From Lachnospiraceae bacterium P6B14 (GTDB taxonomy: Bacteria; Bacillota; Clostridia; Lachnospirales; Lachnospiraceae): 52,375 bases of DNA. The stretch's first letter is position 1, and every line of letters starts with the position of its first letter. The position numbers and the translations under genes were made by a program. The notes under the pieces were generated by a model. That model had not been told where the DNA came from. It did not search any database and saw nothing but the letters and a program-made list of their open reading frames with translations. Below are positions 1 through 52,375 of this stretch, in pieces. The stretch lies in the NCBI GenBank assembly GCA_000687695.1, contig JHWZ01000016.1, positions 1 through 52,375 on the forward strand, in the 5' to 3' direction.

Positions 1-195
1 TAATTCCCTTGTCCATCCATAAAAACGATTGAATCCCTCTATATCGTTGTCGAAAACGAATACTTTTGTTGAAAGCTCTATCCCTCGGTAATCAAAAGCT
101 CTGGCATAATGCGTCCGGCTTCCGATATCGACTCCGATAACGAGAGTTGACTCTGATACTTGCAAAATCTTTTCGTTTTGTGTATAATTCTTCAT
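1..195 (-). mobile_element. IS110-family transposase, N-terminal part (runs off left edge)
   Basis: The minus strand reads from an ATG at 195 to the window edge without a stop. It begins MKNYTQNEKILQ and continues into VIGVDIGSRTHYARAF and then a YRGIELS segment. The GVDIG Asp is the first acidic residue of the RuvC-like DEDD nuclease domain of IS110-family recombinases. A good ribosome binding site (GGAGG) lies just upstream of the ATG. The family inserts through RNA-guided recombination and usually lacks terminal inverted repeats. Only 65 codons are visible, so completeness cannot be judged. It differs clearly from the transposase at the right edge, so the two are not copies of one element. 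Confidence 0.8.
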
Positions 196-320
196 ATGAG
201 GCCTCCGATCTGATTATTGGTTTAATCCGTCAAGATATACCTTAATCATATCGTAAGGTCTCATTTTTTTCAATTGGCACTTTTTAATGAATTACAGGAA
301 TGCTCCACATGTAATCTTAT
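196..320. other. AT-rich spacer upstream of the left IS110 transposase
   Basis: This 125-base gap separates the VOC gene stop from the IS110 start. It holds a short inverted repeat (ATTACA/TGTAAT, about 292-314) and a CCTTA/TAAGG hairpin nearer the transposase. Either the downstream end of the glycosylation operon or the end of the insertion element could lie here. No strong terminator with a T-run was recognised. Confidence 0.3.
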
Positions 321-716
321 TCATTTTTCAACCAACTCAATCAATCCAATTGATGTATCATACATAAAAACTACTCTTTTCTCTTCAAAAGCAACAGCTG
401 ACGCAGGTGGAACCATAATAGAGAATCCCCTTTTTTTCAAATACTCCATACCCTCCTCCAGATTTTCACAACAATAGCAGATGTGATATGGAATTGGTCC
501 CACTTTTTTCAGATATGTGTCTACCGGCGCATGGTCTCCGTTCGGAGCAACTATTTCAATCCTACAGCCGTCCTTTTCGCCAAATGAAAGGGAAACACGC
601 CTGTCCTCATCATTAATTACACTACCAAATTGATAACCAAGCAACTCAAATCGCTCACGAGCTTTTTCCATGTTACATACTGCATATCCAATATGATCCA
701 CCGTCAGCATTCCCAT
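321..716 (-). CDS. VOC (glyoxalase/methylmalonyl-CoA epimerase-like) protein
   Basis: A single vicinal-oxygen-chelate domain of about 130 residues. It shows the paired beta-alpha-beta modules: DHIGYAV near the N-terminus, RIEIVAP, then YHICY, and IELVEK at the end. The His, His and Glu positions match metal ligands of methylmalonyl-CoA epimerase-type proteins. Of the in-frame ATGs, 716 (MGMLTVDH) follows AGGAGG at 4 bases and 710 at 10 bases; the longer upstream reading would lie inside the preceding gene. It overlaps the end of the FkbH-like gene by about 13 bases, so the two are probably translationally coupled. In this context it may epimerise or isomerise an ACP- or CoA-bound acyl group, but that is inference. 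It is the last gene before the IS110 element. Confidence 0.75.
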   Translation of the reverse strand: MGMLTVDHIGYAVCNMEKARERFELLGYQFGSVINDEDRRVSLSFGEKDGCRIEIVAPNGDHAPVDTYLKKVGPIPYHICYCCENLEEGMEYLKKRGFSIMVPPASAVAFEEKRVVFMYDTSIGLIELVEK

Positions 717-2365
717 CTTACCTCCTGATAAAGTCCTGTGCTTTCCACCAGTTCTTCCACCCCGCACTCATAAACACGTTGCTCATTATTTTCTCCCTCG
801 TGATTAATTCGCACCAATTTAAATCCCATTCTATCATACAAATTATGAACCGGCGCATTTTTTTCCGTCCGATAATATGAAGCTGACACCCTGATAACGC
901 CAACTCTACGCAACCATTGCTTGACACAGGCCAGAATCTCATTCTCTGCACTTCGCCCCATCACGCGACAGCTCAATAAAAACGAGTCAATATAAGCCGT
1001 CTTATTCTCTCTTCGAATAATGAGGACTCCCGTCAAACCAAGATCCCCAAAACGATCACTCATCTGAATTGTAAATATCGTTTCAAACTCCTGTCGATGT
1101 ATCGAAAGAATATCCTGCTCTGAATATCGTCGTGTCGTCAAGTTAAACTGATTAGTCTTGTTAACCAAATGCACAACTCGTTTGATTTCATCCGCGCGCA
1201 TAACATGTATATCAATCACCATTTCAAGTTGACGGATATAGTCATCCAGCGACCCCGTTCGGGCACGGGTCCGACTTCGCTCGCGCTCCGCATGATACAT
1301 CGTTGTTTTCCCGACATCCTCCGCGGTAATATCAAGTGTAAAAAAGAACTCCTCATACAACTTTGAAACAGTGGACGGATACTCAGCCGGATCTACAGGC
1401 AGATCAATCACCGTGACCTCCGGATGAACTGCTCTCATTTTCTCCCTTTCAACCGGATTATCATCCAAAAAAACAAAAGAATCCAATGCGAGGTTCAACT
1501 CTTCAGAGATTTCAACAATATCGTCCGTCTTTTCGCTCCACCCTATGCATTCAGCTACAAAATCTTCTCTTTTTAATATCATATCAGGATGCGAAAAAAC
1601 TGGCGCTACATCTGACTCGTTATTCTTAGAAAGAATTGCCAATAAAACCCCTTGCTCTCGCATTCTACGAAGCAAGCGTTGTAAATCCTTATACGGCGCT
1701 CCTATTCCAGAGTCTGACAGCGCTATTCCTTCTATGCCATCTTCACCTATTACACCACCCCACAATGTATTATCGAGATCAACCAAAAGACACTTCTTTT
1801 TCCTTCCCTTAACCGCATCGATATAACGTAAAATCTCGTCGCTGATTCGTTTGTTTCCACTAACAGAATACGGAATTGAACCCATATACCACATCTTCTT
1901 TGAATAAAAAGAATCAAGTCCCAGTTCCGACGCCATCTCCGATATCGGAATCATATAGATTAAAAAACCATCTTTATGTAGTTTATTCACAGTCTCCCAG
2001 ATCAACGTCCTAGCAGATGCTGCCACATTTTCTCCTGAACCGATTTGGCACGGGAATCTATAACCTTCAGTAAAAATCACAAAAACTGTTGTTTGAGAAA
2101 ACCGATCCATCATCAACTCGATAGATGTGCACCACTCAGATACTCTGTCTAAAAGAAACGAATCCTCCTCCCATACTCTCTTACTCGCATCAGCGTGTAA
2201 AATCAAGGAAATCGAATCTGGACAAAACGAAAAAAGCAGAGATCCCTCATCTCGAATCTCCGACTGCCATGTATTAAAGCCTGCCGGCACGTACACCTCT
2301 GCTTTTTTTTGTAACTCAGCAGCGATCATATCAGACGTCACATTAGACAAAACGGCAATTCTCAT
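704..2365 (-). CDS. FkbH-like HAD-family protein (glyceryl-ACP forming type)
   Basis: About 553 residues, the usual size of full-length FkbH-like proteins with an N-terminal extension, a HAD core and a C-terminal GNAT-like fold. The HAD nucleophile motif DLDNTLW starts near residue 196, a SKNN motif near 246 and the FLDDNPVER motif near 299. The region from about 390 onward, with FGDLGLTGVLI and SCRVMGRSAE, is typical of the family. FkbH proteins take the glyceryl group from 1,3-bisphosphoglycerate, dephosphorylate it and load it on an acyl carrier protein. An ACP and a methyltransferase lie just upstream in the same transcript, which fits a (methyl)glyceroyl donor for a sugar amine. The ATG at 2365 is used here; a TTG sits one codon earlier. 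Confidence 0.88.
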   Translation of the reverse strand: MRIAVLSNVTSDMIAAELQKKAEVYVPAGFNTWQSEIRDEGSLLFSFCPDSISLILHADASKRVWEEDSFLLDRVSEWCTSIELMMDRFSQTTVFVIFTEGYRFPCQIGSGENVAASARTLIWETVNKLHKDGFLIYMIPISEMASELGLDSFYSKKMWYMGSIPYSVSGNKRISDEILRYIDAVKGRKKKCLLVDLDNTLWGGVIGEDGIEGIALSDSGIGAPYKDLQRLLRRMREQGVLLAILSKNNESDVAPVFSHPDMILKREDFVAECIGWSEKTDDIVEISEELNLALDSFVFLDDNPVEREKMRAVHPEVTVIDLPVDPAEYPSTVSKLYEEFFFTLDITAEDVGKTTMYHAERERSRTRARTGSLDDYIRQLEMVIDIHVMRADEIKRVVHLVNKTNQFNLTTRRYSEQDILSIHRQEFETIFTIQMSDRFGDLGLTGVLIIRRENKTAYIDSFLLSCRVMGRSAENEILACVKQWLRRVGVIRVSASYYRTEKNAPVHNLYDRMGFKLVRINHEGENNEQRVYECGVEELVESTGLYQEVRWEC

Positions 2366-2904
2366 CAAAATGCTATCCTCTCATATATCTTTCCGCTCCT
2401 CAAACGATACCATTCTTCCTTTGTTATCGAAAGATGAACTACGTCATATCTCTCACCATCTTTTTCAATTTCATTCAAAACAGTTTCAACAATTCTGCAG
2501 CCACATGCCTCATGTAACTTCCATACCCCCCTGTTAATCTTAAGAACCTCGTTATGAACTTCCTCAAATCCGAGTTTGTCAAAACAATAATCGTACAGAC
2601 TCATTTCCAAAGAAACGGCCAATCGCAAAGATCGTATTTCTGGAACCCCGATATAATATCCCCAAGAAGTATTCCGGTTATCATAATCTATATCAAGCAG
2701 ATCGATAACGCCCACCGGCACATCATCAATCTCAATCACCCAGTAGCGAGTACTTCTGTTCTCTTTTAACGAGTGAAACCAAGCAAGCTGCTTTTCCATA
2801 GTCAACTCCGGGCTGGTATTCATGTATCGGTTAACTGAACCCGACATCCTCCAACGCATGATCATCTCCAAATCATCTTGCATTATGTCTCTAACCTTAA
2901 TCAA
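2365..2904 (-). CDS. pseH: GNAT N-acetyltransferase, PseH-like
   Basis: A single GNAT domain of about 180 residues. It opens with IKVRDIMQDDLEMIMRWR, contains WVIEIDDVPVGVIDL and ends with a typical acetyl-CoA-fold region (LGFEEVHNEVLKINRGVWKLHE). This pattern matches PseH, which acetylates the 4-amino group of UDP-4-amino-4,6-dideoxy-L-AltNAc in pseudaminic acid synthesis. The TTG at 2904 directly after the ACP stop, behind a GGGGGT stretch, gives the usual N-terminus; an ATG at 2934 would overlap the ACP by 29 bases. It sits between an ACP and FkbH, so it might instead transfer the ACP-bound acyl group. Family is confident; substrate is not. Confidence 0.72.
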   Translation of the reverse strand: MIKVRDIMQDDLEMIMRWRMSGSVNRYMNTSPELTMEKQLAWFHSLKENRSTRYWVIEIDDVPVGVIDLLDIDYDNRNTSWGYYIGVPEIRSLRLAVSLEMSLYDYCFDKLGFEEVHNEVLKINRGVWKLHEACGCRIVETVLNEIEKDGERYDVVHLSITKEEWYRLRSGKIYERIAF

Positions 2905-2905
2905 C

Positions 2906-3124
2906 TCACACCCCCGCCTTCTCAAACAAATCACCTATTGTGGTAATCTCGATGGCCTGATCCAAAGGAATAGAAATCCCCATTTTTTCCTCCAAATCAC
3001 CAATGATTAAAATATGAGCGATCGAATCCCAATTCTTAATATCTTCAATTCTAGTATTCTCATCGATTGTATCATCTTCAATTTCTAACTTATTCTTTAT
3101 CAACTCAATTATTTGATTTCTCAT
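2906..3124 (-). CDS. Acyl carrier protein 1 (next to FkbH)
   Basis: A small acidic four-helix carrier protein of about 72 residues. The serine for the 4'-phosphopantetheine arm is in NWDSIAHI, and the C-terminal half has the usual ISIPLDQAIEITTIGDL pattern. The ATG at 3124 is preferred because GGAGG lies 8 bases upstream; a reading from 3139 would begin within that signal. Its position directly ahead of the GNAT and FkbH genes suggests that it carries the glyceryl group. It is one of five carrier proteins in the window, and no phosphopantetheinyl transferase was seen to activate any of them. Confidence 0.85.
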   Translation of the reverse strand: MRNQIIELIKNKLEIEDDTIDENTRIEDIKNWDSIAHILIIGDLEEKMGISIPLDQAIEITTIGDLFEKAGV

Positions 3125-3210
3125 AACATTCACCTCCAACTAATCATTCAATCTAATAAACAACAACACATAAATGTAGTCAATTCGCATGTTTTTTCCC
3201 AAAAGCCACA

Positions 3211-4119
3211 CTATTCCATCATTTTCACAGCTACAACCGCATTGTCTGGCGTCAAGCACTTAATATCTCCAATAATTGGATACGCCAAAAACGATTCTTT
3301 CGAATACATGCAATCTCCAATAAACTCCAGGCTTTTTTTAGTAATTGGGTCGCATAAACAAGTATCATTCACTCCCTGTGACTCAAAATCAGCCTCTTTC
3401 TTAATAATCATTATCCCTGAAGGGTTTAGTGGGTTCATTTTTGCTTCAGATAAATAGGGCTCCCAAGAAACAATGTTATAACCAAGCATCTTAGCTGCCC
3501 CGTACAGATTTGTTATGTAGCCAAGGTTTTCCATTCGTTTTTTCCCTTCTTCATCAGCAAACTCATATGCCGGTTCAATTAATATTAAATAATCTCGAGT
3601 AACACGATACAACTCCTTCAAGAGCTCCTTTTCCTCTCCACCATTTGGTTCCATTGCATGAACAGTATAAACAATACTTATTGAATTGTCCGAATATGGA
3701 ATGTGAAACATATCGGCCACATACAGATCTGCCCCCTCCAAATATTCTTTATTCCCTTGTGCCAAACTCATAGCCGCCTTAATACGCGACCATGAAATGT
3801 CAAATCCCCCAACATAATCAAAGCGGAACGATAGTTGTTTAAGCAAAGACAACAAGCTAGTAGCCTCTCCAACGCCACATTCAACAATGCTTTTCTTTGG
3901 ACAATTAAGCTTATTAATAGTCTTTGCTAAGCCATTAATATAAAGATCGACATTATTAGGATCCTCATAATATTTTTCAGTGTAAGTTCCAGCTTGGAAA
4001 TCATAACTAATCATGATGTCTTCTATAGAGTTTTTGTTCCCATCTCTAATATGAGAAATGATATTCCCTCCATCCAAGTAAATATCCCTAATCCTGTTTA
4101 AAACTGCTTTTTTATCCAT
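3211..4119 (-). CDS. Class I SAM-dependent methyltransferase with Trm112-like tail
   Basis: About 302 residues. A Rossmann methyltransferase core starts near residue 75 with IVECGVGEATSLL (motif I), then GGFDIS, VADMFHIPYSDNSISIV and a YLILIEPAYE strand. The last about 60 residues (CDPITKKSLEF to YPIIGDIKCL) resemble the Trm112/UPF0434 type small domain fused to many sugar or lipid methyltransferases. It lies directly upstream of the ACP-GNAT-FkbH genes. This fits O-methylation of a glyceroyl group or of the sugar, as known for di-O-methylglyceroyl pseudaminic acid in Campylobacter; that link is inference. The gene and its neighbours to the right are visibly richer in A+T than the flagellar part. 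Confidence 0.75.
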   Translation of the reverse strand: MDKKAVLNRIRDIYLDGGNIISHIRDGNKNSIEDIMISYDFQAGTYTEKYYEDPNNVDLYINGLAKTINKLNCPKKSIVECGVGEATSLLSLLKQLSFRFDYVGGFDISWSRIKAAMSLAQGNKEYLEGADLYVADMFHIPYSDNSISIVYTVHAMEPNGGEEKELLKELYRVTRDYLILIEPAYEFADEEGKKRMENLGYITNLYGAAKMLGYNIVSWEPYLSEAKMNPLNPSGIMIIKKEADFESQGVNDTCLCDPITKKSLEFIGDCMYSKESFLAYPIIGDIKCLTPDNAVVAVKMME

Positions 4120-4208
4120 AGTCTTCTACCTCATCTTTTTCTGGTATACATTTTTACTGTTATTATTTAAACAAAAAAACCACTAACAAATGCTTCTTTA
4201 ATTAGAAC

Positions 4209-5465
4209 TCATGATTCGTCATTCAAAAACACATAATGATCATGCGTTCCATTTCTCTTCTCTTCTGGTGGCAAAACCATATAGTCATTGTATATACTCT
4301 TCAAAAAGTAATCATATCCATTGGGAACCCGTAATTCTGTATCTTCAAATCTCATTCTGAGAAATGATGAAAAGTAAGAATGTTCTGTGACATCTTTTAT
4401 TAAATCAATACCTCCAAACGGGGTTACATAGCGAGAAGAATCAAAGTCATATCTCAATAATTCATTTATAAGTTCATTTATCAAAACCTTTCTCTTCTCA
4501 GTATCATTGTAATTCATTAGTATCCTAATCTCCATCTCTCGTACTGATCTTAAATACTCAGCACATTCTTCAGAATCATCTGGCAGCCCGATCAAAGGAT
4601 AAACATCTGCAGGAATCCCACATGTCATCTGAGGGATCTGATTCATTTCGCATGTATAAGAATTATCCGAAAGGACTGCTGTCGCATTTGGAAAGACAAC
4701 ATCCCGACTAAATAAGCAATAAAGAGAATATCTCTTGTCTTGGTCAAATACATCATTCCATTTCTGCATCTCTTTAAACGGAACAAACAAGTCAACATCG
4801 TCATCCCAAGGGATAAAGCCCTGATGTCTAACTGCTCCAAGAAGCGTACCATAAGCTAAAAAATATCTAAGTTCAAACTCATTCGCATAATCATCCATCC
4901 TTTTCATCATAGAAACAAGTTCACTTTTCATTAACTGACTGCCAATCCTTGCATGACCCATCCGATCAACATGATGAAACGAATTCCCATTCAAGCACAA
5001 GTCAACAACCACAAAAATGTGTTTATTTAATCTATACCCCATAGATTTTAATTGATTAATCATTTCCATTTCACGTGCCGAAGCAATCAAAACTCTTACA
5101 CTATCATCAAAGTTCGACAAAACTTCATCAGGAGCAAACACACTATATCCAAAAGCGGATCTACCTTGTTTAAACTCATCGTTATCCAAAATACCACAGA
5201 TATGTACATCCGCATTGTCAAGCAAATAATAAAGTGTCATCCCCATAATAGAATTTGGACCAAAAAGCCATACATTACCATTATCTAAATAGCCACCGGA
5301 AGCTATCATCTTAATATTACAAATAGCCTCTTCTATAATACCATAAAAAATATTCATTTTATCCAACCGTTCTAGAGCGAATACTATCAAATGCAAAGCA
5401 CGACCTGCGCAAGAAACGTACCTACATAAGTTGGATATTTGTGTCGCTCTGTCAAAAATATCCAT
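4209..5465 (-). CDS. LicD-family phosphotransferase with N-terminal nucleotide-binding-like domain
   Basis: About 418 residues. The C-terminal part has the LicD signature GTLLGAVRHQGFIPWDDDVD near residue 205, with the acidic cluster that binds metal and nucleotide. LicD proteins transfer phosphocholine or related phospho-alcohols from CDP donors to glycans. Residues of about 60-150 form a Rossmann-like unit (VWLFGPNSIMG, GILDNDEF, VLIASAREMEM) of the type often found as a stand-alone or fused domain in polysaccharide loci. The start is uncertain: TTG at 5468, ATG at 5465 or an internal ATG at about residue 37 are all possible, and no strong ribosome binding site decides. It probably adds a phosphodiester-linked group to the glycan. 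Confidence 0.75.
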   Translation of the reverse strand: MDIFDRATQISNLCRYVSCAGRALHLIVFALERLDKMNIFYGIIEEAICNIKMIASGGYLDNGNVWLFGPNSIMGMTLYYLLDNADVHICGILDNDEFKQGRSAFGYSVFAPDEVLSNFDDSVRVLIASAREMEMINQLKSMGYRLNKHIFVVVDLCLNGNSFHHVDRMGHARIGSQLMKSELVSMMKRMDDYANEFELRYFLAYGTLLGAVRHQGFIPWDDDVDLFVPFKEMQKWNDVFDQDKRYSLYCLFSRDVVFPNATAVLSDNSYTCEMNQIPQMTCGIPADVYPLIGLPDDSEECAEYLRSVREMEIRILMNYNDTEKRKVLINELINELLRYDFDSSRYVTPFGGIDLIKDVTEHSYFSSFLRMRFEDTELRVPNGYDYFLKSIYNDYMVLPPEEKRNGTHDHYVFLNDES

Positions 5466-5512
5466 CAATCATCAATCAGCCCACATGTATTGAACTATTT
5501 ACTAGCTTAATT

Positions 5513-6511
5513 TCAAAGATTGATCCCACAATCTCTAATAAGTCTGTCTCTAATTTCATCCACATCTAACCAATCACTATTATTTCCAGAATCATATTCA
5601 AAACCATGTGGAACTTTTCTTCCGTTACGATAACAGCTGTTATTCTCAAACCAATCAAAATGTGGATAAATCACATAGTGTTTGTCGTATTCATACGTGT
5701 TATAAGAGTCTTCTCGAGAAATCATTATTTCATGTATTTTTTCACCTTCTCGAATACCGATTTCTTTTAGTTCACACCCAGGTAACATTGCTTTAGCTAA
5801 ATCAACTACACGAAATGATGGGATTTTTGAAATAAAAGTTTCTCCACCAATCGAATGCTTCAAAGCATATAAAACAAGGTCAATCCCCTCACGAAGGCTT
5901 ATCCAAAAGCGAGTCATAGCATAATCAGTGATAGGCAAACATTTTTCTCCGGACTCAATAATTTTTTGAAAGAATGGTATAACCGACCCCCTGCTTCCAG
6001 CAACATTACCATATCGTACTACTGAAAATCTAGTACCATTCTCTCCAGAATATGAATTTGCAGCCGTAAACAATTTATCTGATACAAGTTTTGTACCGCC
6101 ATATAAATTTATAGGATTCACTGCCTTATCTGTTGAAAGCGCAATTACCTTAGTGACGCCGACATCTAATGCCGAGTTTATCACATTCATTGCACCGTTA
6201 ATATTCGTTTTTATTGCTTCATTAGGATTATACTCACAAGTGGGCACTTGCTTTAACGCCGCTGCATGTATAACATAATCAACCCCATTCATTGCTCTCC
6301 GCAGCCTAGCCTCATCTCTTACATCACCAATAAAAAACCTAAGTTTGTCAGAATAATCCTTAAACATATTCTTCATCAAAAACTGTTTATACTCGTCTCT
6401 GGAATACACAATAATTCTATCCAAATTGTAGTTCTCTAAGACGCTAGAAACAAAATGATGACCAAACGACCCAGTGCCACCAGTAATTAATACAGACTTA
6501 TTGTCCAACAT
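5513..6511 (-). CDS. pseB: UDP-N-acetylglucosamine 4,6-dehydratase (inverting), PseB-like
   Basis: About 332 residues, an extended short-chain dehydrogenase. The NAD(P) motif GGTGSFG is at residues 11-17, HAAALKQVPTCEYNP near 82, STDKA near 126 and YGGTK at 137-141. These are the signatures of the FlaA1/PseB/CapE group, with Asp-Lys in place of the classical serine pair. PseB converts UDP-GlcNAc to the 4-keto-L-arabino sugar, the first step to pseudaminic acid. The ATG at 6511 follows AGAGGTGAT at a good distance; an in-frame ATG at 6520 has no such signal. The partner aminotransferase PseC is not in the window. The PseA-like gene immediately precedes it in the transcript. Confidence 0.85.
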   Translation of the reverse strand: MLDNKSVLITGGTGSFGHHFVSSVLENYNLDRIIVYSRDEYKQFLMKNMFKDYSDKLRFFIGDVRDEARLRRAMNGVDYVIHAAALKQVPTCEYNPNEAIKTNINGAMNVINSALDVGVTKVIALSTDKAVNPINLYGGTKLVSDKLFTAANSYSGENGTRFSVVRYGNVAGSRGSVIPFFQKIIESGEKCLPITDYAMTRFWISLREGIDLVLYALKHSIGGETFISKIPSFRVVDLAKAMLPGCELKEIGIREGEKIHEIMISREDSYNTYEYDKHYVIYPHFDWFENNSCYRNGRKVPHGFEYDSGNNSDWLDVDEIRDRLIRDCGINL

Positions 6512-6526
6512 GAGAATCACCTCTTT

Positions 6527-7663
6527 TCACTCACCAACTGTAAACTTCGGTTTCCATTTTCCAAATTCATCTTTATAAAACAGATCTGTATTAACAAATC
6601 TATCTACCACCGCCCAGAATTCATCTTTGGAAATCCCAATATAATCACACGCTTTATCTATAAAACACTCACCGCATTTTCCATCATATTCCTTCACATA
6701 CCATTTTGCCTCCTCTCGAGACAATCTACCTTCCCTTATATCATAACAGACCTGATCAGTCGTAGCTCCAAATCCAAATTTTAAATACTTAATCATTTGG
6801 TTGACCACATTTACATCCGAATCGACCGATGCAAAAATCCTATACCAACCCAAATCATGTAAGTCCACATCCGTCCTTCCTCTAAGTCCTCTTGCGACTG
6901 CAAAATCAGCATTCCCTGTTTGGGACCATTCCTTAACGTAATACTGAAGCCAAATTGCTCTAATACCTCTCTTTTTCATATCATTAATACTAGGCATCTG
7001 ATATGGATACATATCCTCTATATCTATATCTGTTCCACTGATTAGTTTTTCAACATCAAATCCATCTATAGTATTCAAATCAACAACATTAAAGGCATTC
7101 CCAGAAGTGTCCTGTCTTTCAGCAGTCCCTAATGTCAGTGCTGCATTTTCGCCTTGAATCACCAACGGAATGTTGTAATTATATGCAATTCTAAACGCAG
7201 ATGACCAAAGACAATACTCTGATGCAGCCATCAAATTCCCTTTTTCATAGAAGCACTTTTTTGAAAGTTTTCGAGCAATATTAGGGTTCACCCTAATTGA
7301 AATAATATCAAATCCCCCACTAATTCTTCCAAGATTATCAAGATTATATACTCCTGCTTCGGTGTTATCACCTGATGCGCAATTGACAAGCAAAGGGCGA
7401 AGCCCGAGCTTCTCTTTTGCATATACAGCCTGAAAAGTACTGTCTTTTCCCCCAGAAACTCCTATAACACAATCATAATAGTTACCTCGCTCTCTTCGTT
7501 CTTTTCTTGCCCAATCAGCTATCTCCTTTAGTTCCTCGTTCCGTTTATCCCAATTGATTTTCAATTTCTTTTCTTCATACAAGCACGCATAGCAGACACC
7601 ATCCTCATTGAAAACTATCCCAGGGCGTGTGTCGGGTTGTAAACATTTCCTACAGTATATCAT
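6527..7663 (-). CDS. pseA: N-acetyl sugar amidotransferase (PseA/WbpG type)
   Basis: About 378 residues. It begins with a zinc-ribbon-like pair, CRKC and CYAC, and then has the PP-loop ATP pyrophosphatase motif SGGKDS near residue 70. The rest (GENAALTLGTAERQD, GRTDVDLHDLGWYR, CGECFIDKACDYIGI) follows the N-acetyl sugar amidotransferase family. These enzymes turn an acetamido group of a sugar into an acetamidino group, as PseA does in Campylobacter flagellin glycan. In lipopolysaccharide loci the WbpG homologue works with HisH/HisF-like partners; none is visible here, which resembles the lone PseA arrangement. The ATG at 7663 lies 8 bases after GGGAGG. It is four-way compact with pseB downstream. 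Confidence 0.83.
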   Translation of the reverse strand: MIYCRKCLQPDTRPGIVFNEDGVCYACLYEEKKLKINWDKRNEELKEIADWARKERRERGNYYDCVIGVSGGKDSTFQAVYAKEKLGLRPLLVNCASGDNTEAGVYNLDNLGRISGGFDIISIRVNPNIARKLSKKCFYEKGNLMAASEYCLWSSAFRIAYNYNIPLVIQGENAALTLGTAERQDTSGNAFNVVDLNTIDGFDVEKLISGTDIDIEDMYPYQMPSINDMKKRGIRAIWLQYYVKEWSQTGNADFAVARGLRGRTDVDLHDLGWYRIFASVDSDVNVVNQMIKYLKFGFGATTDQVCYDIREGRLSREEAKWYVKEYDGKCGECFIDKACDYIGISKDEFWAVVDRFVNTDLFYKDEFGKWKPKFTVGE

Positions 7664-7668
7664 TTTCT

Positions 7669-9099
7669 TCACCTCCCAATAATTGTTTTTAGTGCTTTAT
7701 TTGCATTATAGACCGCATTTTTCTTGTATGGATAAGTCGGAGGAGAATACCCTTCCGCTTTAGGCAACAATTCAATTAATTCATCAACACTTTCAAACCA
7801 TTTTGCACATCCATTATCTACAAGCACTGCTTCGACATGGCTATTAGCCGCTTTCGAATAAATAAAAGCCATTTTATCAAGTTCAATAGAATCCTTTAAC
7901 GCTGTACTCATCGTACCGACAACGCAATAAGCTGAAGACACAAAATCAAAAATATCTCCATTTCTTCTTTCACCAACAACTACCACTGAAGAAGTAACCA
8001 AATCTGGATATTTTTCCCTCCAATTCTGTTCCTCATCCGGATGAAGTTTGAAAAGAACACTAAAATCACTCTCTTTCAAACGATCAGCCAAGTCAATTGC
8101 CACTTTATATAAATCCGTATAAACAGAACTATCTGAAATAAAAACAATTTTTTTCTTTCCCCTATTGGATTTATATTTCATTGTTTCCCTTACATGAGAA
8201 ATCCGATCTTCTACATACGCATTTCCAATAGCAAACAAATTCTCATTTGGAATTGGAAGATGCTTATAGTCACCATGAAGTATGGGCAGTTCTCCTCTAC
8301 ACCATCTATAACGACAACTCCCTTCAAGCGGATGGTCCAGTTTAGGATAGTAGTCCAAAATATGTGCCCCATTGCCATAATAATGTTCATATTCAATCGT
8401 AGCAATTCCTAGTTGATTAGCAGCCGCCATCAAGTATTGGTATGCTTGAAACTCTCCCATCATGAACACTATAGCTTTGGGTCTTATTTTTTTTAACAAA
8501 TGATAATAATACATCATAAATCTTTTTCTGTTCTGTGCGGCAGATATCACACATTCAAACAACCCCTCTCTATCGTTTTCTGTTAGCTTTATATTAAAGC
8601 TTTTCTCAATCATGCTAATAAACCCATTCACTCTACGATCTGTTTCTTTATCAATTCTAAATTTGCATGTCATTCCCCCTGGATTGAAATAAAAAACATT
8701 CTTTGTATTCACTTCACCCCACAAATTAATTCGGCTTCCTGGTTCCATAACCTGCCAACTATATTCAATTCCATCTACTAAACCATCAATATATGGACTT
8801 ACTCTTTCATTCCCTCTCCATACTCTTCTTGGATGATTCGCAAAAAGAACATCCGACTGCTTGCAATCAAAGTATCCGCCGTATTTAAAAAGCTTATACA
8901 ACGACTCATCTTCATTGCTTTTCAAAAAACTAACACTTCTCTTTGTTTCTTCATTCTTATAGTATCTTCGAATCAAAAACCAAACTTCATCTCTAATGTA
9001 CTCCCATACCGGAGCCCCTTTGATTCGCCAATTGAATAGGCCATGCTTCTTCTCGAATTCAACAAACCAACCATATCTATCTATTTCAATTTGATTCAT
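7669..9099 (-). CDS. Putative GT-B type glycosyltransferase of a surface-glycan family
   Basis: About 476 residues, with no signal peptide or membrane helix seen. The N-terminal half (FNWRIKGAPVWEYIRDEVW, FMMGEFQAYQYLMAAANQLG) and C-terminal half look like two Rossmann-like lobes. The later segment has KKKIVFISDSSVYTDLY, FKLHPDEEQNW and VGTMSTALKDSIEL, the pattern seen in CDP-glycerol/polysialyl-type GT-B enzymes, where HPDE lies in the second lobe. I do not recognise a precise family. It ends exactly in the ribosome binding site of the pseA-like gene, so the two are coupled. A role as transferase of the sugar made by the neighbouring enzymes is plausible but unproven. Confidence 0.55.
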   Translation of the reverse strand: MNQIEIDRYGWFVEFEKKHGLFNWRIKGAPVWEYIRDEVWFLIRRYYKNEETKRSVSFLKSNEDESLYKLFKYGGYFDCKQSDVLFANHPRRVWRGNERVSPYIDGLVDGIEYSWQVMEPGSRINLWGEVNTKNVFYFNPGGMTCKFRIDKETDRRVNGFISMIEKSFNIKLTENDREGLFECVISAAQNRKRFMMYYYHLLKKIRPKAIVFMMGEFQAYQYLMAAANQLGIATIEYEHYYGNGAHILDYYPKLDHPLEGSCRYRWCRGELPILHGDYKHLPIPNENLFAIGNAYVEDRISHVRETMKYKSNRGKKKIVFISDSSVYTDLYKVAIDLADRLKESDFSVLFKLHPDEEQNWREKYPDLVTSSVVVVGERRNGDIFDFVSSAYCVVGTMSTALKDSIELDKMAFIYSKAANSHVEAVLVDNGCAKWFESVDELIELLPKAEGYSPPTYPYKKNAVYNANKALKTIIGR

Positions 9100-9155
9100 T
9101 TTACACCTCTTTTTCTAAAATAATAAAACCATCCGTTTTTCAGCAAATAAAGCTA

Positions 9156-9683
9156 TTACAAGTTTTTAAAAACAACATCTTCTAACGAAATCAATTCAGT
9201 AGTATTATGATCAATTCTTTCATTCATTTCTCTGCAAATCAAATCCATATCATATAAAGGGGTAATAATTATTGCATCAACTCGCTTTAGATTCCCATCT
9301 GCCCGAACTTCTTCTTTTCTAATAACATCAATTCCATAATCGTATGTGGAAACATTTCTATCTATTCCATACAAAACTTCAAATTCATTTCCAAATCTTG
9401 AATCCTTACTAACATCCTCTAAGAAACGTCTTCCTACTTGTCCCATCCCATAAATTGCAACAGTGTGAATTCCTGCATCCAACAAGATATCAACTAACGA
9501 CTCGTCTTTATTCTTTATATACATCCATTGATTTAACAAATAAAAGTATTGTGCAAAATAATCATTTCTAACAAATTTTTGCTTCGGTTCATTTTCTTTT
9601 TTATACAACATTCCGGATGCAAACCCAGCCGCACCTCCTACTAAGAAACCAATGCCACCACGGACCCATGATTTAATTTTCAT
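9156..9683 (-). CDS. Membrane-anchored protein with Rossmann-like nucleotide-binding domain
   Basis: About 175 residues. The N-terminus has a positively charged start and a glycine-rich hydrophobic segment (residues of about 7-26, GGIGFLVGGAAGFASGML) that can anchor it in the membrane. From about residue 70 there is a Rossmann-like unit: TVAIYGMGQVGRRFLEDV, then LYGIDRN and VDAIIITP. The same kind of unit (GPNSIMG, ILDNDEF, VLIAS) is fused to the N-terminus of the LicD protein at 4209. The function is unknown; such domains accompany capsule and glycan genes. It is preceded by the aldolase gene and followed by the GT-B-like gene in the same direction. Confidence 0.55.
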   Translation of the reverse strand: MKIKSWVRGGIGFLVGGAAGFASGMLYKKENEPKQKFVRNDYFAQYFYLLNQWMYIKNKDESLVDILLDAGIHTVAIYGMGQVGRRFLEDVSKDSRFGNEFEVLYGIDRNVSTYDYGIDVIRKEEVRADGNLKRVDAIIITPLYDMDLICREMNERIDHNTTELISLEDVVFKNL

Positions 9684-9727
9684 CTCTATTCTCCTTTCAC
9701 ATAATTATAAATCAATACTTACTTTGC

Positions 9728-10522
9728 TTAATTATCTAGTGCATCACATGATTCTTTATACCTTCTTTCCAACATTTTTAATCGCTGTCCATCCTCCTGT
9801 TCCATATCCATATAGAAATGACATTTGTTCTTGAGATATAGCATCTCAAATTCCAACGCCAGCACCAACCCATTTTCCAACTCCTTTTCCGTTTGTTCAA
9901 TTGAAAAAACTATTTTTCTTGTTTCAAACTTGTCTAGATAGTCTTTCAAACTGAAGAGAACTGGAATACTATCAAGCGAAACGCCACCTCCGATACCTAC
10001 TTTCAGTCCCCTACATTTTGCCTTCATGGCAAAGTCCTTAGCCACACCTCGTACAACATCCCCATCGATGTCAGATCTTCCAAGTCCCATTGAGGCAGAC
10101 AAATCCACACGGCCAATTGATATTGTATTTAGAAAACCTTCTCCTTCATCCAAAATATCATCAAAATAATCCCTACATGTCTTGGTTTCAGCATTGATGA
10201 TCCACTCGATATTCCTAACCTCATCCTTATAGACCTTCTTCGCGGCATTTCTAAACTTTCTCATCGCAAATGGCGTCTCTATCATCGGAGCCATAATTCC
10301 CGACGCCCCAAGAAGTTTGCACTGGTCGAGGTCCCTAACCGCCTCGCATCCGCCGATCTTAATAAACAGATCCATTTCGGCGCGAAACACAACCTCATTT
10401 AGCATGATTAGTTCATCAAGTCTGGACCCTTCGGCCTCAAACTCTGCTTTAACAGCCAAAACTCCGTATTCATACTTTAGTTCACGAAGCACTTCCAACA
10501 TACGTTTTTCCACCAGATTCAT
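9728..10522 (-). CDS. HpcH/HpaI aldolase / citrate lyase beta family protein
   Basis: About 264 residues with a TIM-barrel layout. Motifs include LRELKYEYGVLAVKAEFE, KIGGCEAVRDLDQCKLLG, GIMAPMIETPFAMRKF, WIINAETKTCRDYFDDI, and ISIGRVDLSASMGL, the usual substrate and metal residues (Glu in ETPFA/NAETKT, Asp in GRVDL). The family splits or joins C-C bonds using pyruvate, acetyl-CoA or related enolates. It follows the TPP enzyme gene by 18 bases. In this cluster it could act on the same keto acid as the TPP enzymes and the NeuB-like protein; this is inference. Two ATGs are possible; 10531 lies too close to GGGAG, so 10522 is preferred. Confidence 0.72.
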   Translation of the reverse strand: MNLVEKRMLEVLRELKYEYGVLAVKAEFEAEGSRLDELIMLNEVVFRAEMDLFIKIGGCEAVRDLDQCKLLGASGIMAPMIETPFAMRKFRNAAKKVYKDEVRNIEWIINAETKTCRDYFDDILDEGEGFLNTISIGRVDLSASMGLGRSDIDGDVVRGVAKDFAMKAKCRGLKVGIGGGVSLDSIPVLFSLKDYLDKFETRKIVFSIEQTEKELENGLVLALEFEMLYLKNKCHFYMDMEQEDGQRLKMLERRYKESCDALDN

Positions 10523-10540
10523 AATGCACATATCTCCCTT

Positions 10541-12346
10541 TTAAATCGGTCTTCCACTACTCTCCTCAAGCGGCTCGACAATCATTTCTTCAAAAAAAAC
10601 ATCTCTATCAATGTAAGGATACAAATCCTCAGGAGGACGTGTCCCCACACTTCTCTTTCCACAAATCACCATTCCGCTACGCAAATCTGTCTGCTCAGGA
10701 TCGCAAATCGCCTCACAAATACATGGCTCTTCATCCGCAAAAAGAGCTTGAATACATGTCTTAACCGACATCTCATCCTCCGCTCGAAGATATGTAAACC
10801 CAAACGCTACCGCGATTTTTTCAAAATCCGGGAAATCTACCCCATCTTCAGGACACGTTCCGATGGTTTTTCCACGAAAGTATGCTTGTTGCCCATGACG
10901 AACACCGGAGTATCCATGATTGTTAATTATCACAATCTTAATATTGTAATTATTTCGTTTAATTGTCTGTAATTCCTGGAGATTCATCATAAAAGACCCG
11001 TCTCCAACAAAAGCAATTACCGGACCATCATGAACAGCAGCCGCCCCACATGCCCCCGGAATGGCATACCCCATCTCTCCTTGAGCAAACGAATGGATGA
11101 ATCTATCTCCCACTTTGAGCACCGTCGCAGCTGGTGATCCGGCTCCAGTGATACCGGCATCCGAAATATAGCACACACTCCCTTTAGACGCCAAAGATAA
11201 ATCTCGAACAAACACCTTAAAGTCAATAGCATTTTCTTTGTAGGCGTTTTCCGACTTGTAACCAAACACCTCTTTCCAATGCTTGCATTTATTAAGCCAT
11301 TCCGCAGTATCTGGGGCGCCGCCCATCGCTTCAAGCATATTCAGGCACTCCTTAGCATCTCCGATCACTAACGTGTCGATTGAGATACCTGTTCCCTTCT
11401 GATGCTCCTCTTCATCAATATCAATGACCGCAATATGGGCTTCTCTGGCAAACTGCTCTGGCAGGCCTCCCACGGTATCAATAGACAGCCTGGTTCCTAT
11501 GGCGAGAACAAAATCCGCATTTTGTACAATAAAATTGGCATACCTTGATCCGCCGGCCGCAACTGAGAAAACTCCATAATTTAGCTCATGTTCATATGAC
11601 ATTAGATCATATGCAAATCGAGTGAATGTAACGGGAATCCGGTGTCTTTCGGCAAATTGACGAAGTACATTTCCGGCATCTGCACTCCTCACTCCGTTCC
11701 CAGCCAAAACGACCGGTCGTTTTGCTTTCAACAGCTTTTCTTTAATGCGTTGGATCTTATCAGTATCTATTGATTTTATTTCGATTTCCGGAGTATACCG
11801 CTTTAATTCTTCCTCATTTATCATTGTATTCTGATAGTCAAACGGGATGTCAATCCATACCGGTCCCTTCCTTCCAGTTAATGCCATGTGAATCGCTTTA
11901 TCCATATGAAATGCAATCATCTTCGGATCATCAACAGTAACTGCATACTTTGTAATCGGTTTTACTAGAGTTTCAATATCGGCCTCCTGTATCCCAACCT
12001 GACGAAATGGATGTCCCGACGCCTTTATCGTCTGAGCATATTCCTGCTGTCCCGAAACGATAATCATAGGAAGACTGTCCTGCCACGCATGCAGTAAACC
12101 TGTCATCGTATTAGTCCCCGCACATCCAGTCGTAACTACACCAGCTCCAAGCCGATTGCTGTATAATGCATCTGAAAGAGCCGCCATCGCCACTGACTGC
12201 TCATGATGCATAGCAATCGGATGTATTGCATCATTCTTTCGAAGCGCATCTGTCAGAAAAAAACACTGCCGTCCAGGAACATAAAATATCTGACGGACAC
12301 CTTCCTCCTCCAATCGACGAATTACATAATCTGCTAATCGAATCAT
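10541..12346 (-). CDS. Thiamine diphosphate-binding enzyme, acetolactate synthase-like (copy 1)
   Basis: About 601 residues with the three-domain layout of acetolactate synthase-type enzymes. The catalytic glutamate is in AMHHEQSVAMAA near residue 49. The central domain contains VVLAGNGVRSADA and FVLAIGTRLS. The thiamine diphosphate motif starts with GDGSFMMNLQELQTI and ends with INNHGYSG. Such enzymes decarboxylate a 2-keto acid and pass the resulting aldehyde unit to an acceptor. The substrate cannot be read here. A paralogue with the same layout lies at 14154 with a NeuB-like gene and an SDR between them. The ATG at 12346 follows GGAG by 7 bases. It belongs to the large minus-strand transcript. 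Confidence 0.85.
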   Translation of the reverse strand: MIRLADYVIRRLEEEGVRQIFYVPGRQCFFLTDALRKNDAIHPIAMHHEQSVAMAALSDALYSNRLGAGVVTTGCAGTNTMTGLLHAWQDSLPMIIVSGQQEYAQTIKASGHPFRQVGIQEADIETLVKPITKYAVTVDDPKMIAFHMDKAIHMALTGRKGPVWIDIPFDYQNTMINEEELKRYTPEIEIKSIDTDKIQRIKEKLLKAKRPVVLAGNGVRSADAGNVLRQFAERHRIPVTFTRFAYDLMSYEHELNYGVFSVAAGGSRYANFIVQNADFVLAIGTRLSIDTVGGLPEQFAREAHIAVIDIDEEEHQKGTGISIDTLVIGDAKECLNMLEAMGGAPDTAEWLNKCKHWKEVFGYKSENAYKENAIDFKVFVRDLSLASKGSVCYISDAGITGAGSPAATVLKVGDRFIHSFAQGEMGYAIPGACGAAAVHDGPVIAFVGDGSFMMNLQELQTIKRNNYNIKIVIINNHGYSGVRHGQQAYFRGKTIGTCPEDGVDFPDFEKIAVAFGFTYLRAEDEMSVKTCIQALFADEEPCICEAICDPEQTDLRSGMVICGKRSVGTRPPEDLYPYIDRDVFFEEMIVEPLEESSGRPI

Positions 12347-12361
12347 CACTTATCTCCTTAC

Positions 12362-13132
12362 CTACAGCATCCCACCATCCACGCGCAGTACTTGTCCTGT
12401 CATAAAACCTGACATCTCCGAGCCAAGAAAAACTGCAGTTGCAGCAACTTCCTCGGGAGTCCCTTTCCGTTTCATAATGCTTCGGCTCAACGTGATTTTC
12501 TGTAAACTTTCATCCATCTCATCCCCCAGTTCTGTGTCAATTAATCCAGGGGCAATCGCATTCGCCCGAATTCCGAATTGTCCCATCTGAACGGCGATGC
12601 TTCTCATCACACCGACTACCGCAGCTTTACTAGCGTTATAATCAAGATTCATTCCTCCGTCAAACGCAGCAGCCGATGACAAAAATAGAATACTCCCTCG
12701 TTTCTGCTTCATCATAGATCGGCAAATTGCCTGAGTAAAACTTACCGCTGAAAACAGATTGATCTCAAACACTTCTTTTACCGTCTTCATATCGACCATT
12801 GTAAACATCGTGACTGGATTACCGATGCCGATATTATTTACCAAAACATCAATTGGTTGCTTTTCCGAGAGTATCTCTTTAGCAACTGATTTAACAGCGT
12901 CCTCATCTGAAAAATCTGCATAACAGATAGATATGCAAACACCGTGTTTTTCCTCCAGACTACTGCAATACATCTCAAACTCAGAATTCTCCTTACGGAT
13001 CACAGCATACAGATTAGCCCCTTGCTCCGCATACATCGATAAAATAGCTTTCCCGATTCCCCGATTACATCCAGTAACGATTGCAGTTTTTCCGGATAAC
13101 AGTCCCTGTTTCCAAGAGTTTGAAGAACTCAT
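12362..13132 (-). CDS. SDR-family oxidoreductase (FabG-like)
   Basis: About 256 residues, a classical short-chain dehydrogenase/reductase. The cofactor motif TGCNRGIG is near residue 20, NNIG near 95, the catalytic serine in LFLSSAAAF near 150 and YNASK near 163. The C-terminus has the usual GFMTGQVLRVDGGML. It would reduce a keto group or oxidise an alcohol with NAD(P). It overlaps the NeuB-like gene upstream by four bases (ATGA), which implies tight coupling. Unlike the SDRs at 19937 and 22204 it is not next to an ACP, so its substrate may be a sugar or keto acid rather than an acyl-ACP. Substrate unknown. Confidence 0.85.
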   Translation of the reverse strand: MSSSNSWKQGLLSGKTAIVTGCNRGIGKAILSMYAEQGANLYAVIRKENSEFEMYCSSLEEKHGVCISICYADFSDEDAVKSVAKEILSEKQPIDVLVNNIGIGNPVTMFTMVDMKTVKEVFEINLFSAVSFTQAICRSMMKQKRGSILFLSSAAAFDGGMNLDYNASKAAVVGVMRSIAVQMGQFGIRANAIAPGLIDTELGDEMDESLQKITLSRSIMKRKGTPEEVAATAVFLGSEMSGFMTGQVLRVDGGML

Positions 13133-14157
13133 TTCATATCCTCCATATGAATCAAATACCCTCTCTTGATATCATTCACTAGCGTTTTCCCTATTACTTC
13201 ATCGACCCACCCAGGTTCCAGACCCGTTCCCGGTCGTCTAACTGTGATATCCTCGGCTTTGAACACTTCTCCAGCTTGCATATCCCGTGTGGTGACCAAA
13301 CTACGACGCATCTTCCCGGCATATTCGATCTCATCCTCAGATAGAATTCGTTTATGACTCCCCAAAGCACGGTACACATTATCGCAAGCATTAACCATCG
13401 CTTTCATCATTTCAGGTTCGGTTGCCATGTCGTTTTCCATTCCCATCTTCGAGTTATCTAGTGTAAAATGCTTTTCTATCACAGCGACCCCCAACGCCAC
13501 CGAAGCACATGGAACCTCCATGCCAATTGTATGGTCGGAATATCCGATGGGATATGCTGGAAACATTTCCCTCAACGAATGAATGTTGTTGAGATTAATA
13601 ATATCTGACGAAGCAGGGTACACTGATACACAATGGAGGAGACATACCTCCTTGTTTCCGGTCTCTTCAATTGTCTTAATCGCCTCTCTTATCTCATCAT
13701 ATGTAGCCATACCAGTTGAAAAAATCATCGGTCTCCCAAGTTGAGCTATGTATCTCAAATAAGGGAGGTTATTCACCTCCATTGATGAAATCTTAATAAA
13801 CGGTACTCCGATCTCATCTAGAAAATCCGCCTCAGTTTCGCTATACGGTGTAGATGAAAAGTCTACACCAACCTCCATACAATACTCAGCCAGCGTCCGG
13901 AGTTCCTCCTCCCCCATGGAAAACTTATCAATGATGCGTCGTATGATACGGTTTTTCTCATAATACTCTTCAGAAAATAGTGACGAGGACGAATACGACT
14001 GCAGTTTAACGCAATCGCATCCACAGTTTTTTGCTGCATCAATCATCTGCTTGGCTGTGCCAACATCTCCATCATGACTGGAATTCAATTCCGCGATAAT
14101 ATACGGCCTTTGATAATCACCGATCACTCGTCCGTTGGCTAGTCGCATCTTGCTCAT
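13129..14157 (-). CDS. Divergent NeuB-family (sialic acid synthase-like) enzyme
   Basis: About 342 residues. A TIM barrel of the NeuB family is followed by a C-terminal SAF/antifreeze-like domain (residues of about 280-342, TTRDMQAGEVFKAEDITVRR). KLQS near 51, STGMA near 147 and EKHFTLD near 228 fit the family that condenses phosphoenolpyruvate with a sugar aldehyde. It differs from the second NeuB (30625) at two usually conserved places: the N-terminal AE-x-x-x-NHNGD is AELNSSHDGD, and the GPDH loop after EKHFTLD is MGMEND. That suggests another acceptor. It could be the PseI of the cluster or act with the two flanking TPP enzymes. Start ATG 14157 follows a run of G's. Confidence 0.8.
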   Translation of the reverse strand: MSKMRLANGRVIGDYQRPYIIAELNSSHDGDVGTAKQMIDAAKNCGCDCVKLQSYSSSSLFSEEYYEKNRIIRRIIDKFSMGEEELRTLAEYCMEVGVDFSSTPYSETEADFLDEIGVPFIKISSMEVNNLPYLRYIAQLGRPMIFSTGMATYDEIREAIKTIEETGNKEVCLLHCVSVYPASSDIINLNNIHSLREMFPAYPIGYSDHTIGMEVPCASVALGVAVIEKHFTLDNSKMGMENDMATEPEMMKAMVNACDNVYRALGSHKRILSEDEIEYAGKMRRSLVTTRDMQAGEVFKAEDITVRRPGTGLEPGWVDEVIGKTLVNDIKRGYLIHMEDMK

Positions 14158-15956
14158 CTATTTACCCCCCCCAAAAATGTATCCGTTGGCTCAACAATCA
14201 TCTCCTTCAGAAAAATATCCCGATCCATAAAGGGTTCCTGATCCTCCAAACATCGTCGAATCAGTCGGTGTCTCTCCCCAACCACGTACGAGTTTTTCAA
14301 AAAGAGTTGATCTTTCCCTCCAATTATCTCACACAACACAGGGCCATCTGAACATATCACATCTGATACCATACCCTCGAGGTCCTTAGTGTTATTAATA
14401 CATATATACGGTAAATTATACGCCATCGCGATTGCCTTAAAGTCCGGACATGAAACACCATTTGACTCATCTGTCCCAATCGTACGAGCGCGAAAAAGTT
14501 CTTTCTGACGCTGACGAATCACATCATAACAATTATTATTGACAACAAATAATTTCAATGGCGTCTCATGATATGAGATTGTCTGAAGTTCCTGCAAATT
14601 CATCATGACAGAACCATCACCAATTACCGCTATCACACTGGATCCGGATGCCTGATGAACGCCAATCGCAGCAGGCAACGCAAATCCCATACACCCTTGA
14701 GATGCAGGATGGATCACGCGAACATCATTTTTTTTTCCGGACACAGCCGGTATAACTAATTCTTCAATCCCAGCATCAGACAGGATACTCTGACCTTTCT
14801 CTGTAACCCGCCCGATGCATTCAGCCAGATGATACAAATCAATAGTATCGGAGTTTCCGCACCAAGCATCCTGCTTAGGAAACAATTCCTTCCAGTGCAA
14901 GCAAATATCTCTCCACTCATCAATTTCAGAATCAATCCTCAATTCATTAAGTCTGTGGAGAAACCTGTTTGCATCCGCACAGATAAACCGATCAATTCTT
15001 ACTGTGTTTTTTTTTGTCTCCGCCACGTCGATATCAACCACGATGATTTCCGCTTCACGAGCAAACATACTCGGATTATCTCCGACCTGCGCGGAACTCA
15101 ATCGACATCCAATAACAATTACGAGATCCGCATTCTGCACCGTAAAGTTTCCGGCGCGAGACCCTCCCATGGCTCCGATTGCCCCCATCGACAATGGGTT
15201 CTCATCCGGATATACGTCAACAGCCGCCGAATCAAATACAACGGGAATCCGCATATCATCCGCAATCTTCCGGAAACACTCCACAGCACCAGAAAGGCGA
15301 ACTCCACTTCCAATCAAAAACACCGGACGCTTCGCCTCACTCAAGGCAACCTCCACGAAGGAAACATCCTCGTCTGAGGGGTCCGCATCGGAAAACATTT
15401 CCTCATTAAAATGTCTTACCTCACTCGGTTCAATTCTGGCATTCTGGATATCAAGCGGGATATCAATCCATACTGGCCCTTTTCGGTCGGATACTGCTAT
15501 AGCTAATGCCTTATCAATCTCATATGCTGCGTCCTCAACATTCTCAATCATCACGGCATATTTTGTTATCGAGCGAACCATTTCAACAATATTAGCTTCC
15601 TGTTGTCCATAAGTTCGAATTTCCAAGCCTGTGTGATACGTTGTCTCCCTTGTCATATGCTGACCCGACACAAAAACGACTGGAATCCCATCCTGCCAAG
15701 CATTCAGAACGCCTGTGATTGCGTTAGTTGAACCGCACCCGGTTGATACCAGACATGCTCCAACGCCATCTCGTCGCATCGCATATCCCTGCGCTGCATA
15801 CGCGCAGGATTGTTCATGATGCATAGAGACGCCCATTACTGTTTCATGCTTTGCAACGGCATCAGATAGATAAAGCATTCCCCGTCCTGTCACAAGAAAC
15901 ACTCTATCTACAGAATACTCCGCCAGCCGTTCGATCATATAATCCGCTACACGCAT
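14154..15956 (-). CDS. Thiamine diphosphate-binding enzyme, acetolactate synthase-like (copy 2)
   Basis: About 600 residues and the same layout as the protein encoded at 10541. The catalytic glutamate is in SMHHEQSCAYAA near residue 48, the middle domain has VFLIGSGVRLSGA and LVIVIGCRLSSAQ, and the cofactor motif GDGSVMMNLQELQTI ends at VNNNCYDV. Both copies share DREFF/DRDIFLKEMIVEP-like C-terminal ends, so they come from a duplication. The sequences have drifted considerably, which argues for different substrates. It overlaps the NeuB-like gene by four bases. The reaction would be decarboxylation or carboligation of a 2-keto acid. It follows an ACP gene by 7 bases, with only a weak ribosome binding site. 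Confidence 0.84.
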   Translation of the reverse strand: MRVADYMIERLAEYSVDRVFLVTGRGMLYLSDAVAKHETVMGVSMHHEQSCAYAAQGYAMRRDGVGACLVSTGCGSTNAITGVLNAWQDGIPVVFVSGQHMTRETTYHTGLEIRTYGQQEANIVEMVRSITKYAVMIENVEDAAYEIDKALAIAVSDRKGPVWIDIPLDIQNARIEPSEVRHFNEEMFSDADPSDEDVSFVEVALSEAKRPVFLIGSGVRLSGAVECFRKIADDMRIPVVFDSAAVDVYPDENPLSMGAIGAMGGSRAGNFTVQNADLVIVIGCRLSSAQVGDNPSMFAREAEIIVVDIDVAETKKNTVRIDRFICADANRFLHRLNELRIDSEIDEWRDICLHWKELFPKQDAWCGNSDTIDLYHLAECIGRVTEKGQSILSDAGIEELVIPAVSGKKNDVRVIHPASQGCMGFALPAAIGVHQASGSSVIAVIGDGSVMMNLQELQTISYHETPLKLFVVNNNCYDVIRQRQKELFRARTIGTDESNGVSCPDFKAIAMAYNLPYICINNTKDLEGMVSDVICSDGPVLCEIIGGKDQLFLKNSYVVGERHRLIRRCLEDQEPFMDRDIFLKEMIVEPTDTFLGGVNR

Positions 15957-15963
15957 CGTATCA

Positions 15964-16203
15964 TCAAAACTCTATCTGATAATTAGCAGACAGAATCTCC
16001 TTTCCTTTCTCATATGACGAAAAATCGATGATATCATCCGCATCCATCATGATATCAAAGGCATCCTCTATACACGCAATTAAATTCATATGGCCTACCG
16101 AATCCCACGTTTCAACATCTTGATACTTTAGGCCTACATACTGCCCATCTTCGATCTCGAGCGCCTCTACAAAGGCGCCATTATACTTTTCCATATTTGT
16201 CAT
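15964..16203 (-). CDS. Acyl carrier protein 2
   Basis: About 79 residues, a carrier-protein fold with the attachment serine in TWDSVGHMNL. The N-terminal helix and the acidic second helix (CIEDAFDIMMDADDI) fit the family. The ATG at 16203 has AAGGAGG at 8 bases upstream and is preferred over the longer reading from 16233. The start overlaps the end of the preceding acyltransferase-like gene by about 23 bases. It lies between that gene and the second TPP enzyme, so it may accept an acyl group that is then handed to a sugar. The cargo is not evident from the sequence. Confidence 0.83.
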   Translation of the reverse strand: MTNMEKYNGAFVEALEIEDGQYVGLKYQDVETWDSVGHMNLIACIEDAFDIMMDADDIIDFSSYEKGKEILSANYQIEF

Positions 16204-17023
16204 GTTGTTTTCCTCCTTGGATAAAAATATCATTATATAAGTACGATGCGCTCTGCACTGCCTTCATAAAATCATCGTTCAACCTACCAGTTGCAACCTT
16301 ATTATTTTTACTAACCCACCAGTAATTTGTACGAATGCCATTATCCCAACACTCATCATAAATCCGTCTTTCAATGTTATAAAGGTAATTTGCCGGACCC
16401 TTGTTCACGCTAACATGACTATAAAGCTTATTCTTCTCTATTCGAAAAACATAATATGTAACAATCCTATTCTTCACGCGTACAAGTATACACTCACGAT
16501 TTTTAATAATTTGTTCCCATTCCTCCAAGGTCATAACTTCATCCAATTGTGGATTGAATATCTCCCTATGGATTTGAAACAATTCATCTAGATCATCCAA
16601 TGTTGCAAATTCACCAAATTCTGGATTATAGAGTTTTTGGAGCAATGCTCTCCGTCCATGTTCCGGAATATCACCTAGTCGAGTGTGGTACGTGTAGGAA
16701 TATCTAACCGAAGTATCTCGTAATTCAAACCCCCCCTCCTCAATCATTTTTTTATCTGGATTATTTCCATCTTCTCTATAAACCGTCTCTAAAACCGATC
16801 CTTCCGGAGCATGAATAAGTAATTCTGAAATCCCCTTCGTTTCACATCCCGCATAGAAACAACGTGTCCGGAATCGTTCTGGGCACCAGAAAACAAGATT
16901 ATTACCACTCTCCACTGTATTTACTCTCGTTTTATCCGCGACCATACCTGTAATATAATTTGTCATAAAGCCCCCCAACTCCCGATACGTCCGCATTCGT
17001 TCAACTATTTCCTCAATTAACAT
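16181..17023 (-). CDS. Two-domain GNAT-like acyltransferase, uncharacterised
   Basis: About 280 residues from the ATG at 17023, which follows GGGGGG by 4 bases and overlaps the adenylation gene by 11 bases; a longer reading to 17170 would lie within that gene. The layout suggests two GNAT-like halves: an N-terminal one with LVFWCPERFRTRCFYAG and a C-terminal one with LDELFQIHREIFNPQLDEV and LVRVKNRIVTYYVFRIE. The region with YNIERRIYDECWDNGIRTNY is helical. I do not recognise an exact family. Placement between an amino-acid adenylation gene and an ACP suggests that it moves an activated aminoacyl group to an acceptor. This is inference. Confidence 0.55.
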   Translation of the reverse strand: MLIEEIVERMRTYRELGGFMTNYITGMVADKTRVNTVESGNNLVFWCPERFRTRCFYAGCETKGISELLIHAPEGSVLETVYREDGNNPDKKMIEEGGFELRDTSVRYSYTYHTRLGDIPEHGRRALLQKLYNPEFGEFATLDDLDELFQIHREIFNPQLDEVMTLEEWEQIIKNRECILVRVKNRIVTYYVFRIEKNKLYSHVSVNKGPANYLYNIERRIYDECWDNGIRTNYWWVSKNNKVATGRLNDDFMKAVQSASYLYNDIFIQGGKQHDKYGKV

Positions 17024-18557
17024 CTTGCCCCCCAAAAATATACCTTTCTCTGAGCAGTTTTCTGTCAATTTTGCCATTGTCATTGTACGGAAACATCTTG
17101 ATTTCAAAATAGGCAGTAGGGACCATGTATTTCGGGATGGTTTTGAGTAGGTGGTTCTGCAAATCCTCATCCATCACATCACCACTATAAAACAATACAA
17201 TCTGATTGTTTTTTTTATCATAATCCGCACAACACACTTTGATTGCTTCCAATCCCATCACAGCCGATTCGATTTCCCCTAATTCAATACGATAGCCAAG
17301 ATGTTTGATTTGAAAATCTTTTCGCCCAATAAATTCCAGTTCTCCTCTTTTATTATAGCAAACCAAATCGCCAGTAAGATACATCTTCTCGCCATAATAT
17401 GGATTCAAAGGATTATTTATAAACCTTTCATTTGTCTTCTCTGCATCTCCCCAATATCCTATTGACAGAGAACTACCATAGACACATAATTCCCCTTGTT
17501 TCCCTATCTGTTTTTCTCCAACTACCACCCCCTCATCATCAAGCACTATGAGACCAGTGTTCTCACACGCTTTTCCAAGTGGCAATGTATCTGAATCATC
17601 AAACTCTCGATCCAAAATATAGTAGGTACAGTTAACCGTTGCTTCCGTCGGACCATAGACATTTGCAACCATCCGTAAATTTGGTAGCCACTTTTTCCAA
17701 TAATTCAATTGCTTAACCGGCATAACCTCGCCACCAAACATAATTGTCTCTACATCAGGCAACTCTATCCGACTCAATAAATCATAATTTGCTATACTTA
17801 CAAATGCAGATGGAACCCAGTAAAGAAAATTAACTTGTTTATCATTAATAAACCTAAGTACTTGTACCGGAAAGGCAAAAAGCTTTGGCGGAATAATCGC
17901 CAGTGTCGCTCCTGTCTTTAATGTGGCATAGATATCTTGTGTGGATATATCGAAATAAAACGGTGATTGATTCCCCATAATCGTCTTTTCATTGATTGGA
18001 AATACAGATACGGCCCAGTCAATGTAATCAATCACATTATGGTTATTGATAATTACTCCCTTCGGAACTCCTGTTGATCCAGACGTAAAAAACACATACA
18101 CCGGATCAACATCTAAGATTCTTCGGACCATACGAATTCCGTCTTGATAATTTCCATTCCTTTCGACTTCATCAATATTTATAATTAAATACTCTCTCGC
18201 CCAAATAAACTCCTTAAGGACAGTCTCTGTCTCATTGTTTACCAAAATGGCGGACGGCATCAACACGTCAATTATCCCCTTAATCTTTTCTTCAGGGAAG
18301 CGCACATCCGTCGGTGTATAGAAGTTTCCGCTGTATAAAACCCCCATAAAAGAAACAATTGAAGAAACCGTTTTAGGAAGATAAACTAGAATCGGATTTC
18401 TTCGTCCTTTTAGTCTATTCTCGATGTGACGTGCAAGATCAATTGCTTTCTCACGCAGCTCTCCGAATGAGATTTCATTCTCCCCGTCAAGAAATGCAAC
18501 TTTATGTGGCGTCCTCTCAGCCGTCTCTTCAAGATAGCACAAAACCGAATTTTTCAT
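17013..18557 (-). CDS. Amino acid adenylation enzyme (AMP-binding, DltA/NRPS A-domain type)
   Basis: About 514 residues, a full adenylate-forming enzyme. The P-loop-like FTSGSTGVPKG lies at residues 157-167, the A4 motif FYFDISTQDI near 201, FGGEVMPV near 280, NVYGPTEATVNCT near 305, YLTGDLVCYNKRGELEFIGR near 390, and the C-terminal lysine in NGKIDRKLL. The Asp in A4 is the residue that holds the amino group in amino-acid-specific domains, so an amino acid (for example alanine) is the likely substrate. The stand-alone ACP at 18588 directly upstream is the natural partner. Together they resemble DltA-DltC. Start 18557 follows GGAGGG; 18572 would sit in front of that signal. Confidence 0.88.
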   Translation of the reverse strand: MKNSVLCYLEETAERTPHKVAFLDGENEISFGELREKAIDLARHIENRLKGRRNPILVYLPKTVSSIVSFMGVLYSGNFYTPTDVRFPEEKIKGIIDVLMPSAILVNNETETVLKEFIWAREYLIINIDEVERNGNYQDGIRMVRRILDVDPVYVFFTSGSTGVPKGVIINNHNVIDYIDWAVSVFPINEKTIMGNQSPFYFDISTQDIYATLKTGATLAIIPPKLFAFPVQVLRFINDKQVNFLYWVPSAFVSIANYDLLSRIELPDVETIMFGGEVMPVKQLNYWKKWLPNLRMVANVYGPTEATVNCTYYILDREFDDSDTLPLGKACENTGLIVLDDEGVVVGEKQIGKQGELCVYGSSLSIGYWGDAEKTNERFINNPLNPYYGEKMYLTGDLVCYNKRGELEFIGRKDFQIKHLGYRIELGEIESAVMGLEAIKVCCADYDKKNNQIVLFYSGDVMDEDLQNHLLKTIPKYMVPTAYFEIKMFPYNDNGKIDRKLLRERYIFGGQDVN

Positions 18558-18587
18558 AACGCATCCCTCCATGGATCACGTATAGTT

Positions 18588-18824
18588 TCACTTTGTTTTT
18601 TCTCTACTCTTCTCTATCAACTTAATCATCGCATGAACCGACGAAAAATTCTCCGGAATAACATCTAATCCATCCACAAGAATATGATATTCTTCTTCTA
18701 TTTCCGCCACTATAGACACAACATCAAACGAATCCAAATAACCATCTTCCACAAAATCACTGCTAGATCTAAAATCAAACTCCGGTCGTAACTTCTTAAG
18801 CATTTCGTATAATCTATCTTCCAT
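18588..18824 (-). CDS. Acyl/peptidyl carrier protein 3 (DltC-like)
   Basis: A 78-residue carrier protein. The phosphopantetheine serine lies in GYLDSFDVVSIVAEIEEEY, whose LDSFDVV pattern resembles DltC and other carriers that take aminoacyl groups. It directly precedes the adenylation gene with 30 bases between them, and follows the KAS III gene. The likely role is to accept an aminoacyl group from that adenylation enzyme. It could alternatively serve the KAS III upstream. A ribosome binding site AAAGGAAAG is present before the ATG. Confidence 0.83.
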   Translation of the reverse strand: MEDRLYEMLKKLRPEFDFRSSSDFVEDGYLDSFDVVSIVAEIEEEYHILVDGLDVIPENFSSVHAMIKLIEKSREKTK

Positions 18825-18845
18825 TTTTCTTTCCTTTCTCTAACT

Positions 18846-19904
18846 CTATAAATTGGAATTGATATTCTCGCAAAAAGACAGCGGTAACAATCTCATCAGC
18901 ACCGTTGTCCAGGTCAATCCCGCTCCGAATCCTGCTATACAGCACAAATTATCTCGACTCATCAACTCATCTGCAACGTCTGTTGTCATAACAGCCGGAA
19001 TTGTTCCAGAATCAGAATTACCAAGTGTTTCAGTAATATCATTCGGCATTTTTTCATATGGAACATCTAACTTGTCAGCTAACTTCTGAAGCATAAACTT
19101 ATTGGGCTGATGAAAAAGATAATAATCAACGTCCTCTTTCGTTTTTCCTGCCGCTTTCAGGACTTCAAATACAGCATCCGGAACCTCTCGTTGTGCAAAA
19201 TTGAAAACGTCCGAACCGTCCATTTCCACTCCTGAGCAAGGGCAATTCGATGTCATTTGGTTAATCATCTCTGGTGTCATCGGATTTCTGAACCCACCAT
19301 AACGAATTATTAAACTATCGTAATAAGCTCCATCATTATATACATTGGTATAAATTGGCAAATCTTCTTTTGTGTTCTCAATAACCGATATATTAGCTAT
19401 ATCACCTCCAAAAGAAGGATGATCAAGCTTAGGTTCATCCATATTTGATTTCCTGTTAAATATCTCCCCAGTACATAAAATTACCTTTCGATCAGTCATG
19501 TGTTCCAATAGCATGAATGCGTGTATTAGCCCCATAACATACCCAGAACACGCCTGTGGAATATCCAAACAGTACACATCTTTTGGTAGTTCCATCTCAC
19601 CATGGATAATCGAACTGATCTGTGGTAAAAAATAATCCGGGCAGAGTGTTGATACGATAACAGCTCCAATCTCATCCCGTGATATATAGCCACAATCAAT
19701 CATGTAATGAAGTCCATAAAGAATCAAATCTGACATCGTTGTTTCAGCCTTTACACGGCGTCTCTTACCATATCCGATGATTCTTTTTAAGCGTTTTGCC
19801 TTGACATCATCGGGATTCAGCACCTCATCCTCAAATACGTATTCCTTTTCTGGAAGAATCGACACCACACCGGTAATCTTCTTCCCTTTAAAGTCCAATC
19901 TCAA
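18846..19904 (-). CDS. KAS III-like 3-oxoacyl-ACP synthase (copy A)
   Basis: About 352 residues, a thiolase-fold enzyme. The catalytic triad is intact: Cys119 in PQACSGYV, His265 in FHQPN and Asn296 in LGNSDSGTIP. KAS III joins an acyl-CoA to malonyl-ACP; sugar-acylating relatives usually lose the Asn, so true condensation is still possible here. It has relatively few residues in common with the second KAS III at 20943, so the two probably use different primers or acceptors. An SDR and an ACP lie just upstream. The set would give a short 3-oxoacyl-ACP and then a 3-hydroxyacyl-ACP. No chain-elongating KAS or dehydratase is present, so the chain should stay short. Confidence 0.87.
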   Translation of the reverse strand: MRLDFKGKKITGVVSILPEKEYVFEDEVLNPDDVKAKRLKRIIGYGKRRRVKAETTMSDLILYGLHYMIDCGYISRDEIGAVIVSTLCPDYFLPQISSIIHGEMELPKDVYCLDIPQACSGYVMGLIHAFMLLEHMTDRKVILCTGEIFNRKSNMDEPKLDHPSFGGDIANISVIENTKEDLPIYTNVYNDGAYYDSLIIRYGGFRNPMTPEMINQMTSNCPCSGVEMDGSDVFNFAQREVPDAVFEVLKAAGKTKEDVDYYLFHQPNKFMLQKLADKLDVPYEKMPNDITETLGNSDSGTIPAVMTTDVADELMSRDNLCCIAGFGAGLTWTTVLMRLLPLSFCENINSNL

Positions 19905-19936
19905 TCTTTTTTCCTTCTTTTGTATAGATTTCTTAG

Positions 19937-20698
19937 TTACCTTGACTTGCGGCCACCGCTTACAGAAATCAATCCACCGGTAATATAAGCCGCCCTCTCC
20001 GATAACAAAAATGCTATCTGCTCAGCTATTATTTTAGGCGGGATTATTCCAAATGGTTGTTTATCCTTCTCGATTTTAGAATCTATGGCTCCATTTTCGC
20101 AGGCGCCATAAACACCGGCCATGATTTGCCCCTTTTCACGTGCCATCTCCGTATCAACGCCTCCGGGAAGAATAGCATTTACCCGGATAAACCGGCTGGC
20201 AAACTCCACTGCCATCGTCTGAACCACCGAGTTAAGGGAAGCTTTTGATGCTGTATATGACATCAATCCCTTCTCATGGGACAAACTCGCTATTGACGAT
20301 ATGGCGACGATAGATGAACCGTCCATCGAGTACTTTTTTTTATAAAAATGCTTTGCCGCCTCAACAAATGCAAAACAGTTTACATCCATCATCTCGCGCA
20401 TTCGATCAATCCGGTTTGTTTTAACCGGCCACACTCCATCGATTCCGGCACTGTAAACCATGCCATCCAACTTGAATTCACCCTCTTCACATGGTCTGAA
20501 AACGGATTGAATTCCTTCTAAATCATGCAGATCATATGTCACGGGTATAACACTCCCCGGAAGATTTGACGCCAAACTCTCAAGTCTCTCCGTTCGCCTC
20601 GCTACGAGAATCAGTCGAACATCCTTACCTGCAAGCTGTCTCGCACAGGCCGCACCTATACCGGAAGATGCTCCAAAAATGATATAACTCTTAGGCAT
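19937..20698 (-). CDS. SDR-family oxidoreductase, ACP-linked (copy A)
   Basis: About 253 residues. The cofactor site GASSGIG is near residue 9, the VYSAG motif near 86, serine in AISSIAS near 135, and YTASK near 150. The C-terminus reads AAYITGGLISVSGG. It shares several patches with the SDR at 22204 (KLDGMVY, KxKQxFGxIP, AxYITG), so the two form a duplicated pair. Its start overlaps the end of the ACP gene by 8 bases, which strongly suggests joint use of that carrier. The likely reaction is reduction of a 3-oxoacyl-ACP made by a neighbouring KAS III. It may alternatively act on a keto sugar. Confidence 0.85.
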   Translation of the reverse strand: MPKSYIIFGASSGIGAACARQLAGKDVRLILVARRTERLESLASNLPGSVIPVTYDLHDLEGIQSVFRPCEEGEFKLDGMVYSAGIDGVWPVKTNRIDRMREMMDVNCFAFVEAAKHFYKKKYSMDGSSIVAISSIASLSHEKGLMSYTASKASLNSVVQTMAVEFASRFIRVNAILPGGVDTEMAREKGQIMAGVYGACENGAIDSKIEKDKQPFGIIPPKIIAEQIAFLLSERAAYITGGLISVSGGRKSR

Positions 20699-20927
20699 CC
20701 GAACGTTCCTCCGTTATCTCTCTGATAAGATCTCCAATAGTCTCCAGAGCAACGATTTCATCTGCATGCGGATAGCGTCCGGTTGCATCGCTGATCATCG
20801 AGATTGCGCCAAGCACGGCTACCGAATCCCACGTTTCGAACGAATCAAGTCGTGCCTTCTCATCAACTTCTGACTCCTCGATCTCAAGAAGTTCCGCTAT
20901 CTGTTCAATAATCTCATTTCTATCCAT
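20691..20927 (-). CDS. Acyl carrier protein 4
   Basis: About 78 residues with the attachment serine in TWDSVAVLGAISMI and an acidic helical N-terminus (EIIEQIAELLEIEESEVDE). The ATG at 20927 has a GGTGAT signal 5 bases upstream and is preferred over 20939. It sits between the KAS III copy B (16 bases upstream) and SDR copy A (8-base overlap), so it probably carries the intermediate between them. It is a normal-length carrier with no visible oddity. Confidence 0.85.
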   Translation of the reverse strand: MDRNEIIEQIAELLEIEESEVDEKARLDSFETWDSVAVLGAISMISDATGRYPHADEIVALETIGDLIREITEERSDA

Positions 20928-20942
20928 AAATATCACCACTAT

Positions 20943-21950
20943 CTATATCTTAAACTCATCTCTGTCGTCATAAATATAATCAGACAACGTAACATCTCCG
21001 ATTGCATCCGAACGTATTTCTGTCTGAACACACCCCCAACTAAGACCAATACCAAAACCACACATGAATACTTTCAATCTCTCTTTTCCTTGTAACTTCT
21101 CCTGATGTACACAAAGAGTTAGTGGAATCGATGCTGATGAAGTATTTCCATACTCCTCACATGATTGGATCACCCGGTCACGCGGGATACCGGCTTCCTG
21201 TACCACACCTTCGACAATCATTTTTTGGGCTTGATGTAACACAAAACAATCTATCTCGTTCTCGTCCTCTTCTGTCAGAAACTCATGGATCATGGCAGCC
21301 ACATCACTTAGCCCGAAAAGAAGCACTGCATTTCCATCCATACGCCCACGTCCATCGTGTCGACAAAACAGCAATTTGGCACGTTCACCATCTCCGTCAT
21401 GACGAAACCGAAGCTCAACTTCACTCCCGGTATATTCAAGAGCCGTCGCTGCCGCAGCATCACCATCCAGCATCGCATTGTGGTTGTCAGTATTATCTTC
21501 AATCGCGTTGCTCTCACCAACAAACAGAAGTCCTTTCCCTCCATTTTGCGAAAGCAGGCTCCCTATAACGCTAAGACCTATCACATAGCCGGCACATCCT
21601 TGGTTAATATCAAATATCAAACACTGTTTTCCAATGCCCAGTCTCTTTTGGATCAAAAAAGCACTTCCCGGCCGATTCAGATCACCTGACTGTGTCACAT
21701 AGATTAACACGCGAATCTCATCTCGGTTCCACTCAAGCTTAGAAAGAAGCCTCTCTCCGGCAACTGTTGCCAAATCTGTTGCAGTTTGACCTCCGGTCGT
21801 TACATGTCTGTGTCGAATCCCGGTAAGACGCACCTGCTTAGTTGCTCTTTTATCGCCGAGGTTTTTTGCCAGTTCTTCATTGTCAACGGTATTTGCAGGA
21901 ACCGCTGATTCTATTCCTCGTATTTCTACTCCACTTATGCTTCCTTGCAT
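20943..21950 (-). CDS. KAS III-like 3-oxoacyl-ACP synthase (copy B)
   Basis: About 335 residues. The Cys-His-Asn triad is complete: Cys in NQGCAGYV (about 119), His in VLHQAQ (about 239) and Asn in YGNTSSASIP (about 269). The AlaGly-rich nucleophile loop and FGIGLSWG end are classical for FabH. The ATG at 21950 follows GAGGGTAAGG; the GTG at 21962 directly after the ACP stop is the less likely start. It lies between two ACP genes. It is expected to start a short acyl chain, for example acetoacetyl-ACP from acetyl-CoA and malonyl-ACP. It may serve flagellin sugar decoration rather than membrane lipid because it is embedded in this locus. Confidence 0.87.
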   Translation of the reverse strand: MQGSISGVEIRGIESAVPANTVDNEELAKNLGDKRATKQVRLTGIRHRHVTTGGQTATDLATVAGERLLSKLEWNRDEIRVLIYVTQSGDLNRPGSAFLIQKRLGIGKQCLIFDINQGCAGYVIGLSVIGSLLSQNGGKGLLFVGESNAIEDNTDNHNAMLDGDAAAATALEYTGSEVELRFRHDGDGERAKLLFCRHDGRGRMDGNAVLLFGLSDVAAMIHEFLTEEDENEIDCFVLHQAQKMIVEGVVQEAGIPRDRVIQSCEEYGNTSSASIPLTLCVHQEKLQGKERLKVFMCGFGIGLSWGCVQTEIRSDAIGDVTLSDYIYDDRDEFKI

Positions 21951-21962
21951 CCTTACCCTCAC

Positions 21963-22187
21963 TTATGCGTTCGGTATGTAATCACATATATCTCCTACAG
22001 TTTTAAAACCTGTCAATCTCTCCGTCGTCAAATCCATCCCATATCGATGCTTCATCTCAACCACAAGTGACAAAGCGCTGAGCGACTCCCATTCTTCGAT
22101 CTCACTGAGGCGACATTCACGTGTCAGTGGTTCCCCCTCATAGTCCATGATTTCCATCAGGAACTCTATTTTTTCACTTTCTGTCAT
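21963..22187 (-). CDS. Acyl carrier protein 5 (ESL motif)
   Basis: A 74-residue carrier-like protein. The serine expected to hold phosphopantetheine lies in EWESLSALSLVVEMKHRYG. The residue before it is Glu instead of the Asp of the usual DSL/DSV motif, a mild but notable change that still leaves the serine. The C-terminal FKTVGDICDYI helix is typical. It is located between SDR copy B (16 bases upstream) and KAS III copy B. It probably serves as the second carrier of that pair. Modification by a phosphopantetheinyl transferase is presumed. Confidence 0.8.
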   Translation of the reverse strand: MTESEKIEFLMEIMDYEGEPLTRECRLSEIEEWESLSALSLVVEMKHRYGMDLTTERLTGFKTVGDICDYIPNA

Positions 22188-22203
22188 ACCTCTTTACTCC
22201 TTA

Positions 22204-22935
22204 TCATCCTCTGTGGTATCCGGCACTTATTACCATCAACTCACCTGTAATATACATAGCATCATCTGATAACAAGTATTGAATTGCTTCCACAACCTGT
22301 TCCACGGGAATCACCCCGAATGCCTGTTTATTCTTAACGAAATCGATGTCTTCATCACTCCATTTGTTAGCTCCATCTCCCATTTTCGACTGAACAATCG
22401 CCGGCAATACAGCATTCACACGTATCCGTCTCTTTGCAAACTCCTGCGACATAGCACGTACCGCTGCGTTCATTGCTGCCTTTGACATCGCATATGCTGA
22501 CATTCCTTTCTCACATAGCAACGCCTCATAAGATGACAGACCCACAATAGATGCTCCGGCATTTGATGCTCGCTTGCTCTGAAACTGCCTACTCATCTCA
22601 TAAAACCCATAAGTGTTAATTCGAAACATCTCATCAAGTGTATCCACGTCTGTTTCCTTAACCGGTTTCGTAAAGCACATACCTGCAGCATAGACCATAC
22701 CATCAAGCTTGATCTGGCGATTTTCTATCTCATCAAACAAACTACGGATACTATCCTTATCTCTCACATCGCAGGATATAGCATCCGCATTGTTTAATCC
22801 CCTTAACAGTAAAGACAGTCTGTCCATTCTTCTGGCTGTTAGGATCAAACGGACTCCCATTTTATCTAATTGATACGCCAGCTTTGTCCCAATTCCACCG
22901 GTCGCACCTACTATCAGTATTGTTTTTCCTTTCAT
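22204..22935 (-). CDS. SDR-family oxidoreductase, ACP-linked (copy B)
   Basis: About 243 residues. The cofactor motif GATGGIG is near residue 9, VYAAG near 84, serine in GLSSYEA near 133 and YAMSK near 147. It resembles the SDR at 19937, including the KNKQAFGVIPVEQ and AMYITGELMVIS patches. The ATG at 22935 follows GGGGTGAGT; a GTG one step earlier also is possible. It overlaps the GNAT gene end by a few bases. As a partner of KAS III copy B and ACP 5 it probably reduces a 3-oxoacyl group to a 3-hydroxyacyl group; 3-hydroxybutyryl groups are known substituents of pseudaminic and legionaminic acids. Confidence 0.85.
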   Translation of the reverse strand: MKGKTILIVGATGGIGTKLAYQLDKMGVRLILTARRMDRLSLLLRGLNNADAISCDVRDKDSIRSLFDEIENRQIKLDGMVYAAGMCFTKPVKETDVDTLDEMFRINTYGFYEMSRQFQSKRASNAGASIVGLSSYEALLCEKGMSAYAMSKAAMNAAVRAMSQEFAKRRIRVNAVLPAIVQSKMGDGANKWSDEDIDFVKNKQAFGVIPVEQVVEAIQYLLSDDAMYITGELMVISAGYHRG

Positions 22936-22937
22936 AC

Positions 22938-23930
22938 TCACCCCGGTCTGTCCTGATCACCGTCTCCACGAAACATACGTAAACCATCAATACTGGGTTC
23001 TATCATGTTCAGTGTGACGTTTTTCTGTTCAAATGGATAAAAATGATTGGGTATGATGTTTTCACTTTCCTCATCACACCTAACAAATCCGGCTTTTTCA
23101 TAAATCACGGGAGATACACCGTATGAATAAACATCGATAAACTCATACCCTCGTTCCTGCATCAGTTGATCCAGTGCATCGGTAATCCTGGTGAATCTCT
23201 CAATATCTCCGTAATAGTCAATGATCTTCACTATCTTTGAGCCTTGGGACTCAACTTCTCGCGTGATCATTACCGCATCAGATTTTTTATTATCATACTC
23301 AATCTTCCATATCTCATAGTGAAAAACCGGATGCTCAAAATATCTGCGTTCTATATATCGGTAATCTTTACTCATAACATGAGTCCTTAGCGATTCATCC
23401 GATATCACGGCTCGCATCTCTTCTATGCTTGTTATCGGTATCAGTCGATAATCCGATTTGTCTTCAACGTTAGGAACTATTGGATCCACAACACATGCAA
23501 TCTTATAATCCATTTTGGGGTTCAGCCGATAATAATGATCCATTGAAGTGGGCTTTCCACCCTTCAACTCATATATTCTTTGGGATTTTTTTGTCAGATG
23601 CGAAGCCACTGAGTACCTCACATTGATCTCTTTCAATGCATATTCAGTGATTTCCATTCCTAAAAGGGGATTCTCACACTTAATCGCCCGCCATACACAG
23701 CCCGAAATATCAGGATGTTCACTGTGGTTATACGGTACATACCCCATTGTCCCATAGATAGTCCCATCGTCTCCAATCCCGATAAACATATTGATCGTTT
23801 CATCTTCAACAAATTGCCACTCAAAAAACTCACGATTTGTCGCTATTATGTTTCCCGGTTTCCAATGCTCATCCAGAAAACGCATTATATTGGGAATATC
23901 TACTATTTCAGCTCTTCGAATCGAAATCAA
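22938..23930 (-). CDS. GNAT-fold acyltransferase, two-domain
   Basis: About 330 residues. The first half begins ISIRRAEIVDIPNIMRFLDEHW and contains FIGIGDDGTIYGTMGYVPY, a classical GNAT pattern. The second half (YRYIERRYFEHPVFHYEIW, QLMQERGYEFIDVYSYG, YEKAGFVRC) is a second degenerate GNAT-like lobe. Proteins of this kind occur in sugar-modification loci and may use acyl-ACP rather than acetyl-CoA. It is the first gene behind the sigma-A promoter at about 24.0 kb and stands ahead of the SDR/ACP/KAS III set. That makes it a good candidate for transfer of the short acyl group made by that set to an amino sugar, which is inference. Confidence 0.72.
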   Translation of the reverse strand: MISIRRAEIVDIPNIMRFLDEHWKPGNIIATNREFFEWQFVEDETINMFIGIGDDGTIYGTMGYVPYNHSEHPDISGCVWRAIKCENPLLGMEITEYALKEINVRYSVASHLTKKSQRIYELKGGKPTSMDHYYRLNPKMDYKIACVVDPIVPNVEDKSDYRLIPITSIEEMRAVISDESLRTHVMSKDYRYIERRYFEHPVFHYEIWKIEYDNKKSDAVMITREVESQGSKIVKIIDYYGDIERFTRITDALDQLMQERGYEFIDVYSYGVSPVIYEKAGFVRCDEESENIIPNHFYPFEQKNVTLNMIEPSIDGLRMFRGDGDQDRPG

Positions 23931-23976
23931 TTCAGTGATCCTCTTTTAATTACACAACTATGACTCAACAAGCTCA

Positions 23977-24005
23977 ATTTTACCATATTTTCACCGATTA
24001 TGCAA
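23977..24005 (-). promoter_or_regulatory. Sigma-A promoter for the acyl-modification operon
   Basis: On the minus strand TTGCAT (24000-24005) and TAAAAT (23977-23982) are separated by exactly 17 bases. The start of transcription would be near 23970, leaving a leader of about 40 bases before the GNAT ATG at 23930. It lies directly after the stop of the large LicD gene. No terminator was seen in front of it, so read-through is also possible. Confidence 0.7.
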
Positions 24006-24013
24006 GGTTTTGT

Positions 24014-26266
24014 TCACTCTGGTATTATCCTCATAAGCTCCTGTAAAGTCCAATCTTCCTCTCGAACAATCACCTTATTGCTATCCCATTTTCGCACCTC
24101 GTTATCATCAGTCTCTACCAAAGGCATCAAACCCGGCGTTTCCCAAATTACGGGTTTCTTCGCCATACGACACTTTGTCATCAGCGTAGATCCATCACCA
24201 TAAAACGCATCGGAGATGACTGTCGCGCGATTTTCGTCGCCACTATCATCCCATATACTCGATCCTGATGCCTTAATCTCGTTTATAAACTCCTGATATG
24301 CACTCCATACAGTAGGCTTGTGTTCCTGCAAGGCAACCTGCATATTTGGATCTTCTGCCCACCAAATGACGGTATCCTTATCATTTGCTTCGATAACTCG
24401 TGCTATCCTGTGGGCTTTTTCTATGATCCTGTCTCCATACTCAAATACAACACTGGCACTGAAATACACCAGGATTACTGTCCGTCTCTTGCCGGTTTCG
24501 TCATATAGCTTATCGAACCACTCTTCGGGAACACTTACGATATCATCATACACCTCTGGAGCCACGCTTTCCACTGAAGTATCCCGTAGGTATAATCCCT
24601 GGCTCCCCTCTCTCCTGATAAGGATTCTCTTTTTCTCTTCCCATTTTTGTATCGGAAGCACTGTTGATTCAACCTTTTTCTCCCAGTCGATAACTCCATC
24701 CGTATCCATCTGCTTCAACAGTTCGATATATACATTTCTCATACCATCTGACTGAGCCAAGATTCGATCAGCATAGACCAAACCGGGATTCTTTAGGAAC
24801 ATACCCAGCGTAAATCGCGATCTGGCATCACCGGGACTTATCTCCCGCAACATAAAAGGAGTAACAAATATCAGTTCATCAGTATAAAGCACTATGTTTT
24901 TGGCATAGAAGAACGGGTGAACCGACATCGCATAACTATACTCATCATAAGGATTGAGACAATACATCCTCGCCGGTCGTTTTTCTTCAAAATCATATGC
25001 ATCAAACGGCGTAAGCTTTACATCCTCCGGATATCCCTCTGTTTCTATAATCATATGCTCTGTGTCAAACTGTCCATTATACTCGCAAAGAAAATACGGT
25101 ACTGCAATCACGTAAACCTGCGTATTCTCCTTGTTCCGTTCTTCCTCCCATAGTGTATGGAATGCTTTCCAATTAACCGCTCGATCCACAAGGAATACCA
25201 CATTTTCTTCCCTTTCGGACGAATCATCTGTTGATTCTCTGTTTTCCTTGCTTTTTTCCAATACATTGAGAACCTCGTCGCGATCCATCCGATATCGGAG
25301 CAATTCTCCCCCATACAGATTCAGAAGGTCCTTTTCCAGCATCCGATAATACGGGTATCCATGTGTCGTCTCTGCGACTACCGGATAGCAATAATTCCCG
25401 TAATACGCTCGCAGTATCCTGTCATAACCTATAGGTACTCGAGCCGTCCCTGTTTCAAAAGGCACTTCTACAGTCACTTCATATAACTCTCGGGGAAATA
25501 TTTTTCTCTCATCCTTCATAAAATACGGTAAAGAGATAATCCGATGACAGCTATCCTTCTTGTAGCGCTCACAGAACTCCTCAAGAGCTTCCCATAGCTG
25601 ATGCACCAGTGGTGTCTTTTCACTCAGATCAAACTGTTTTTTCAATACTCTCTGAATCAGATCCAGATTATAGGCATATTCCTCCTTATCCACAGCATCC
25701 AGACCATCCGCCGTATTCTCGAGAGGAATCCCTCTCCTCTGATGCTCCTTGATGTCATCCGTGACAAGCTTTACCTGAGAGATCACGTCGACAACATCCT
25801 TATAATACTGCTCTTCATCTGCACCATCCGGTATATAATCCGTGAGGAAGATATCCACATTATTCATAAAAGGAAACCCAAAGCTTTCCTCCCATTTTTC
25901 CGGATCACGCACTGACTCTGATGCATCCATCCACTTTCTGACCAGATTATCATTTCCTATGGAGTGATAATCACGCAGTACAAATTCGTCCGGTAGACCT
26001 TTTTTCTTCGCGTACTCGAAGAGTTTATTGTAATCGTGGCGAAGGAGCTCCACATCCATATCATCATCCCAAGGGATATAGCCACCATACCTGATCGCAC
26101 CAAGCATCGTTCCAAACATTGCCGTACAAGACAATCCCAATTCCTGACATAGTTCATCCAGGATCATATAGTCCTTCATACCAACTGCCCATGCCTTTTT
26201 AATCATGGTAGGCACCAAGAAACCGTCTCTTACCTCATCAAAAAAGAAATCCGGCGAAAGCTCCAT
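24014..26266 (-). CDS. Large LicD-family protein with extra C-terminal domain
   Basis: About 750 residues. The LicD domain occupies roughly residues 15-330, with GTMLGAIRYGGYIPWDDDMD near residue 51 and the metal-binding acidic cluster intact. The domain ends with the typical YGNYCYPVVAETTHGYPYY region. From about residue 340 a second region of about 400 residues follows (VVFLVDRAVNWKAFHTLWEE, MIIETEGYPEDVKLTPFDAYDF, FKNPGLVYADRILAQSDG, ILVYFSASVVFEYGDRIIEK), which looks like a GT-B-like glycan-modifying fold as in CDP-glycerol transferases without the typical signature. Proteins with both parts suggest phospho-substituent transfer to a glycan. ATG 26266 follows GGAGG at 7 bases; a reading from 26287 lacks that support. 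Confidence 0.75.
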   Translation of the reverse strand: MELSPDFFFDEVRDGFLVPTMIKKAWAVGMKDYMILDELCQELGLSCTAMFGTMLGAIRYGGYIPWDDDMDVELLRHDYNKLFEYAKKKGLPDEFVLRDYHSIGNDNLVRKWMDASESVRDPEKWEESFGFPFMNNVDIFLTDYIPDGADEEQYYKDVVDVISQVKLVTDDIKEHQRRGIPLENTADGLDAVDKEEYAYNLDLIQRVLKKQFDLSEKTPLVHQLWEALEEFCERYKKDSCHRIISLPYFMKDERKIFPRELYEVTVEVPFETGTARVPIGYDRILRAYYGNYCYPVVAETTHGYPYYRMLEKDLLNLYGGELLRYRMDRDEVLNVLEKSKENRESTDDSSEREENVVFLVDRAVNWKAFHTLWEEERNKENTQVYVIAVPYFLCEYNGQFDTEHMIIETEGYPEDVKLTPFDAYDFEEKRPARMYCLNPYDEYSYAMSVHPFFYAKNIVLYTDELIFVTPFMLREISPGDARSRFTLGMFLKNPGLVYADRILAQSDGMRNVYIELLKQMDTDGVIDWEKKVESTVLPIQKWEEKKRILIRREGSQGLYLRDTSVESVAPEVYDDIVSVPEEWFDKLYDETGKRRTVILVYFSASVVFEYGDRIIEKAHRIARVIEANDKDTVIWWAEDPNMQVALQEHKPTVWSAYQEFINEIKASGSSIWDDSGDENRATVISDAFYGDGSTLMTKCRMAKKPVIWETPGLMPLVETDDNEVRKWDSNKVIVREEDWTLQELMRIIPE

Positions 26267-26292
26267 GCTCACTCCTCCTACAACCATTTCGT

Positions 26293-27282
26293 TTATTTCT
26301 CTCCAACTTCCTTACCGGAAAATATGTTTTCCCGATACCATTCAAACGTCTTTCTGACTCCCTCTTCCAGGGATGTTTTTGCTTCATACCCGATGCACTC
26401 ACGAGTCTTTTTCATGCTTGGGCATCTCCTTTCAGGGGATCCCGGTGTTGCGGGTTTCGGGACAATCTCATATCCCTTATCTACAACCTTCAAAACTGTC
26501 TGTGCCACCTCAAGAATACTTGTCTCCGGCTTCTCAGCTCCCAGGTTAAAGAACTGCCCCTCTGCACTCTTTTCTTTGGCCAATCTTACCAGCATTTCCA
26601 CTGCATCATCGATATAGCAAAATGTCCTCTTATGATCCACAGAGAACACCTCCAGCTTTCCGGCTCCTTCGTCAAAATAAACCTTGCGAAGTAGTTCCGG
26701 TATCACATGCGACATACCCATCCTCGGTCCATAGAAGTTATGCGGACGGAAGATGGTATAAGGCAACCCACTCTGACGGACTAACGCCTCACCGTAGATT
26801 TTCGAAAGCATATATGACGTCCTCGCGTGATCCAAGTCAGTGATAGTCAAAGGCGTATCCTCAGGCGTTGGTATCGGCAGATCATGATACAAAAGAGTTC
26901 CCGCATAGATTTCACTCGTTGACGCAAACAAAAAGCGATTTAGGTTTTTTTGGCGACGCGCCAGCTCAATCATATTCACCAGGAGTATCATATTATTCTT
27001 CAGAACATCATAAGGTCTTTCCAGGACATTCTGAACACCGATGATTGCTGCCAGATGATATATCTGATCAAAATCATCCTCGAACTCATCAATCGCGCTC
27101 GCATCCATCAGATCGACCGTACGAAGCGACACCTTGCCCTCTTCGGACAGTTCTTTCAGGAAACTGTCCTCTACGCCACGTGAAAAGTTATCCGCGAGAA
27201 CTACTTCCTCCCCATCACTTACCAATCGTTTGGTTAAATGATAGCCGATAAATCCGGCTCCTCCTGTGATCAATATCTTCAT
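26293..27282 (-). CDS. NAD-dependent epimerase/dehydratase/decarboxylase
   Basis: About 329 residues, extended SDR. The cofactor motif GGAGFIG is near residue 6, YHLAAIIGV near 75, STSEIY near 125 and YMLSK near 160, so the catalytic Tyr-Lys pair is intact. FRPHNFYGPRMGMSHVI and RTFCYIDDAVEML are the usual sugar-nucleotide epimerase patches. It resembles UDP-glucuronate decarboxylase and dTDP-glucose 4,6-dehydratase type enzymes. With the UDP-glucose-dehydrogenase-type enzyme immediately upstream it could make UDP-xylose or a similar sugar. The start is ATG 27282 or GTG 27288; GAGGAG lies 11 or 5 bases upstream respectively. Confidence 0.8.
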   Translation of the reverse strand: MKILITGGAGFIGYHLTKRLVSDGEEVVLADNFSRGVEDSFLKELSEEGKVSLRTVDLMDASAIDEFEDDFDQIYHLAAIIGVQNVLERPYDVLKNNMILLVNMIELARRQKNLNRFLFASTSEIYAGTLLYHDLPIPTPEDTPLTITDLDHARTSYMLSKIYGEALVRQSGLPYTIFRPHNFYGPRMGMSHVIPELLRKVYFDEGAGKLEVFSVDHKRTFCYIDDAVEMLVRLAKEKSAEGQFFNLGAEKPETSILEVAQTVLKVVDKGYEIVPKPATPGSPERRCPSMKKTRECIGYEAKTSLEEGVRKTFEWYRENIFSGKEVGEK

Positions 27283-27302
27283 ATTCACATCAACTCCTCT
27301 CT

Positions 27303-28727
27303 TTATCCGCGTCCGATACTGTGAAACTCGATAGTGGGATTATCGTTTATCTGATTGATTTGTTCATCAGTGAGTACCCTGTTGCCGTCAAAAACCAAAA
27401 GTTTATCTGAACCTCGATTCCTGCCGTATTTCGAAAAATCGATTTCACTGTATCCCTTATGTTGTACAGCAAATACCACTGCATCATACTCGTTGAAATC
27501 CGGAATCTCTGATGATACCGGGAATCCTGTCTCTCTCCACTCCGAAACAAGCGGATCCTGATAATCGAGTATCGCACCGCGGTGAATAGCCTCTCTGGCG
27601 AATATTTCTGACGGTGAATACCTCGTATCTCCCACATCCTGTCTGTAACTGATTCCCAGCAACAGTAATCTTTTTCCTTTGACTCCGTCAAGCTCATTCT
27701 CTATCATATCCAGGCTGACGAGTGGCATATGCTTGTTTATACGAACCGCCTGTGAAGAGAATGAAAAATCCATCCCCTCCAAACCGAAAAGATCCTTTGC
27801 TGCAAGCTTGGCAAAATACGGATCCTTGGTAAGACAGTATCCACCTACACCAAACCCCGGTTGTCTCATGTTGGAGTGTGTCGGGCGCATGCGGATCGCA
27901 TCGATAACCTCAAATATATCCACGTCTACTGCCTCAGAGAATCGTCCCCATTCCTCCATAAAAGCGATCGTCGTTGCCCTATAGGAATTCTCCAAGACCT
28001 TGGCAATCTCTGTCGCTGTTGTCTTTGCCAAGCGAGTAAGGGGATACTTTTCAGTGGATATTACTGTTTTTAAGAAGGATTCAGCCATTTTTGCGGAAGA
28101 TTCATCGATTCCGGAGTACACTCGCCAAAAGTTGATAATAGAATCAAGATAGTTTTCACCCGGCATAACTCTCTCATACGAGTGTGCTACATGAGGCTTT
28201 GATGATATTCCTCTTTTTTTATACTCTTCTTCCAGGATTGGCAATACCACCTTTTCACATGTTCCCGGCGGAACGGTGGTCTCAACAAGGACCAGCGCAT
28301 CCTCTCGTAAATGCTCTCCCAGCGAATGGATGGCGTTCTTGAACGGATCCAAATTCAGATACGGTTCTTCTTCACTGTCATAGAAGATATCCAGATTTAT
28401 GTCAACCACCACGACATCCGCATATGCAAACGCAGATACATCTGTGGTTGCCCACAGATTCCTGTTTTCAGCAGCCTGTTTCAAAACATCTGCCATCTTT
28501 TGATCACTGTTTTCAAATGGGAAAACGCCATCATTCAACGAGTCAGCCTTTCGAAAGCCCGCTTCATTCGGAACATCCACACCTACCACGTTGTAACGAG
28601 GCTGTCCGGACGCATCTCTCGCCCCCGATACGGCAATCGCCATGGCAGAACCTACAAAGCCAAGCCCCTGTATGCCAATAATCGGTCGTTCCTCGGAAAA
28701 GTGTGATAAAAGCTCTTCTTTCGTCAT
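27303..28727 (-). CDS. Nucleotide sugar dehydrogenase (UDP-glucose/ManNAc dehydrogenase family)
   Basis: About 474 residues with the three-part UDP-sugar dehydrogenase layout. The NAD motif IQGLGFVGSAMA starts near residue 19, the ETTVPPGTCEKVVLP segment near 145, YERVMPGENY near 185 and the catalytic cysteine in GVGGYCLTKDP near 295. The C-terminal third (LLLLGISYRQDVGDTRYSP, DAVVFAVQHKGY) completes the family. It oxidises the C6 alcohol of a UDP-hexose to the uronic acid in two NAD steps. Fifteen-base spacing to the epimerase downstream suggests they act in sequence. The ATG at 28727 has AAGGT upstream. Confidence 0.87.
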   Translation of the reverse strand: MTKEELLSHFSEERPIIGIQGLGFVGSAMAIAVSGARDASGQPRYNVVGVDVPNEAGFRKADSLNDGVFPFENSDQKMADVLKQAAENRNLWATTDVSAFAYADVVVVDINLDIFYDSEEEPYLNLDPFKNAIHSLGEHLREDALVLVETTVPPGTCEKVVLPILEEEYKKRGISSKPHVAHSYERVMPGENYLDSIINFWRVYSGIDESSAKMAESFLKTVISTEKYPLTRLAKTTATEIAKVLENSYRATTIAFMEEWGRFSEAVDVDIFEVIDAIRMRPTHSNMRQPGFGVGGYCLTKDPYFAKLAAKDLFGLEGMDFSFSSQAVRINKHMPLVSLDMIENELDGVKGKRLLLLGISYRQDVGDTRYSPSEIFAREAIHRGAILDYQDPLVSEWRETGFPVSSEIPDFNEYDAVVFAVQHKGYSEIDFSKYGRNRGSDKLLVFDGNRVLTDEQINQINDNPTIEFHSIGRG

Positions 28728-28739
28728 TTTTTTACCTTT

Positions 28740-29915
28740 CTATACTGAGAATTCGATATCATAGAACCTTTTCTTCAGCGAAAACAACTCTGGATTATCA
28801 AAGAAATAATCAAGCTTTTCCATAATCTGCTCCGATGCGGTCCCATCACCAAACGGATTAACCGTATCCGCCACATACTCACGGAACTCTGGTGAAAGTG
28901 CTTTTTTCATCGTTCGACAGATATCTTCACATATCGGCTCACAATTCAGGATATTCTTTGCCTGGATTCTTCCTTTTTGCCGATCTCCGATATTGATTGT
29001 TGGAACTGCAAAGCTCGGCGTCTCAGATATTCCGCTCGATGAGTTTCCTATCACGACATCTGCCATACTGATTGCCGACAGATACCGCACCATGCCTAAA
29101 CTGAAGAAGGATGCGCAGCGGTCTTCATGCATTTCGGCATACTTATCAATCATACTATTTATGATATTGCCTCCGCTATCTGCGTTTGCCTTGGTAAAAA
29201 TAATTCTTAATTCTGGAAACTCATCCAGCGCATCGAGTATTTCTCTGAACTCTTCTTCAGCAGTATCCTCTTCCAATGTTACCGGATGAAAAGTCAAAAC
29301 ACCAAACTGTCCGGATAGATCAAATCCGAGGCTTTCAGAAAGCTTCTCTCTGGTCATTCTCTCGGTACGTAACGTATTCTCGACTCCGAGATCTCCCACG
29401 TCAAATACTCTTCTCGGATCCTCCCCCATCTGTATGATCCGATTGCGATATGGCTCACAACAGGGAAAATGTATGCTCGCCATTTTAGTTATACTATGTC
29501 GGATGCACTCATCCACAGCACCTTCTGTTGTTTCGCCTCCACATATGTGTCCGATTGGGATTCTATGATTCATAGCTACGATTGCTGCAGCCATCAATTC
29601 ATAACGATCTCCCAAAAGTATCATCAGATCAGGTCTTTTTTCGGAAAAGTATCTATCAAAACCATCGATGGCACGACTTATGGCGTGATTTATGTCAGAA
29701 ATCGTATCCTGCTCTGACAGAATAGGAATCTTGACGTCAATCGCAATTCCATCACTCTCTATATCCCGATATGTTTCACCATAAAAGCTGTGCAAATGTG
29801 ATCCTGTCACAGCCAGACGAAGATTGTATTTATCTGAGTTCTGAAGCTTCTCAATAAGCGGATACAGAATATGATACTCCGCTCTTGTTCCGGTAACAAC
29901 GCATATGTCTCTCAT
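28740..29915 (-). CDS. neuC: UDP/GDP-N-acetyl-sugar 2-epimerase (hydrolysing), NeuC/LegG
   Basis: About 391 residues. It begins MRDICVVTGTRAEYHIL, the hallmark of hydrolysing NeuC-type 2-epimerases. Further family patches are LILLGDRYELMAAA-like MILLGDRYELMAAAIVA, HICGGETTEGAVDECIRHSITKM, VGDLGVENTL and IGNSSSGISETPSF, the nucleotide-binding Ser-Gly-rich region. The enzyme releases the nucleotide and gives the free 2-epimerised amino sugar, which NeuB then condenses with phosphoenolpyruvate. Whether the donor is UDP or GDP is not determined by eye, but the PtmE-like gene at 34514 points to a GDP route. The ATG at 29915 follows GAAGGA; 29936 lacks a signal. Confidence 0.87.
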   Translation of the reverse strand: MRDICVVTGTRAEYHILYPLIEKLQNSDKYNLRLAVTGSHLHSFYGETYRDIESDGIAIDVKIPILSEQDTISDINHAISRAIDGFDRYFSEKRPDLMILLGDRYELMAAAIVAMNHRIPIGHICGGETTEGAVDECIRHSITKMASIHFPCCEPYRNRIIQMGEDPRRVFDVGDLGVENTLRTERMTREKLSESLGFDLSGQFGVLTFHPVTLEEDTAEEEFREILDALDEFPELRIIFTKANADSGGNIINSMIDKYAEMHEDRCASFFSLGMVRYLSAISMADVVIGNSSSGISETPSFAVPTINIGDRQKGRIQAKNILNCEPICEDICRTMKKALSPEFREYVADTVNPFGDGTASEQIMEKLDYFFDNPELFSLKKRFYDIEFSV

Positions 29916-29932
29916 GTTTTTTCCTTCGTACC

Positions 29933-30628
29933 TCACTGTTTTCTTCGTTTCATTAATGCTTCCGCTATTATGAAATCAATCTCTTCATCGATATCGATCG
30001 CTCTTTCCCGTTCCATCCGATACCCATAACAGGTATCACAGTAGAGATCATAATCCGAATCCAGTATTCCGGGTGCCGGAACCAGATATATGGAACCATT
30101 TTCCCTGTAATACGGCTCTAACTCCTGTCGTCTTGAATGAATATACGGCATATCGCCGATTCCCCTTATCGAATCATCTTTGCCGATAGGAAAGCACCAT
30201 TGCACCGGATGGTCAACCTTCGATACCCCAAGCACAACATGGGCATCCGTATCTGATAAAACCTGAAATGCTTTCCTGATATCCTCAGCCTCTCGAAGTG
30301 GAGAAGTAGGTTGCAAAAGCATCACATAATCAAAATCCATCCCTTTATGTTGATATTGCACCAAGACCTCTCTGACTACATCCCATGACCCGGCTGCATC
30401 AGTTGAGTTCTCCTCTGATCTTAGAAACGGCACCTGTGCTCCATGGCTTTTTGCAATATCTGCATATTTCTGAGAATCAGTTGATACCATCACCTCGTCA
30501 AAACAACCTGATTTGACCGCCGCCTCTATAGTATATGCTATCAACGGCTTTCCGGCCAACTCGAGTATATTCTTATCAGGAAGGCCTTTCGAACCACTCC
30601 TTGCAGGTATTATTGCAATTGTTTTCAT
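29933..30628 (-). CDS. neuA: CMP-nonulosonate synthetase (NeuA/LegF)
   Basis: About 231 residues, a CMP-sugar synthetase. It starts IAIIPARSGSKGLPDKNIL, the CTP-binding signature. Further typical patches are YTIEAAVKSGCFDEVMVSTDSQKYADIA, LQPTSPLREAEDI, VLGVSKVDHPVQW and RENGSIYL. It couples CTP to the nine-carbon sugar produced by NeuB to form the CMP donor. It overlaps neuB by four bases on its upstream side and is followed by neuC after about 17 bases. It is the only CMP-sugar synthetase seen, although two NeuB-like proteins exist. Confidence 0.9.
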   Translation of the reverse strand: MKTIAIIPARSGSKGLPDKNILELAGKPLIAYTIEAAVKSGCFDEVMVSTDSQKYADIAKSHGAQVPFLRSEENSTDAAGSWDVVREVLVQYQHKGMDFDYVMLLQPTSPLREAEDIRKAFQVLSDTDAHVVLGVSKVDHPVQWCFPIGKDDSIRGIGDMPYIHSRRQELEPYYRENGSIYLVPAPGILDSDYDLYCDTCYGYRMERERAIDIDEEIDFIIAEALMKRRKQ

Positions 30629-31641
30629 TTATCCTCCCCGTAGATTCCTTCATCTGTTTCATAGTCTCTGCCAGCCACAGTTCCTATTATCTGATCCCAC
30701 TGTGTCGCTTTCGCCCCGGAATGATGTCTTTTTGTCTCTACTATATCCTCTGTGATTATCTGACCTTTTTTTATCGGACACGATGCTACGATACGTTTGC
30801 TCACAACTAAAGAATTATCCGCTTCCACTTCACTTGGCTGTTTTTTTCCGTCACCCATGGCGGCCTCGATATTTCTGATTGCATCTACCATGTGTTTAAA
30901 CTCTTCCGGTTCCGTACTGGCCATATGATCCGGGCCTTCCATCTGCCTATCGAGTGTAAGATGCTTTTCTATTATCGTTGCCCCAAGAGCTACTGCACTT
31001 ACAGGTATCTCAATTCCAATCGTATGATCAGAGTATCCCACCGGAAGAAAAAATGCGTCGTGAAGCGTCTCCATTGCCCTGAGATTCACCTGATCATACG
31101 GGCATGGATAACTTGTAGTGCAGTGGAGAAGGGAAATGTCCTTGGCTCCTCCCTCACGCAGCTTGTCAAGTGCATATCTGACATCATCAAGTGTAGACAT
31201 GCCGGTACTCAGGATGATCGGTTTGCCCTGTTTCCCGACATAACGCAGATACGGGGTATTTGTTATTTCACCGGAACCTATTTTAATCCATGGTATTCCG
31301 ATTTTCATAAGAAAATCAAGGCTCTCTGATTCATCTGCTGTCGAGGAAAACGTGATTCCTATCTTATCGCAGTATTCCTTTATCTCGCGAAAAGCATCAA
31401 AAGACAGTTCTATTCTTTTCAGCATATCGAATTGCGATTCCGTCACACCAGTGTTTTCCGACTGATATGTGGCCTGCCTTACACTCTTCGTGATTATCCT
31501 CTCGGTAATCCAAGTTTGGAACTTGATCACATCAGCACCGCTTTCTTTTGCCGCCTGACAGAGCTCCTTCGCAATAGAAATATCCCCGTTATGATTGACT
31601 CCGGCCTCCGCGATAATCAGACATCGTCTGTTTTCCTGCAT
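30625..31641 (-). CDS. neuB: N-acetylneuraminate/legionaminate synthase (NeuB/LegI)
   Basis: About 338 residues. It carries the canonical motifs AEAGVNHNGD near residue 11, KFQTW near 40, STGMST near 143, HCTTSYP near 171 and EKHLTLDRQMEGPDHMAS near 230, so substrate loops are intact. The C-terminal SAF domain begins near 275. It condenses phosphoenolpyruvate with a free N-acetyl amino sugar to give a nine-carbon nonulosonic acid. It leads the neuB-neuA-neuC trio. Compared with the divergent copy at 13129 it looks like the standard enzyme. The ATG at 31641 has GAGGTGATATGAG upstream. Confidence 0.9.
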   Translation of the reverse strand: MQENRRCLIIAEAGVNHNGDISIAKELCQAAKESGADVIKFQTWITERIITKSVRQATYQSENTGVTESQFDMLKRIELSFDAFREIKEYCDKIGITFSSTADESESLDFLMKIGIPWIKIGSGEITNTPYLRYVGKQGKPIILSTGMSTLDDVRYALDKLREGGAKDISLLHCTTSYPCPYDQVNLRAMETLHDAFFLPVGYSDHTIGIEIPVSAVALGATIIEKHLTLDRQMEGPDHMASTEPEEFKHMVDAIRNIEAAMGDGKKQPSEVEADNSLVVSKRIVASCPIKKGQIITEDIVETKRHHSGAKATQWDQIIGTVAGRDYETDEGIYGEDK

Positions 31642-31655
31642 CTCATATCACCTCA

Positions 31656-32321
31656 TTATTTTGAGCACTGTAACATATAATGATGAACCACTTCTCCGTC
31701 ATCCGTATACTTGCTCCACTCACAACTTATATCAACAAAACCGGTTTCTTCCAGCAGCTTTTCGATTTCCTCCTGGGTGAAGATATGAGACAGTCCACGA
31801 TCAACAAGTATCCCTTCACGGATATCCACAAATGTGCCCGGTTCTTCCTCCCGACCGGATCTGTATCCATCGATATCCTCACCAAAGCAAACCGTAAACA
31901 GTTTTCCACCAGGCTTTAACATATCATATACCTGTTGATACATCACACGAATATCGGCAATCCTGTTACTGTAAATACATACATTGTCAATAACAGCATC
32001 AAAAAAGCTCGACTCATAACCGGGTTCCAATGCATCAGCCACTTTACAGTGCGCAAAAAGATGCTCAGCAGCCAGGCGCTCCTCTGTCTTCCTTACAGCA
32101 CTCTCGGATCCGTCAAATGCGTATGTATCAAATCCCTCTCTCGCAAGATAACATGTATGTGCGCCCTGACCGCATCCAAAATCCAATACTTTTATTTTCC
32201 CTCTATCGGAAACCTCATAGTAATTCCTGGCCATAAACCTTATTACATGTTCAGTCGGATATGCTCCCCATCCTCGTGTACTGTGTATCTGCTCCCAAAC
32301 CTTATCAATTGATCCTTCCAT
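31656..32321 (-). CDS. Class I SAM-dependent methyltransferase
   Basis: About 221 residues. Motif I is KVLDFGCGQGAHTCYLA near residue 43, followed by YAFDGSESAV, then ADALEPGYESSFFDAVIDNVCIY and LKPGGKLFTVCFG. The protein ends after a short C-terminal strand (ISCEWSKYTDDGEVVHHYML). It is a small-molecule methyltransferase with no clear specificity. It overlaps the ATP-grasp gene upstream by 17 bases and precedes neuB by 14 bases. A role in methylating an amino acid substituent or the sugar is suggested by N-methyl-glutamyl legionaminic acid on Clostridium botulinum flagellin; the link is inference. Confidence 0.77.
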   Translation of the reverse strand: MEGSIDKVWEQIHSTRGWGAYPTEHVIRFMARNYYEVSDRGKIKVLDFGCGQGAHTCYLAREGFDTYAFDGSESAVRKTEERLAAEHLFAHCKVADALEPGYESSFFDAVIDNVCIYSNRIADIRVMYQQVYDMLKPGGKLFTVCFGEDIDGYRSGREEEPGTFVDIREGILVDRGLSHIFTQEEIEKLLEETGFVDISCEWSKYTDDGEVVHHYMLQCSK

Positions 32322-33297
32322 CTGCCATCTCTCCTGTATTCTTAAAACAAAAATTATTGTATTTCATCATTACAACTCCATCCGGGTAACTGTCCATCGG
32401 TTCCTCGTTTCTCTCCTCCATAGCATCACGAATCAGTGCAGAAACATAATCCATTCCGCACTGGTACGCGTGATAATAACTACCTCCAAATCGAGGATTG
32501 ATCTCATTCACGTAATATTTTCCATCTACATTTCTAAATACATCTATATCGATTGGGCCACGAAATCCTATACCGGATAATCCGTCAACTATATTCTTTA
32601 TCTCATTTACGTGAACAGAAACAGCCTTATCCGTCTCTCCTGCTCGCATAGCGATTTTTTCTTTAATGAAGATATGCTTAAACTCACATGTATTCAAATC
32701 GAAATACGCGTCCACACCATATTCTTTTCCCTGACAATATGGTTGATACACATATGATTCTCTCGGCTGAAAAGTCTCCAATTCTGCTTCATTCGATAGA
32801 ATACATATTCCTTCGCTGGCACTCCCTTTCCTTAGTTTGGCAAATACCGGATAATCATAGCTTTCGTTATTTACGTACTCCCTAACGACTTCCGGATCGT
32901 CGGTAGTTGGAAGAACTGGAATCTTATTCTTAAAGAAACGGTAAAACTCTAGTTTGTCGAGCGTCACATCGATTAATTCCTGATTGGAAATGACCACTCT
33001 AATCCCATTTTCATTAAAATCCTTCCGATATCTCGCAAGCAGAGAAAGCTCCGGATCTATCAGAGTCAAAACTAAACCTACATTATTATCCAGACATATC
33101 GAGATGATTTCTCTCATATAATTATCCAGATTATCGAAGTCTTTTTTTATACAAAAGTGCCTTTCGCCTTCATAAAGCGCAGGTGCATACGGGCTCATAT
33201 CCAGCGTATATACCGTTCCTCCCGTCGATGCAAGTCTCTGCCTAAATATCTCTATAAGCTCAACCCTCCGCCCGGGACTTAGTATCATCACATTCAT
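32305..33297 (-). CDS. ATP-grasp enzyme (CarB/PylC-like ligase)
   Basis: About 330 residues. The pre-ATP-grasp part begins with VMILSPGRRVELIEIF, a pattern typical of carbamoyl-phosphate-synthase-like ATP-grasp proteins. The ATP-binding segment includes PVFAKLRKGSASEGICIL near residue 148, and YQPYCQGKEYGVDAYF near 183. The last part, VNEINPRFGGSYYHAYQCG, holds the Asn and Arg that bind metal and phosphate. These enzymes form amide or acyl-phosphate products from a carboxylate and an amine. The gene overlaps both the PLP gene and the methyltransferase gene, so the three form one tight unit. The substrate is unknown. Confidence 0.75.
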   Translation of the reverse strand: MNVMILSPGRRVELIEIFRQRLASTGGTVYTLDMSPYAPALYEGERHFCIKKDFDNLDNYMREIISICLDNNVGLVLTLIDPELSLLARYRKDFNENGIRVVISNQELIDVTLDKLEFYRFFKNKIPVLPTTDDPEVVREYVNNESYDYPVFAKLRKGSASEGICILSNEAELETFQPRESYVYQPYCQGKEYGVDAYFDLNTCEFKHIFIKEKIAMRAGETDKAVSVHVNEIKNIVDGLSGIGFRGPIDIDVFRNVDGKYYVNEINPRFGGSYYHAYQCGMDYVSALIRDAMEERNEEPMDSYPDGVVMMKYNNFCFKNTGEMADGRIN

Positions 33298-34502
33298 TCA
33301 TCCACCTCACATTTTTGCATAAACTCCGTCTCGTCCCAGGACTTTCGGACTGAATGATACCCATCCTTTGTTCGGATATATACTTCGGGTAAATATGATA
33401 TAAAAAGCGGGGAAAGAGTCATTGAATAAGAACCGCAATTCAAAAACTCAATACGATCTCCCTTTATCAATTTCTTCCCTTCAATAACTCCCATACGATC
33501 CATCTCCATACAGGTAAACCCACAGATTTCCTGTATTTCATCATCTTCATCCTGCCGATTTACTCCGATCGCATAGTGGACCGAAGTATCAAAACGTATC
33601 CCATGCATCATCGGATCAATATGAACCAGGCCACCGTCCACTGTGACAAATACTCTATCACCGATTTCCCGTCGATTCTGCACCTCACAAAGATACGAAA
33701 TGGGAGACGCTACTAATGATGCTCCCGGTTCCGCTATCAATCTAATGTCAGCATGTTCACCAAATGCATCCGCTATTGTCCTCGCGTATTCAGAGAATGA
33801 AGGAACCCCTTTCTTATCTCCGAAAAAGCAACCGCCAATATCAAAGTATCTAATCCCAAGATTTAGCTTCTCATTCAGTTCCGATCCCATTTTTGAGATT
33901 TCTCGAAAGATTTCCAAGCTCTTACCTTTAGTACTGTTGTGTCCATGGAGTCCCGCGATACTTACTCTGCCAATCCCTCGGATACACTCTACTGCTTTTT
34001 CAAAATCTCCGTTCTCTACACAAAAACCAAACCGACTTCTTCTATCTGCAACTATAGTTTCATCGGGACAATACTCTTCCAGATTAAAATTAAACCTTAA
34101 CCCTACACTCCATTCACAAGTTGCCTTATCTAAGTTCTCTTCAACAATACGTATATCCTGCCAATTATCAAGATTAACTATGGCTCCGTTATTCAGTGCA
34201 TCTACAATGAGTTCAGGCGACTTAACCGGACCATTTACGATTATCTCACTCTCCTTATATCCCAAATACTTGGCCAAACGATATTCCTGCTCAGATACAA
34301 CCTCAGCAAAGAATCCTTTCTTCTTAAAATGGGTGATAATCCAAGGAAGCGAATTTGTTTTCATGGAGTACCCCGCAATGAAATCCGATCCCCATCCCTC
34401 TTTAAATCCGCTCACCAGATCATCTATGTTTCCATCCAATTTCTCAACATCAACCAAATTACATGGGGTCTTCAAATCGAATAACTCTGTGATATAATCC
34501 AT
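33294..34502 (-). CDS. Fold-type III PLP-dependent decarboxylase (LysA/ODC-like)
   Basis: About 402 residues. The Schiff-base lysine is Lys48 in AGYSMKTNSLP. Other features fit the diaminopimelate/ornithine decarboxylase fold: HGHNST near 186, a FDIGGCFFG glycine loop near 220, an AEPGASLV phosphate loop near 257 and CMEMD near 331, in the place of the active-site Cys/Asp loop. Because of divergence it cannot be assigned to lysine, ornithine or carboxynorspermidine. It overlaps the ATP-grasp gene by four bases. It could supply an amine or a modified amino acid for attachment to the sugar; this is inference. Confidence 0.72.
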   Translation of the reverse strand: MDYITELFDLKTPCNLVDVEKLDGNIDDLVSGFKEGWGSDFIAGYSMKTNSLPWIITHFKKKGFFAEVVSEQEYRLAKYLGYKESEIIVNGPVKSPELIVDALNNGAIVNLDNWQDIRIVEENLDKATCEWSVGLRFNFNLEEYCPDETIVADRRSRFGFCVENGDFEKAVECIRGIGRVSIAGLHGHNSTKGKSLEIFREISKMGSELNEKLNLGIRYFDIGGCFFGDKKGVPSFSEYARTIADAFGEHADIRLIAEPGASLVASPISYLCEVQNRREIGDRVFVTVDGGLVHIDPMMHGIRFDTSVHYAIGVNRQDEDDEIQEICGFTCMEMDRMGVIEGKKLIKGDRIEFLNCGSYSMTLSPLFISYLPEVYIRTKDGYHSVRKSWDETEFMQKCEVDE

Positions 34503-34513
34503 TTCGTTCCCCT

Positions 34514-35578
34514 CTACTCAATCCGTACTCTCTCAGACAGCAACCTCTCCATCCTCTGCATCTGCTCAAACTCTCCCATATCCAAAAATGAGTTCTCACT
34601 TATCGGATACATGCCTATCGACTCACCCTTTTCCATCAATACCTCGATCAAATCCGTCATATGGAAAAAAGTATCCTCCGGAATATATGAAAGCAACTCC
34701 GGATCAAGAACATACATTCCTGTATTGATCAGATTAGAATACGATGGTTTTTCTTCTATAGACCGTACAGAACCATCCTCACCCACATGCAGTATTCCAT
34801 AAGGCATAACGGTCTCCTTTACAGACGATACTATCGTCATACGGTTTTTCGCCGATTTATGTTCCTGTAGTAATTGATCATATTCTGCCAGGATCAACGT
34901 GTCACAGTTTGTCACTATCACCGGTTCATCAAACGAGTCTCCTATCAGGCGAATCCCCCCTGCTGTTCCCAATGGCTTATCCTCATCGATAAAATGAACA
35001 CGATAATCAGGGGAAAGATCATAAAAATATGATCTTATCATCTCCTTTCGATAGTTTACTATCAAATAAAAATCCTCAGCACCATACGATGCAAACCGAT
35101 TCATTATGCGTTCAAGAATAGGCACCTCATCGATAGGAATCAAAGGTTTGGGTAGAATCTTTGTATAAGGATACAGTCTTGTTCCTTCGCCTCCCGCCAT
35201 TATAATGACAGCTGTTTTCTTCAGTGCATCACTGGTTTCTCTCTGTTTCTTTCTGGGGATATATATATCAACTATATGACCTTCATCATCGACAATCGGA
35301 AGAGACGTAATCTTGTTTTTTATCAATACATCGCTTGCGTTATCTCTGTTTTTCTGTTCAACAAATCGAACTCCTGCCTGCATCGCCTGATCAACAGTAG
35401 TCCGCACATCACCGGAGCGAAGAATCCATCTGCGGATATCTCCATCCGAAAGGCTACCTATCAGTCGATCCTCAGAATCAACAATATAAAGAACACCACC
35501 GGCATTCTCATCCAGCCTTTGCATCGCATCAACAATAAGCATATCCTGTTTTGCAATATACTTTGATGTTTTTTTCAT
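34514..35578 (-). CDS. CBS-domain nucleotidyltransferase, PtmE-like
   Basis: About 354 residues. The N-terminal about 115 residues hold two CBS motifs (GGVLYIVDSEDRLIGSLSDGD and TSLPIVDDEGHIVDIYI). The rest is a sugar-1-phosphate nucleotidyltransferase with VIIMAGGEGTRLYPYTKILPKPLIPI near 124, GTAGGIRLI near 211, TNCDTLI near 230 and NTGMYVLDPE near 282. This fusion is the layout of Campylobacter PtmE, which makes the GDP-sugar for legionaminic acid. It stands at the head of the NeuC/NeuA/NeuB group, so a GDP-linked legionaminic acid route is likely. It follows the glycosyltransferase gene by only 3 bases. Confidence 0.83.
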   Translation of the reverse strand: MKKTSKYIAKQDMLIVDAMQRLDENAGGVLYIVDSEDRLIGSLSDGDIRRWILRSGDVRTTVDQAMQAGVRFVEQKNRDNASDVLIKNKITSLPIVDDEGHIVDIYIPRKKQRETSDALKKTAVIIMAGGEGTRLYPYTKILPKPLIPIDEVPILERIMNRFASYGAEDFYLIVNYRKEMIRSYFYDLSPDYRVHFIDEDKPLGTAGGIRLIGDSFDEPVIVTNCDTLILAEYDQLLQEHKSAKNRMTIVSSVKETVMPYGILHVGEDGSVRSIEEKPSYSNLINTGMYVLDPELLSYIPEDTFFHMTDLIEVLMEKGESIGMYPISENSFLDMGEFEQMQRMERLLSERVRIE

Positions 35579-35581
35579 CTC

Positions 35582-37156
35582 TCACGCGCCTTCCTTTGAC
35601 AACATCCTTTTTTCATATTCTTTCATAATCCGTACAAACGCCCCTGATGAATCAAGCATAATATCCGCACGTCGTTTTGCACTCTCTGCCATTTTCTCAT
35701 GGTACTCAGCATCCTCCATATGATGTAGGATCTCTTTTTGCATTGACTCATAATCCGGAACACCAAACTCTTCTCCAGTGTTGACATACACATCACCATA
35801 CGCTATAGTGACAACCGGTACACTCTTGGACATGGCTTCTACACAGGATGTCCCGCCTCCCATTCTCCTGGGATTCACATACAGAAAACAGTGATCCAGA
35901 TAAGCTAGCGGATCCGTTACTGTTCCCGGACAAATTATACGTGAAAACATCTCTCCTGCCCATTTTTCCAATCTGGGTAACAAGTGTTCCACATCCCCAA
36001 GTAATAACAAATACAGCCCCCTCTCCAAACACGGGATGATCATTTTTATATATTTCTCATTTATCTCTGTCGATAGTCTACCTCCTACCGCTACAGCGAT
36101 ATCACCTTCCTGGGGCAATCCGAGTTCCTCACGCCCTTTATCCATCATTTGTTCAGCCAAATGGCTTGTGAACACATCCGAAATAATATGATCCTCAGGC
36201 AATCCCCTATACTTTAGAAATCTCCTATCGTAATCATTGATTGGTCGACCAATCTGCTGATAACTTACGAATGTTCGAGTTAGTTTTGATGGTGCCAAAG
36301 AAATATTCAAAACAGGAACCATAGAATCAAATAGTTCTTCATAGAATCCACCACCTACGACGACAATCTGATACGGCTTGTTCTGTTTTACCAGATCTAC
36401 CATAGCCCTAGCTTCTTCAAATGAAGGCAACCGATTCTCCATCTGTATAAAAGGAATACTCACAGATTCATATTTAACCTCTTCTGCATCCAAGTATTGA
36501 TCCAAGTAGTTCCCACGTCCCAAATTGCGCATCAAAACCAGATGATCCCAGGGGACCGCCGTTCCGGAGTTTATCAAAAGAACATCCTTGCCCATATCCT
36601 CCATCAGTATTTTGCATCGATCAAGAGTCGTTTTGGTCGGTCCATGCTGAATCTTCAAAAGCTGATCCGTTATTACAAGTACAAAATCATAGTTTCTTTC
36701 ACTGGAAGGTATCCATTGCAATTCATCTTCTATCTTCTCACGATATGTAGCTATTATGCGTTTATATACATCATCCAACAAATCTTCAACTCGATCCGTC
36801 AGCTCATACTCAGGATTAGAAAAAAACAGATGTTGAACCTGACTCATCACAAAGTACAATTCCTCTACTGAAAAATCCGAATCCAACACTTCCATCAGAA
36901 GCTTTTCTATGTAGCCGGTATCCGAAGAAAGCATATGAAGCCACGACAAAACAAACACTCGTATTCGTACATCGCTCAGATCACATTTCTCAAAAGCCTG
37001 AAGAATACTGTCCATACCTATCTCGCGTACGTTTGCTTCGATTCCCATCCATTCGGTCACTACCTCTCTCCTAAGCTGTGCCTTTTCATCATCGGATAGC
37101 TTTTCTAAACCTCGAAGCATCTGTAATCCGTTTTCAATCGTTTCCTGAATATGCAT
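35582..37156 (-). CDS. GT-B glycosyltransferase with helical N-terminal domain
   Basis: About 524 residues. Residues of about 1-160 are helical with no clear signature. The GT-B part follows: LVITDQLLKIQHGPTKTTLDR near 160, VVVGGGFYEELFDSMVPVL near 250, VAVGGRLSTEINEKYIKM near 353, and the nucleotide-sugar segment GGGTSCVEAMSKSVPVVTI near 445. This fits a GT4/GT41-like retaining or OGT-like transferase. It is the first gene behind a divergent intergenic region with a plus-strand ORF on the other side. It probably adds a sugar to the flagellin glycan. ATG 37156 has AAAGGGG upstream. Confidence 0.7.
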   Translation of the reverse strand: MHIQETIENGLQMLRGLEKLSDDEKAQLRREVVTEWMGIEANVREIGMDSILQAFEKCDLSDVRIRVFVLSWLHMLSSDTGYIEKLLMEVLDSDFSVEELYFVMSQVQHLFFSNPEYELTDRVEDLLDDVYKRIIATYREKIEDELQWIPSSERNYDFVLVITDQLLKIQHGPTKTTLDRCKILMEDMGKDVLLINSGTAVPWDHLVLMRNLGRGNYLDQYLDAEEVKYESVSIPFIQMENRLPSFEEARAMVDLVKQNKPYQIVVVGGGFYEELFDSMVPVLNISLAPSKLTRTFVSYQQIGRPINDYDRRFLKYRGLPEDHIISDVFTSHLAEQMMDKGREELGLPQEGDIAVAVGGRLSTEINEKYIKMIIPCLERGLYLLLLGDVEHLLPRLEKWAGEMFSRIICPGTVTDPLAYLDHCFLYVNPRRMGGGTSCVEAMSKSVPVVTIAYGDVYVNTGEEFGVPDYESMQKEILHHMEDAEYHEKMAESAKRRADIMLDSSGAFVRIMKEYEKRMLSKEGA

Positions 37157-37311
37157 CTTTTTCCCCTTTAAATTATCATCTATTTTTTGTTATTATTATC
37201 AAATTCTCTTTACAATAAAAAATGAGTGTGTTAATATGTATCTGTTAACTGTTAAAAACTATTAGATATGACACCCTATGAATAAGGTCCCATATCGGAA
37301 TGGTGGAATTC
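37157..37311. promoter_or_regulatory. AT-rich divergent intergenic region
   Basis: This 155-base stretch separates the only divergent pair in the window. On the plus strand, TTGTTA (37187-37192) and TACAAT (37211-37216) with an 18-base spacer could form a weak sigma-A promoter for the plus-strand ORF. On the minus strand, AT-rich -10 like sequences exist, but no convincing pair was found. A CCGATAT-like box near 37295 lacks a matching -35. Confidence 0.35.
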
Positions 37312-37764
37312 ATGATTGATATTCTCTTTCGAGACACACAGGAGGCTATAGCCCTTAACATCAAAAACGCAATTGAGAATAAAGGCAAATATCATGTCCG
37401 TTTAGTCCCCTATCAAAAGGAATCCTTTCCCGGCTATGTTCGTAAAACATCCGCTGTAGACACTCAGCTAATTATATCATTAGAAATGAATGGATTTACT
37501 TCCATCGACAGTGATGCTACACCCTTTTTTAACCATCTTCCTATGAATATTCTGGTAATCATGGACGGTTGGCCGAGTCTTTATGATGAAATCCTAAAAA
37601 AACGACTCAATTATACAATATACTTTTTGCATACCGATCCGAATGCAGTCGCCTATATTAAACACGTATATCCACACATTCACACGGTAGATCTGCTTTC
37701 AGATTCGGAAGCTCTTCATGATTATCTCGACTCTATGGACTGGAGATACCCATATTGTGAATAA
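37312..37764 (+). CDS. Small hypothetical protein, lone plus-strand gene
   Basis: About 150 residues from the ATG at 37312, which follows GGTGGA; an ATG at 37300 is also in frame. It has no signal peptide or membrane helix. The sequence reads like the N-terminal Rossmann half of a GT-B glycosyltransferase (MIDILFRDTQEAIALNIKNA, MNILVIMDGWPSLYD, YTIYFLHTDPNAVAYIKHVY), with FLHTDPNA resembling the DUF3880/CgeB-type. It ends 5 bases from the convergent DUF3880-like gene. It may be a stand-alone regulator-like half domain or a truncated glycosyltransferase. The whole length is open and a ribosome binding site is present, so expression is plausible. Confidence 0.5.
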   Translation: MIDILFRDTQEAIALNIKNAIENKGKYHVRLVPYQKESFPGYVRKTSAVDTQLIISLEMNGFTSIDSDATPFFNHLPMNILVIMDGWPSLYDEILKKRLNYTIYFLHTDPNAVAYIKHVYPHIHTVDLLSDSEALHDYLDSMDWRYPYCE

Positions 37765-37768
37765 TGGG

Positions 37769-38938
37769 TCAAACACTAAACACCGTATCCAACACCTTTT
37801 TTAACTGTATGGAATAGTCGAATCTCTTCACTGCTTCGTGACCGTTTTTCGCAATCTCTTTTCTCTCATCTTCATGTTCCAAATAATACTCACACTTTTC
37901 AACCGCATCCTGTATGCTTTCATAACATACAAAATCAACACCGGGTTCAAAGTTCTCAACCAATTCTTCCTGCCAATTTGATAGGAGAAACCCTCCTGCA
38001 CCCATTATATCAAGCGCTCGAAGAGATATTCCTTTAGGTATCTGTCTGGCCGTGATGTTTAGATTTATTTTACTGACCTTAAACATCTTAAACATATCCT
38101 CATTGTATGAGAGCGGACCTGAGTATACAGCACCTTGGATCTCCGGATACTCCTGATAACTGAAATACTTAACGTGAAACCGACGTCCAAGTTCTGATAA
38201 AATCATTATTCTGTCAGAACGACTGACTTTTTTTGACACCATCCGGCAAAACCACTCACTAAACGTATCAGCGTCACACGGCTGTATTGTCCCATTATTC
38301 TCTAATTCGAGCTGTATTTCCTCAATGATTTTTCCGGAAAGAATCGGTTTGATCAAATCCGCCCCATATATGCACTGCTGCGAACTTACCAAGGCATCCA
38401 AAAAACCAACCTTGTATGCCGACAATGCGGCAGATAGATCTTCAAACAGTGAGTCATACATCGAGCCAAGAAAGGATACCTCATTTCCCAATCTGGCTTC
38501 ATCTGCATCAGTCGGTATAAGGCTTTCCAAACGTGAAATATTGACAGCTAACTGATGATGATAGACATGAGGAAGTCCCATTTGTCTATATTTTTCATAT
38601 TCATTTTTGTCAAATATAAACACGTGACTTGTTGGATACATGGCCCACTGTCTGATATCATAAGCAATTGGACAGTCATAAACCCATGCGATATAAGGTA
38701 CCCCCACTCTATGACAGACCTCCGCAACCAAAGGCCAAAAATTCCATGAAATTACGCCATCATAGGCGCCTTTCCTTAAAACCTTTTCAAAGTTTCTGTC
38801 AAAATATGCATCCTCCTGGATCACATCAAACTGATACATAAACCGGCCTATCTCTACTCCGGATTTTTCCAGTGCCAACTCAAGATCAGTCTGACTAAAT
38901 GACTTCCATTCAAAAGCTAATAGTTTAATGATTGGCAC
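37769..38938 (-). CDS. Glycosyltransferase, CgeB/DUF3880 family
   Basis: About 389 residues. The N-terminal DUF3880 portion starts with IKLLAFEWKSFSQTDLELALE and includes YDGVISWNFWPLVAEVCHRVGVPYIAWVYDCP. The middle reads HVFIFDKNEYEKYRQMGL, HQLAVN and EVSFLGSMYDSL. The C-terminal GT part has IPKGISLRALDIMGAGGFLLSNWQEEL and FVCYESIQDAVEKCEYYLEH, the usual end of CgeB-like transferases. Such enzymes occur around flagellin loci and transfer sugars to surface proteins. It overlaps no neighbour; the preceding GT2-TPR gene ends 4 bases away. Convergent with the plus-strand ORF. Confidence 0.8.
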   Translation of the reverse strand: MPIIKLLAFEWKSFSQTDLELALEKSGVEIGRFMYQFDVIQEDAYFDRNFEKVLRKGAYDGVISWNFWPLVAEVCHRVGVPYIAWVYDCPIAYDIRQWAMYPTSHVFIFDKNEYEKYRQMGLPHVYHHQLAVNISRLESLIPTDADEARLGNEVSFLGSMYDSLFEDLSAALSAYKVGFLDALVSSQQCIYGADLIKPILSGKIIEEIQLELENNGTIQPCDADTFSEWFCRMVSKKVSRSDRIMILSELGRRFHVKYFSYQEYPEIQGAVYSGPLSYNEDMFKMFKVSKINLNITARQIPKGISLRALDIMGAGGFLLSNWQEELVENFEPGVDFVCYESIQDAVEKCEYYLEHEDERKEIAKNGHEAVKRFDYSIQLKKVLDTVFSV

Positions 38939-38942
38939 CTCC

Positions 38943-40058
38943 TTATCGATTTAGGCATCGCAATAAGCCCTGTTTAGCCGGTTCATATTCACCTGCTTTT
39001 TTATACAATTCTATCGCCTTAGAAATATTACCCCTACCTTCCTCAATCACACCGGCATTATAAAAGGCTTTAAACGAATTTGTCCCCACAGAGCTGTCAA
39101 AATCAAGTGTTGTACAACGGATAAACTCTTTTGAAGCCAAATCAAAAAAACCATTATTCATGTGGATCAACCCCATCAAAAACAGATAATCAGCCCGATC
39201 CCGAAGTTCTTCATAAACCGCCTCCAAAGACAGTGCTTTTTCATATTCCTGAAGTTCCAAAAGAGTATACCCATAACCTATAATGAGGTCGCGAACCCAA
39301 AACTGATCCGGATCCAAGTCGCAAGCAAGCGCTTTTTCATAAAAACAAATTGACTTATGAATCCCCTCTGAAACATATATACTCTTAGCCATTTGATACA
39401 GCAACAATGCCGAATCCGGATTTCTCTCAAGTCTTTTCTTAAGTAAAGACACATTCCTGGCGGCCTTTTTTCTTCGGATTTCATCAGCACCGGCATATCC
39501 CACATGCTCAAATAGCAATCCTGTGTCGTATCCACTTACTCTTTCGGTCGCTTCTGATTCCGAGTCAACACCTAATGTTGTCACTTCAACATCAAACACG
39601 CTCCCGCCTATCACCTGTTCATGAACCAATCCCTCAAAATGGAATAACCTTCTATCAAACGAACGAGTACATTCCGTAATTCTTTCCTGAATACTTCCGT
39701 TTTTATCTAGAATATTGTTTTTTATATGTATCTCCCCTACAGCATTTCCATACTTATATACACTGTATAGAAACTGCTCGACATCTCCTTCCAAATAAAA
39801 CTCATCACTATCAACAACTAGCACTTTATCAAAGGATGCTTTTCGAATTGAATAATTACGAGCTGCAGAAAAATCATCAATCCAGGTAAACTCGTACACA
39901 GAATCCGTATACTCCCTCGCCATACGCAGGGTATCGTCCATCGATCCTGTGTCAACTACGACAAGTTCAAATCCAAACGGCTTTAAACTTGCCAAACTCT
40001 TCTGCAAAAGCTCGGATTCATCTCTGGTGATATAGCATACGGAAATCGACTCTGTCAT
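38943..40058 (-). CDS. Family 2 glycosyltransferase with TPR repeats
   Basis: About 371 residues. The N-terminal about 220 residues form a GT2 domain: SVCYITRDESELLQKSLASL, VVVDTGSMDDTLRMA and a DxD-type VVDSDEFY near residue 75. From about residue 205 to the end there are TPR-like helical repeats (NPDSALLLYQMAKSIYVSEG, YEKALACDLDPDQFW, YEKALSLEAVYEELRDRADY, YNAGVIEEGRGNISKAIELYKKAG). This fusion occurs in protein O-glycosyltransferase loci; the TPR may bind the flagellin or an export partner. It is the first gene after the sigma-A promoter at 40111-40139. Confidence 0.82.
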   Translation of the reverse strand: MTESISVCYITRDESELLQKSLASLKPFGFELVVVDTGSMDDTLRMAREYTDSVYEFTWIDDFSAARNYSIRKASFDKVLVVDSDEFYLEGDVEQFLYSVYKYGNAVGEIHIKNNILDKNGSIQERITECTRSFDRRLFHFEGLVHEQVIGGSVFDVEVTTLGVDSESEATERVSGYDTGLLFEHVGYAGADEIRRKKAARNVSLLKKRLERNPDSALLLYQMAKSIYVSEGIHKSICFYEKALACDLDPDQFWVRDLIIGYGYTLLELQEYEKALSLEAVYEELRDRADYLFLMGLIHMNNGFFDLASKEFIRCTTLDFDSSVGTNSFKAFYNAGVIEEGRGNISKAIELYKKAGEYEPAKQGLLRCLNR

Positions 40059-40110
40059 CGCGTTTTCAATACCTCAAAAGAAATAACTTGTTAATCATTC
40101 CCAATTTCAT

Positions 40111-40139
40111 ATTTTACCATAAATCCATCCAATAATCAA
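40111..40139 (-). promoter_or_regulatory. Sigma-A promoter for the GT2-TPR/CgeB pair
   Basis: On the minus strand TTGATT (40134-40139) and TAAAAT (40111-40116) are 17 bases apart. Transcription would start near 40104, giving a leader of about 45 bases. It lies directly behind the GT8 gene, from which no terminator was seen. Confidence 0.68.
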
Positions 40140-40150
40140 CCTCAATGTAT

Positions 40151-41137
40151 TCAGCTCTGTACTCCTCGGATCATATCAAGCAATCTCTGATTCAGCTGGA
40201 TTGCCTCTCCCAGTTTTTGTGTACAGCGTTCTTCATTATCCAGTATTTCACGAATATAATTCTCGGCATCAGTTTGAAAAAATGTCTTTTCAAAAAAGCC
40301 ATCAATTAACTGTTGATAACATGGCGTCATTTTAGCATAATCCCACCATATCATCTCAATAGGATGGTGAAACTTCTTTGTCTCCCATGGTTTATCTCCC
40401 GTAAAATGGATTATATAAGAATTCTCCTTGACATGTTCATAAGAAAACCCTGATTTATGAGCTAAACCTGCAAAACAATCGTATTTTCTAGCATCAGCGT
40501 ATTTGACCTGATCCCAATGAACCCAGTTCAGGATATCCTGATCCGGTGCTGCCATCTCATAATTCCAAACCTCAAAAGCTTCCACATAATTATCAAAACT
40601 GTACTCTTTACGGAGTGATTGGATATTCATAAGAAGAACACCCGAGTTAAAATACTTAAATCCCATCTCAAAATACTTTCCGAGCATTTCAAGTTTTTTG
40701 GGATTATGGTCACGGTATGTATCCACATCTCCACCGGTATTATCGCAAACGATCAGGTTTTTCCCCTCAAAATCCGAATGATAAAAACCACGAATATCCT
40801 TGTTTACAATTATATCCACATCCAAATACAGTATTCTATCTATCTCCTCAGGCAATCGATCCATGAGTAAAAGCCGATAGTACATTTCCACTGACCACAT
40901 TATATTTCTGGGCAATCGATCACTGATAATCTCTGGCTGAATATACAACGGCTCTATCTCTATATCATAATCCTTCAGGCACTCATGTAAAAGATCAAAA
41001 TCTTCTTGTTTTAGTTCATGATGGAGTATTAATGCCCGAATAGATTCTTCAGACGCATTGTTTTCACACAAAGAGGTTAACATAACAACCGTATACAACA
41101 AATACTTTCGATTTAAAGCAGTGGCAACGTTTATCAT
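40151..41137 (-). CDS. Family 8 glycosyltransferase
   Basis: About 328 residues. The metal-binding DxD is DVD at residues 106-108 in ILYLDVDIIVNKDI. FNSGVLLMN is near 163, DQDILN near 199 and IIHFTGDKPW near 243, which are the conserved GT8 marks. Enzymes of this family transfer galactose or glucose with retention. The C-terminal tail (residues 290-328) is helical. It is directly downstream of flagellin copy 1, behind its terminator, with an own ribosome binding site (AAGGAGATAG). It might glucosylate the flagellin glycan; that is inference. Confidence 0.85.
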   Translation of the reverse strand: MINVATALNRKYLLYTVVMLTSLCENNASEESIRALILHHELKQEDFDLLHECLKDYDIEIEPLYIQPEIISDRLPRNIMWSVEMYYRLLLMDRLPEEIDRILYLDVDIIVNKDIRGFYHSDFEGKNLIVCDNTGGDVDTYRDHNPKKLEMLGKYFEMGFKYFNSGVLLMNIQSLRKEYSFDNYVEAFEVWNYEMAAPDQDILNWVHWDQVKYADARKYDCFAGLAHKSGFSYEHVKENSYIIHFTGDKPWETKKFHHPIEMIWWDYAKMTPCYQQLIDGFFEKTFFQTDAENYIREILDNEERCTQKLGEAIQLNQRLLDMIRGVQS

Positions 41138-41167
41138 AGATCTATCTCCTTCATAATTGTTTATGGA

Positions 41168-41197
41168 AAAAGAGAGGCACCATTACAGTGCCTCTCC
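41168..41197 (-). terminator. Rho-independent terminator after flagellin copy 1
   Basis: A perfect 9-bp stem GAGAGGCAC/GTGCCTCTC (41173-41197 on the plus map) with a 7-base loop is followed on the minus strand by TTTTT (41168-41172). It ends the flagellin transcript ahead of the GT8 gene, so that gene is reached mainly by read-through. Confidence 0.85.
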
Positions 41198-41217
41198 ATC
41201 CATTTTTCTTATTATCA

Positions 41218-42036
41218 TCAACCATTAAGCAACGAGAGCACTCCCTGTGTTGACTGATTTGCTGTAGCAAGCATCGATGTTGCTGCCTGCTGAAGGATGT
41301 TCTCCTTTGAGTATCTCGTCATCTCCTCAGCCATATCAGTATCACGAATTCGACTCTCTGCTGCCTGCAGGTTCTCTGCAGTGTTGTCATCCACCTTGAT
41401 CGTATACTCAAGACGGTTCTGCTGAGCACCGAGCTTAGATCTCTTCTCAGATACAGTGTTGATCATACTATCTACAGTACTGATGTACACAGAAATAACT
41501 GATCCTCTTGTGTCCGCCGTAACATCAATAGTCTCCCATGAAGTTTTGGAAATGCTAATCTTGATTCCCTGAGTTGCGTTAGCTCCTACCTGCAGATACT
41601 GACTGGTGTAGGTGCCATCCAACAGGTTCTTCTTGTTGAACTGAGTCGTTGTACTTACACGATTGAACTCTTCTGAAAGCTGATTAATCTCCTCCTGTAT
41701 CTTATCAAAGTCCTTGGATGCTGAATCAAGTACGGCAGAGTTGGCCGCCTGTACTACCAGCTCACGAGTTCTCTGAAGGATCTGATGCTGAACATCGAGT
41801 GCTCCCTCAGCGGTCTGGATAGCCGAGATACCATCCTGTGCGTTATCCGAAGCTCTTGTAAGACCTCTTACCTGTGATCTCATTTTCTCTGAAATTGAAA
41901 GACCTGCTGCGTCATCTGCTGCCTTATTAACTCTGTAGCCTGATGCAAGCTTCTCTGTTGCTTTTGCAACATTACCGCCTACGATTCCTAACTGTCTGTT
42001 TGCGTTCATTGAAGTGATATTGTGCTGTACTACCAT
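41218..42036 (-). CDS. fliC: Flagellin (copy 1)
   Basis: A short flagellin of 272 residues with conserved N-terminal (MVVQHNITSMNANRQLG, GYRVNKAADDAAGLSISEKM) and C-terminal (RIRDTDMAEEMTRYSKENILQQAATSMLA) domains and only a short middle. Lacking the large surface domains, it presents about 20 residues between roughly 161 and 185 as the variable exposed part. It is nearly identical to copy 2: the first 160 residues are the same and only eight substitutions and one extra residue are seen. It has its own sigma-28 promoter and a leader hairpin with GGA in its loop. Serines and threonines in the middle (SKTSWETID) are candidates for glycosylation. Confidence 0.95.
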   Translation of the reverse strand: MVVQHNITSMNANRQLGIVGGNVAKATEKLASGYRVNKAADDAAGLSISEKMRSQVRGLTRASDNAQDGISAIQTAEGALDVQHQILQRTRELVVQAANSAVLDSASKDFDKIQEEINQLSEEFNRVSTTTQFNKKNLLDGTYTSQYLQVGANATQGIKISISKTSWETIDVTADTRGSVISVYISTVDSMINTVSEKRSKLGAQQNRLEYTIKVDDNTAENLQAAESRIRDTDMAEEMTRYSKENILQQAATSMLATANQSTQGVLSLLNG

Positions 42037-42060
42037 AATGATTACCTCTCTTTTCTTTCT

Positions 42061-42077
42061 CTCACAATCCTTGTGAG
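42061..42077 (-). promoter_or_regulatory. CsrA-type GGA hairpin in flagellin copy 1 leader
   Basis: The leader forms a stem CTCACA/TGTGAG with loop AGGAT, so the GGA of a CsrA site is exposed. It is 25 bases upstream of the ATG. The ribosome binding site of this copy (GAGAGGTAA) lacks a GGA, unlike the site in copy 2. Confidence 0.65.
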
Positions 42078-42151
42078 TGGAATTGGTTTATTTTTTGTTA
42101 TCTTATTATCTTACCGGTATTAGAAGCATTCCCTTGCTCCTTACACCATAT

Positions 42152-42178
42152 ATATCGGAGTGGTTAGAAAATACTTAA
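42152..42178 (-). promoter_or_regulatory. Sigma-28 promoter of flagellin copy 1
   Basis: On the minus strand TTAAG (42174-42178) and CCGATAT (42152-42158) are separated by 15 bases, matching the Gram-positive SigD consensus. The upstream GGGG and the downstream ATATGGTGT are shared with the promoter of copy 2. Confidence 0.85.
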
Positions 42179-42202
42179 CCCCTAATCTGATATTTTTTTA
42201 TA

Positions 42203-42877
42203 TTACATATATTCATTGATAAAAACCTTCCTATATCTGTGGTAATTCTCATTCAGATACTGAACATCATTATCATGAAAACACCACGGTTTATCCATAT
42301 GCGGAACTACTACTTTATAACCTTTTCTCTGAAACTCCATGCTCTGTGAGCAGTCATAAAAGTGCCACCCGTCAAAGATATCTTCTCTCCACGGGATATC
42401 ATATTGCGTAGCCAGCAAACAACCATCCGCAACCTGTACTTCAAAAAACTCCTCCGAAAAATCTCCTATCAAAGCATCCTTTGCGGAGAATACAGTATCA
42501 GCATATACTCCGCCCACTCTTGTCTCCGTATCTCCATCCCACATGATACCGCTATCCGGAAGTGTCGGTGTTCCGACCATCCCGATCATCCCGATAGATT
42601 CATTACTTTTAAAAAGCTCAATTACATCATATAGGAAGTTTTTGTTTCGAATCAGCACATCCTGATGAAGATACACCTTATATTTGGCATCTGTTGAGTT
42701 CATCCCTTCATTATAACCTGATGCCATACTCTTTGCATCAGTCACTATCAAAACTTCTACTTCATATCCTGTAGGGACCTCCAGATTCCGGATATGCAAT
42801 TCGCACTCCGATGAGTATACACTATCATTCGAGCACATGATAAAACTAATCTTTTTGTCATTGTATTCTGATATCAT
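42203..42877 (-). CDS. StrF-like/family 2-type glycosyltransferase
   Basis: About 224 residues. It begins KISFIMCSNDSVYSSECELHI and contains YKVYLHQDVLIRNKNFLYDVIELF, IGMIGMVGTPTLPDSGIMWDG, and DGWHFYDCSQSMEFQRKGYKVVVPHM. These are the marks of the StrF-type (Glyco_tranf_2_5) domain; HQDV takes the place of the metal-binding DxD. It lies between the two flagellin genes and overlaps the helical gene upstream by 20 bases. It is likely involved in adding a sugar to flagellin; the exact linkage is unknown. Confidence 0.8.
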   Translation of the reverse strand: MISEYNDKKISFIMCSNDSVYSSECELHIRNLEVPTGYEVEVLIVTDAKSMASGYNEGMNSTDAKYKVYLHQDVLIRNKNFLYDVIELFKSNESIGMIGMVGTPTLPDSGIMWDGDTETRVGGVYADTVFSAKDALIGDFSEEFFEVQVADGCLLATQYDIPWREDIFDGWHFYDCSQSMEFQRKGYKVVVPHMDKPWCFHDNDVQYLNENYHRYRKVFINEYM

Positions 42878-43328
42878 TAAACCTCACCATCCTCGCATGA
42901 TTATAGAAATCTTCCTTATACTCGGACACTTTGATCATTTTTTCAAAATAACTTCCGAATACTTGCTGCATTTTTCCCTCATCTGCATAGTTTACATGTA
43001 TGATATCATAAACCATATAGGGAGATATCTGTTCTTTCTCCAAAAAAGAAAACACTTCACTTATATTTTCATCCGATAATCCGAATTCTACTCTCCGTAA
43101 ATACAGCTTAACTTGCATAAAAATGTCTACCAAACGCTGCGCTGAATCGTAGGTCTCATATACCGGATGCTTCCATCCGTTATCCTTTTCCTGTTGACAT
43201 ATCAGCAGAACACGTAAAAGCACATACTCCTCCACACTATGACAGTGTTTTATGCTATAGTCTACCGCAGATTCTATATCCCCATCATCTATCGATTTAT
43301 CTACTATTTCATTGATCGATATCTGCAT
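42858..43328 (-). CDS. Helical protein of unknown function between flagellins
   Basis: About 156 residues, largely alpha-helical (SAVDYSIKHCHSVEEYVLLRVL, SAQRLVDIFMQVKLYLRRVEFGLSDENISEVFSFLEKEQ). No signal peptide, membrane helix or known motif was recognised. It overlaps the StrF-like gene by 20 bases, so the two are coupled, and follows the terminator of flagellin copy 2. A role as partner of the glycosyltransferase or a small flagellin chaperone is possible, but nothing in the sequence proves either. ATG 43328 has GGAGGATATA upstream. Confidence 0.6.
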   Translation of the reverse strand: MQISINEIVDKSIDDGDIESAVDYSIKHCHSVEEYVLLRVLLICQQEKDNGWKHPVYETYDSAQRLVDIFMQVKLYLRRVEFGLSDENISEVFSFLEKEQISPYMVYDIIHVNYADEGKMQQVFGSYFEKMIKVSEYKEDFYNHARMVRFNDIRIQ

Positions 43329-43361
43329 TATATATCCTCCACATGAATCATTTTAATTCAA

Positions 43362-43389
43362 AGAGAGCGATCCCGAAGGATCGCCCTCT
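43362..43389 (-). terminator. Rho-independent terminator after flagellin copy 2
   Basis: On the minus strand a 12-bp stem (one G-U pair) is closed by a TTCG tetraloop and followed by TTT and an AT-rich tract. The hairpin begins about 28 bases downstream of the stop codon. The U-run is short, so some read-through into the helical gene is expected. Confidence 0.75.
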
Positions 43390-43417
43390 CGTACGTAACA
43401 TCTTATGCTCGGATAAA

Positions 43418-44233
43418 TTATCCAAGTAAGGACAGAACGCCCTGATTTGACTGGTTGGCCTGAGCAAGCATTGATGTAGCAGCCTGCTGAAGGATGTTCT
43501 CCTTGGAGAATCTTGTCATCTCCTCAGCCATATCAGTATCACGGATTCGGCTCTCTGCTGCCTGCAGGTTCTCTGCCGTATTGTCATCCACCTTGATGGT
43601 GTACTCAAGACGGTTCTGCTGAGCACCGAGCTTAGATCTCTTCTCAGATACTGTGTTGATCATGCTATCAACTGTGCTAATGTACTCAGAAATAACTGAT
43701 CCCTTTGTGTTTGTTGTAACATCAATAGTCTCCCATGAAGTTTTGGAGATGTTGATCTTGATTCCCTGAGTTGCGTTAGCTCCTACCTGCAGATACTGAC
43801 TAGTATAGGTGCCATCCAGCAAGTTCTTCTTGTTGAACTGAGTCGTTGTACTTACACGATTGAACTCTTCTGAAAGCTGATTGATCTCCTCCTGGATCTT
43901 ATCAAAGTCCTTGGATGCTGAATCAAGTACGGCAGAGTTAGCTGCCTGTACTACCAGCTCACGAGTTCTCTGAAGGATCTGATGCTGAACATCAAGTGCT
44001 CCCTCAGCGGTCTGGATAGCTGAAATACCATCCTGCGCGTTGTCTGATGCACGTGTAAGACCACGTACCTGTGAACGCATCTTCTCAGAAATCGAAAGAC
44101 CTGCTGCGTCATCTGCTGCTTTGTTAACTCTGTAACCTGATGCAAGCTTCTCTGTAGCCTTTGCTACGTTTCCGCCTACGATGCCAAGCTGTCTGTTGGC
44201 GTTCATTGATGTGATGTTGTGCTGTACTACCAT
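43418..44233 (-). CDS. fliC: Flagellin (copy 2)
   Basis: A 271-residue flagellin with the same conserved ends as copy 1. The first 160 residues are identical to copy 1 although the DNA differs at many silent sites. Differences concentrate at about 161-183 (for example N at 161, TN for AD at 174-175, K for R at 177, E for V at 183), plus YF at 242 and Q and N near 258 and 263. The gene has the stronger control region: sigma-28 promoter, an 8-bp hairpin with an AGGA loop and an AAGGAGG ribosome binding site. This layout matches the two CsrA sites of Bacillus hag, so it is likely the main filament subunit. Confidence 0.95.
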   Translation of the reverse strand: MVVQHNITSMNANRQLGIVGGNVAKATEKLASGYRVNKAADDAAGLSISEKMRSQVRGLTRASDNAQDGISAIQTAEGALDVQHQILQRTRELVVQAANSAVLDSASKDFDKIQEEINQLSEEFNRVSTTTQFNKKNLLDGTYTSQYLQVGANATQGIKINISKTSWETIDVTTNTKGSVISEYISTVDSMINTVSEKRSKLGAQQNRLEYTIKVDDNTAENLQAAESRIRDTDMAEEMTRFSKENILQQAATSMLAQANQSNQGVLSLLG

Positions 44234-44240
44234 AATAATA

Positions 44241-44274
44241 CCTCCTTGTATTTTCCTGCAAATCCTTTTGCAGG
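44241..44274 (-). promoter_or_regulatory. CsrA control region of flagellin copy 2
   Basis: The leader hairpin CCTGCAAA/TTTGCAGG (44255-44274) has loop AGGA. A second GGA lies in the ribosome binding site AAGGAGG (44241-44247). This pair is the layout of the CsrA sites in Bacillus subtilis hag, where CsrA blocks ribosome binding and FliW relieves it. csrA and fliW are 5-6 kb away on the same strand. Confidence 0.75.
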
Positions 44275-44297
44275 GTGCATTGTTTTTGACACCATAT

Positions 44298-44325
44298 ATA
44301 TCGGTGCCATGTTTTTATTACTTAA
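44298..44325 (-). promoter_or_regulatory. Sigma-28 promoter of flagellin copy 2
   Basis: On the minus strand TTAAG (44321-44325) and CCGATAT (44298-44304) stand 16 bases apart. The flanks GGGGTTAAGTA and ATATATGGTGT are shared with copy 1. Confidence 0.85.
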
Positions 44326-44390
44326 CCCCATTTTACAAAATTTTTCGAAAAATTTCAAGTTTTTTTATTATTTTTTAAAAAATAACGATT

Positions 44391-44603
44391 TTACGTCACT
44401 TTTGGAAGCAATTCATATCTCAGAATATCTGCCATATATAGATAATCCCCCCTGTCAGCCGCATCAAACAAAGGGTTAATCCACTGAGCTGCGCCTTCGA
44501 CCCCCGCCAAACCAGCAGCATTTGCCAGAAACAATTCCATTCCATTCTGTGGTTCATCTGAGTAAAGCAAACTGCACATTTCTTCTATCATATCATACAT
44601 CAT
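44391..44603 (-). CDS. Small protein coupled to the Maf gene
   Basis: A 70-residue acidic, helical protein starting MMYDMIEEMCSLLYSDEPQNGMELFLANAAGLAG. Its start overlaps the last bases of the Maf gene by 11 bases, a sign of coupled translation. It has no known motif. It could be a small partner of Maf or the flagellin, as it sits between them. It is followed by 157 bases with the sigma-28 promoter of flagellin copy 2. I regard it as a real gene because of the overlap and the codon pattern, with moderate certainty. Confidence 0.55.
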   Translation of the reverse strand: MMYDMIEEMCSLLYSDEPQNGMELFLANAAGLAGVEGAAQWINPLFDAADRGDYLYMADILRYELLPKVT

Positions 44604-46161
44604 CCATCTCGCCTCGCAATCCCTCTATTATTTCTCCAAAAACCAACTTCGCCTTTTCGAATCGCTCTTCTCTCGTGTTTTCGGTTAAACTCTTCATAAA
44701 TCCCCTCACCAAGGAAAACACTTTGTAATCCTTACACTTATTTCCGTAAAATGCATCTTCATATGATATCTTTTGAATATCATCAAACTCTTCCAAAGAC
44801 TTACAATATCGATCCATCATTTGATCGTATTCCTCATCAGAAATGCGCACACTAGGATCCGAAAATGCTTTAGTCCAGTCCTCCTCAGGTTCCTTTAGAT
44901 AGCTGATCACCTTCTCAAGGGTCATTTGAGGCATCCCCTGTATCTTTGCTCCCCCCTCGGTAGCATCTATATAACGTCCCCATTTATCACTCTCAGCTAT
45001 GATTTCTATCCACTGTTTCATCTGAAGCCAATCACCACGCGAATACACCACTCCGCCATTGTACCCTTCAACAACCTCATGATCAAACTTTTCAAAGTCA
45101 TCCTCGACAACACATGCGTGGCTCTTTTTATCCTCTGAATACGCTAAATCCATTCCTATAAAGACAATTTGATTAGCTCCCAAACTGACCGCTGTAGCAA
45201 TCCCCATACTGCTCACTCCGTATTCCAAAGGGAACAAACCCTCATCACCTCCCATGGCTCCACGGATTGCACGAGTATATGCATTGGATTCTGTGCACCA
45301 AATCAGGTTTTCTTTAGCCATATCGAGAATTTCAGGTCGCGAGCTGGCAATCACGACCATCGGAATATCCCATTCATCCGGATCACCGAAAACCTCCAAA
45401 GGCTTTAACACGTCAACCGTACACACAATATGAGGTCGTATTCCTCTTTCCTTTAAAGCCATATATGCAGTATCCAAACATAGAATACATGCTTTATTAC
45501 CTACATTTTTCAAAAGATCCACATTTTTATTTAATGACGGTCCCGCTCCAACTATTATGAAAGGAATACTTGGATCCCATACCTTCTGAAGTCTGCTTAA
45601 CAGCATACTCCCTTTCATTTTAGGGACATTCTTCAAAATATTGGTTATCATTGTATCAGATATCGCAATCATAGATGCACGGAAACTAATCAGCTCCTTA
45701 ATCTTCTTTGCTGACATATCTCTTATTGAATCTATTGTTTCATTCCATTCAGCCTGTTGATACCCCGGATGGACATAAAAATCCAAGTCTTCAAATGTAT
45801 CCTCATTATATATACGATTCATCCATACCTCAATTCTGTCCACATCCGTGGAAATCTCGGTATTAGAGCACCCCTGTAGCTTCTTATACAGACGGCTGGT
45901 CTTGATCTTTTCAATGACTTCTTTGTCCGGCTCAAATACAAGTAAGTGATTCTTTAGTCTACTCGCCGCCTCAAGCGCAATCTGACAGTCTCCAATTCCA
46001 ACAAGAATCAAACTTCCTGATCTCTTTGACAGATTTCGGTCACACCATACACTCGCAGCATACCTACCATCATACATGCTCCCAAGGTGGACTATCTTTC
46101 CGTCAGTTTCTATAACCGGAACCTTATGTCCATCCTTAGCCTGCTCTATAGTAACTTTCAT
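44593..46161 (-). CDS. Maf / DUF115 motility-associated nonulosonic acid transferase
   Basis: About 522 residues. The central DUF115 (MptE-like) domain includes FIIVGAGPSLNKNVDLL near 205, CLDTAYMALKERGIRPHIVCTVD near 230, VIASSRPEILDMAKENLIW near 270 and IVFIGMDLAYSEDKKSHA near 335. Maf proteins transfer pseudaminic or legionaminic acid from the CMP donor to serine or threonine of flagellin, before filament assembly. That fits the neuB-neuA-neuC genes in this window. The N-terminal third contains a less conserved Rossmann-like region (SGSLILVGIGDCQIALEA). The gene begins after a terminator between it and the FliT-like gene and is followed by the small overlapping protein and flagellin copy 2. 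Confidence 0.88.
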   Translation of the reverse strand: MKVTIEQAKDGHKVPVIETDGKIVHLGSMYDGRYAASVWCDRNLSKRSGSLILVGIGDCQIALEAASRLKNHLLVFEPDKEVIEKIKTSRLYKKLQGCSNTEISTDVDRIEVWMNRIYNEDTFEDLDFYVHPGYQQAEWNETIDSIRDMSAKKIKELISFRASMIAISDTMITNILKNVPKMKGSMLLSRLQKVWDPSIPFIIVGAGPSLNKNVDLLKNVGNKACILCLDTAYMALKERGIRPHIVCTVDVLKPLEVFGDPDEWDIPMVVIASSRPEILDMAKENLIWCTESNAYTRAIRGAMGGDEGLFPLEYGVSSMGIATAVSLGANQIVFIGMDLAYSEDKKSHACVVEDDFEKFDHEVVEGYNGGVVYSRGDWLQMKQWIEIIAESDKWGRYIDATEGGAKIQGMPQMTLEKVISYLKEPEEDWTKAFSDPSVRISDEEYDQMMDRYCKSLEEFDDIQKISYEDAFYGNKCKDYKVFSLVRGFMKSLTENTREERFEKAKLVFGEIIEGLRGEMDDV

Positions 46162-46180
46162 GTGTTATCTCCTTATCTTT

Positions 46181-46213
46181 AAAAAGAGGAATCCCTTTAG
46201 GGTGATTCCTCTT
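46181..46213 (-). terminator. Rho-independent terminator between the chaperone and Maf genes
   Basis: On the minus strand AAGAGGAATC pairs with GATTCCTCTT (10 bp) and TTT follows within TTTTT (46181-46185). It ends the flaG-fliD-fliS-chaperone transcript. No promoter was seen in the about 20 bases between it and the Maf ribosome binding site (AAGGAG). Confidence 0.8.
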
Positions 46214-46216
46214 CTC

Positions 46217-46708
46217 TCATTTGGTTTCATTTACAAAATACGAGTTTCCCGGCTTGTGAGAACCGGACATATTTTTTGCGTAAGACATAGCTGTTTGCTG
46301 ACTTGCATTGGCTACTTTTAGCTTTTCTCGCTCCCCCTTCATGTAATTCTGAAATCTCTCATAATTCCTTTTTTCGACAACCTGAATCTTGGTACTTAAA
46401 TCAGTTATCTCGTTTATCAGACTTTTCATCTCCTCAATCTCATTATGATAGGCTCCACGATTTACCGTCAACTCCTGCTCAAGCTTACGATAGAGATTAT
46501 CAAATCCCGAATCTAGGTCATTCAACTCATCTATGCGTTTTCCCTTTTCCTCCGTAATCTCCGTAAAACGATCAACATTCATATCGTCACTTTTTAACAG
46601 TTCTTCCTGCTCTTCGGTATTTGAATACAATTTGGAGAGAATACTCTTTTTTTTCCGAAGAGACTCCACCATCATGTCCGCATATGTGTGATCAACCGAT
46701 TTTGACAT
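46217..46708 (-). CDS. Flagellar export chaperone-like protein (FliT/FlgN type)
   Basis: About 163 residues. Most of it is a long helical, heptad-rich segment (VESLRKKKSILSKLYSNTEEQEELLKSD, GFDNLYRKLEQELTVNRGAYHNEIEEMKSLINEI) that ends in a Ser/Gly-rich tail. The location directly after fliS, with 12 bases between, and the helical, charged make-up match small flagellar chaperones that bind FliD or hook proteins. Sequence similarity in this family is weak, so FliT versus FlgN is not decided. The terminator at 46181 follows immediately. Confidence 0.6.
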   Translation of the reverse strand: MSKSVDHTYADMMVESLRKKKSILSKLYSNTEEQEELLKSDDMNVDRFTEITEEKGKRIDELNDLDSGFDNLYRKLEQELTVNRGAYHNEIEEMKSLINEITDLSTKIQVVEKRNYERFQNYMKGEREKLKVANASQQTAMSYAKNMSGSHKPGNSYFVNETK

Positions 46709-46720
46709 TATCGCATCTCC

Positions 46721-47095
46721 CTATTTCATCCTGGCCAATTTCATTACTTCTTTCCACGTATCACGCATTTCTCGAATATATTTTAGTGCTTCCTCGAGAG
46801 GCTCCAAATCTTTATGGATGTTTGCTTCGACCAGTTTTCGATAAATGTAGTCGTATACTCTTTCAAAATCCTCCCAAACAGGATATTTACGGTCTAGCGT
46901 TACACGAAATTCGGTAATAATATCTTGCGCTCGCTTGATGTTTTCATGCGCTTTTTGAATGTCTTTTTTTTCTATCGCCATTTTAGCCAAATTGCAAAAC
47001 TTGATAGCCCCTTCATAGAGCATCAATGTCAGCTCAGCTGGTGTAGCGGTAAGAATCGCATTACGTTGATAATCGCTCATTCTGTTCTGATTCAT
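46721..47095 (-). CDS. fliS: Flagellin export chaperone FliS
   Basis: About 124 residues from ATG 47095, with GGGAG upstream; a reading from 47122 would start in the preceding leader. The features YQRNAILTATPAELTLMLYEGAIKFCNLA, then the helical DIQKAHENIKRAQDIITEFRVTLD and VWEDFERVYDYIYRKLVEANI are typical of FliS. It binds the C-terminal helices of flagellin in the cytosol and delivers it to the export gate. It is transcribed with fliD, behind a strong hairpin at 47128-47157 that may tune its expression. Confidence 0.92.
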   Translation of the reverse strand: MNQNRMSDYQRNAILTATPAELTLMLYEGAIKFCNLAKMAIEKKDIQKAHENIKRAQDIITEFRVTLDRKYPVWEDFERVYDYIYRKLVEANIHKDLEPLEEALKYIREMRDTWKEVMKLARMK

Positions 47096-47127
47096 ATGCA
47101 GATATCTCCCATTCTTAATCAATAATA

Positions 47128-47157
47128 TCCATCCGCTACAGTTTTGCAGCGGATGGA
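47128..47157 (-). terminator. Hairpin between fliD and fliS (attenuator-like)
   Basis: On the minus strand TCCATCCGCT pairs with AGCGGATGGA (10 bp) with a 10-base loop. Only a weak T-rich tract (TATTATTG) follows, so it may be a partial terminator or an RNA-stability element rather than a full stop. Confidence 0.5.
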
Positions 47158-47179
47158 CATCTTAAATTGTGTCATTTCA

Positions 47180-48736
47180 TCAACTCAACCCAAGCATTCC
47201 GGACAACTGGCTCTGCTGCGACTGCATCTTAGCCATTGCCGACTCCATCGCAGCAAACTTCTTATAGTACGCTTCTTCCATAGCAGCCATCTTGTCATCC
47301 CACGCCTTGAGATCCTTCTTGTATTGCTCTAGATCCTTATCCATCTGCTTGTCATCGTAGAATGTTAATCCACTGCTATACTCAGTAGCCTTCATACGAT
47401 TGAACAAATCAGACCTAAGTCCCTCAAAAATATTTGTCAAAGCTGCTATAGTATCTTCAGGATTCTCAGAAAGAGCTTTTTTTAATTTGTCTTCCTGCCC
47501 GGAAAACTCACTGTCATCCTCATCCCCGAAGATATGAAGTAGACCACCCTCACGATAGTTTGTGGATGTAGTGATACCAAAGGATGAAAGGGAATAATTC
47601 TTTCCGTTAACCTGCGTTGTCATCATCATTGCAGATCTCATCCCGGACATGATTCCTTCAAGCTTCGTATCCCGACGAAACAGAGAATCTTTTATCTTTT
47701 TCTCCCATTCCTCTACTTCGTCGTCAGAAAGAGCTCTCTTCTCTTCGGAGGTCAAAGGCTCATATCCCTTTGAAGAAGCCGCATTGTACTTCTCATTCAT
47801 CTCCTTCATGAGATCATTGTACTCTTTGAGTGCATTCTTGATATTGTTGTATGCTGCATCAATATCGTTGCTGACAGAAAAGTTGATAGATTTTCCTTCT
47901 GCAGTTACATCTGTAAGATTGATGTTCAGTCCGTTTGCGCTTACCGTCGATGATGAAGATGTAAGGTCTGCACCGTTAAGAATGATATGACTATCTGAAG
48001 CTCCCTTCAATGCCATATCAGTAGGTGCTCCGGTTGTCGTGTACTTTAACGAACCATCATTCTTTTCCGGATCCTCAACATAGGAAACATTTCCGAGCCC
48101 CAATACATTCAGAGTCTTTCCGTCACCACCGTCATCAATAGAGAATGCATTACTGACTCCAGTTTCCTTGCTGCTGAAGAAAAACTTTTTCTGTGTGGTA
48201 TCATAATTTGCATTGATGCCTGCATCACTGGCAGCTTTGAGAAAATCATCAACCTTCGTATTTTCCGTAACTGTAAGTGTTACCGCATCCTTTCCTTCAG
48301 ACTTGAATGTAATCGTCTTTCCGAGTAGCGCGTTCGCGGTCTCGTTTTCACCCAATCCTATTTCAGAAAGGTTCTGTTTTGTGGATGTAATTGAGGTCTT
48401 ACCACTGGTCAAAAACTGAGCAGATGCTATGGACTTAATCTCCATAGTATAGTTTCCGGTAACCGCATTTGTTCCTGCATCAATGGTAGCCTTTGTTTCA
48501 TCGGAAACCTTTGCTTTTTTTACAGAATACGCAGCTGACATTCTCATCTTACTGACGGTTCCGTTGTAAAACGTAGTTAGTTTTTTGTTTAATTCCTTCC
48601 ACGCATCCTGTTTCCACTCGAGCTTTTGCTTCGCACCACTGGTTTTCTTTTTTTTCAGGCTCTGAGCGCTCATAAGCTGACCTACGAGAGCCTCTGTGTC
48701 CATACCGGTGATCAGACCGCTAAGTCTCATTGGCAT
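47180..48736 (-). CDS. fliD: Flagellar filament cap protein FliD
   Basis: About 518 residues. The N-terminal domain (MRLSGLITGMDTEALVGQLM, LEWKQDAWKELNKKL) and the C-terminal part (LRSDLFNRMKATEYSSGLTFYDDKQMDKDLEQYKKDL, KKFAAMESAMAKMQSQQSQLSGMLG) are characteristic. The central domain has a Ser/Thr-rich, variable region (ADLTSSSSTVSANGLNINL) and a helical KALSDDEVEEWEKKIKDSLF segment. It forms the pentameric cap on the filament tip and guides flagellin folding. It follows flaG by 12 bases, and a GGGGGTGAG ribosome binding site supports ATG 48736. Confidence 0.95.
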   Translation of the reverse strand: MPMRLSGLITGMDTEALVGQLMSAQSLKKKKTSGAKQKLEWKQDAWKELNKKLTTFYNGTVSKMRMSAAYSVKKAKVSDETKATIDAGTNAVTGNYTMEIKSIASAQFLTSGKTSITSTKQNLSEIGLGENETANALLGKTITFKSEGKDAVTLTVTENTKVDDFLKAASDAGINANYDTTQKKFFFSSKETGVSNAFSIDDGGDGKTLNVLGLGNVSYVEDPEKNDGSLKYTTTGAPTDMALKGASDSHIILNGADLTSSSSTVSANGLNINLTDVTAEGKSINFSVSNDIDAAYNNIKNALKEYNDLMKEMNEKYNAASSKGYEPLTSEEKRALSDDEVEEWEKKIKDSLFRRDTKLEGIMSGMRSAMMMTTQVNGKNYSLSSFGITTSTNYREGGLLHIFGDEDDSEFSGQEDKLKKALSENPEDTIAALTNIFEGLRSDLFNRMKATEYSSGLTFYDDKQMDKDLEQYKKDLKAWDDKMAAMEEAYYKKFAAMESAMAKMQSQQSQLSGMLGLS

Positions 48737-48748
48737 ACGCTCACCCCC

Positions 48749-49192
48749 TTATCGCTTCTCGTCGACGAGGATTCCGGCCATCTCCCACATCTTCTGGAGC
48801 ATATCGAGTGATTTCTCCGGCGGGATCTCGCGGATAACCTTGTCAGTGTCCTTGTCAATAACCTTGATTGACACGCGGTTTGTCTCCTTGTGATAGGAGT
48901 ACTCACAACGTGTTCTCTCCATCGTTCTGTTGGCTCTGTTTGTAGCCTCCTTGATTGATGCCTCGGACGCGATTCTCTCACGTTCCTCTTTGGCTCTGTC
49001 CTCCTGACTTTTCCCCTGATTACCACCCTCTCCTGCGTTCTCTTTCATAACTACAGGAACAGGTGTAGCTGATTTCGCACCGCTCTCAGTTACCTGATAC
49101 GCCGAACTGTACGAATCATACTCCTGTGGTTTTGGGCGATTTTCACGGCTGGCATAGTCAGAACCAATTCCTTCGATTGCTTCTTTTCCCAT
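48749..49192 (-). CDS. flaG: FlaG-family protein
   Basis: About 147 residues. The C-terminal domain, with CEYSYHKETNRVSIKVIDKDTDKVI and IREIPPEKSLDMLQKMWEMAG, is the conserved FlaG part. The N-terminal half is polar and low in complexity (GGNQGKSQEDRAKEERER), usual for the family. FlaG affects filament length in several bacteria and commonly precedes fliD. ATG 49192 follows GGAGGTGTT; a longer reading to 49207 has no such signal. It is the first gene of the sigma-28 transcript beginning at about 49350. Confidence 0.88.
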   Translation of the reverse strand: MGKEAIEGIGSDYASRENRPKPQEYDSYSSAYQVTESGAKSATPVPVVMKENAGEGGNQGKSQEDRAKEERERIASEASIKEATNRANRTMERTRCEYSYHKETNRVSIKVIDKDTDKVIREIPPEKSLDMLQKMWEMAGILVDEKR

Positions 49193-49218
49193 GATCAACA
49201 CCTCCATGTGTTTTGTTA

Positions 49219-49286
49219 TGCCTTCACTGACGAAAGAAACACCCCTGCCCGGATGCTCCCATTCATGACATCCGTGTCGGAAGGCA
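49219..49286 (-). promoter_or_regulatory. Structured 5' leader of the flaG transcript
   Basis: On the minus strand a closing stem TGCCTTC/GAAGGCA (7 bp; 49280-49286 with 49219-49225) encloses a hairpin CGGATG/CATCCG (49250-49274) whose loop contains GGGAG. An ACAC/GTGT pair may add a third helix between them. The structure lies about 70-140 bases downstream of the promoter and ends about 27 bases before the flaG start. It is not a known riboswitch to my eye. Confidence 0.45.
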
Positions 49287-49356
49287 CTTAATTTACGTTA
49301 CATTCATGAAGTCACTATACACAAAAACATCATGATAGCTATAGACTTCATTCTTT

Positions 49357-49383
49357 ATATCGTCACAAAAAGAGATAAGTTAA
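49357..49383 (-). promoter_or_regulatory. Sigma-28-like promoter of flaG-fliD-fliS
   Basis: On the minus strand TTAAC (49379-49383) and ACGATAT (49357-49363) are 15 bases apart, preceded by GGGG. It resembles both flagellin promoters with one change in each box. It sits just after the csrA gene. Confidence 0.7.
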
Positions 49384-49401
49384 CCCCTTTTTGAAACTTT
49401 T

Positions 49402-49620
49402 TTATCCGAGCAGGTCAGAAAGAGCTTTCGGGTCCTTGATATCGGCCGCGGTAGCGTTTGCTTCCTGGATCTGCTTGTAGATCTCCTGACGATATATCGG
49501 TACACTCTTAGGCGCATTGATTCCGAGCTTCACCTGATCACCCTTCACCTCGAGCACCGTAACTTCTACGTTATCATTTATGATGATGGATTCGTTTACT
49601 TTTCTTGCTAATGCTAACAT
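49402..49620 (-). CDS. csrA: Carbon storage regulator CsrA
   Basis: A 72-residue protein with the usual CsrA sequence: MLALARKVNESIIIND, VTVLEVKGDQVKLGINAPKSV and PIYRQEIYKQI (the arginine is the RNA-contacting one). The C-terminal tail (ANATAADIKDPKALSDLLG) extends it. In Bacillus it binds the flagellin leader and represses translation until FliW sequesters it. The flagellin hairpins with GGA loops in this window are the expected targets. It follows fliW by 88 bases, with a ribosome binding site AGGAGAGATAG ahead of ATG 49620. Confidence 0.96.
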   Translation of the reverse strand: MLALARKVNESIIINDNVEVTVLEVKGDQVKLGINAPKSVPIYRQEIYKQIQEANATAADIKDPKALSDLLG

Positions 49621-49708
49621 ATGCTATCTCTCCTATCCGAAGCGCACACGTACATTTCATATGGCGCTCCATATATATCGAAGAACACATCCCTATGGAT
49701 GGATCAGT

Positions 49709-50170
49709 TTATACTCCTGCTTCCTCATTCTTTTTCTTGAACAAGTCATACACCATGTATTTCACCTCATAGTCATCGTTTTCCGCGATGATCTGAGCTC
49801 CTTTTCTGGTGTCTGCATTTATTACGATAGGAGCCTTGAGATTTACACTCATCTTTGTAATATCCTCAGGAACTGTCATTGTGAGGAGAATTACCAAGTT
49901 TTCCTCATTGAGTTCTCCGATATTTCTAAGCAGCTCATCCTCTACTGTCGGATTGTACTCTTCTTTTACAAGCCATGGTTTGATGACCGGTAGAGCGAGT
50001 GTCGGCTCATCACAGCTCTGGAACCAGGAGATGTTTGAATCCTCCTTCTCCTCATCGTAAAGAATTGTATACTTTTTGTACTGCTCGAGTCCGATCAAAC
50101 CTCTGTCAAGATGGATGATCTTCTCCTCAGGTAAATCAATCTCACCGAAAAACTTTGTCTGTACTTTCAT
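49709..50170 (-). CDS. fliW: Flagellar assembly factor FliW
   Basis: A 153-residue protein with the FliW pattern FGEIDLPEEKIIHLDRGLIGLEQYKKY, LPVIKPWLV, NLVILLTMTVPEDITKMSVNLKAPIVIN and RKGAQIIAENDDYEVKY. FliW binds both flagellin and CsrA and thereby releases flagellin mRNA from repression when flagellin is low in the cytosol. It precedes csrA. Its own sigma-A promoter lies after flgL, and the leader is structured (see finding). A strong AAGGAGG ribosome binding site precedes ATG 50170. Confidence 0.95.
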   Translation of the reverse strand: MKVQTKFFGEIDLPEEKIIHLDRGLIGLEQYKKYTILYDEEKEDSNISWFQSCDEPTLALPVIKPWLVKEEYNPTVEDELLRNIGELNEENLVILLTMTVPEDITKMSVNLKAPIVINADTRKGAQIIAENDDYEVKYMVYDLFKKKNEEAGV

Positions 50171-50205
50171 AGTGTCCTCCTTATGTTATTGAAATAACCA
50201 CGCAA

Positions 50206-50285
50206 AACCACAAGGATACCTTTACTCACCTCCCTGTGGTTATGCATATGTTGATTCACACTCCGGGATGTCTGCCCTGACATCC
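50206..50285 (-). promoter_or_regulatory. Structured leader of fliW-csrA
   Basis: On the minus strand a 7-bp hairpin GGATGTC/GACATCC (50266-50285) opens the leader. Next AACCACA (50235-50241) can pair with TGTGGTT (50206-50212), with GGGAGG in the loop. The same 5' strand, ATAACCAC, can instead pair with GTGGTTAT about 5-15 bases further on, for 8 bp. The two stems exclude each other. The AAGGAGG ribosome binding site follows shortly. Confidence 0.5.
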
Positions 50286-50297
50286 TCATATGTGTGT

Positions 50298-50326
50298 ATT
50301 ATACCATAATGTAAGGTACTTGCCAA
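50298..50326 (-). promoter_or_regulatory. Sigma-A promoter of fliW-csrA
   Basis: On the minus strand TTGGCA (50321-50326) and TATAAT (50298-50303) are exactly 17 bases apart, a near-consensus promoter. It starts only 8 bases after the flgL stop. Transcription would begin near 50291, leaving a leader of about 120 bases before fliW. Confidence 0.85.
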
Positions 50327-50333
50327 CTGTTTT

Positions 50334-52040
50334 TTAGATGAAATCAAGCAATGATTGCCCGAGCACCTTGCTCGTAGCATTCAGTGTGGCCTGATACAAA
50401 AGGTTACTCTCAGTGAAGTTGATATACGCCTCTCCGAGGTCGGCATCCTCATTGTCAGACTTTGCCTGATTGGTGTCTATCTCGAGCTCTTCGATCTTGT
50501 TTTTGGTCATCACCATACGGTTATAACGTGAACCGTGATCTGCAAGAGCTACATTGATCTTGTCCTTTGCTCCCTGAATAGTGGTGATCATAGCTCCGAG
50601 GCTCTTAACAAGTACTGATTTCTGCAGATCCATCTGAGTCTGCAGCTGACTCTTGAGCTCCGTAAGATCCGCGATCTCTTTTGCATTCGCTCCCTCATCG
50701 AGATCCTTGATCCTCTTCTCAACCTCGCTCATCCTTGCTTCGATTATATCGAGCTCATTACATGAGTTTTTGATATCCTCAATACTTCGGCCCGTTATGG
50801 TACCCACCGCCTTATAAGCCTCTGTGTTTACCTGGACTGTCTGGCTGAAGTTGATCTGGTACTGGATACCCTGAGGACGCGGCGTGAAGTTGTTAAAAAG
50901 ATCAGTGTCGCTCAGGTTTTCACTATCGGCATTATATGCCCATGATTTACTGTTTGTCAGATCCTGCGCTTCACATACAAAATAATGCTCCGGCTTGATG
51001 TCATTCTTATCAAAACTTGTCTTCTGATAGCTGATAGCCAGGTCCGAACCTCCACGTATTACATCATAAATCTTATCTCCAAATACAAGCTCGCCTGTTT
51101 CCGGCACGAGATAAACCTCATTATCACCCGGGTTGAGGTGTTCATTATACTCTCCGGGTGTCGTACTTGGCGGTATGATTTTTTCATCATCTTCGACTTT
51201 TTTTATGGTTACCGCTTTCACATACTCAGTACCATTTTTATCTTTGAATACGATATACGGTCCTGTTACTGATGTTGCTGTTGATGCCGCTCCATTATTA
51301 TCCAAGATGTTCACGGTAGCCGGCGAAGATGATCCATCGGCATTTGTCTTTTTAAAGTTCGTCACAAAAGAAGCTGCTTCTGTTGACGAATCCAAATCCT
51401 GATACGAAACCAGAATTCGGTTTGTAGACTGGAACTTCGGTGCTTCATTCGCATAGTCCTGTGCACTCTTATACCCGGCAGTACCCGGAGTTGTAGAAGT
51501 TCCGATCTCTGCCCTTCCATACACATAGTCATACTTCCTGATATCACTGACCTCGAGCTGCTCATGTATGGTGTAAAGGACATTTTCCTGCGCCTTGTCA
51601 AAAAGCAGCGGACTGTCGGTACGGAATCCTGTAAAAAGATAACGTCCAGCGTAGTCTGCATTCATATCCTGCTCGTAGATATACTGAGCGAACTGGTCGA
51701 GCTGCTTGTTTATGTCCTCACGGTCCTTTGCGTTCACGGTACCGGTAGCGGCCTGAGTTACGTACTCAACCATCGAATCCATAACCTTGTCGACATCCTT
51801 GATGGCTGTCTCGGTCGCATCCATCCACGAGGTCGCGTCCTCAATATTTTTCTTGAACTGCTCGATCTCGGCAAGAGTGGTCCTGTATTTCAGCGCCCTC
51901 ACCGCGATGGTCGGATCGTCAGACGGACGCTGGATCTTTTTCTGTGTATTATACTGCTGAAGATATTTATCATACGCAACCTTATTCTTCTGCATGTTCA
52001 TCATGGAGTTGGTACGCATCATTCCGTTCGTAACTCTCAT
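50334..52040 (-). CDS. flgL: Flagellar hook-filament junction protein FlgL
   Basis: About 568 residues. The N-terminal flagellin-like domain is MRVTNGMMRTNSMMNMQKNKVAYDKYLQQYNTQKKI followed by RPSDDPTIAVRAL; the C-terminal one ends QATLNATSKVLGQSLLDFI. A long central insertion (residues of about 180-400) makes it larger than the about 300-residue FlgL of enterics, as usual in clostridia. It joins FlgK to the filament. Upstream of its ATG 52040 a good GAGGAG signal remains, but then the sequence passes into the IS110 element, so flgK and earlier genes of the operon are not visible and may be separated from it. Confidence 0.94.
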   Translation of the reverse strand: MRVTNGMMRTNSMMNMQKNKVAYDKYLQQYNTQKKIQRPSDDPTIAVRALKYRTTLAEIEQFKKNIEDATSWMDATETAIKDVDKVMDSMVEYVTQAATGTVNAKDREDINKQLDQFAQYIYEQDMNADYAGRYLFTGFRTDSPLLFDKAQENVLYTIHEQLEVSDIRKYDYVYGRAEIGTSTTPGTAGYKSAQDYANEAPKFQSTNRILVSYQDLDSSTEAASFVTNFKKTNADGSSSPATVNILDNNGAASTATSVTGPYIVFKDKNGTEYVKAVTIKKVEDDEKIIPPSTTPGEYNEHLNPGDNEVYLVPETGELVFGDKIYDVIRGGSDLAISYQKTSFDKNDIKPEHYFVCEAQDLTNSKSWAYNADSENLSDTDLFNNFTPRPQGIQYQINFSQTVQVNTEAYKAVGTITGRSIEDIKNSCNELDIIEARMSEVEKRIKDLDEGANAKEIADLTELKSQLQTQMDLQKSVLVKSLGAMITTIQGAKDKINVALADHGSRYNRMVMTKNKIEELEIDTNQAKSDNEDADLGEAYINFTESNLLYQATLNATSKVLGQSLLDFI

Positions 52041-52104
52041 AAATTTTCTCCTCGTATTATATAGTAGTAGTGTTTAGAGACCCTCTCCAAGGTCTTTATC
52101 ACTT
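52041..52104. other. Junction between flgL and the IS110 element
   Basis: This short stretch holds the flgL ribosome binding site (minus GAGGAG, 52050-52055), a TATAAT-like box too close to that site to serve as a clear promoter, and a small hairpin AGACC/GGTCT (52078-52095). The left boundary of the IS110 element probably lies here; no terminal inverted repeat or target duplication could be identified. Confidence 0.35.
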
Positions 52105-52320
52105 CCTCATACCCCTTTACCTTTGGATAGGTATGAGGTATGATGTTGGAGATGCTGTGGATTGGTTTTTGTCTCCTACCGCATAGACGGTTACAGAAAG
52201 GCTCCAACCACAGCCTCTTTGTTACAATGTTAATCAGTTAGATACCGCATGACGGTTTATGTAGAACGAGGTTACACGGACAGAGAGCCCTGTGGATCTT
52301 ACAGCATCAAATACTACTTT
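52105..52320 (+). ncRNA. Candidate bridge RNA of an IS110-family element
   Basis: This region directly precedes the IS110 transposase start. It folds into three parts. First comes a 9-bp perfect hairpin CCTCATACC/GGTATGAGG (52105-52138). Then a stem GCTGTGG-A-TTGG/CCAACCACAGC (52154-52165 with 52204-52214) encloses an internal loop capped by ACCG-CATAGA-CGGT (52178-52191). Last, CTCTTTGT/ACAGAGAG (52215-52222 with 52280-52287, one G-U pair) encloses a loop capped by ACCG-CATGA-CGGT (52244-52256). A 5' stem-loop followed by two stem-bounded internal loops is the layout of IS621-type bridge RNAs, which guide target and donor DNA choice. The assignment is by layout and position only. Confidence 0.65.
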
Positions 52321-52338
52321 CAAAGGAGGATCATAATT

Positions 52339-52375
52339 ATGATCTACGTAGGTATCGATGTCGCAAAGGATAAGC
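52339..52375 (+). mobile_element. IS110-family transposase, first codons (runs off right edge)
   Basis: An ATG at 52339 follows AAAGGAGG at a good distance. The visible residues are MIYVGIDVAKDK, the standard beginning of IS110-family transposases, with the first RuvC-like acidic residue in GIDVAK. Only 12 codons are in the window. It is a different branch from the left-edge transposase (VIGVDIGSRTH). Transcription points away from flgL. Confidence 0.8.

Follow-up and report, generated by a model that had tools for sequence, protein, structure and literature searches.

A modular set of carrier-protein genes beside flagellar genes in Lachnospiraceae bacterium P6B14, predicted to supply acyl donors for surface sugars

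The DNA analysed here, referred to as the window, is a stretch of 52,375 nucleotides from Lachnospiraceae bacterium P6B14 (contig JHWZ01000016.1), in which a dense one-strand operon adjoins flagellar genes; the row comprises 36 same-strand genes, from 704 to 37156, with intergenic gaps of -29 to +89 bases. On balance, we favor the view that this operon encodes acyl donors organized as modules around carrier proteins, by which the amino groups of flagellin (surface) sugars would be decorated before the action of a Maf-type transferase. Comparison with relatives suggests a division of the gene set into modules, i.e., module 1, of the glyceryl type (FkbH, ACP1, and a GNAT); module 2 (ACP2 with NeuB2, an SDR, and two ThDP enzymes); module 3 (an adenylation enzyme, ACP3, a KAS III, and a tandem GNAT), which recurs in Bacillota, Bacteroidota, and Treponema; and module 4 (a KAS III, an SDR, an ACP, and a tandem GNAT), apparently of the 3-hydroxyacyl kind found in the viosamine island of Pseudomonas syringae. 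Judged from the sequences, this would be a known kind of system in a new variant composition; the genes, motifs, predicted folds, module recurrence, and sugar-gene contexts are observed, and all the substrates, products, and acceptor sugars named below are predictions. By this comparison, the carrier genes of a flagellin island fall into recurring modules, each having its own carrier and a distinct predicted substituent that can be checked by mass spectrometry. The features discussed are the following:

704-2368, minus strand: FkbH-type HAD enzyme (module 1; predicted glyceryl-ACP formation); TIGR01686 323.1 bits, cut-off 146.65; PDB match 3slr
2365-2934, minus: GNATa, single GNAT (module 1; predicted acyl transfer); Pfam Acetyltransf_3
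2906-3139, minus: ACP1 (module 1); PF00550 33.8 bits; NWDS motif
3211-4119, minus: SAM methyltransferase; PF08241/PF13649
5513-6520, minus: nucleotide-sugar dehydratase/epimerase; PF02719 335.9 bits
6527-7672, minus: N-acetyl sugar amidotransferase (predicted acetamidino formation); TIGR03573 WbuX 350 bits, against 203.2
9728-10531, minus: HpcH/HpaI-like protein; weak partial PF03328, 29.9 bits against 25, positions 80-179 of 221
10541-12349, minus: TPP1, ThDP enzyme of the acetolactate-synthase type (module 2); three TPP domains; far below the biosynthetic ALS cut-off
12362-13132, minus: SDRc (module 2); PF13561
13129-14157, minus: NeuB2, distinct NeuB-family synthase (module 2); PF03102; below the NnaB and PseI cut-offs
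14154-15956, minus: TPP2, ThDP enzyme (module 2); best PDB match 8rph, "Thiamine pyrophosphate-binding protein"
15964-16203, minus: ACP2 (module 2); TWDS motif; no Pfam match
16181-17023, minus: GNATb, tandem GNAT (module 3; predicted acyl transfer to the aminoacyl nitrogen); no Pfam match; AlphaFold2 pLDDT 95.1; PDB folds VipF, MshD, WecD
17013-18572, minus: Aden, amino-acid adenylation enzyme (module 3); PF00501 198.3 bits; TIGR01733 313.9 bits, slightly under 317.4
18588-18824, minus: ACP3 (module 3); no Pfam match; LDS motif
18846-19904, minus: KASa, KAS III (module 3); ACP_syn_III_C 72.7 bits
19937-20698, minus: SDRb, ketoreductase-like (modules 3/4); PF13561
20691-20939, minus: ACP4 (modules 3/4); PF00550 20.1 bits, slightly under 20.8; TWDS motif
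20943-21962, minus: KASb, KAS III (module 4); ACP_syn_III and _C above cut-offs
21963-22187, minus: ACP5 (module 4); PF00550 25.3 bits; EWES motif
22204-22941, minus: SDRa, ketoreductase-like (module 4); PF13561
22938-23930, minus: GNATc, tandem GNAT (predicted final transfer from carrier to amino sugar); no Pfam match; AlphaFold2 pLDDT 89.5; NMT/Eis-like tandem GNAT folds
28740-31641, minus: CMP-nonulosonate core, NeuC (28740-29936), NeuA (29933-30628), and NeuB1 (30625-31641); TIGR03568 and TIGR03569 above cut-offs; CTP_transf_3
34514-35578, minus: CBS-nucleotidyltransferase, presumably PtmE-like; PF00483 and PF00571
41218-50170, minus: flagellar block with two flagellins, Maf-like, FlgN, FliS, FliD, FlaG, and FliW

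Most of the gene inventory given in an earlier note on this stretch was borne out. The five acyl carrier proteins that it counted all keep the attachment Ser; the Pfam PP-binding model matches ACP1, ACP5, and, slightly below the cut-off, ACP4, and ACP2 and ACP3 were assigned from size, motif, and relatives. The genome itself has one ACPS match and one FabD-family match. The two KAS III enzymes have the complete Cys-His-Asn triad in the FabH (thiolase-fold) context, NCBIfam FabH-like models matching both below the model cut-offs, and the three SDRs contain YxxxK; the single adenylation enzyme, the two TPP enzymes, both with ThDP-family domains, and the interleaving of sugar genes with carrier genes on one strand, in a row of operon-like spacing, were likewise recovered. 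The reported lack of an elongating KAS, a malonyl transferase, and a dehydratase also holds, none of the 51 different window ORFs scanned with Pfam matching an elongating KAS, FabD, or FabA/Z family (E <= 0.001). The FkbH gene exists, but outside the span 2906-23930 to which it had been assigned; GNAT-fold enzymes are present too, but GNATa lies outside that span and GNATb and GNATc are GNATs by predicted fold only. The VOC protein was dropped, no ORF tested matching a VOC family. The note had not named two NeuB paralogues of different clades, two LicD proteins, and the HpcH/HpaI-like protein; the latter was considered as an aldolase step and dropped, its match being weak and partial and without a PDB match at E <= 0.001. 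The synthase, 2-epimerase, and CMP-transferase families of the CMP-nonulosonate core are all represented (NeuB1, NeuC, and NeuA), and DegT aminotransferase has no match among the window ORFs, a point against the favored reading, and 12 elsewhere in the genome.

Module 1 (FkbH, ACP1, GNATa, and perhaps the methyltransferase at 3211) would make and transfer a glyceryl group. It is known that FkbH enzymes convert 1,3-bisphosphoglycerate into glyceryl-ACP, and the window protein joins a domain above the curated cut-off to the DxDxT motif, here DLDNT. A GNATa relative adjoins FkbH in locus L069 of a relative, and an FkbH-ACP-GNATa set occurs in L172. Module 4 (KASb, SDRa or SDRb, and ACP5 or ACP4) would yield a short 3-hydroxyacyl-ACP, e.g., 3-hydroxybutyryl, that GNATc would move onto an amino sugar; KAS III, SDR, ACP, and an N-acyltransferase fold are found together in this flagellin island, as in the viosamine type. 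KASb relatives are fused to an SDR in three loci (L079, L080, and L084). GNATc relatives adjoin all module types, and carrier, ligase, KAS, or transketolase genes stand alongside them in 8/8 loci read (from eight of the ten other genomes with a match).

Module 2 (ACP2, TPP2, NeuB2, SDRc, and TPP1) would make a polyhydroxy or ulosonate-derived acid and handle it on ACP2; a carrier-bound sugar acid from NeuB2 is possible, and the restriction of the products to small acyl groups, proposed in the earlier note, is doubtful for this module. NeuB2 falls below the cut-offs of both NnaB (314 vs. 399.65) and PseI (278.5 vs. 340.25) and groups with proteins of L092, L166, and L204; the fetched DNA of all these three contains an ACP2-type carrier and no NeuA (CMP-synthetase) match. 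The value of an absent NeuA as a clean marker of the clade is weakened by 7/17 other NeuB rows, for which the threshold used likewise gave no NeuA within 6 kb. TPP2 relatives adjoin NeuB2 relatives in L092 and L166, and ACP2 is 60-63% identical to the ACP2 of L166, L073, and L092. Neither ThDP enzyme reaches the acetolactate synthase cut-off (TPP1 311.7 and TPP2 321.4 vs. 538.35 bits). The 23 loci with ACP2-type carriers, three of which (L166, L073, and L200) are themselves the source of those query proteins, contain an AMP ligase (18), LuxE (15), LuxC (15), an SDRc-type SDR (12), and a transketolase pair (7). The loading of ACP2 is unexplained, because the window has no LuxE/LuxC match and no second ligase (51 ORFs scanned with Pfam), whereas such a ligase and LuxE/LuxC accompany ACP2 elsewhere; a LuxE-LuxC pair lies elsewhere in the genome.

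It is also conceivable, with a smaller but appreciable probability, that NeuB2, TPP1, and TPP2 lead to a second CMP-activated nonulosonate or a two-carbon-branched sugar rather than to a carrier-bound acid, ACP2 being incidental. The best PDB match of TPP2, 8rph, is what we take to be JanthE, and YerE/JanthE catalyze carboligations giving two-carbon-branched sugars; moreover, ThDP relatives of TPP2 are frequent in the family (53/299), and L067 and L068 have them near NeuB1-type genes without an ACP2 match. However, the carriers and the lack of a NeuA match in the fetched DNA of the three other clade members speak against this, as does the position of the window NeuA, about 16 kb away and adjoining NeuB1. 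A plasmid search with TPP2 returned a single distant acetolactate synthase, and ThDP relatives at 28-41% identity occur in two Treponema genomes.

In module 3, Aden would adenylate an amino acid and load it onto ACP3, GNATb would acylate the nitrogen of the bound amino acid, KASa would add one malonyl unit to the N-acylamino acid, and an SDR would reduce the ketone to a 3-hydroxy-4-acylamino acyl group. Aden has the AMP-binding fold, the invariant Lys of NGKIDR, and the alpha-amino-binding Asp expected of a stand-alone adenylation enzyme, and it falls short of DltA (297.4 vs. 559.85 bits). With code positions mapped from PheA, the Asp is present in 76/77 grouped codes; the choice of amino acid was dropped, since the window code DIQYMGVVN (8/77) fits no defensible code. 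The KASa triad (C119, H265, and N296) is invariant across six aligned proteins. In a KASa scan, 80 loci from several phyla contained Aden (73), a GNATb-cluster member (61), ACP3 (52), an SDR (64), and another ACP (54), counts that lean upward because the scan was seeded with six loci already having the cassette; only 27 of the 72 GNATb-cluster members match the window protein directly. Even among the last 20 loci, which are with one exception 38-42% identical, Aden is present in 17, and it lies within 4 kb in 67 of the 76 loci whose KASa ORF exceeds 200 bits. An ACP3-type gene directly precedes KASa in 40 same-strand pairs. An ACP3-KASa fusion, suggested by the long KASa ORFs of L120 and L125, was discarded, since no ACP model matches their additional N-terminal residues, which resemble over-long starts. 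Within 4 kb of KASa (76 loci), a tandem GNAT alone occurs in 50 and a formyltransferase alone in 7, which fits an action of each on the aminoacyl nitrogen; this reading of alternative N-acylators leaves unexplained the 14 loci with neither and the five with both. The use of malonyl units would fit the presence, among the 80 loci, of a carboxyltransferase (10) and of FabD (7).

KASa could, on the other hand, be an ordinary acetoacetyl-ACP maker: an SDR would then give 3-hydroxybutyryl, and GNATb would link it by an amide to aminoacyl-ACP3, yielding an N-(3-hydroxybutyryl)-aminoacyl substituent without any C-C extension of the amino acid. We hold this to be possible, if somewhat doubtful. Bacterial amino sugars bearing N-acylated amino acids are known, the predicted fold of GNATb is that of a tandem GNAT, and the additional ACPs and SDRs of the KASa loci would suit such a route; yet KASa would be redundant in the 30/80 loci where KASb stands alongside it, and both the 40 pairs with ACP3 directly before KASa and the seven loci where a formyltransferase replaces the GNAT and KASa is retained argue against it. 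Word searches of the open-access literature found no description of the Aden-ACP3-KAS III-tandem GNAT cassette, which occurs in several phyla.

The genomic context of this cassette bears on the acceptor. In a sample of 130 neighbours, sugar genes supply the most frequent Pfam families (DegT, GT2, formyltransferase, hexapeptide, sugar transferase, and Maf-like), and these are commonly surface-sugar genes, whether or not flagellin is present; the 25 families listed, out of 118, include no ketosynthase, and the FabD-type acyltransferase and carboxyltransferase families are each found twice. The homologous sets are therefore not confined to the vicinity of lipid or polyketide genes; such a confinement is what the earlier note had named as contrary to its reading. 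That reading, a multi-substituent donor system for nonulosonic acids, stands as regards carrier-borne acyl donors for surface/flagellin sugars, but it is too narrow: since NeuB and flagellin are rare at the cassette loci (6/80 and 4/80, respectively, each locus <= 21 kb) and the cassette is also carried by Bacteroidota and Treponema, the nonulosonic acids would represent one use of a wider kit, which probably decorates amino sugars in general.

Certain relatives have a tyrosine recombinase, with inverted sites on its flanks, between two divergent acyl cassettes; the window contains no such inverted sites (search up to 2 mismatches). A more far-reaching proposal combines two unreported chemistries, namely the lengthening of carrier-bound N-acylated amino acids by a KAS III to give statine-like sugar groups and the use of a NeuB-family ulosonic acid as a carrier-bound acyl group and not as a CMP-sugar, with the exchange or switching of relatives' cassettes by the tyrosine recombinase at CCTTAAG-N7-CTTAAGG, resulting in combinatorial, phase-variable substituents of flagellin and surface sugars; taken as a whole, we consider it unlikely. 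If modules are swapped by recombination, this would offer a ready route to alter the surface as met by host receptors and phages.

As for the island as a whole, it might be a mosaic in which some modules are functionless relics, as the lack in the ACP2 module of the ligase and LuxE/LuxC of most relatives and the partial HpcH-like match might suggest; this seems quite improbable, given the uninterrupted listed ORFs, the conservation of the catalytic motifs inspected, and the operon-like spacing. The gene set is not a chance assembly, its modules reappearing across many genomes. That the product of the carrier genes is a secreted small molecule (a lipopeptide or similar), the flagellar locus being merely adjacent, is very improbable: adenylation, ACP, KAS, and SDR genes are equally natural-product genes, Aden is matched by non-ribosomal peptide synthetase and DltA models (below cut-offs), and some relatives have carboxyltransferase and FabD-type genes nearby, but the sampled neighbours described above and the interleaving with sugar genes in one dense row argue against it.

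The closest documented parallels appear to be the P. syringae viosamine island, the Aeromonas FGI group II, and Shewanella sfmABCDE, closer than the C. jejuni flagellar locus invoked in the earlier note, whose acpP/fabH/FkbH/amino-acid-activation genes are presumably similar in gene kind to those of the window. In P. syringae, vioS, vioR, acp, and vioB were assigned to the N-(3-hydroxybutyryl)viosamine of flagellin, and a vioR mutant lacks the modified viosamine (PMC3927599). Like the window, that island combines a KAS III, a 3-oxoacyl-ACP reductase, an ACP, and an acyltransferase, which together serve the N-acylation of a flagellin sugar; unlike it, it has one KAS III, one ACP, and one sugar, and its seven named ORFs include no adenylation, FkbH, ThDP, or NeuB genes. 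The Aeromonas group II and enterobacterial FGIs contain ACP, 3-oxoacyl-ACP reductase, AMP-dependent synthetase or CoA ligase, luxE, and luxC genes, described as fatty-acid functions for a possible "liposugar" component (PMC7874193, PMC4875605). An ACP and a reductase in a flagellin glycosylation island are shared with the window, and the same gene kinds accompany ACP2 relatives; the window does not hold all five together (51 ORFs scanned), having NeuB2 and two ThDP enzymes instead of LuxE, LuxC, and a second ligase. In Shewanella oneidensis, sfmABCDE encode a NeuB, a ThDP enzyme, a reductase, a methyltransferase, and an ATP-grasp protein, and flagellins of the sfmA-D mutants run at the unmodified protein mass (PMC3765264). 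A NeuB, a ThDP enzyme, and an SDR near a Maf gene are common to both at the level of gene kind, and are adjacent in the window (12362-15956); the sfm operon has no carrier protein. Within the same genus, genome G108 (L054/L055) has GNATc, ACP5, KASb, two SDRs, Aden, ACP3, and KASa in one block like the window; unlike the window, its 40 kb of retrieved sequence gave no match to NeuB, TPP, or FkbH.

The flagellin substituent of T. denticola was set aside as a parallel, the comparison being one of mass (450.2 Da; PMC9481697). As a matter of compatibility and not of evidence, flagellin substituent masses would fit a reduced, methylated ulosonic acid, the 236 Da of Shewanella corresponding to C9H16O7.

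The window corresponds to one complete contig (G000:C16) of a genome of 2.69 Mb. The minus strand carries a row of 36 genes from 704 to 37156, with intergenic gaps of -29 to +89 bases; encoded upstream of this row are glycosyltransferases, a pair of flagellins, a protein resembling Maf (MptE-like), FlgN, FliS, FliD, FlaG and FliW. The five carriers, two KAS III enzymes, three SDRs, adenylation enzyme, FkbH and two ThDP enzymes listed in the earlier note are all present, FkbH being a strong match, although its gene lies outside the span (2906-23930) where it had been placed; the VOC protein claimed there gave no VOC family match. The island is of a known kind in a new combination. Its general role is likely the provision of carrier-borne acyl donors for surface sugars, the individual chemical products being predictions. 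The G+C content of its 4-kb stretches is 36-45%; five stretches fetched from elsewhere in the genome have 44-47.5%, and the difference is a weak hint of acquisition.

The two flagellin genes (41218-42036 and 43418-44233) have in common a 300-base stretch of 88% identity and are separated by one glycosyltransferase and one small gene. Two LicD-family proteins (4209-5468 and 24014-26287) are encoded, one of 757 amino acids. Within the nonulosonate genes, a PylC-like ATP-grasp protein adjoins a diaminopimelate-decarboxylase-like PLP enzyme (32305-34502), a pair that may serve in amino acid attachment or modification.

The cassette formed by the adenylation enzyme (Aden), the carrier ACP3, the acyltransferase GNATb and the first KAS III (KASa) was surveyed using KASa as a marker. 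KASa occurs in 6 of the 299 family genomes, the window's own included, and in the other five an Aden-type enzyme, ACPs and SDRs all lie within the fetched 20-40 kb. A scan of GTDB genomes with an alignment of the six KASa sequences matched 207 stretches, 112 of which encode relatives. The best 80, retrieved from Lachnospiraceae, other Clostridia, Selenomonads, Paenibacillus, Bacteroidota, Treponema, Planctomycetes and others, were analysed, and their genes were clustered by BLAST and Louvain grouping. The seed contigs recur as five of the 80 loci; they are counted in the cluster totals and the N-acylator count, and were removed for the carrier-neighbour count, the NeuB tree, the adenylation codes and the neighbour census.

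In these best 80 loci, KASa is accompanied by Aden (73), an SDR (64), the GNATb cluster (61), another ACP (54) and ACP3 (52), followed by metallo-beta-lactamase-like (29), AAC(3)-like acyltransferase (26), DegT (26) and formyltransferase (17) clusters; carboxyltransferase (10), FabD (7), NeuB (6), flagellin (4) and Maf (3) are rarer. The metallo-beta-lactamase-fold protein alongside the cassette in 29 of the 80 is possibly a thioesterase. The second KAS III, KASb, is also found in 30 of the 80. Of the 72 members of the GNATb cluster, just 27 have a direct match to the protein of the window, to which the aligned members are 13-37% identical. The top labelled same-strand neighbour pairs are ACP3-KASa (40), KASa-GNATb (29), ACP-SDR (26), SDR-AAC3 (25) and Aden-ACP3 (23).

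A GNATb-type GNAT or a formyltransferase might act as alternative N-acylating enzymes on aminoacyl-ACP3, and KASa would then lengthen the N-acylated product. Within 4 kb of KASa, in the 76 loci with a KASa ORF above 200 bits (four of the 80 have no such ORF), the GNATb cluster stands alone in 50, a formyltransferase alone in seven, both in five and neither in 14; the 19 loci with both or neither give this reading no help. The adenylation codes (n = 77) fall into distinct groups, namely DIFFWALLD (23), DNLFLALVD (13), DIQYMGVVN (8, the group of the window enzyme) and DIYFWALLD (8), with 25 remaining, and the first position is Asp in 76 of them, so that, judging from these codes, cassettes of one layout apparently handle several different amino acids.

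For the neighbour census, 136 non-core neighbours were drawn from 71 loci, at most two per locus, and six were removed for length. Among the resulting 130, the commonest families are DegT (8), metallo-beta-lactamase (8), GT2 (7), formyltransferase (7) and hexapeptide (6); others are GT1 (4), phage integrase (4), bacterial sugar transferase (3), Maf-like (3), FabD-type acyltransferase (2), carboxyltransferase (2) and ACCA (2). No ketosynthase family stands among the 25 families listed, out of 118, for these 130 sampled neighbours.

GNATb (16181-17023) and a second acyltransferase, GNATc (22938-23930), have no Pfam match. Their structures were predicted with pLDDT of 95.1 and 89.5, respectively; Foldseek placed VipF, a Sphaerobacter GNAT and WecD at the top for GNATb, with MshD lower down, and N-myristoyltransferase and Eis-type folds for GNATc. 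Since the TM-scores are about 0.35-0.56, the models make the fold class of these tandem GNATs clear, and a close homologue is not. GNATc has a match in 11 of the 299 genomes, the window's own included, and one locus was read in eight of the ten others.

Neighbours of GNATc in loci of relatives
L055 and L064: KASb/SDR/ACP
L069 and L071: Aden
L065: FkbH and ACP
L072 and L073: split transketolase/SDRc
L205: ACP and ligase

That a single transferase family stands beside acyl modules of four different kinds points to a role of GNATc proteins in moving carrier-bound acyl groups onto amino sugars.

The product of FkbH proteins is glyceryl-ACP. L172 has the window's FkbH-ACP-GNATa set once more, with NeuB on one side and Maf/flagellin genes on the other; in L069 FkbH occurs with GNATa, NeuB and NeuA. 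In Campylobacter jejuni NCTC 11168, pseudaminic acid is reported to carry a di-O-methylglyceroyl group (PMC3068675).

The genes of the KASb-SDR-ACP5 module adjoin one another in many of the loci that also have the KASa cassette: a set of 103 loci, with five duplicates dropped, yielded 47 ACP5-type carriers, with KASb within 2.5 kb in 25 and an SDRb-type SDR within that distance in 33. KASb and a recognisable SDR domain form one fused protein in L079, L080 and L084, the first two of which look like close relatives; in five more KASb proteins of unusual length the C-terminal match is weaker or doubtful, and the one ACP-KASb fusion (L113) is a possible artefact. In L064 (genome G242), KASb, SDRa, an ACP and GNATc adjoin NeuA, NeuB and NeuC, KASa being absent from that 20 kb. 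The same gene kinds are described for the viosamine island of Pseudomonas syringae, whose vioR mutant has flagellin without modified viosamine (PMC3927599).

The second NeuB-like protein of the window, NeuB2, falls under the cut-offs of both synthase models. In a tree of 23 rows it forms a clade with L092, L166 and L204 (support 100/98), all three of which have an ACP2-type carrier and an SDRc-kind SDR match (32-39%), and two a relative of the ThDP enzyme TPP2 (49 and 52%). None of the three has a NeuA match within the 17.7, 20 and 17 kb available. Of the 19 NeuB rows in the carrier-neighbour count, 17 lie outside the clade, and ten of these 17 have a NeuA match within 6 kb; because none was found at this distance in the other seven (L068, L071, L082, L098, L168, L169 and L172, with weaker or more distant NeuA-like matches in L071, L168, L169 and L172), the lack of NeuA is no more than a suggestive mark of the clade. 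A search across the class found relatives of NeuB2 with over 50% identity in a single genome, G560, out of 390 others. A grouping of its own NeuB, a ThDP enzyme and a reductase is described for the Shewanella sfmABCDE genes, where the flagellins of sfmA-D mutants run at the mass of the unmodified protein; its authors inferred a 236 Da outer moiety, probably nitrogen-free and with up to two extra methyls, on a 274 Da nonulosonate (PMC3765264).

Of the 299 family genomes, 22 have ACP2-type carriers. Twenty-three loci were read, namely the alignment seeds L073, L092 and L166 together with 20 of the 21 places outside the window and G016; in these the carriers stand alongside an AMP ligase of another type (18), LuxE (15), LuxC (15), SDRc (12) and split transketolase (7); these counts include self-matches, the queries being taken from L073, L166 and L200, and identities were assigned by Pfam. 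A second cassette, with ACP2-type carrier, AMP ligase, LuxE, LuxC, SDR and often split transketolase, is widespread in the family (L197-L216, L073, L166); LuxE and LuxC are fused in L166, L201 and L209. The ACP2 of the window lacks an accompanying AMP ligase of the relatives' type and LuxE/LuxC. Outside the window, the same genome encodes (G000:C18 and G000:C8) relatives of LuxE and LuxC (L219) and an AMP ligase (L226) whose identity to the L166 ligase reaches 61%. Kinds shared with the ACP2 relatives, i.e., ACP, 3-oxoacyl-ACP reductase, AMP-dependent synthetase, luxE and luxC, are described for Aeromonas group II islands (PMC7874193).

Inverted CCTTAAG-N7-CTTAAGG sites enclose a tyrosine recombinase in L075/L087 (same contig), L085 and L080, its identity having been scanned in L087, L085 and L080.

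Recombinase with inverted sites
L087, 4099-5240
L080, 2608-5686
L085, 71-1211

Exact copies of the site number 11, spread over 7 of 183 loci (nine distinct once the L075/L087 overlap is removed), and three Markov simulations of these 2.39 Mb contain none; L076, L079 and L088 have single sites, and the window has none of this type. In L075/L087 and L080, divergent acyl-carrier cassettes lie on either side of the recombinase, while L085 begins at a contig end. From its sequence arrangement, the element looks like a candidate invertible switch or cassette-exchange point.
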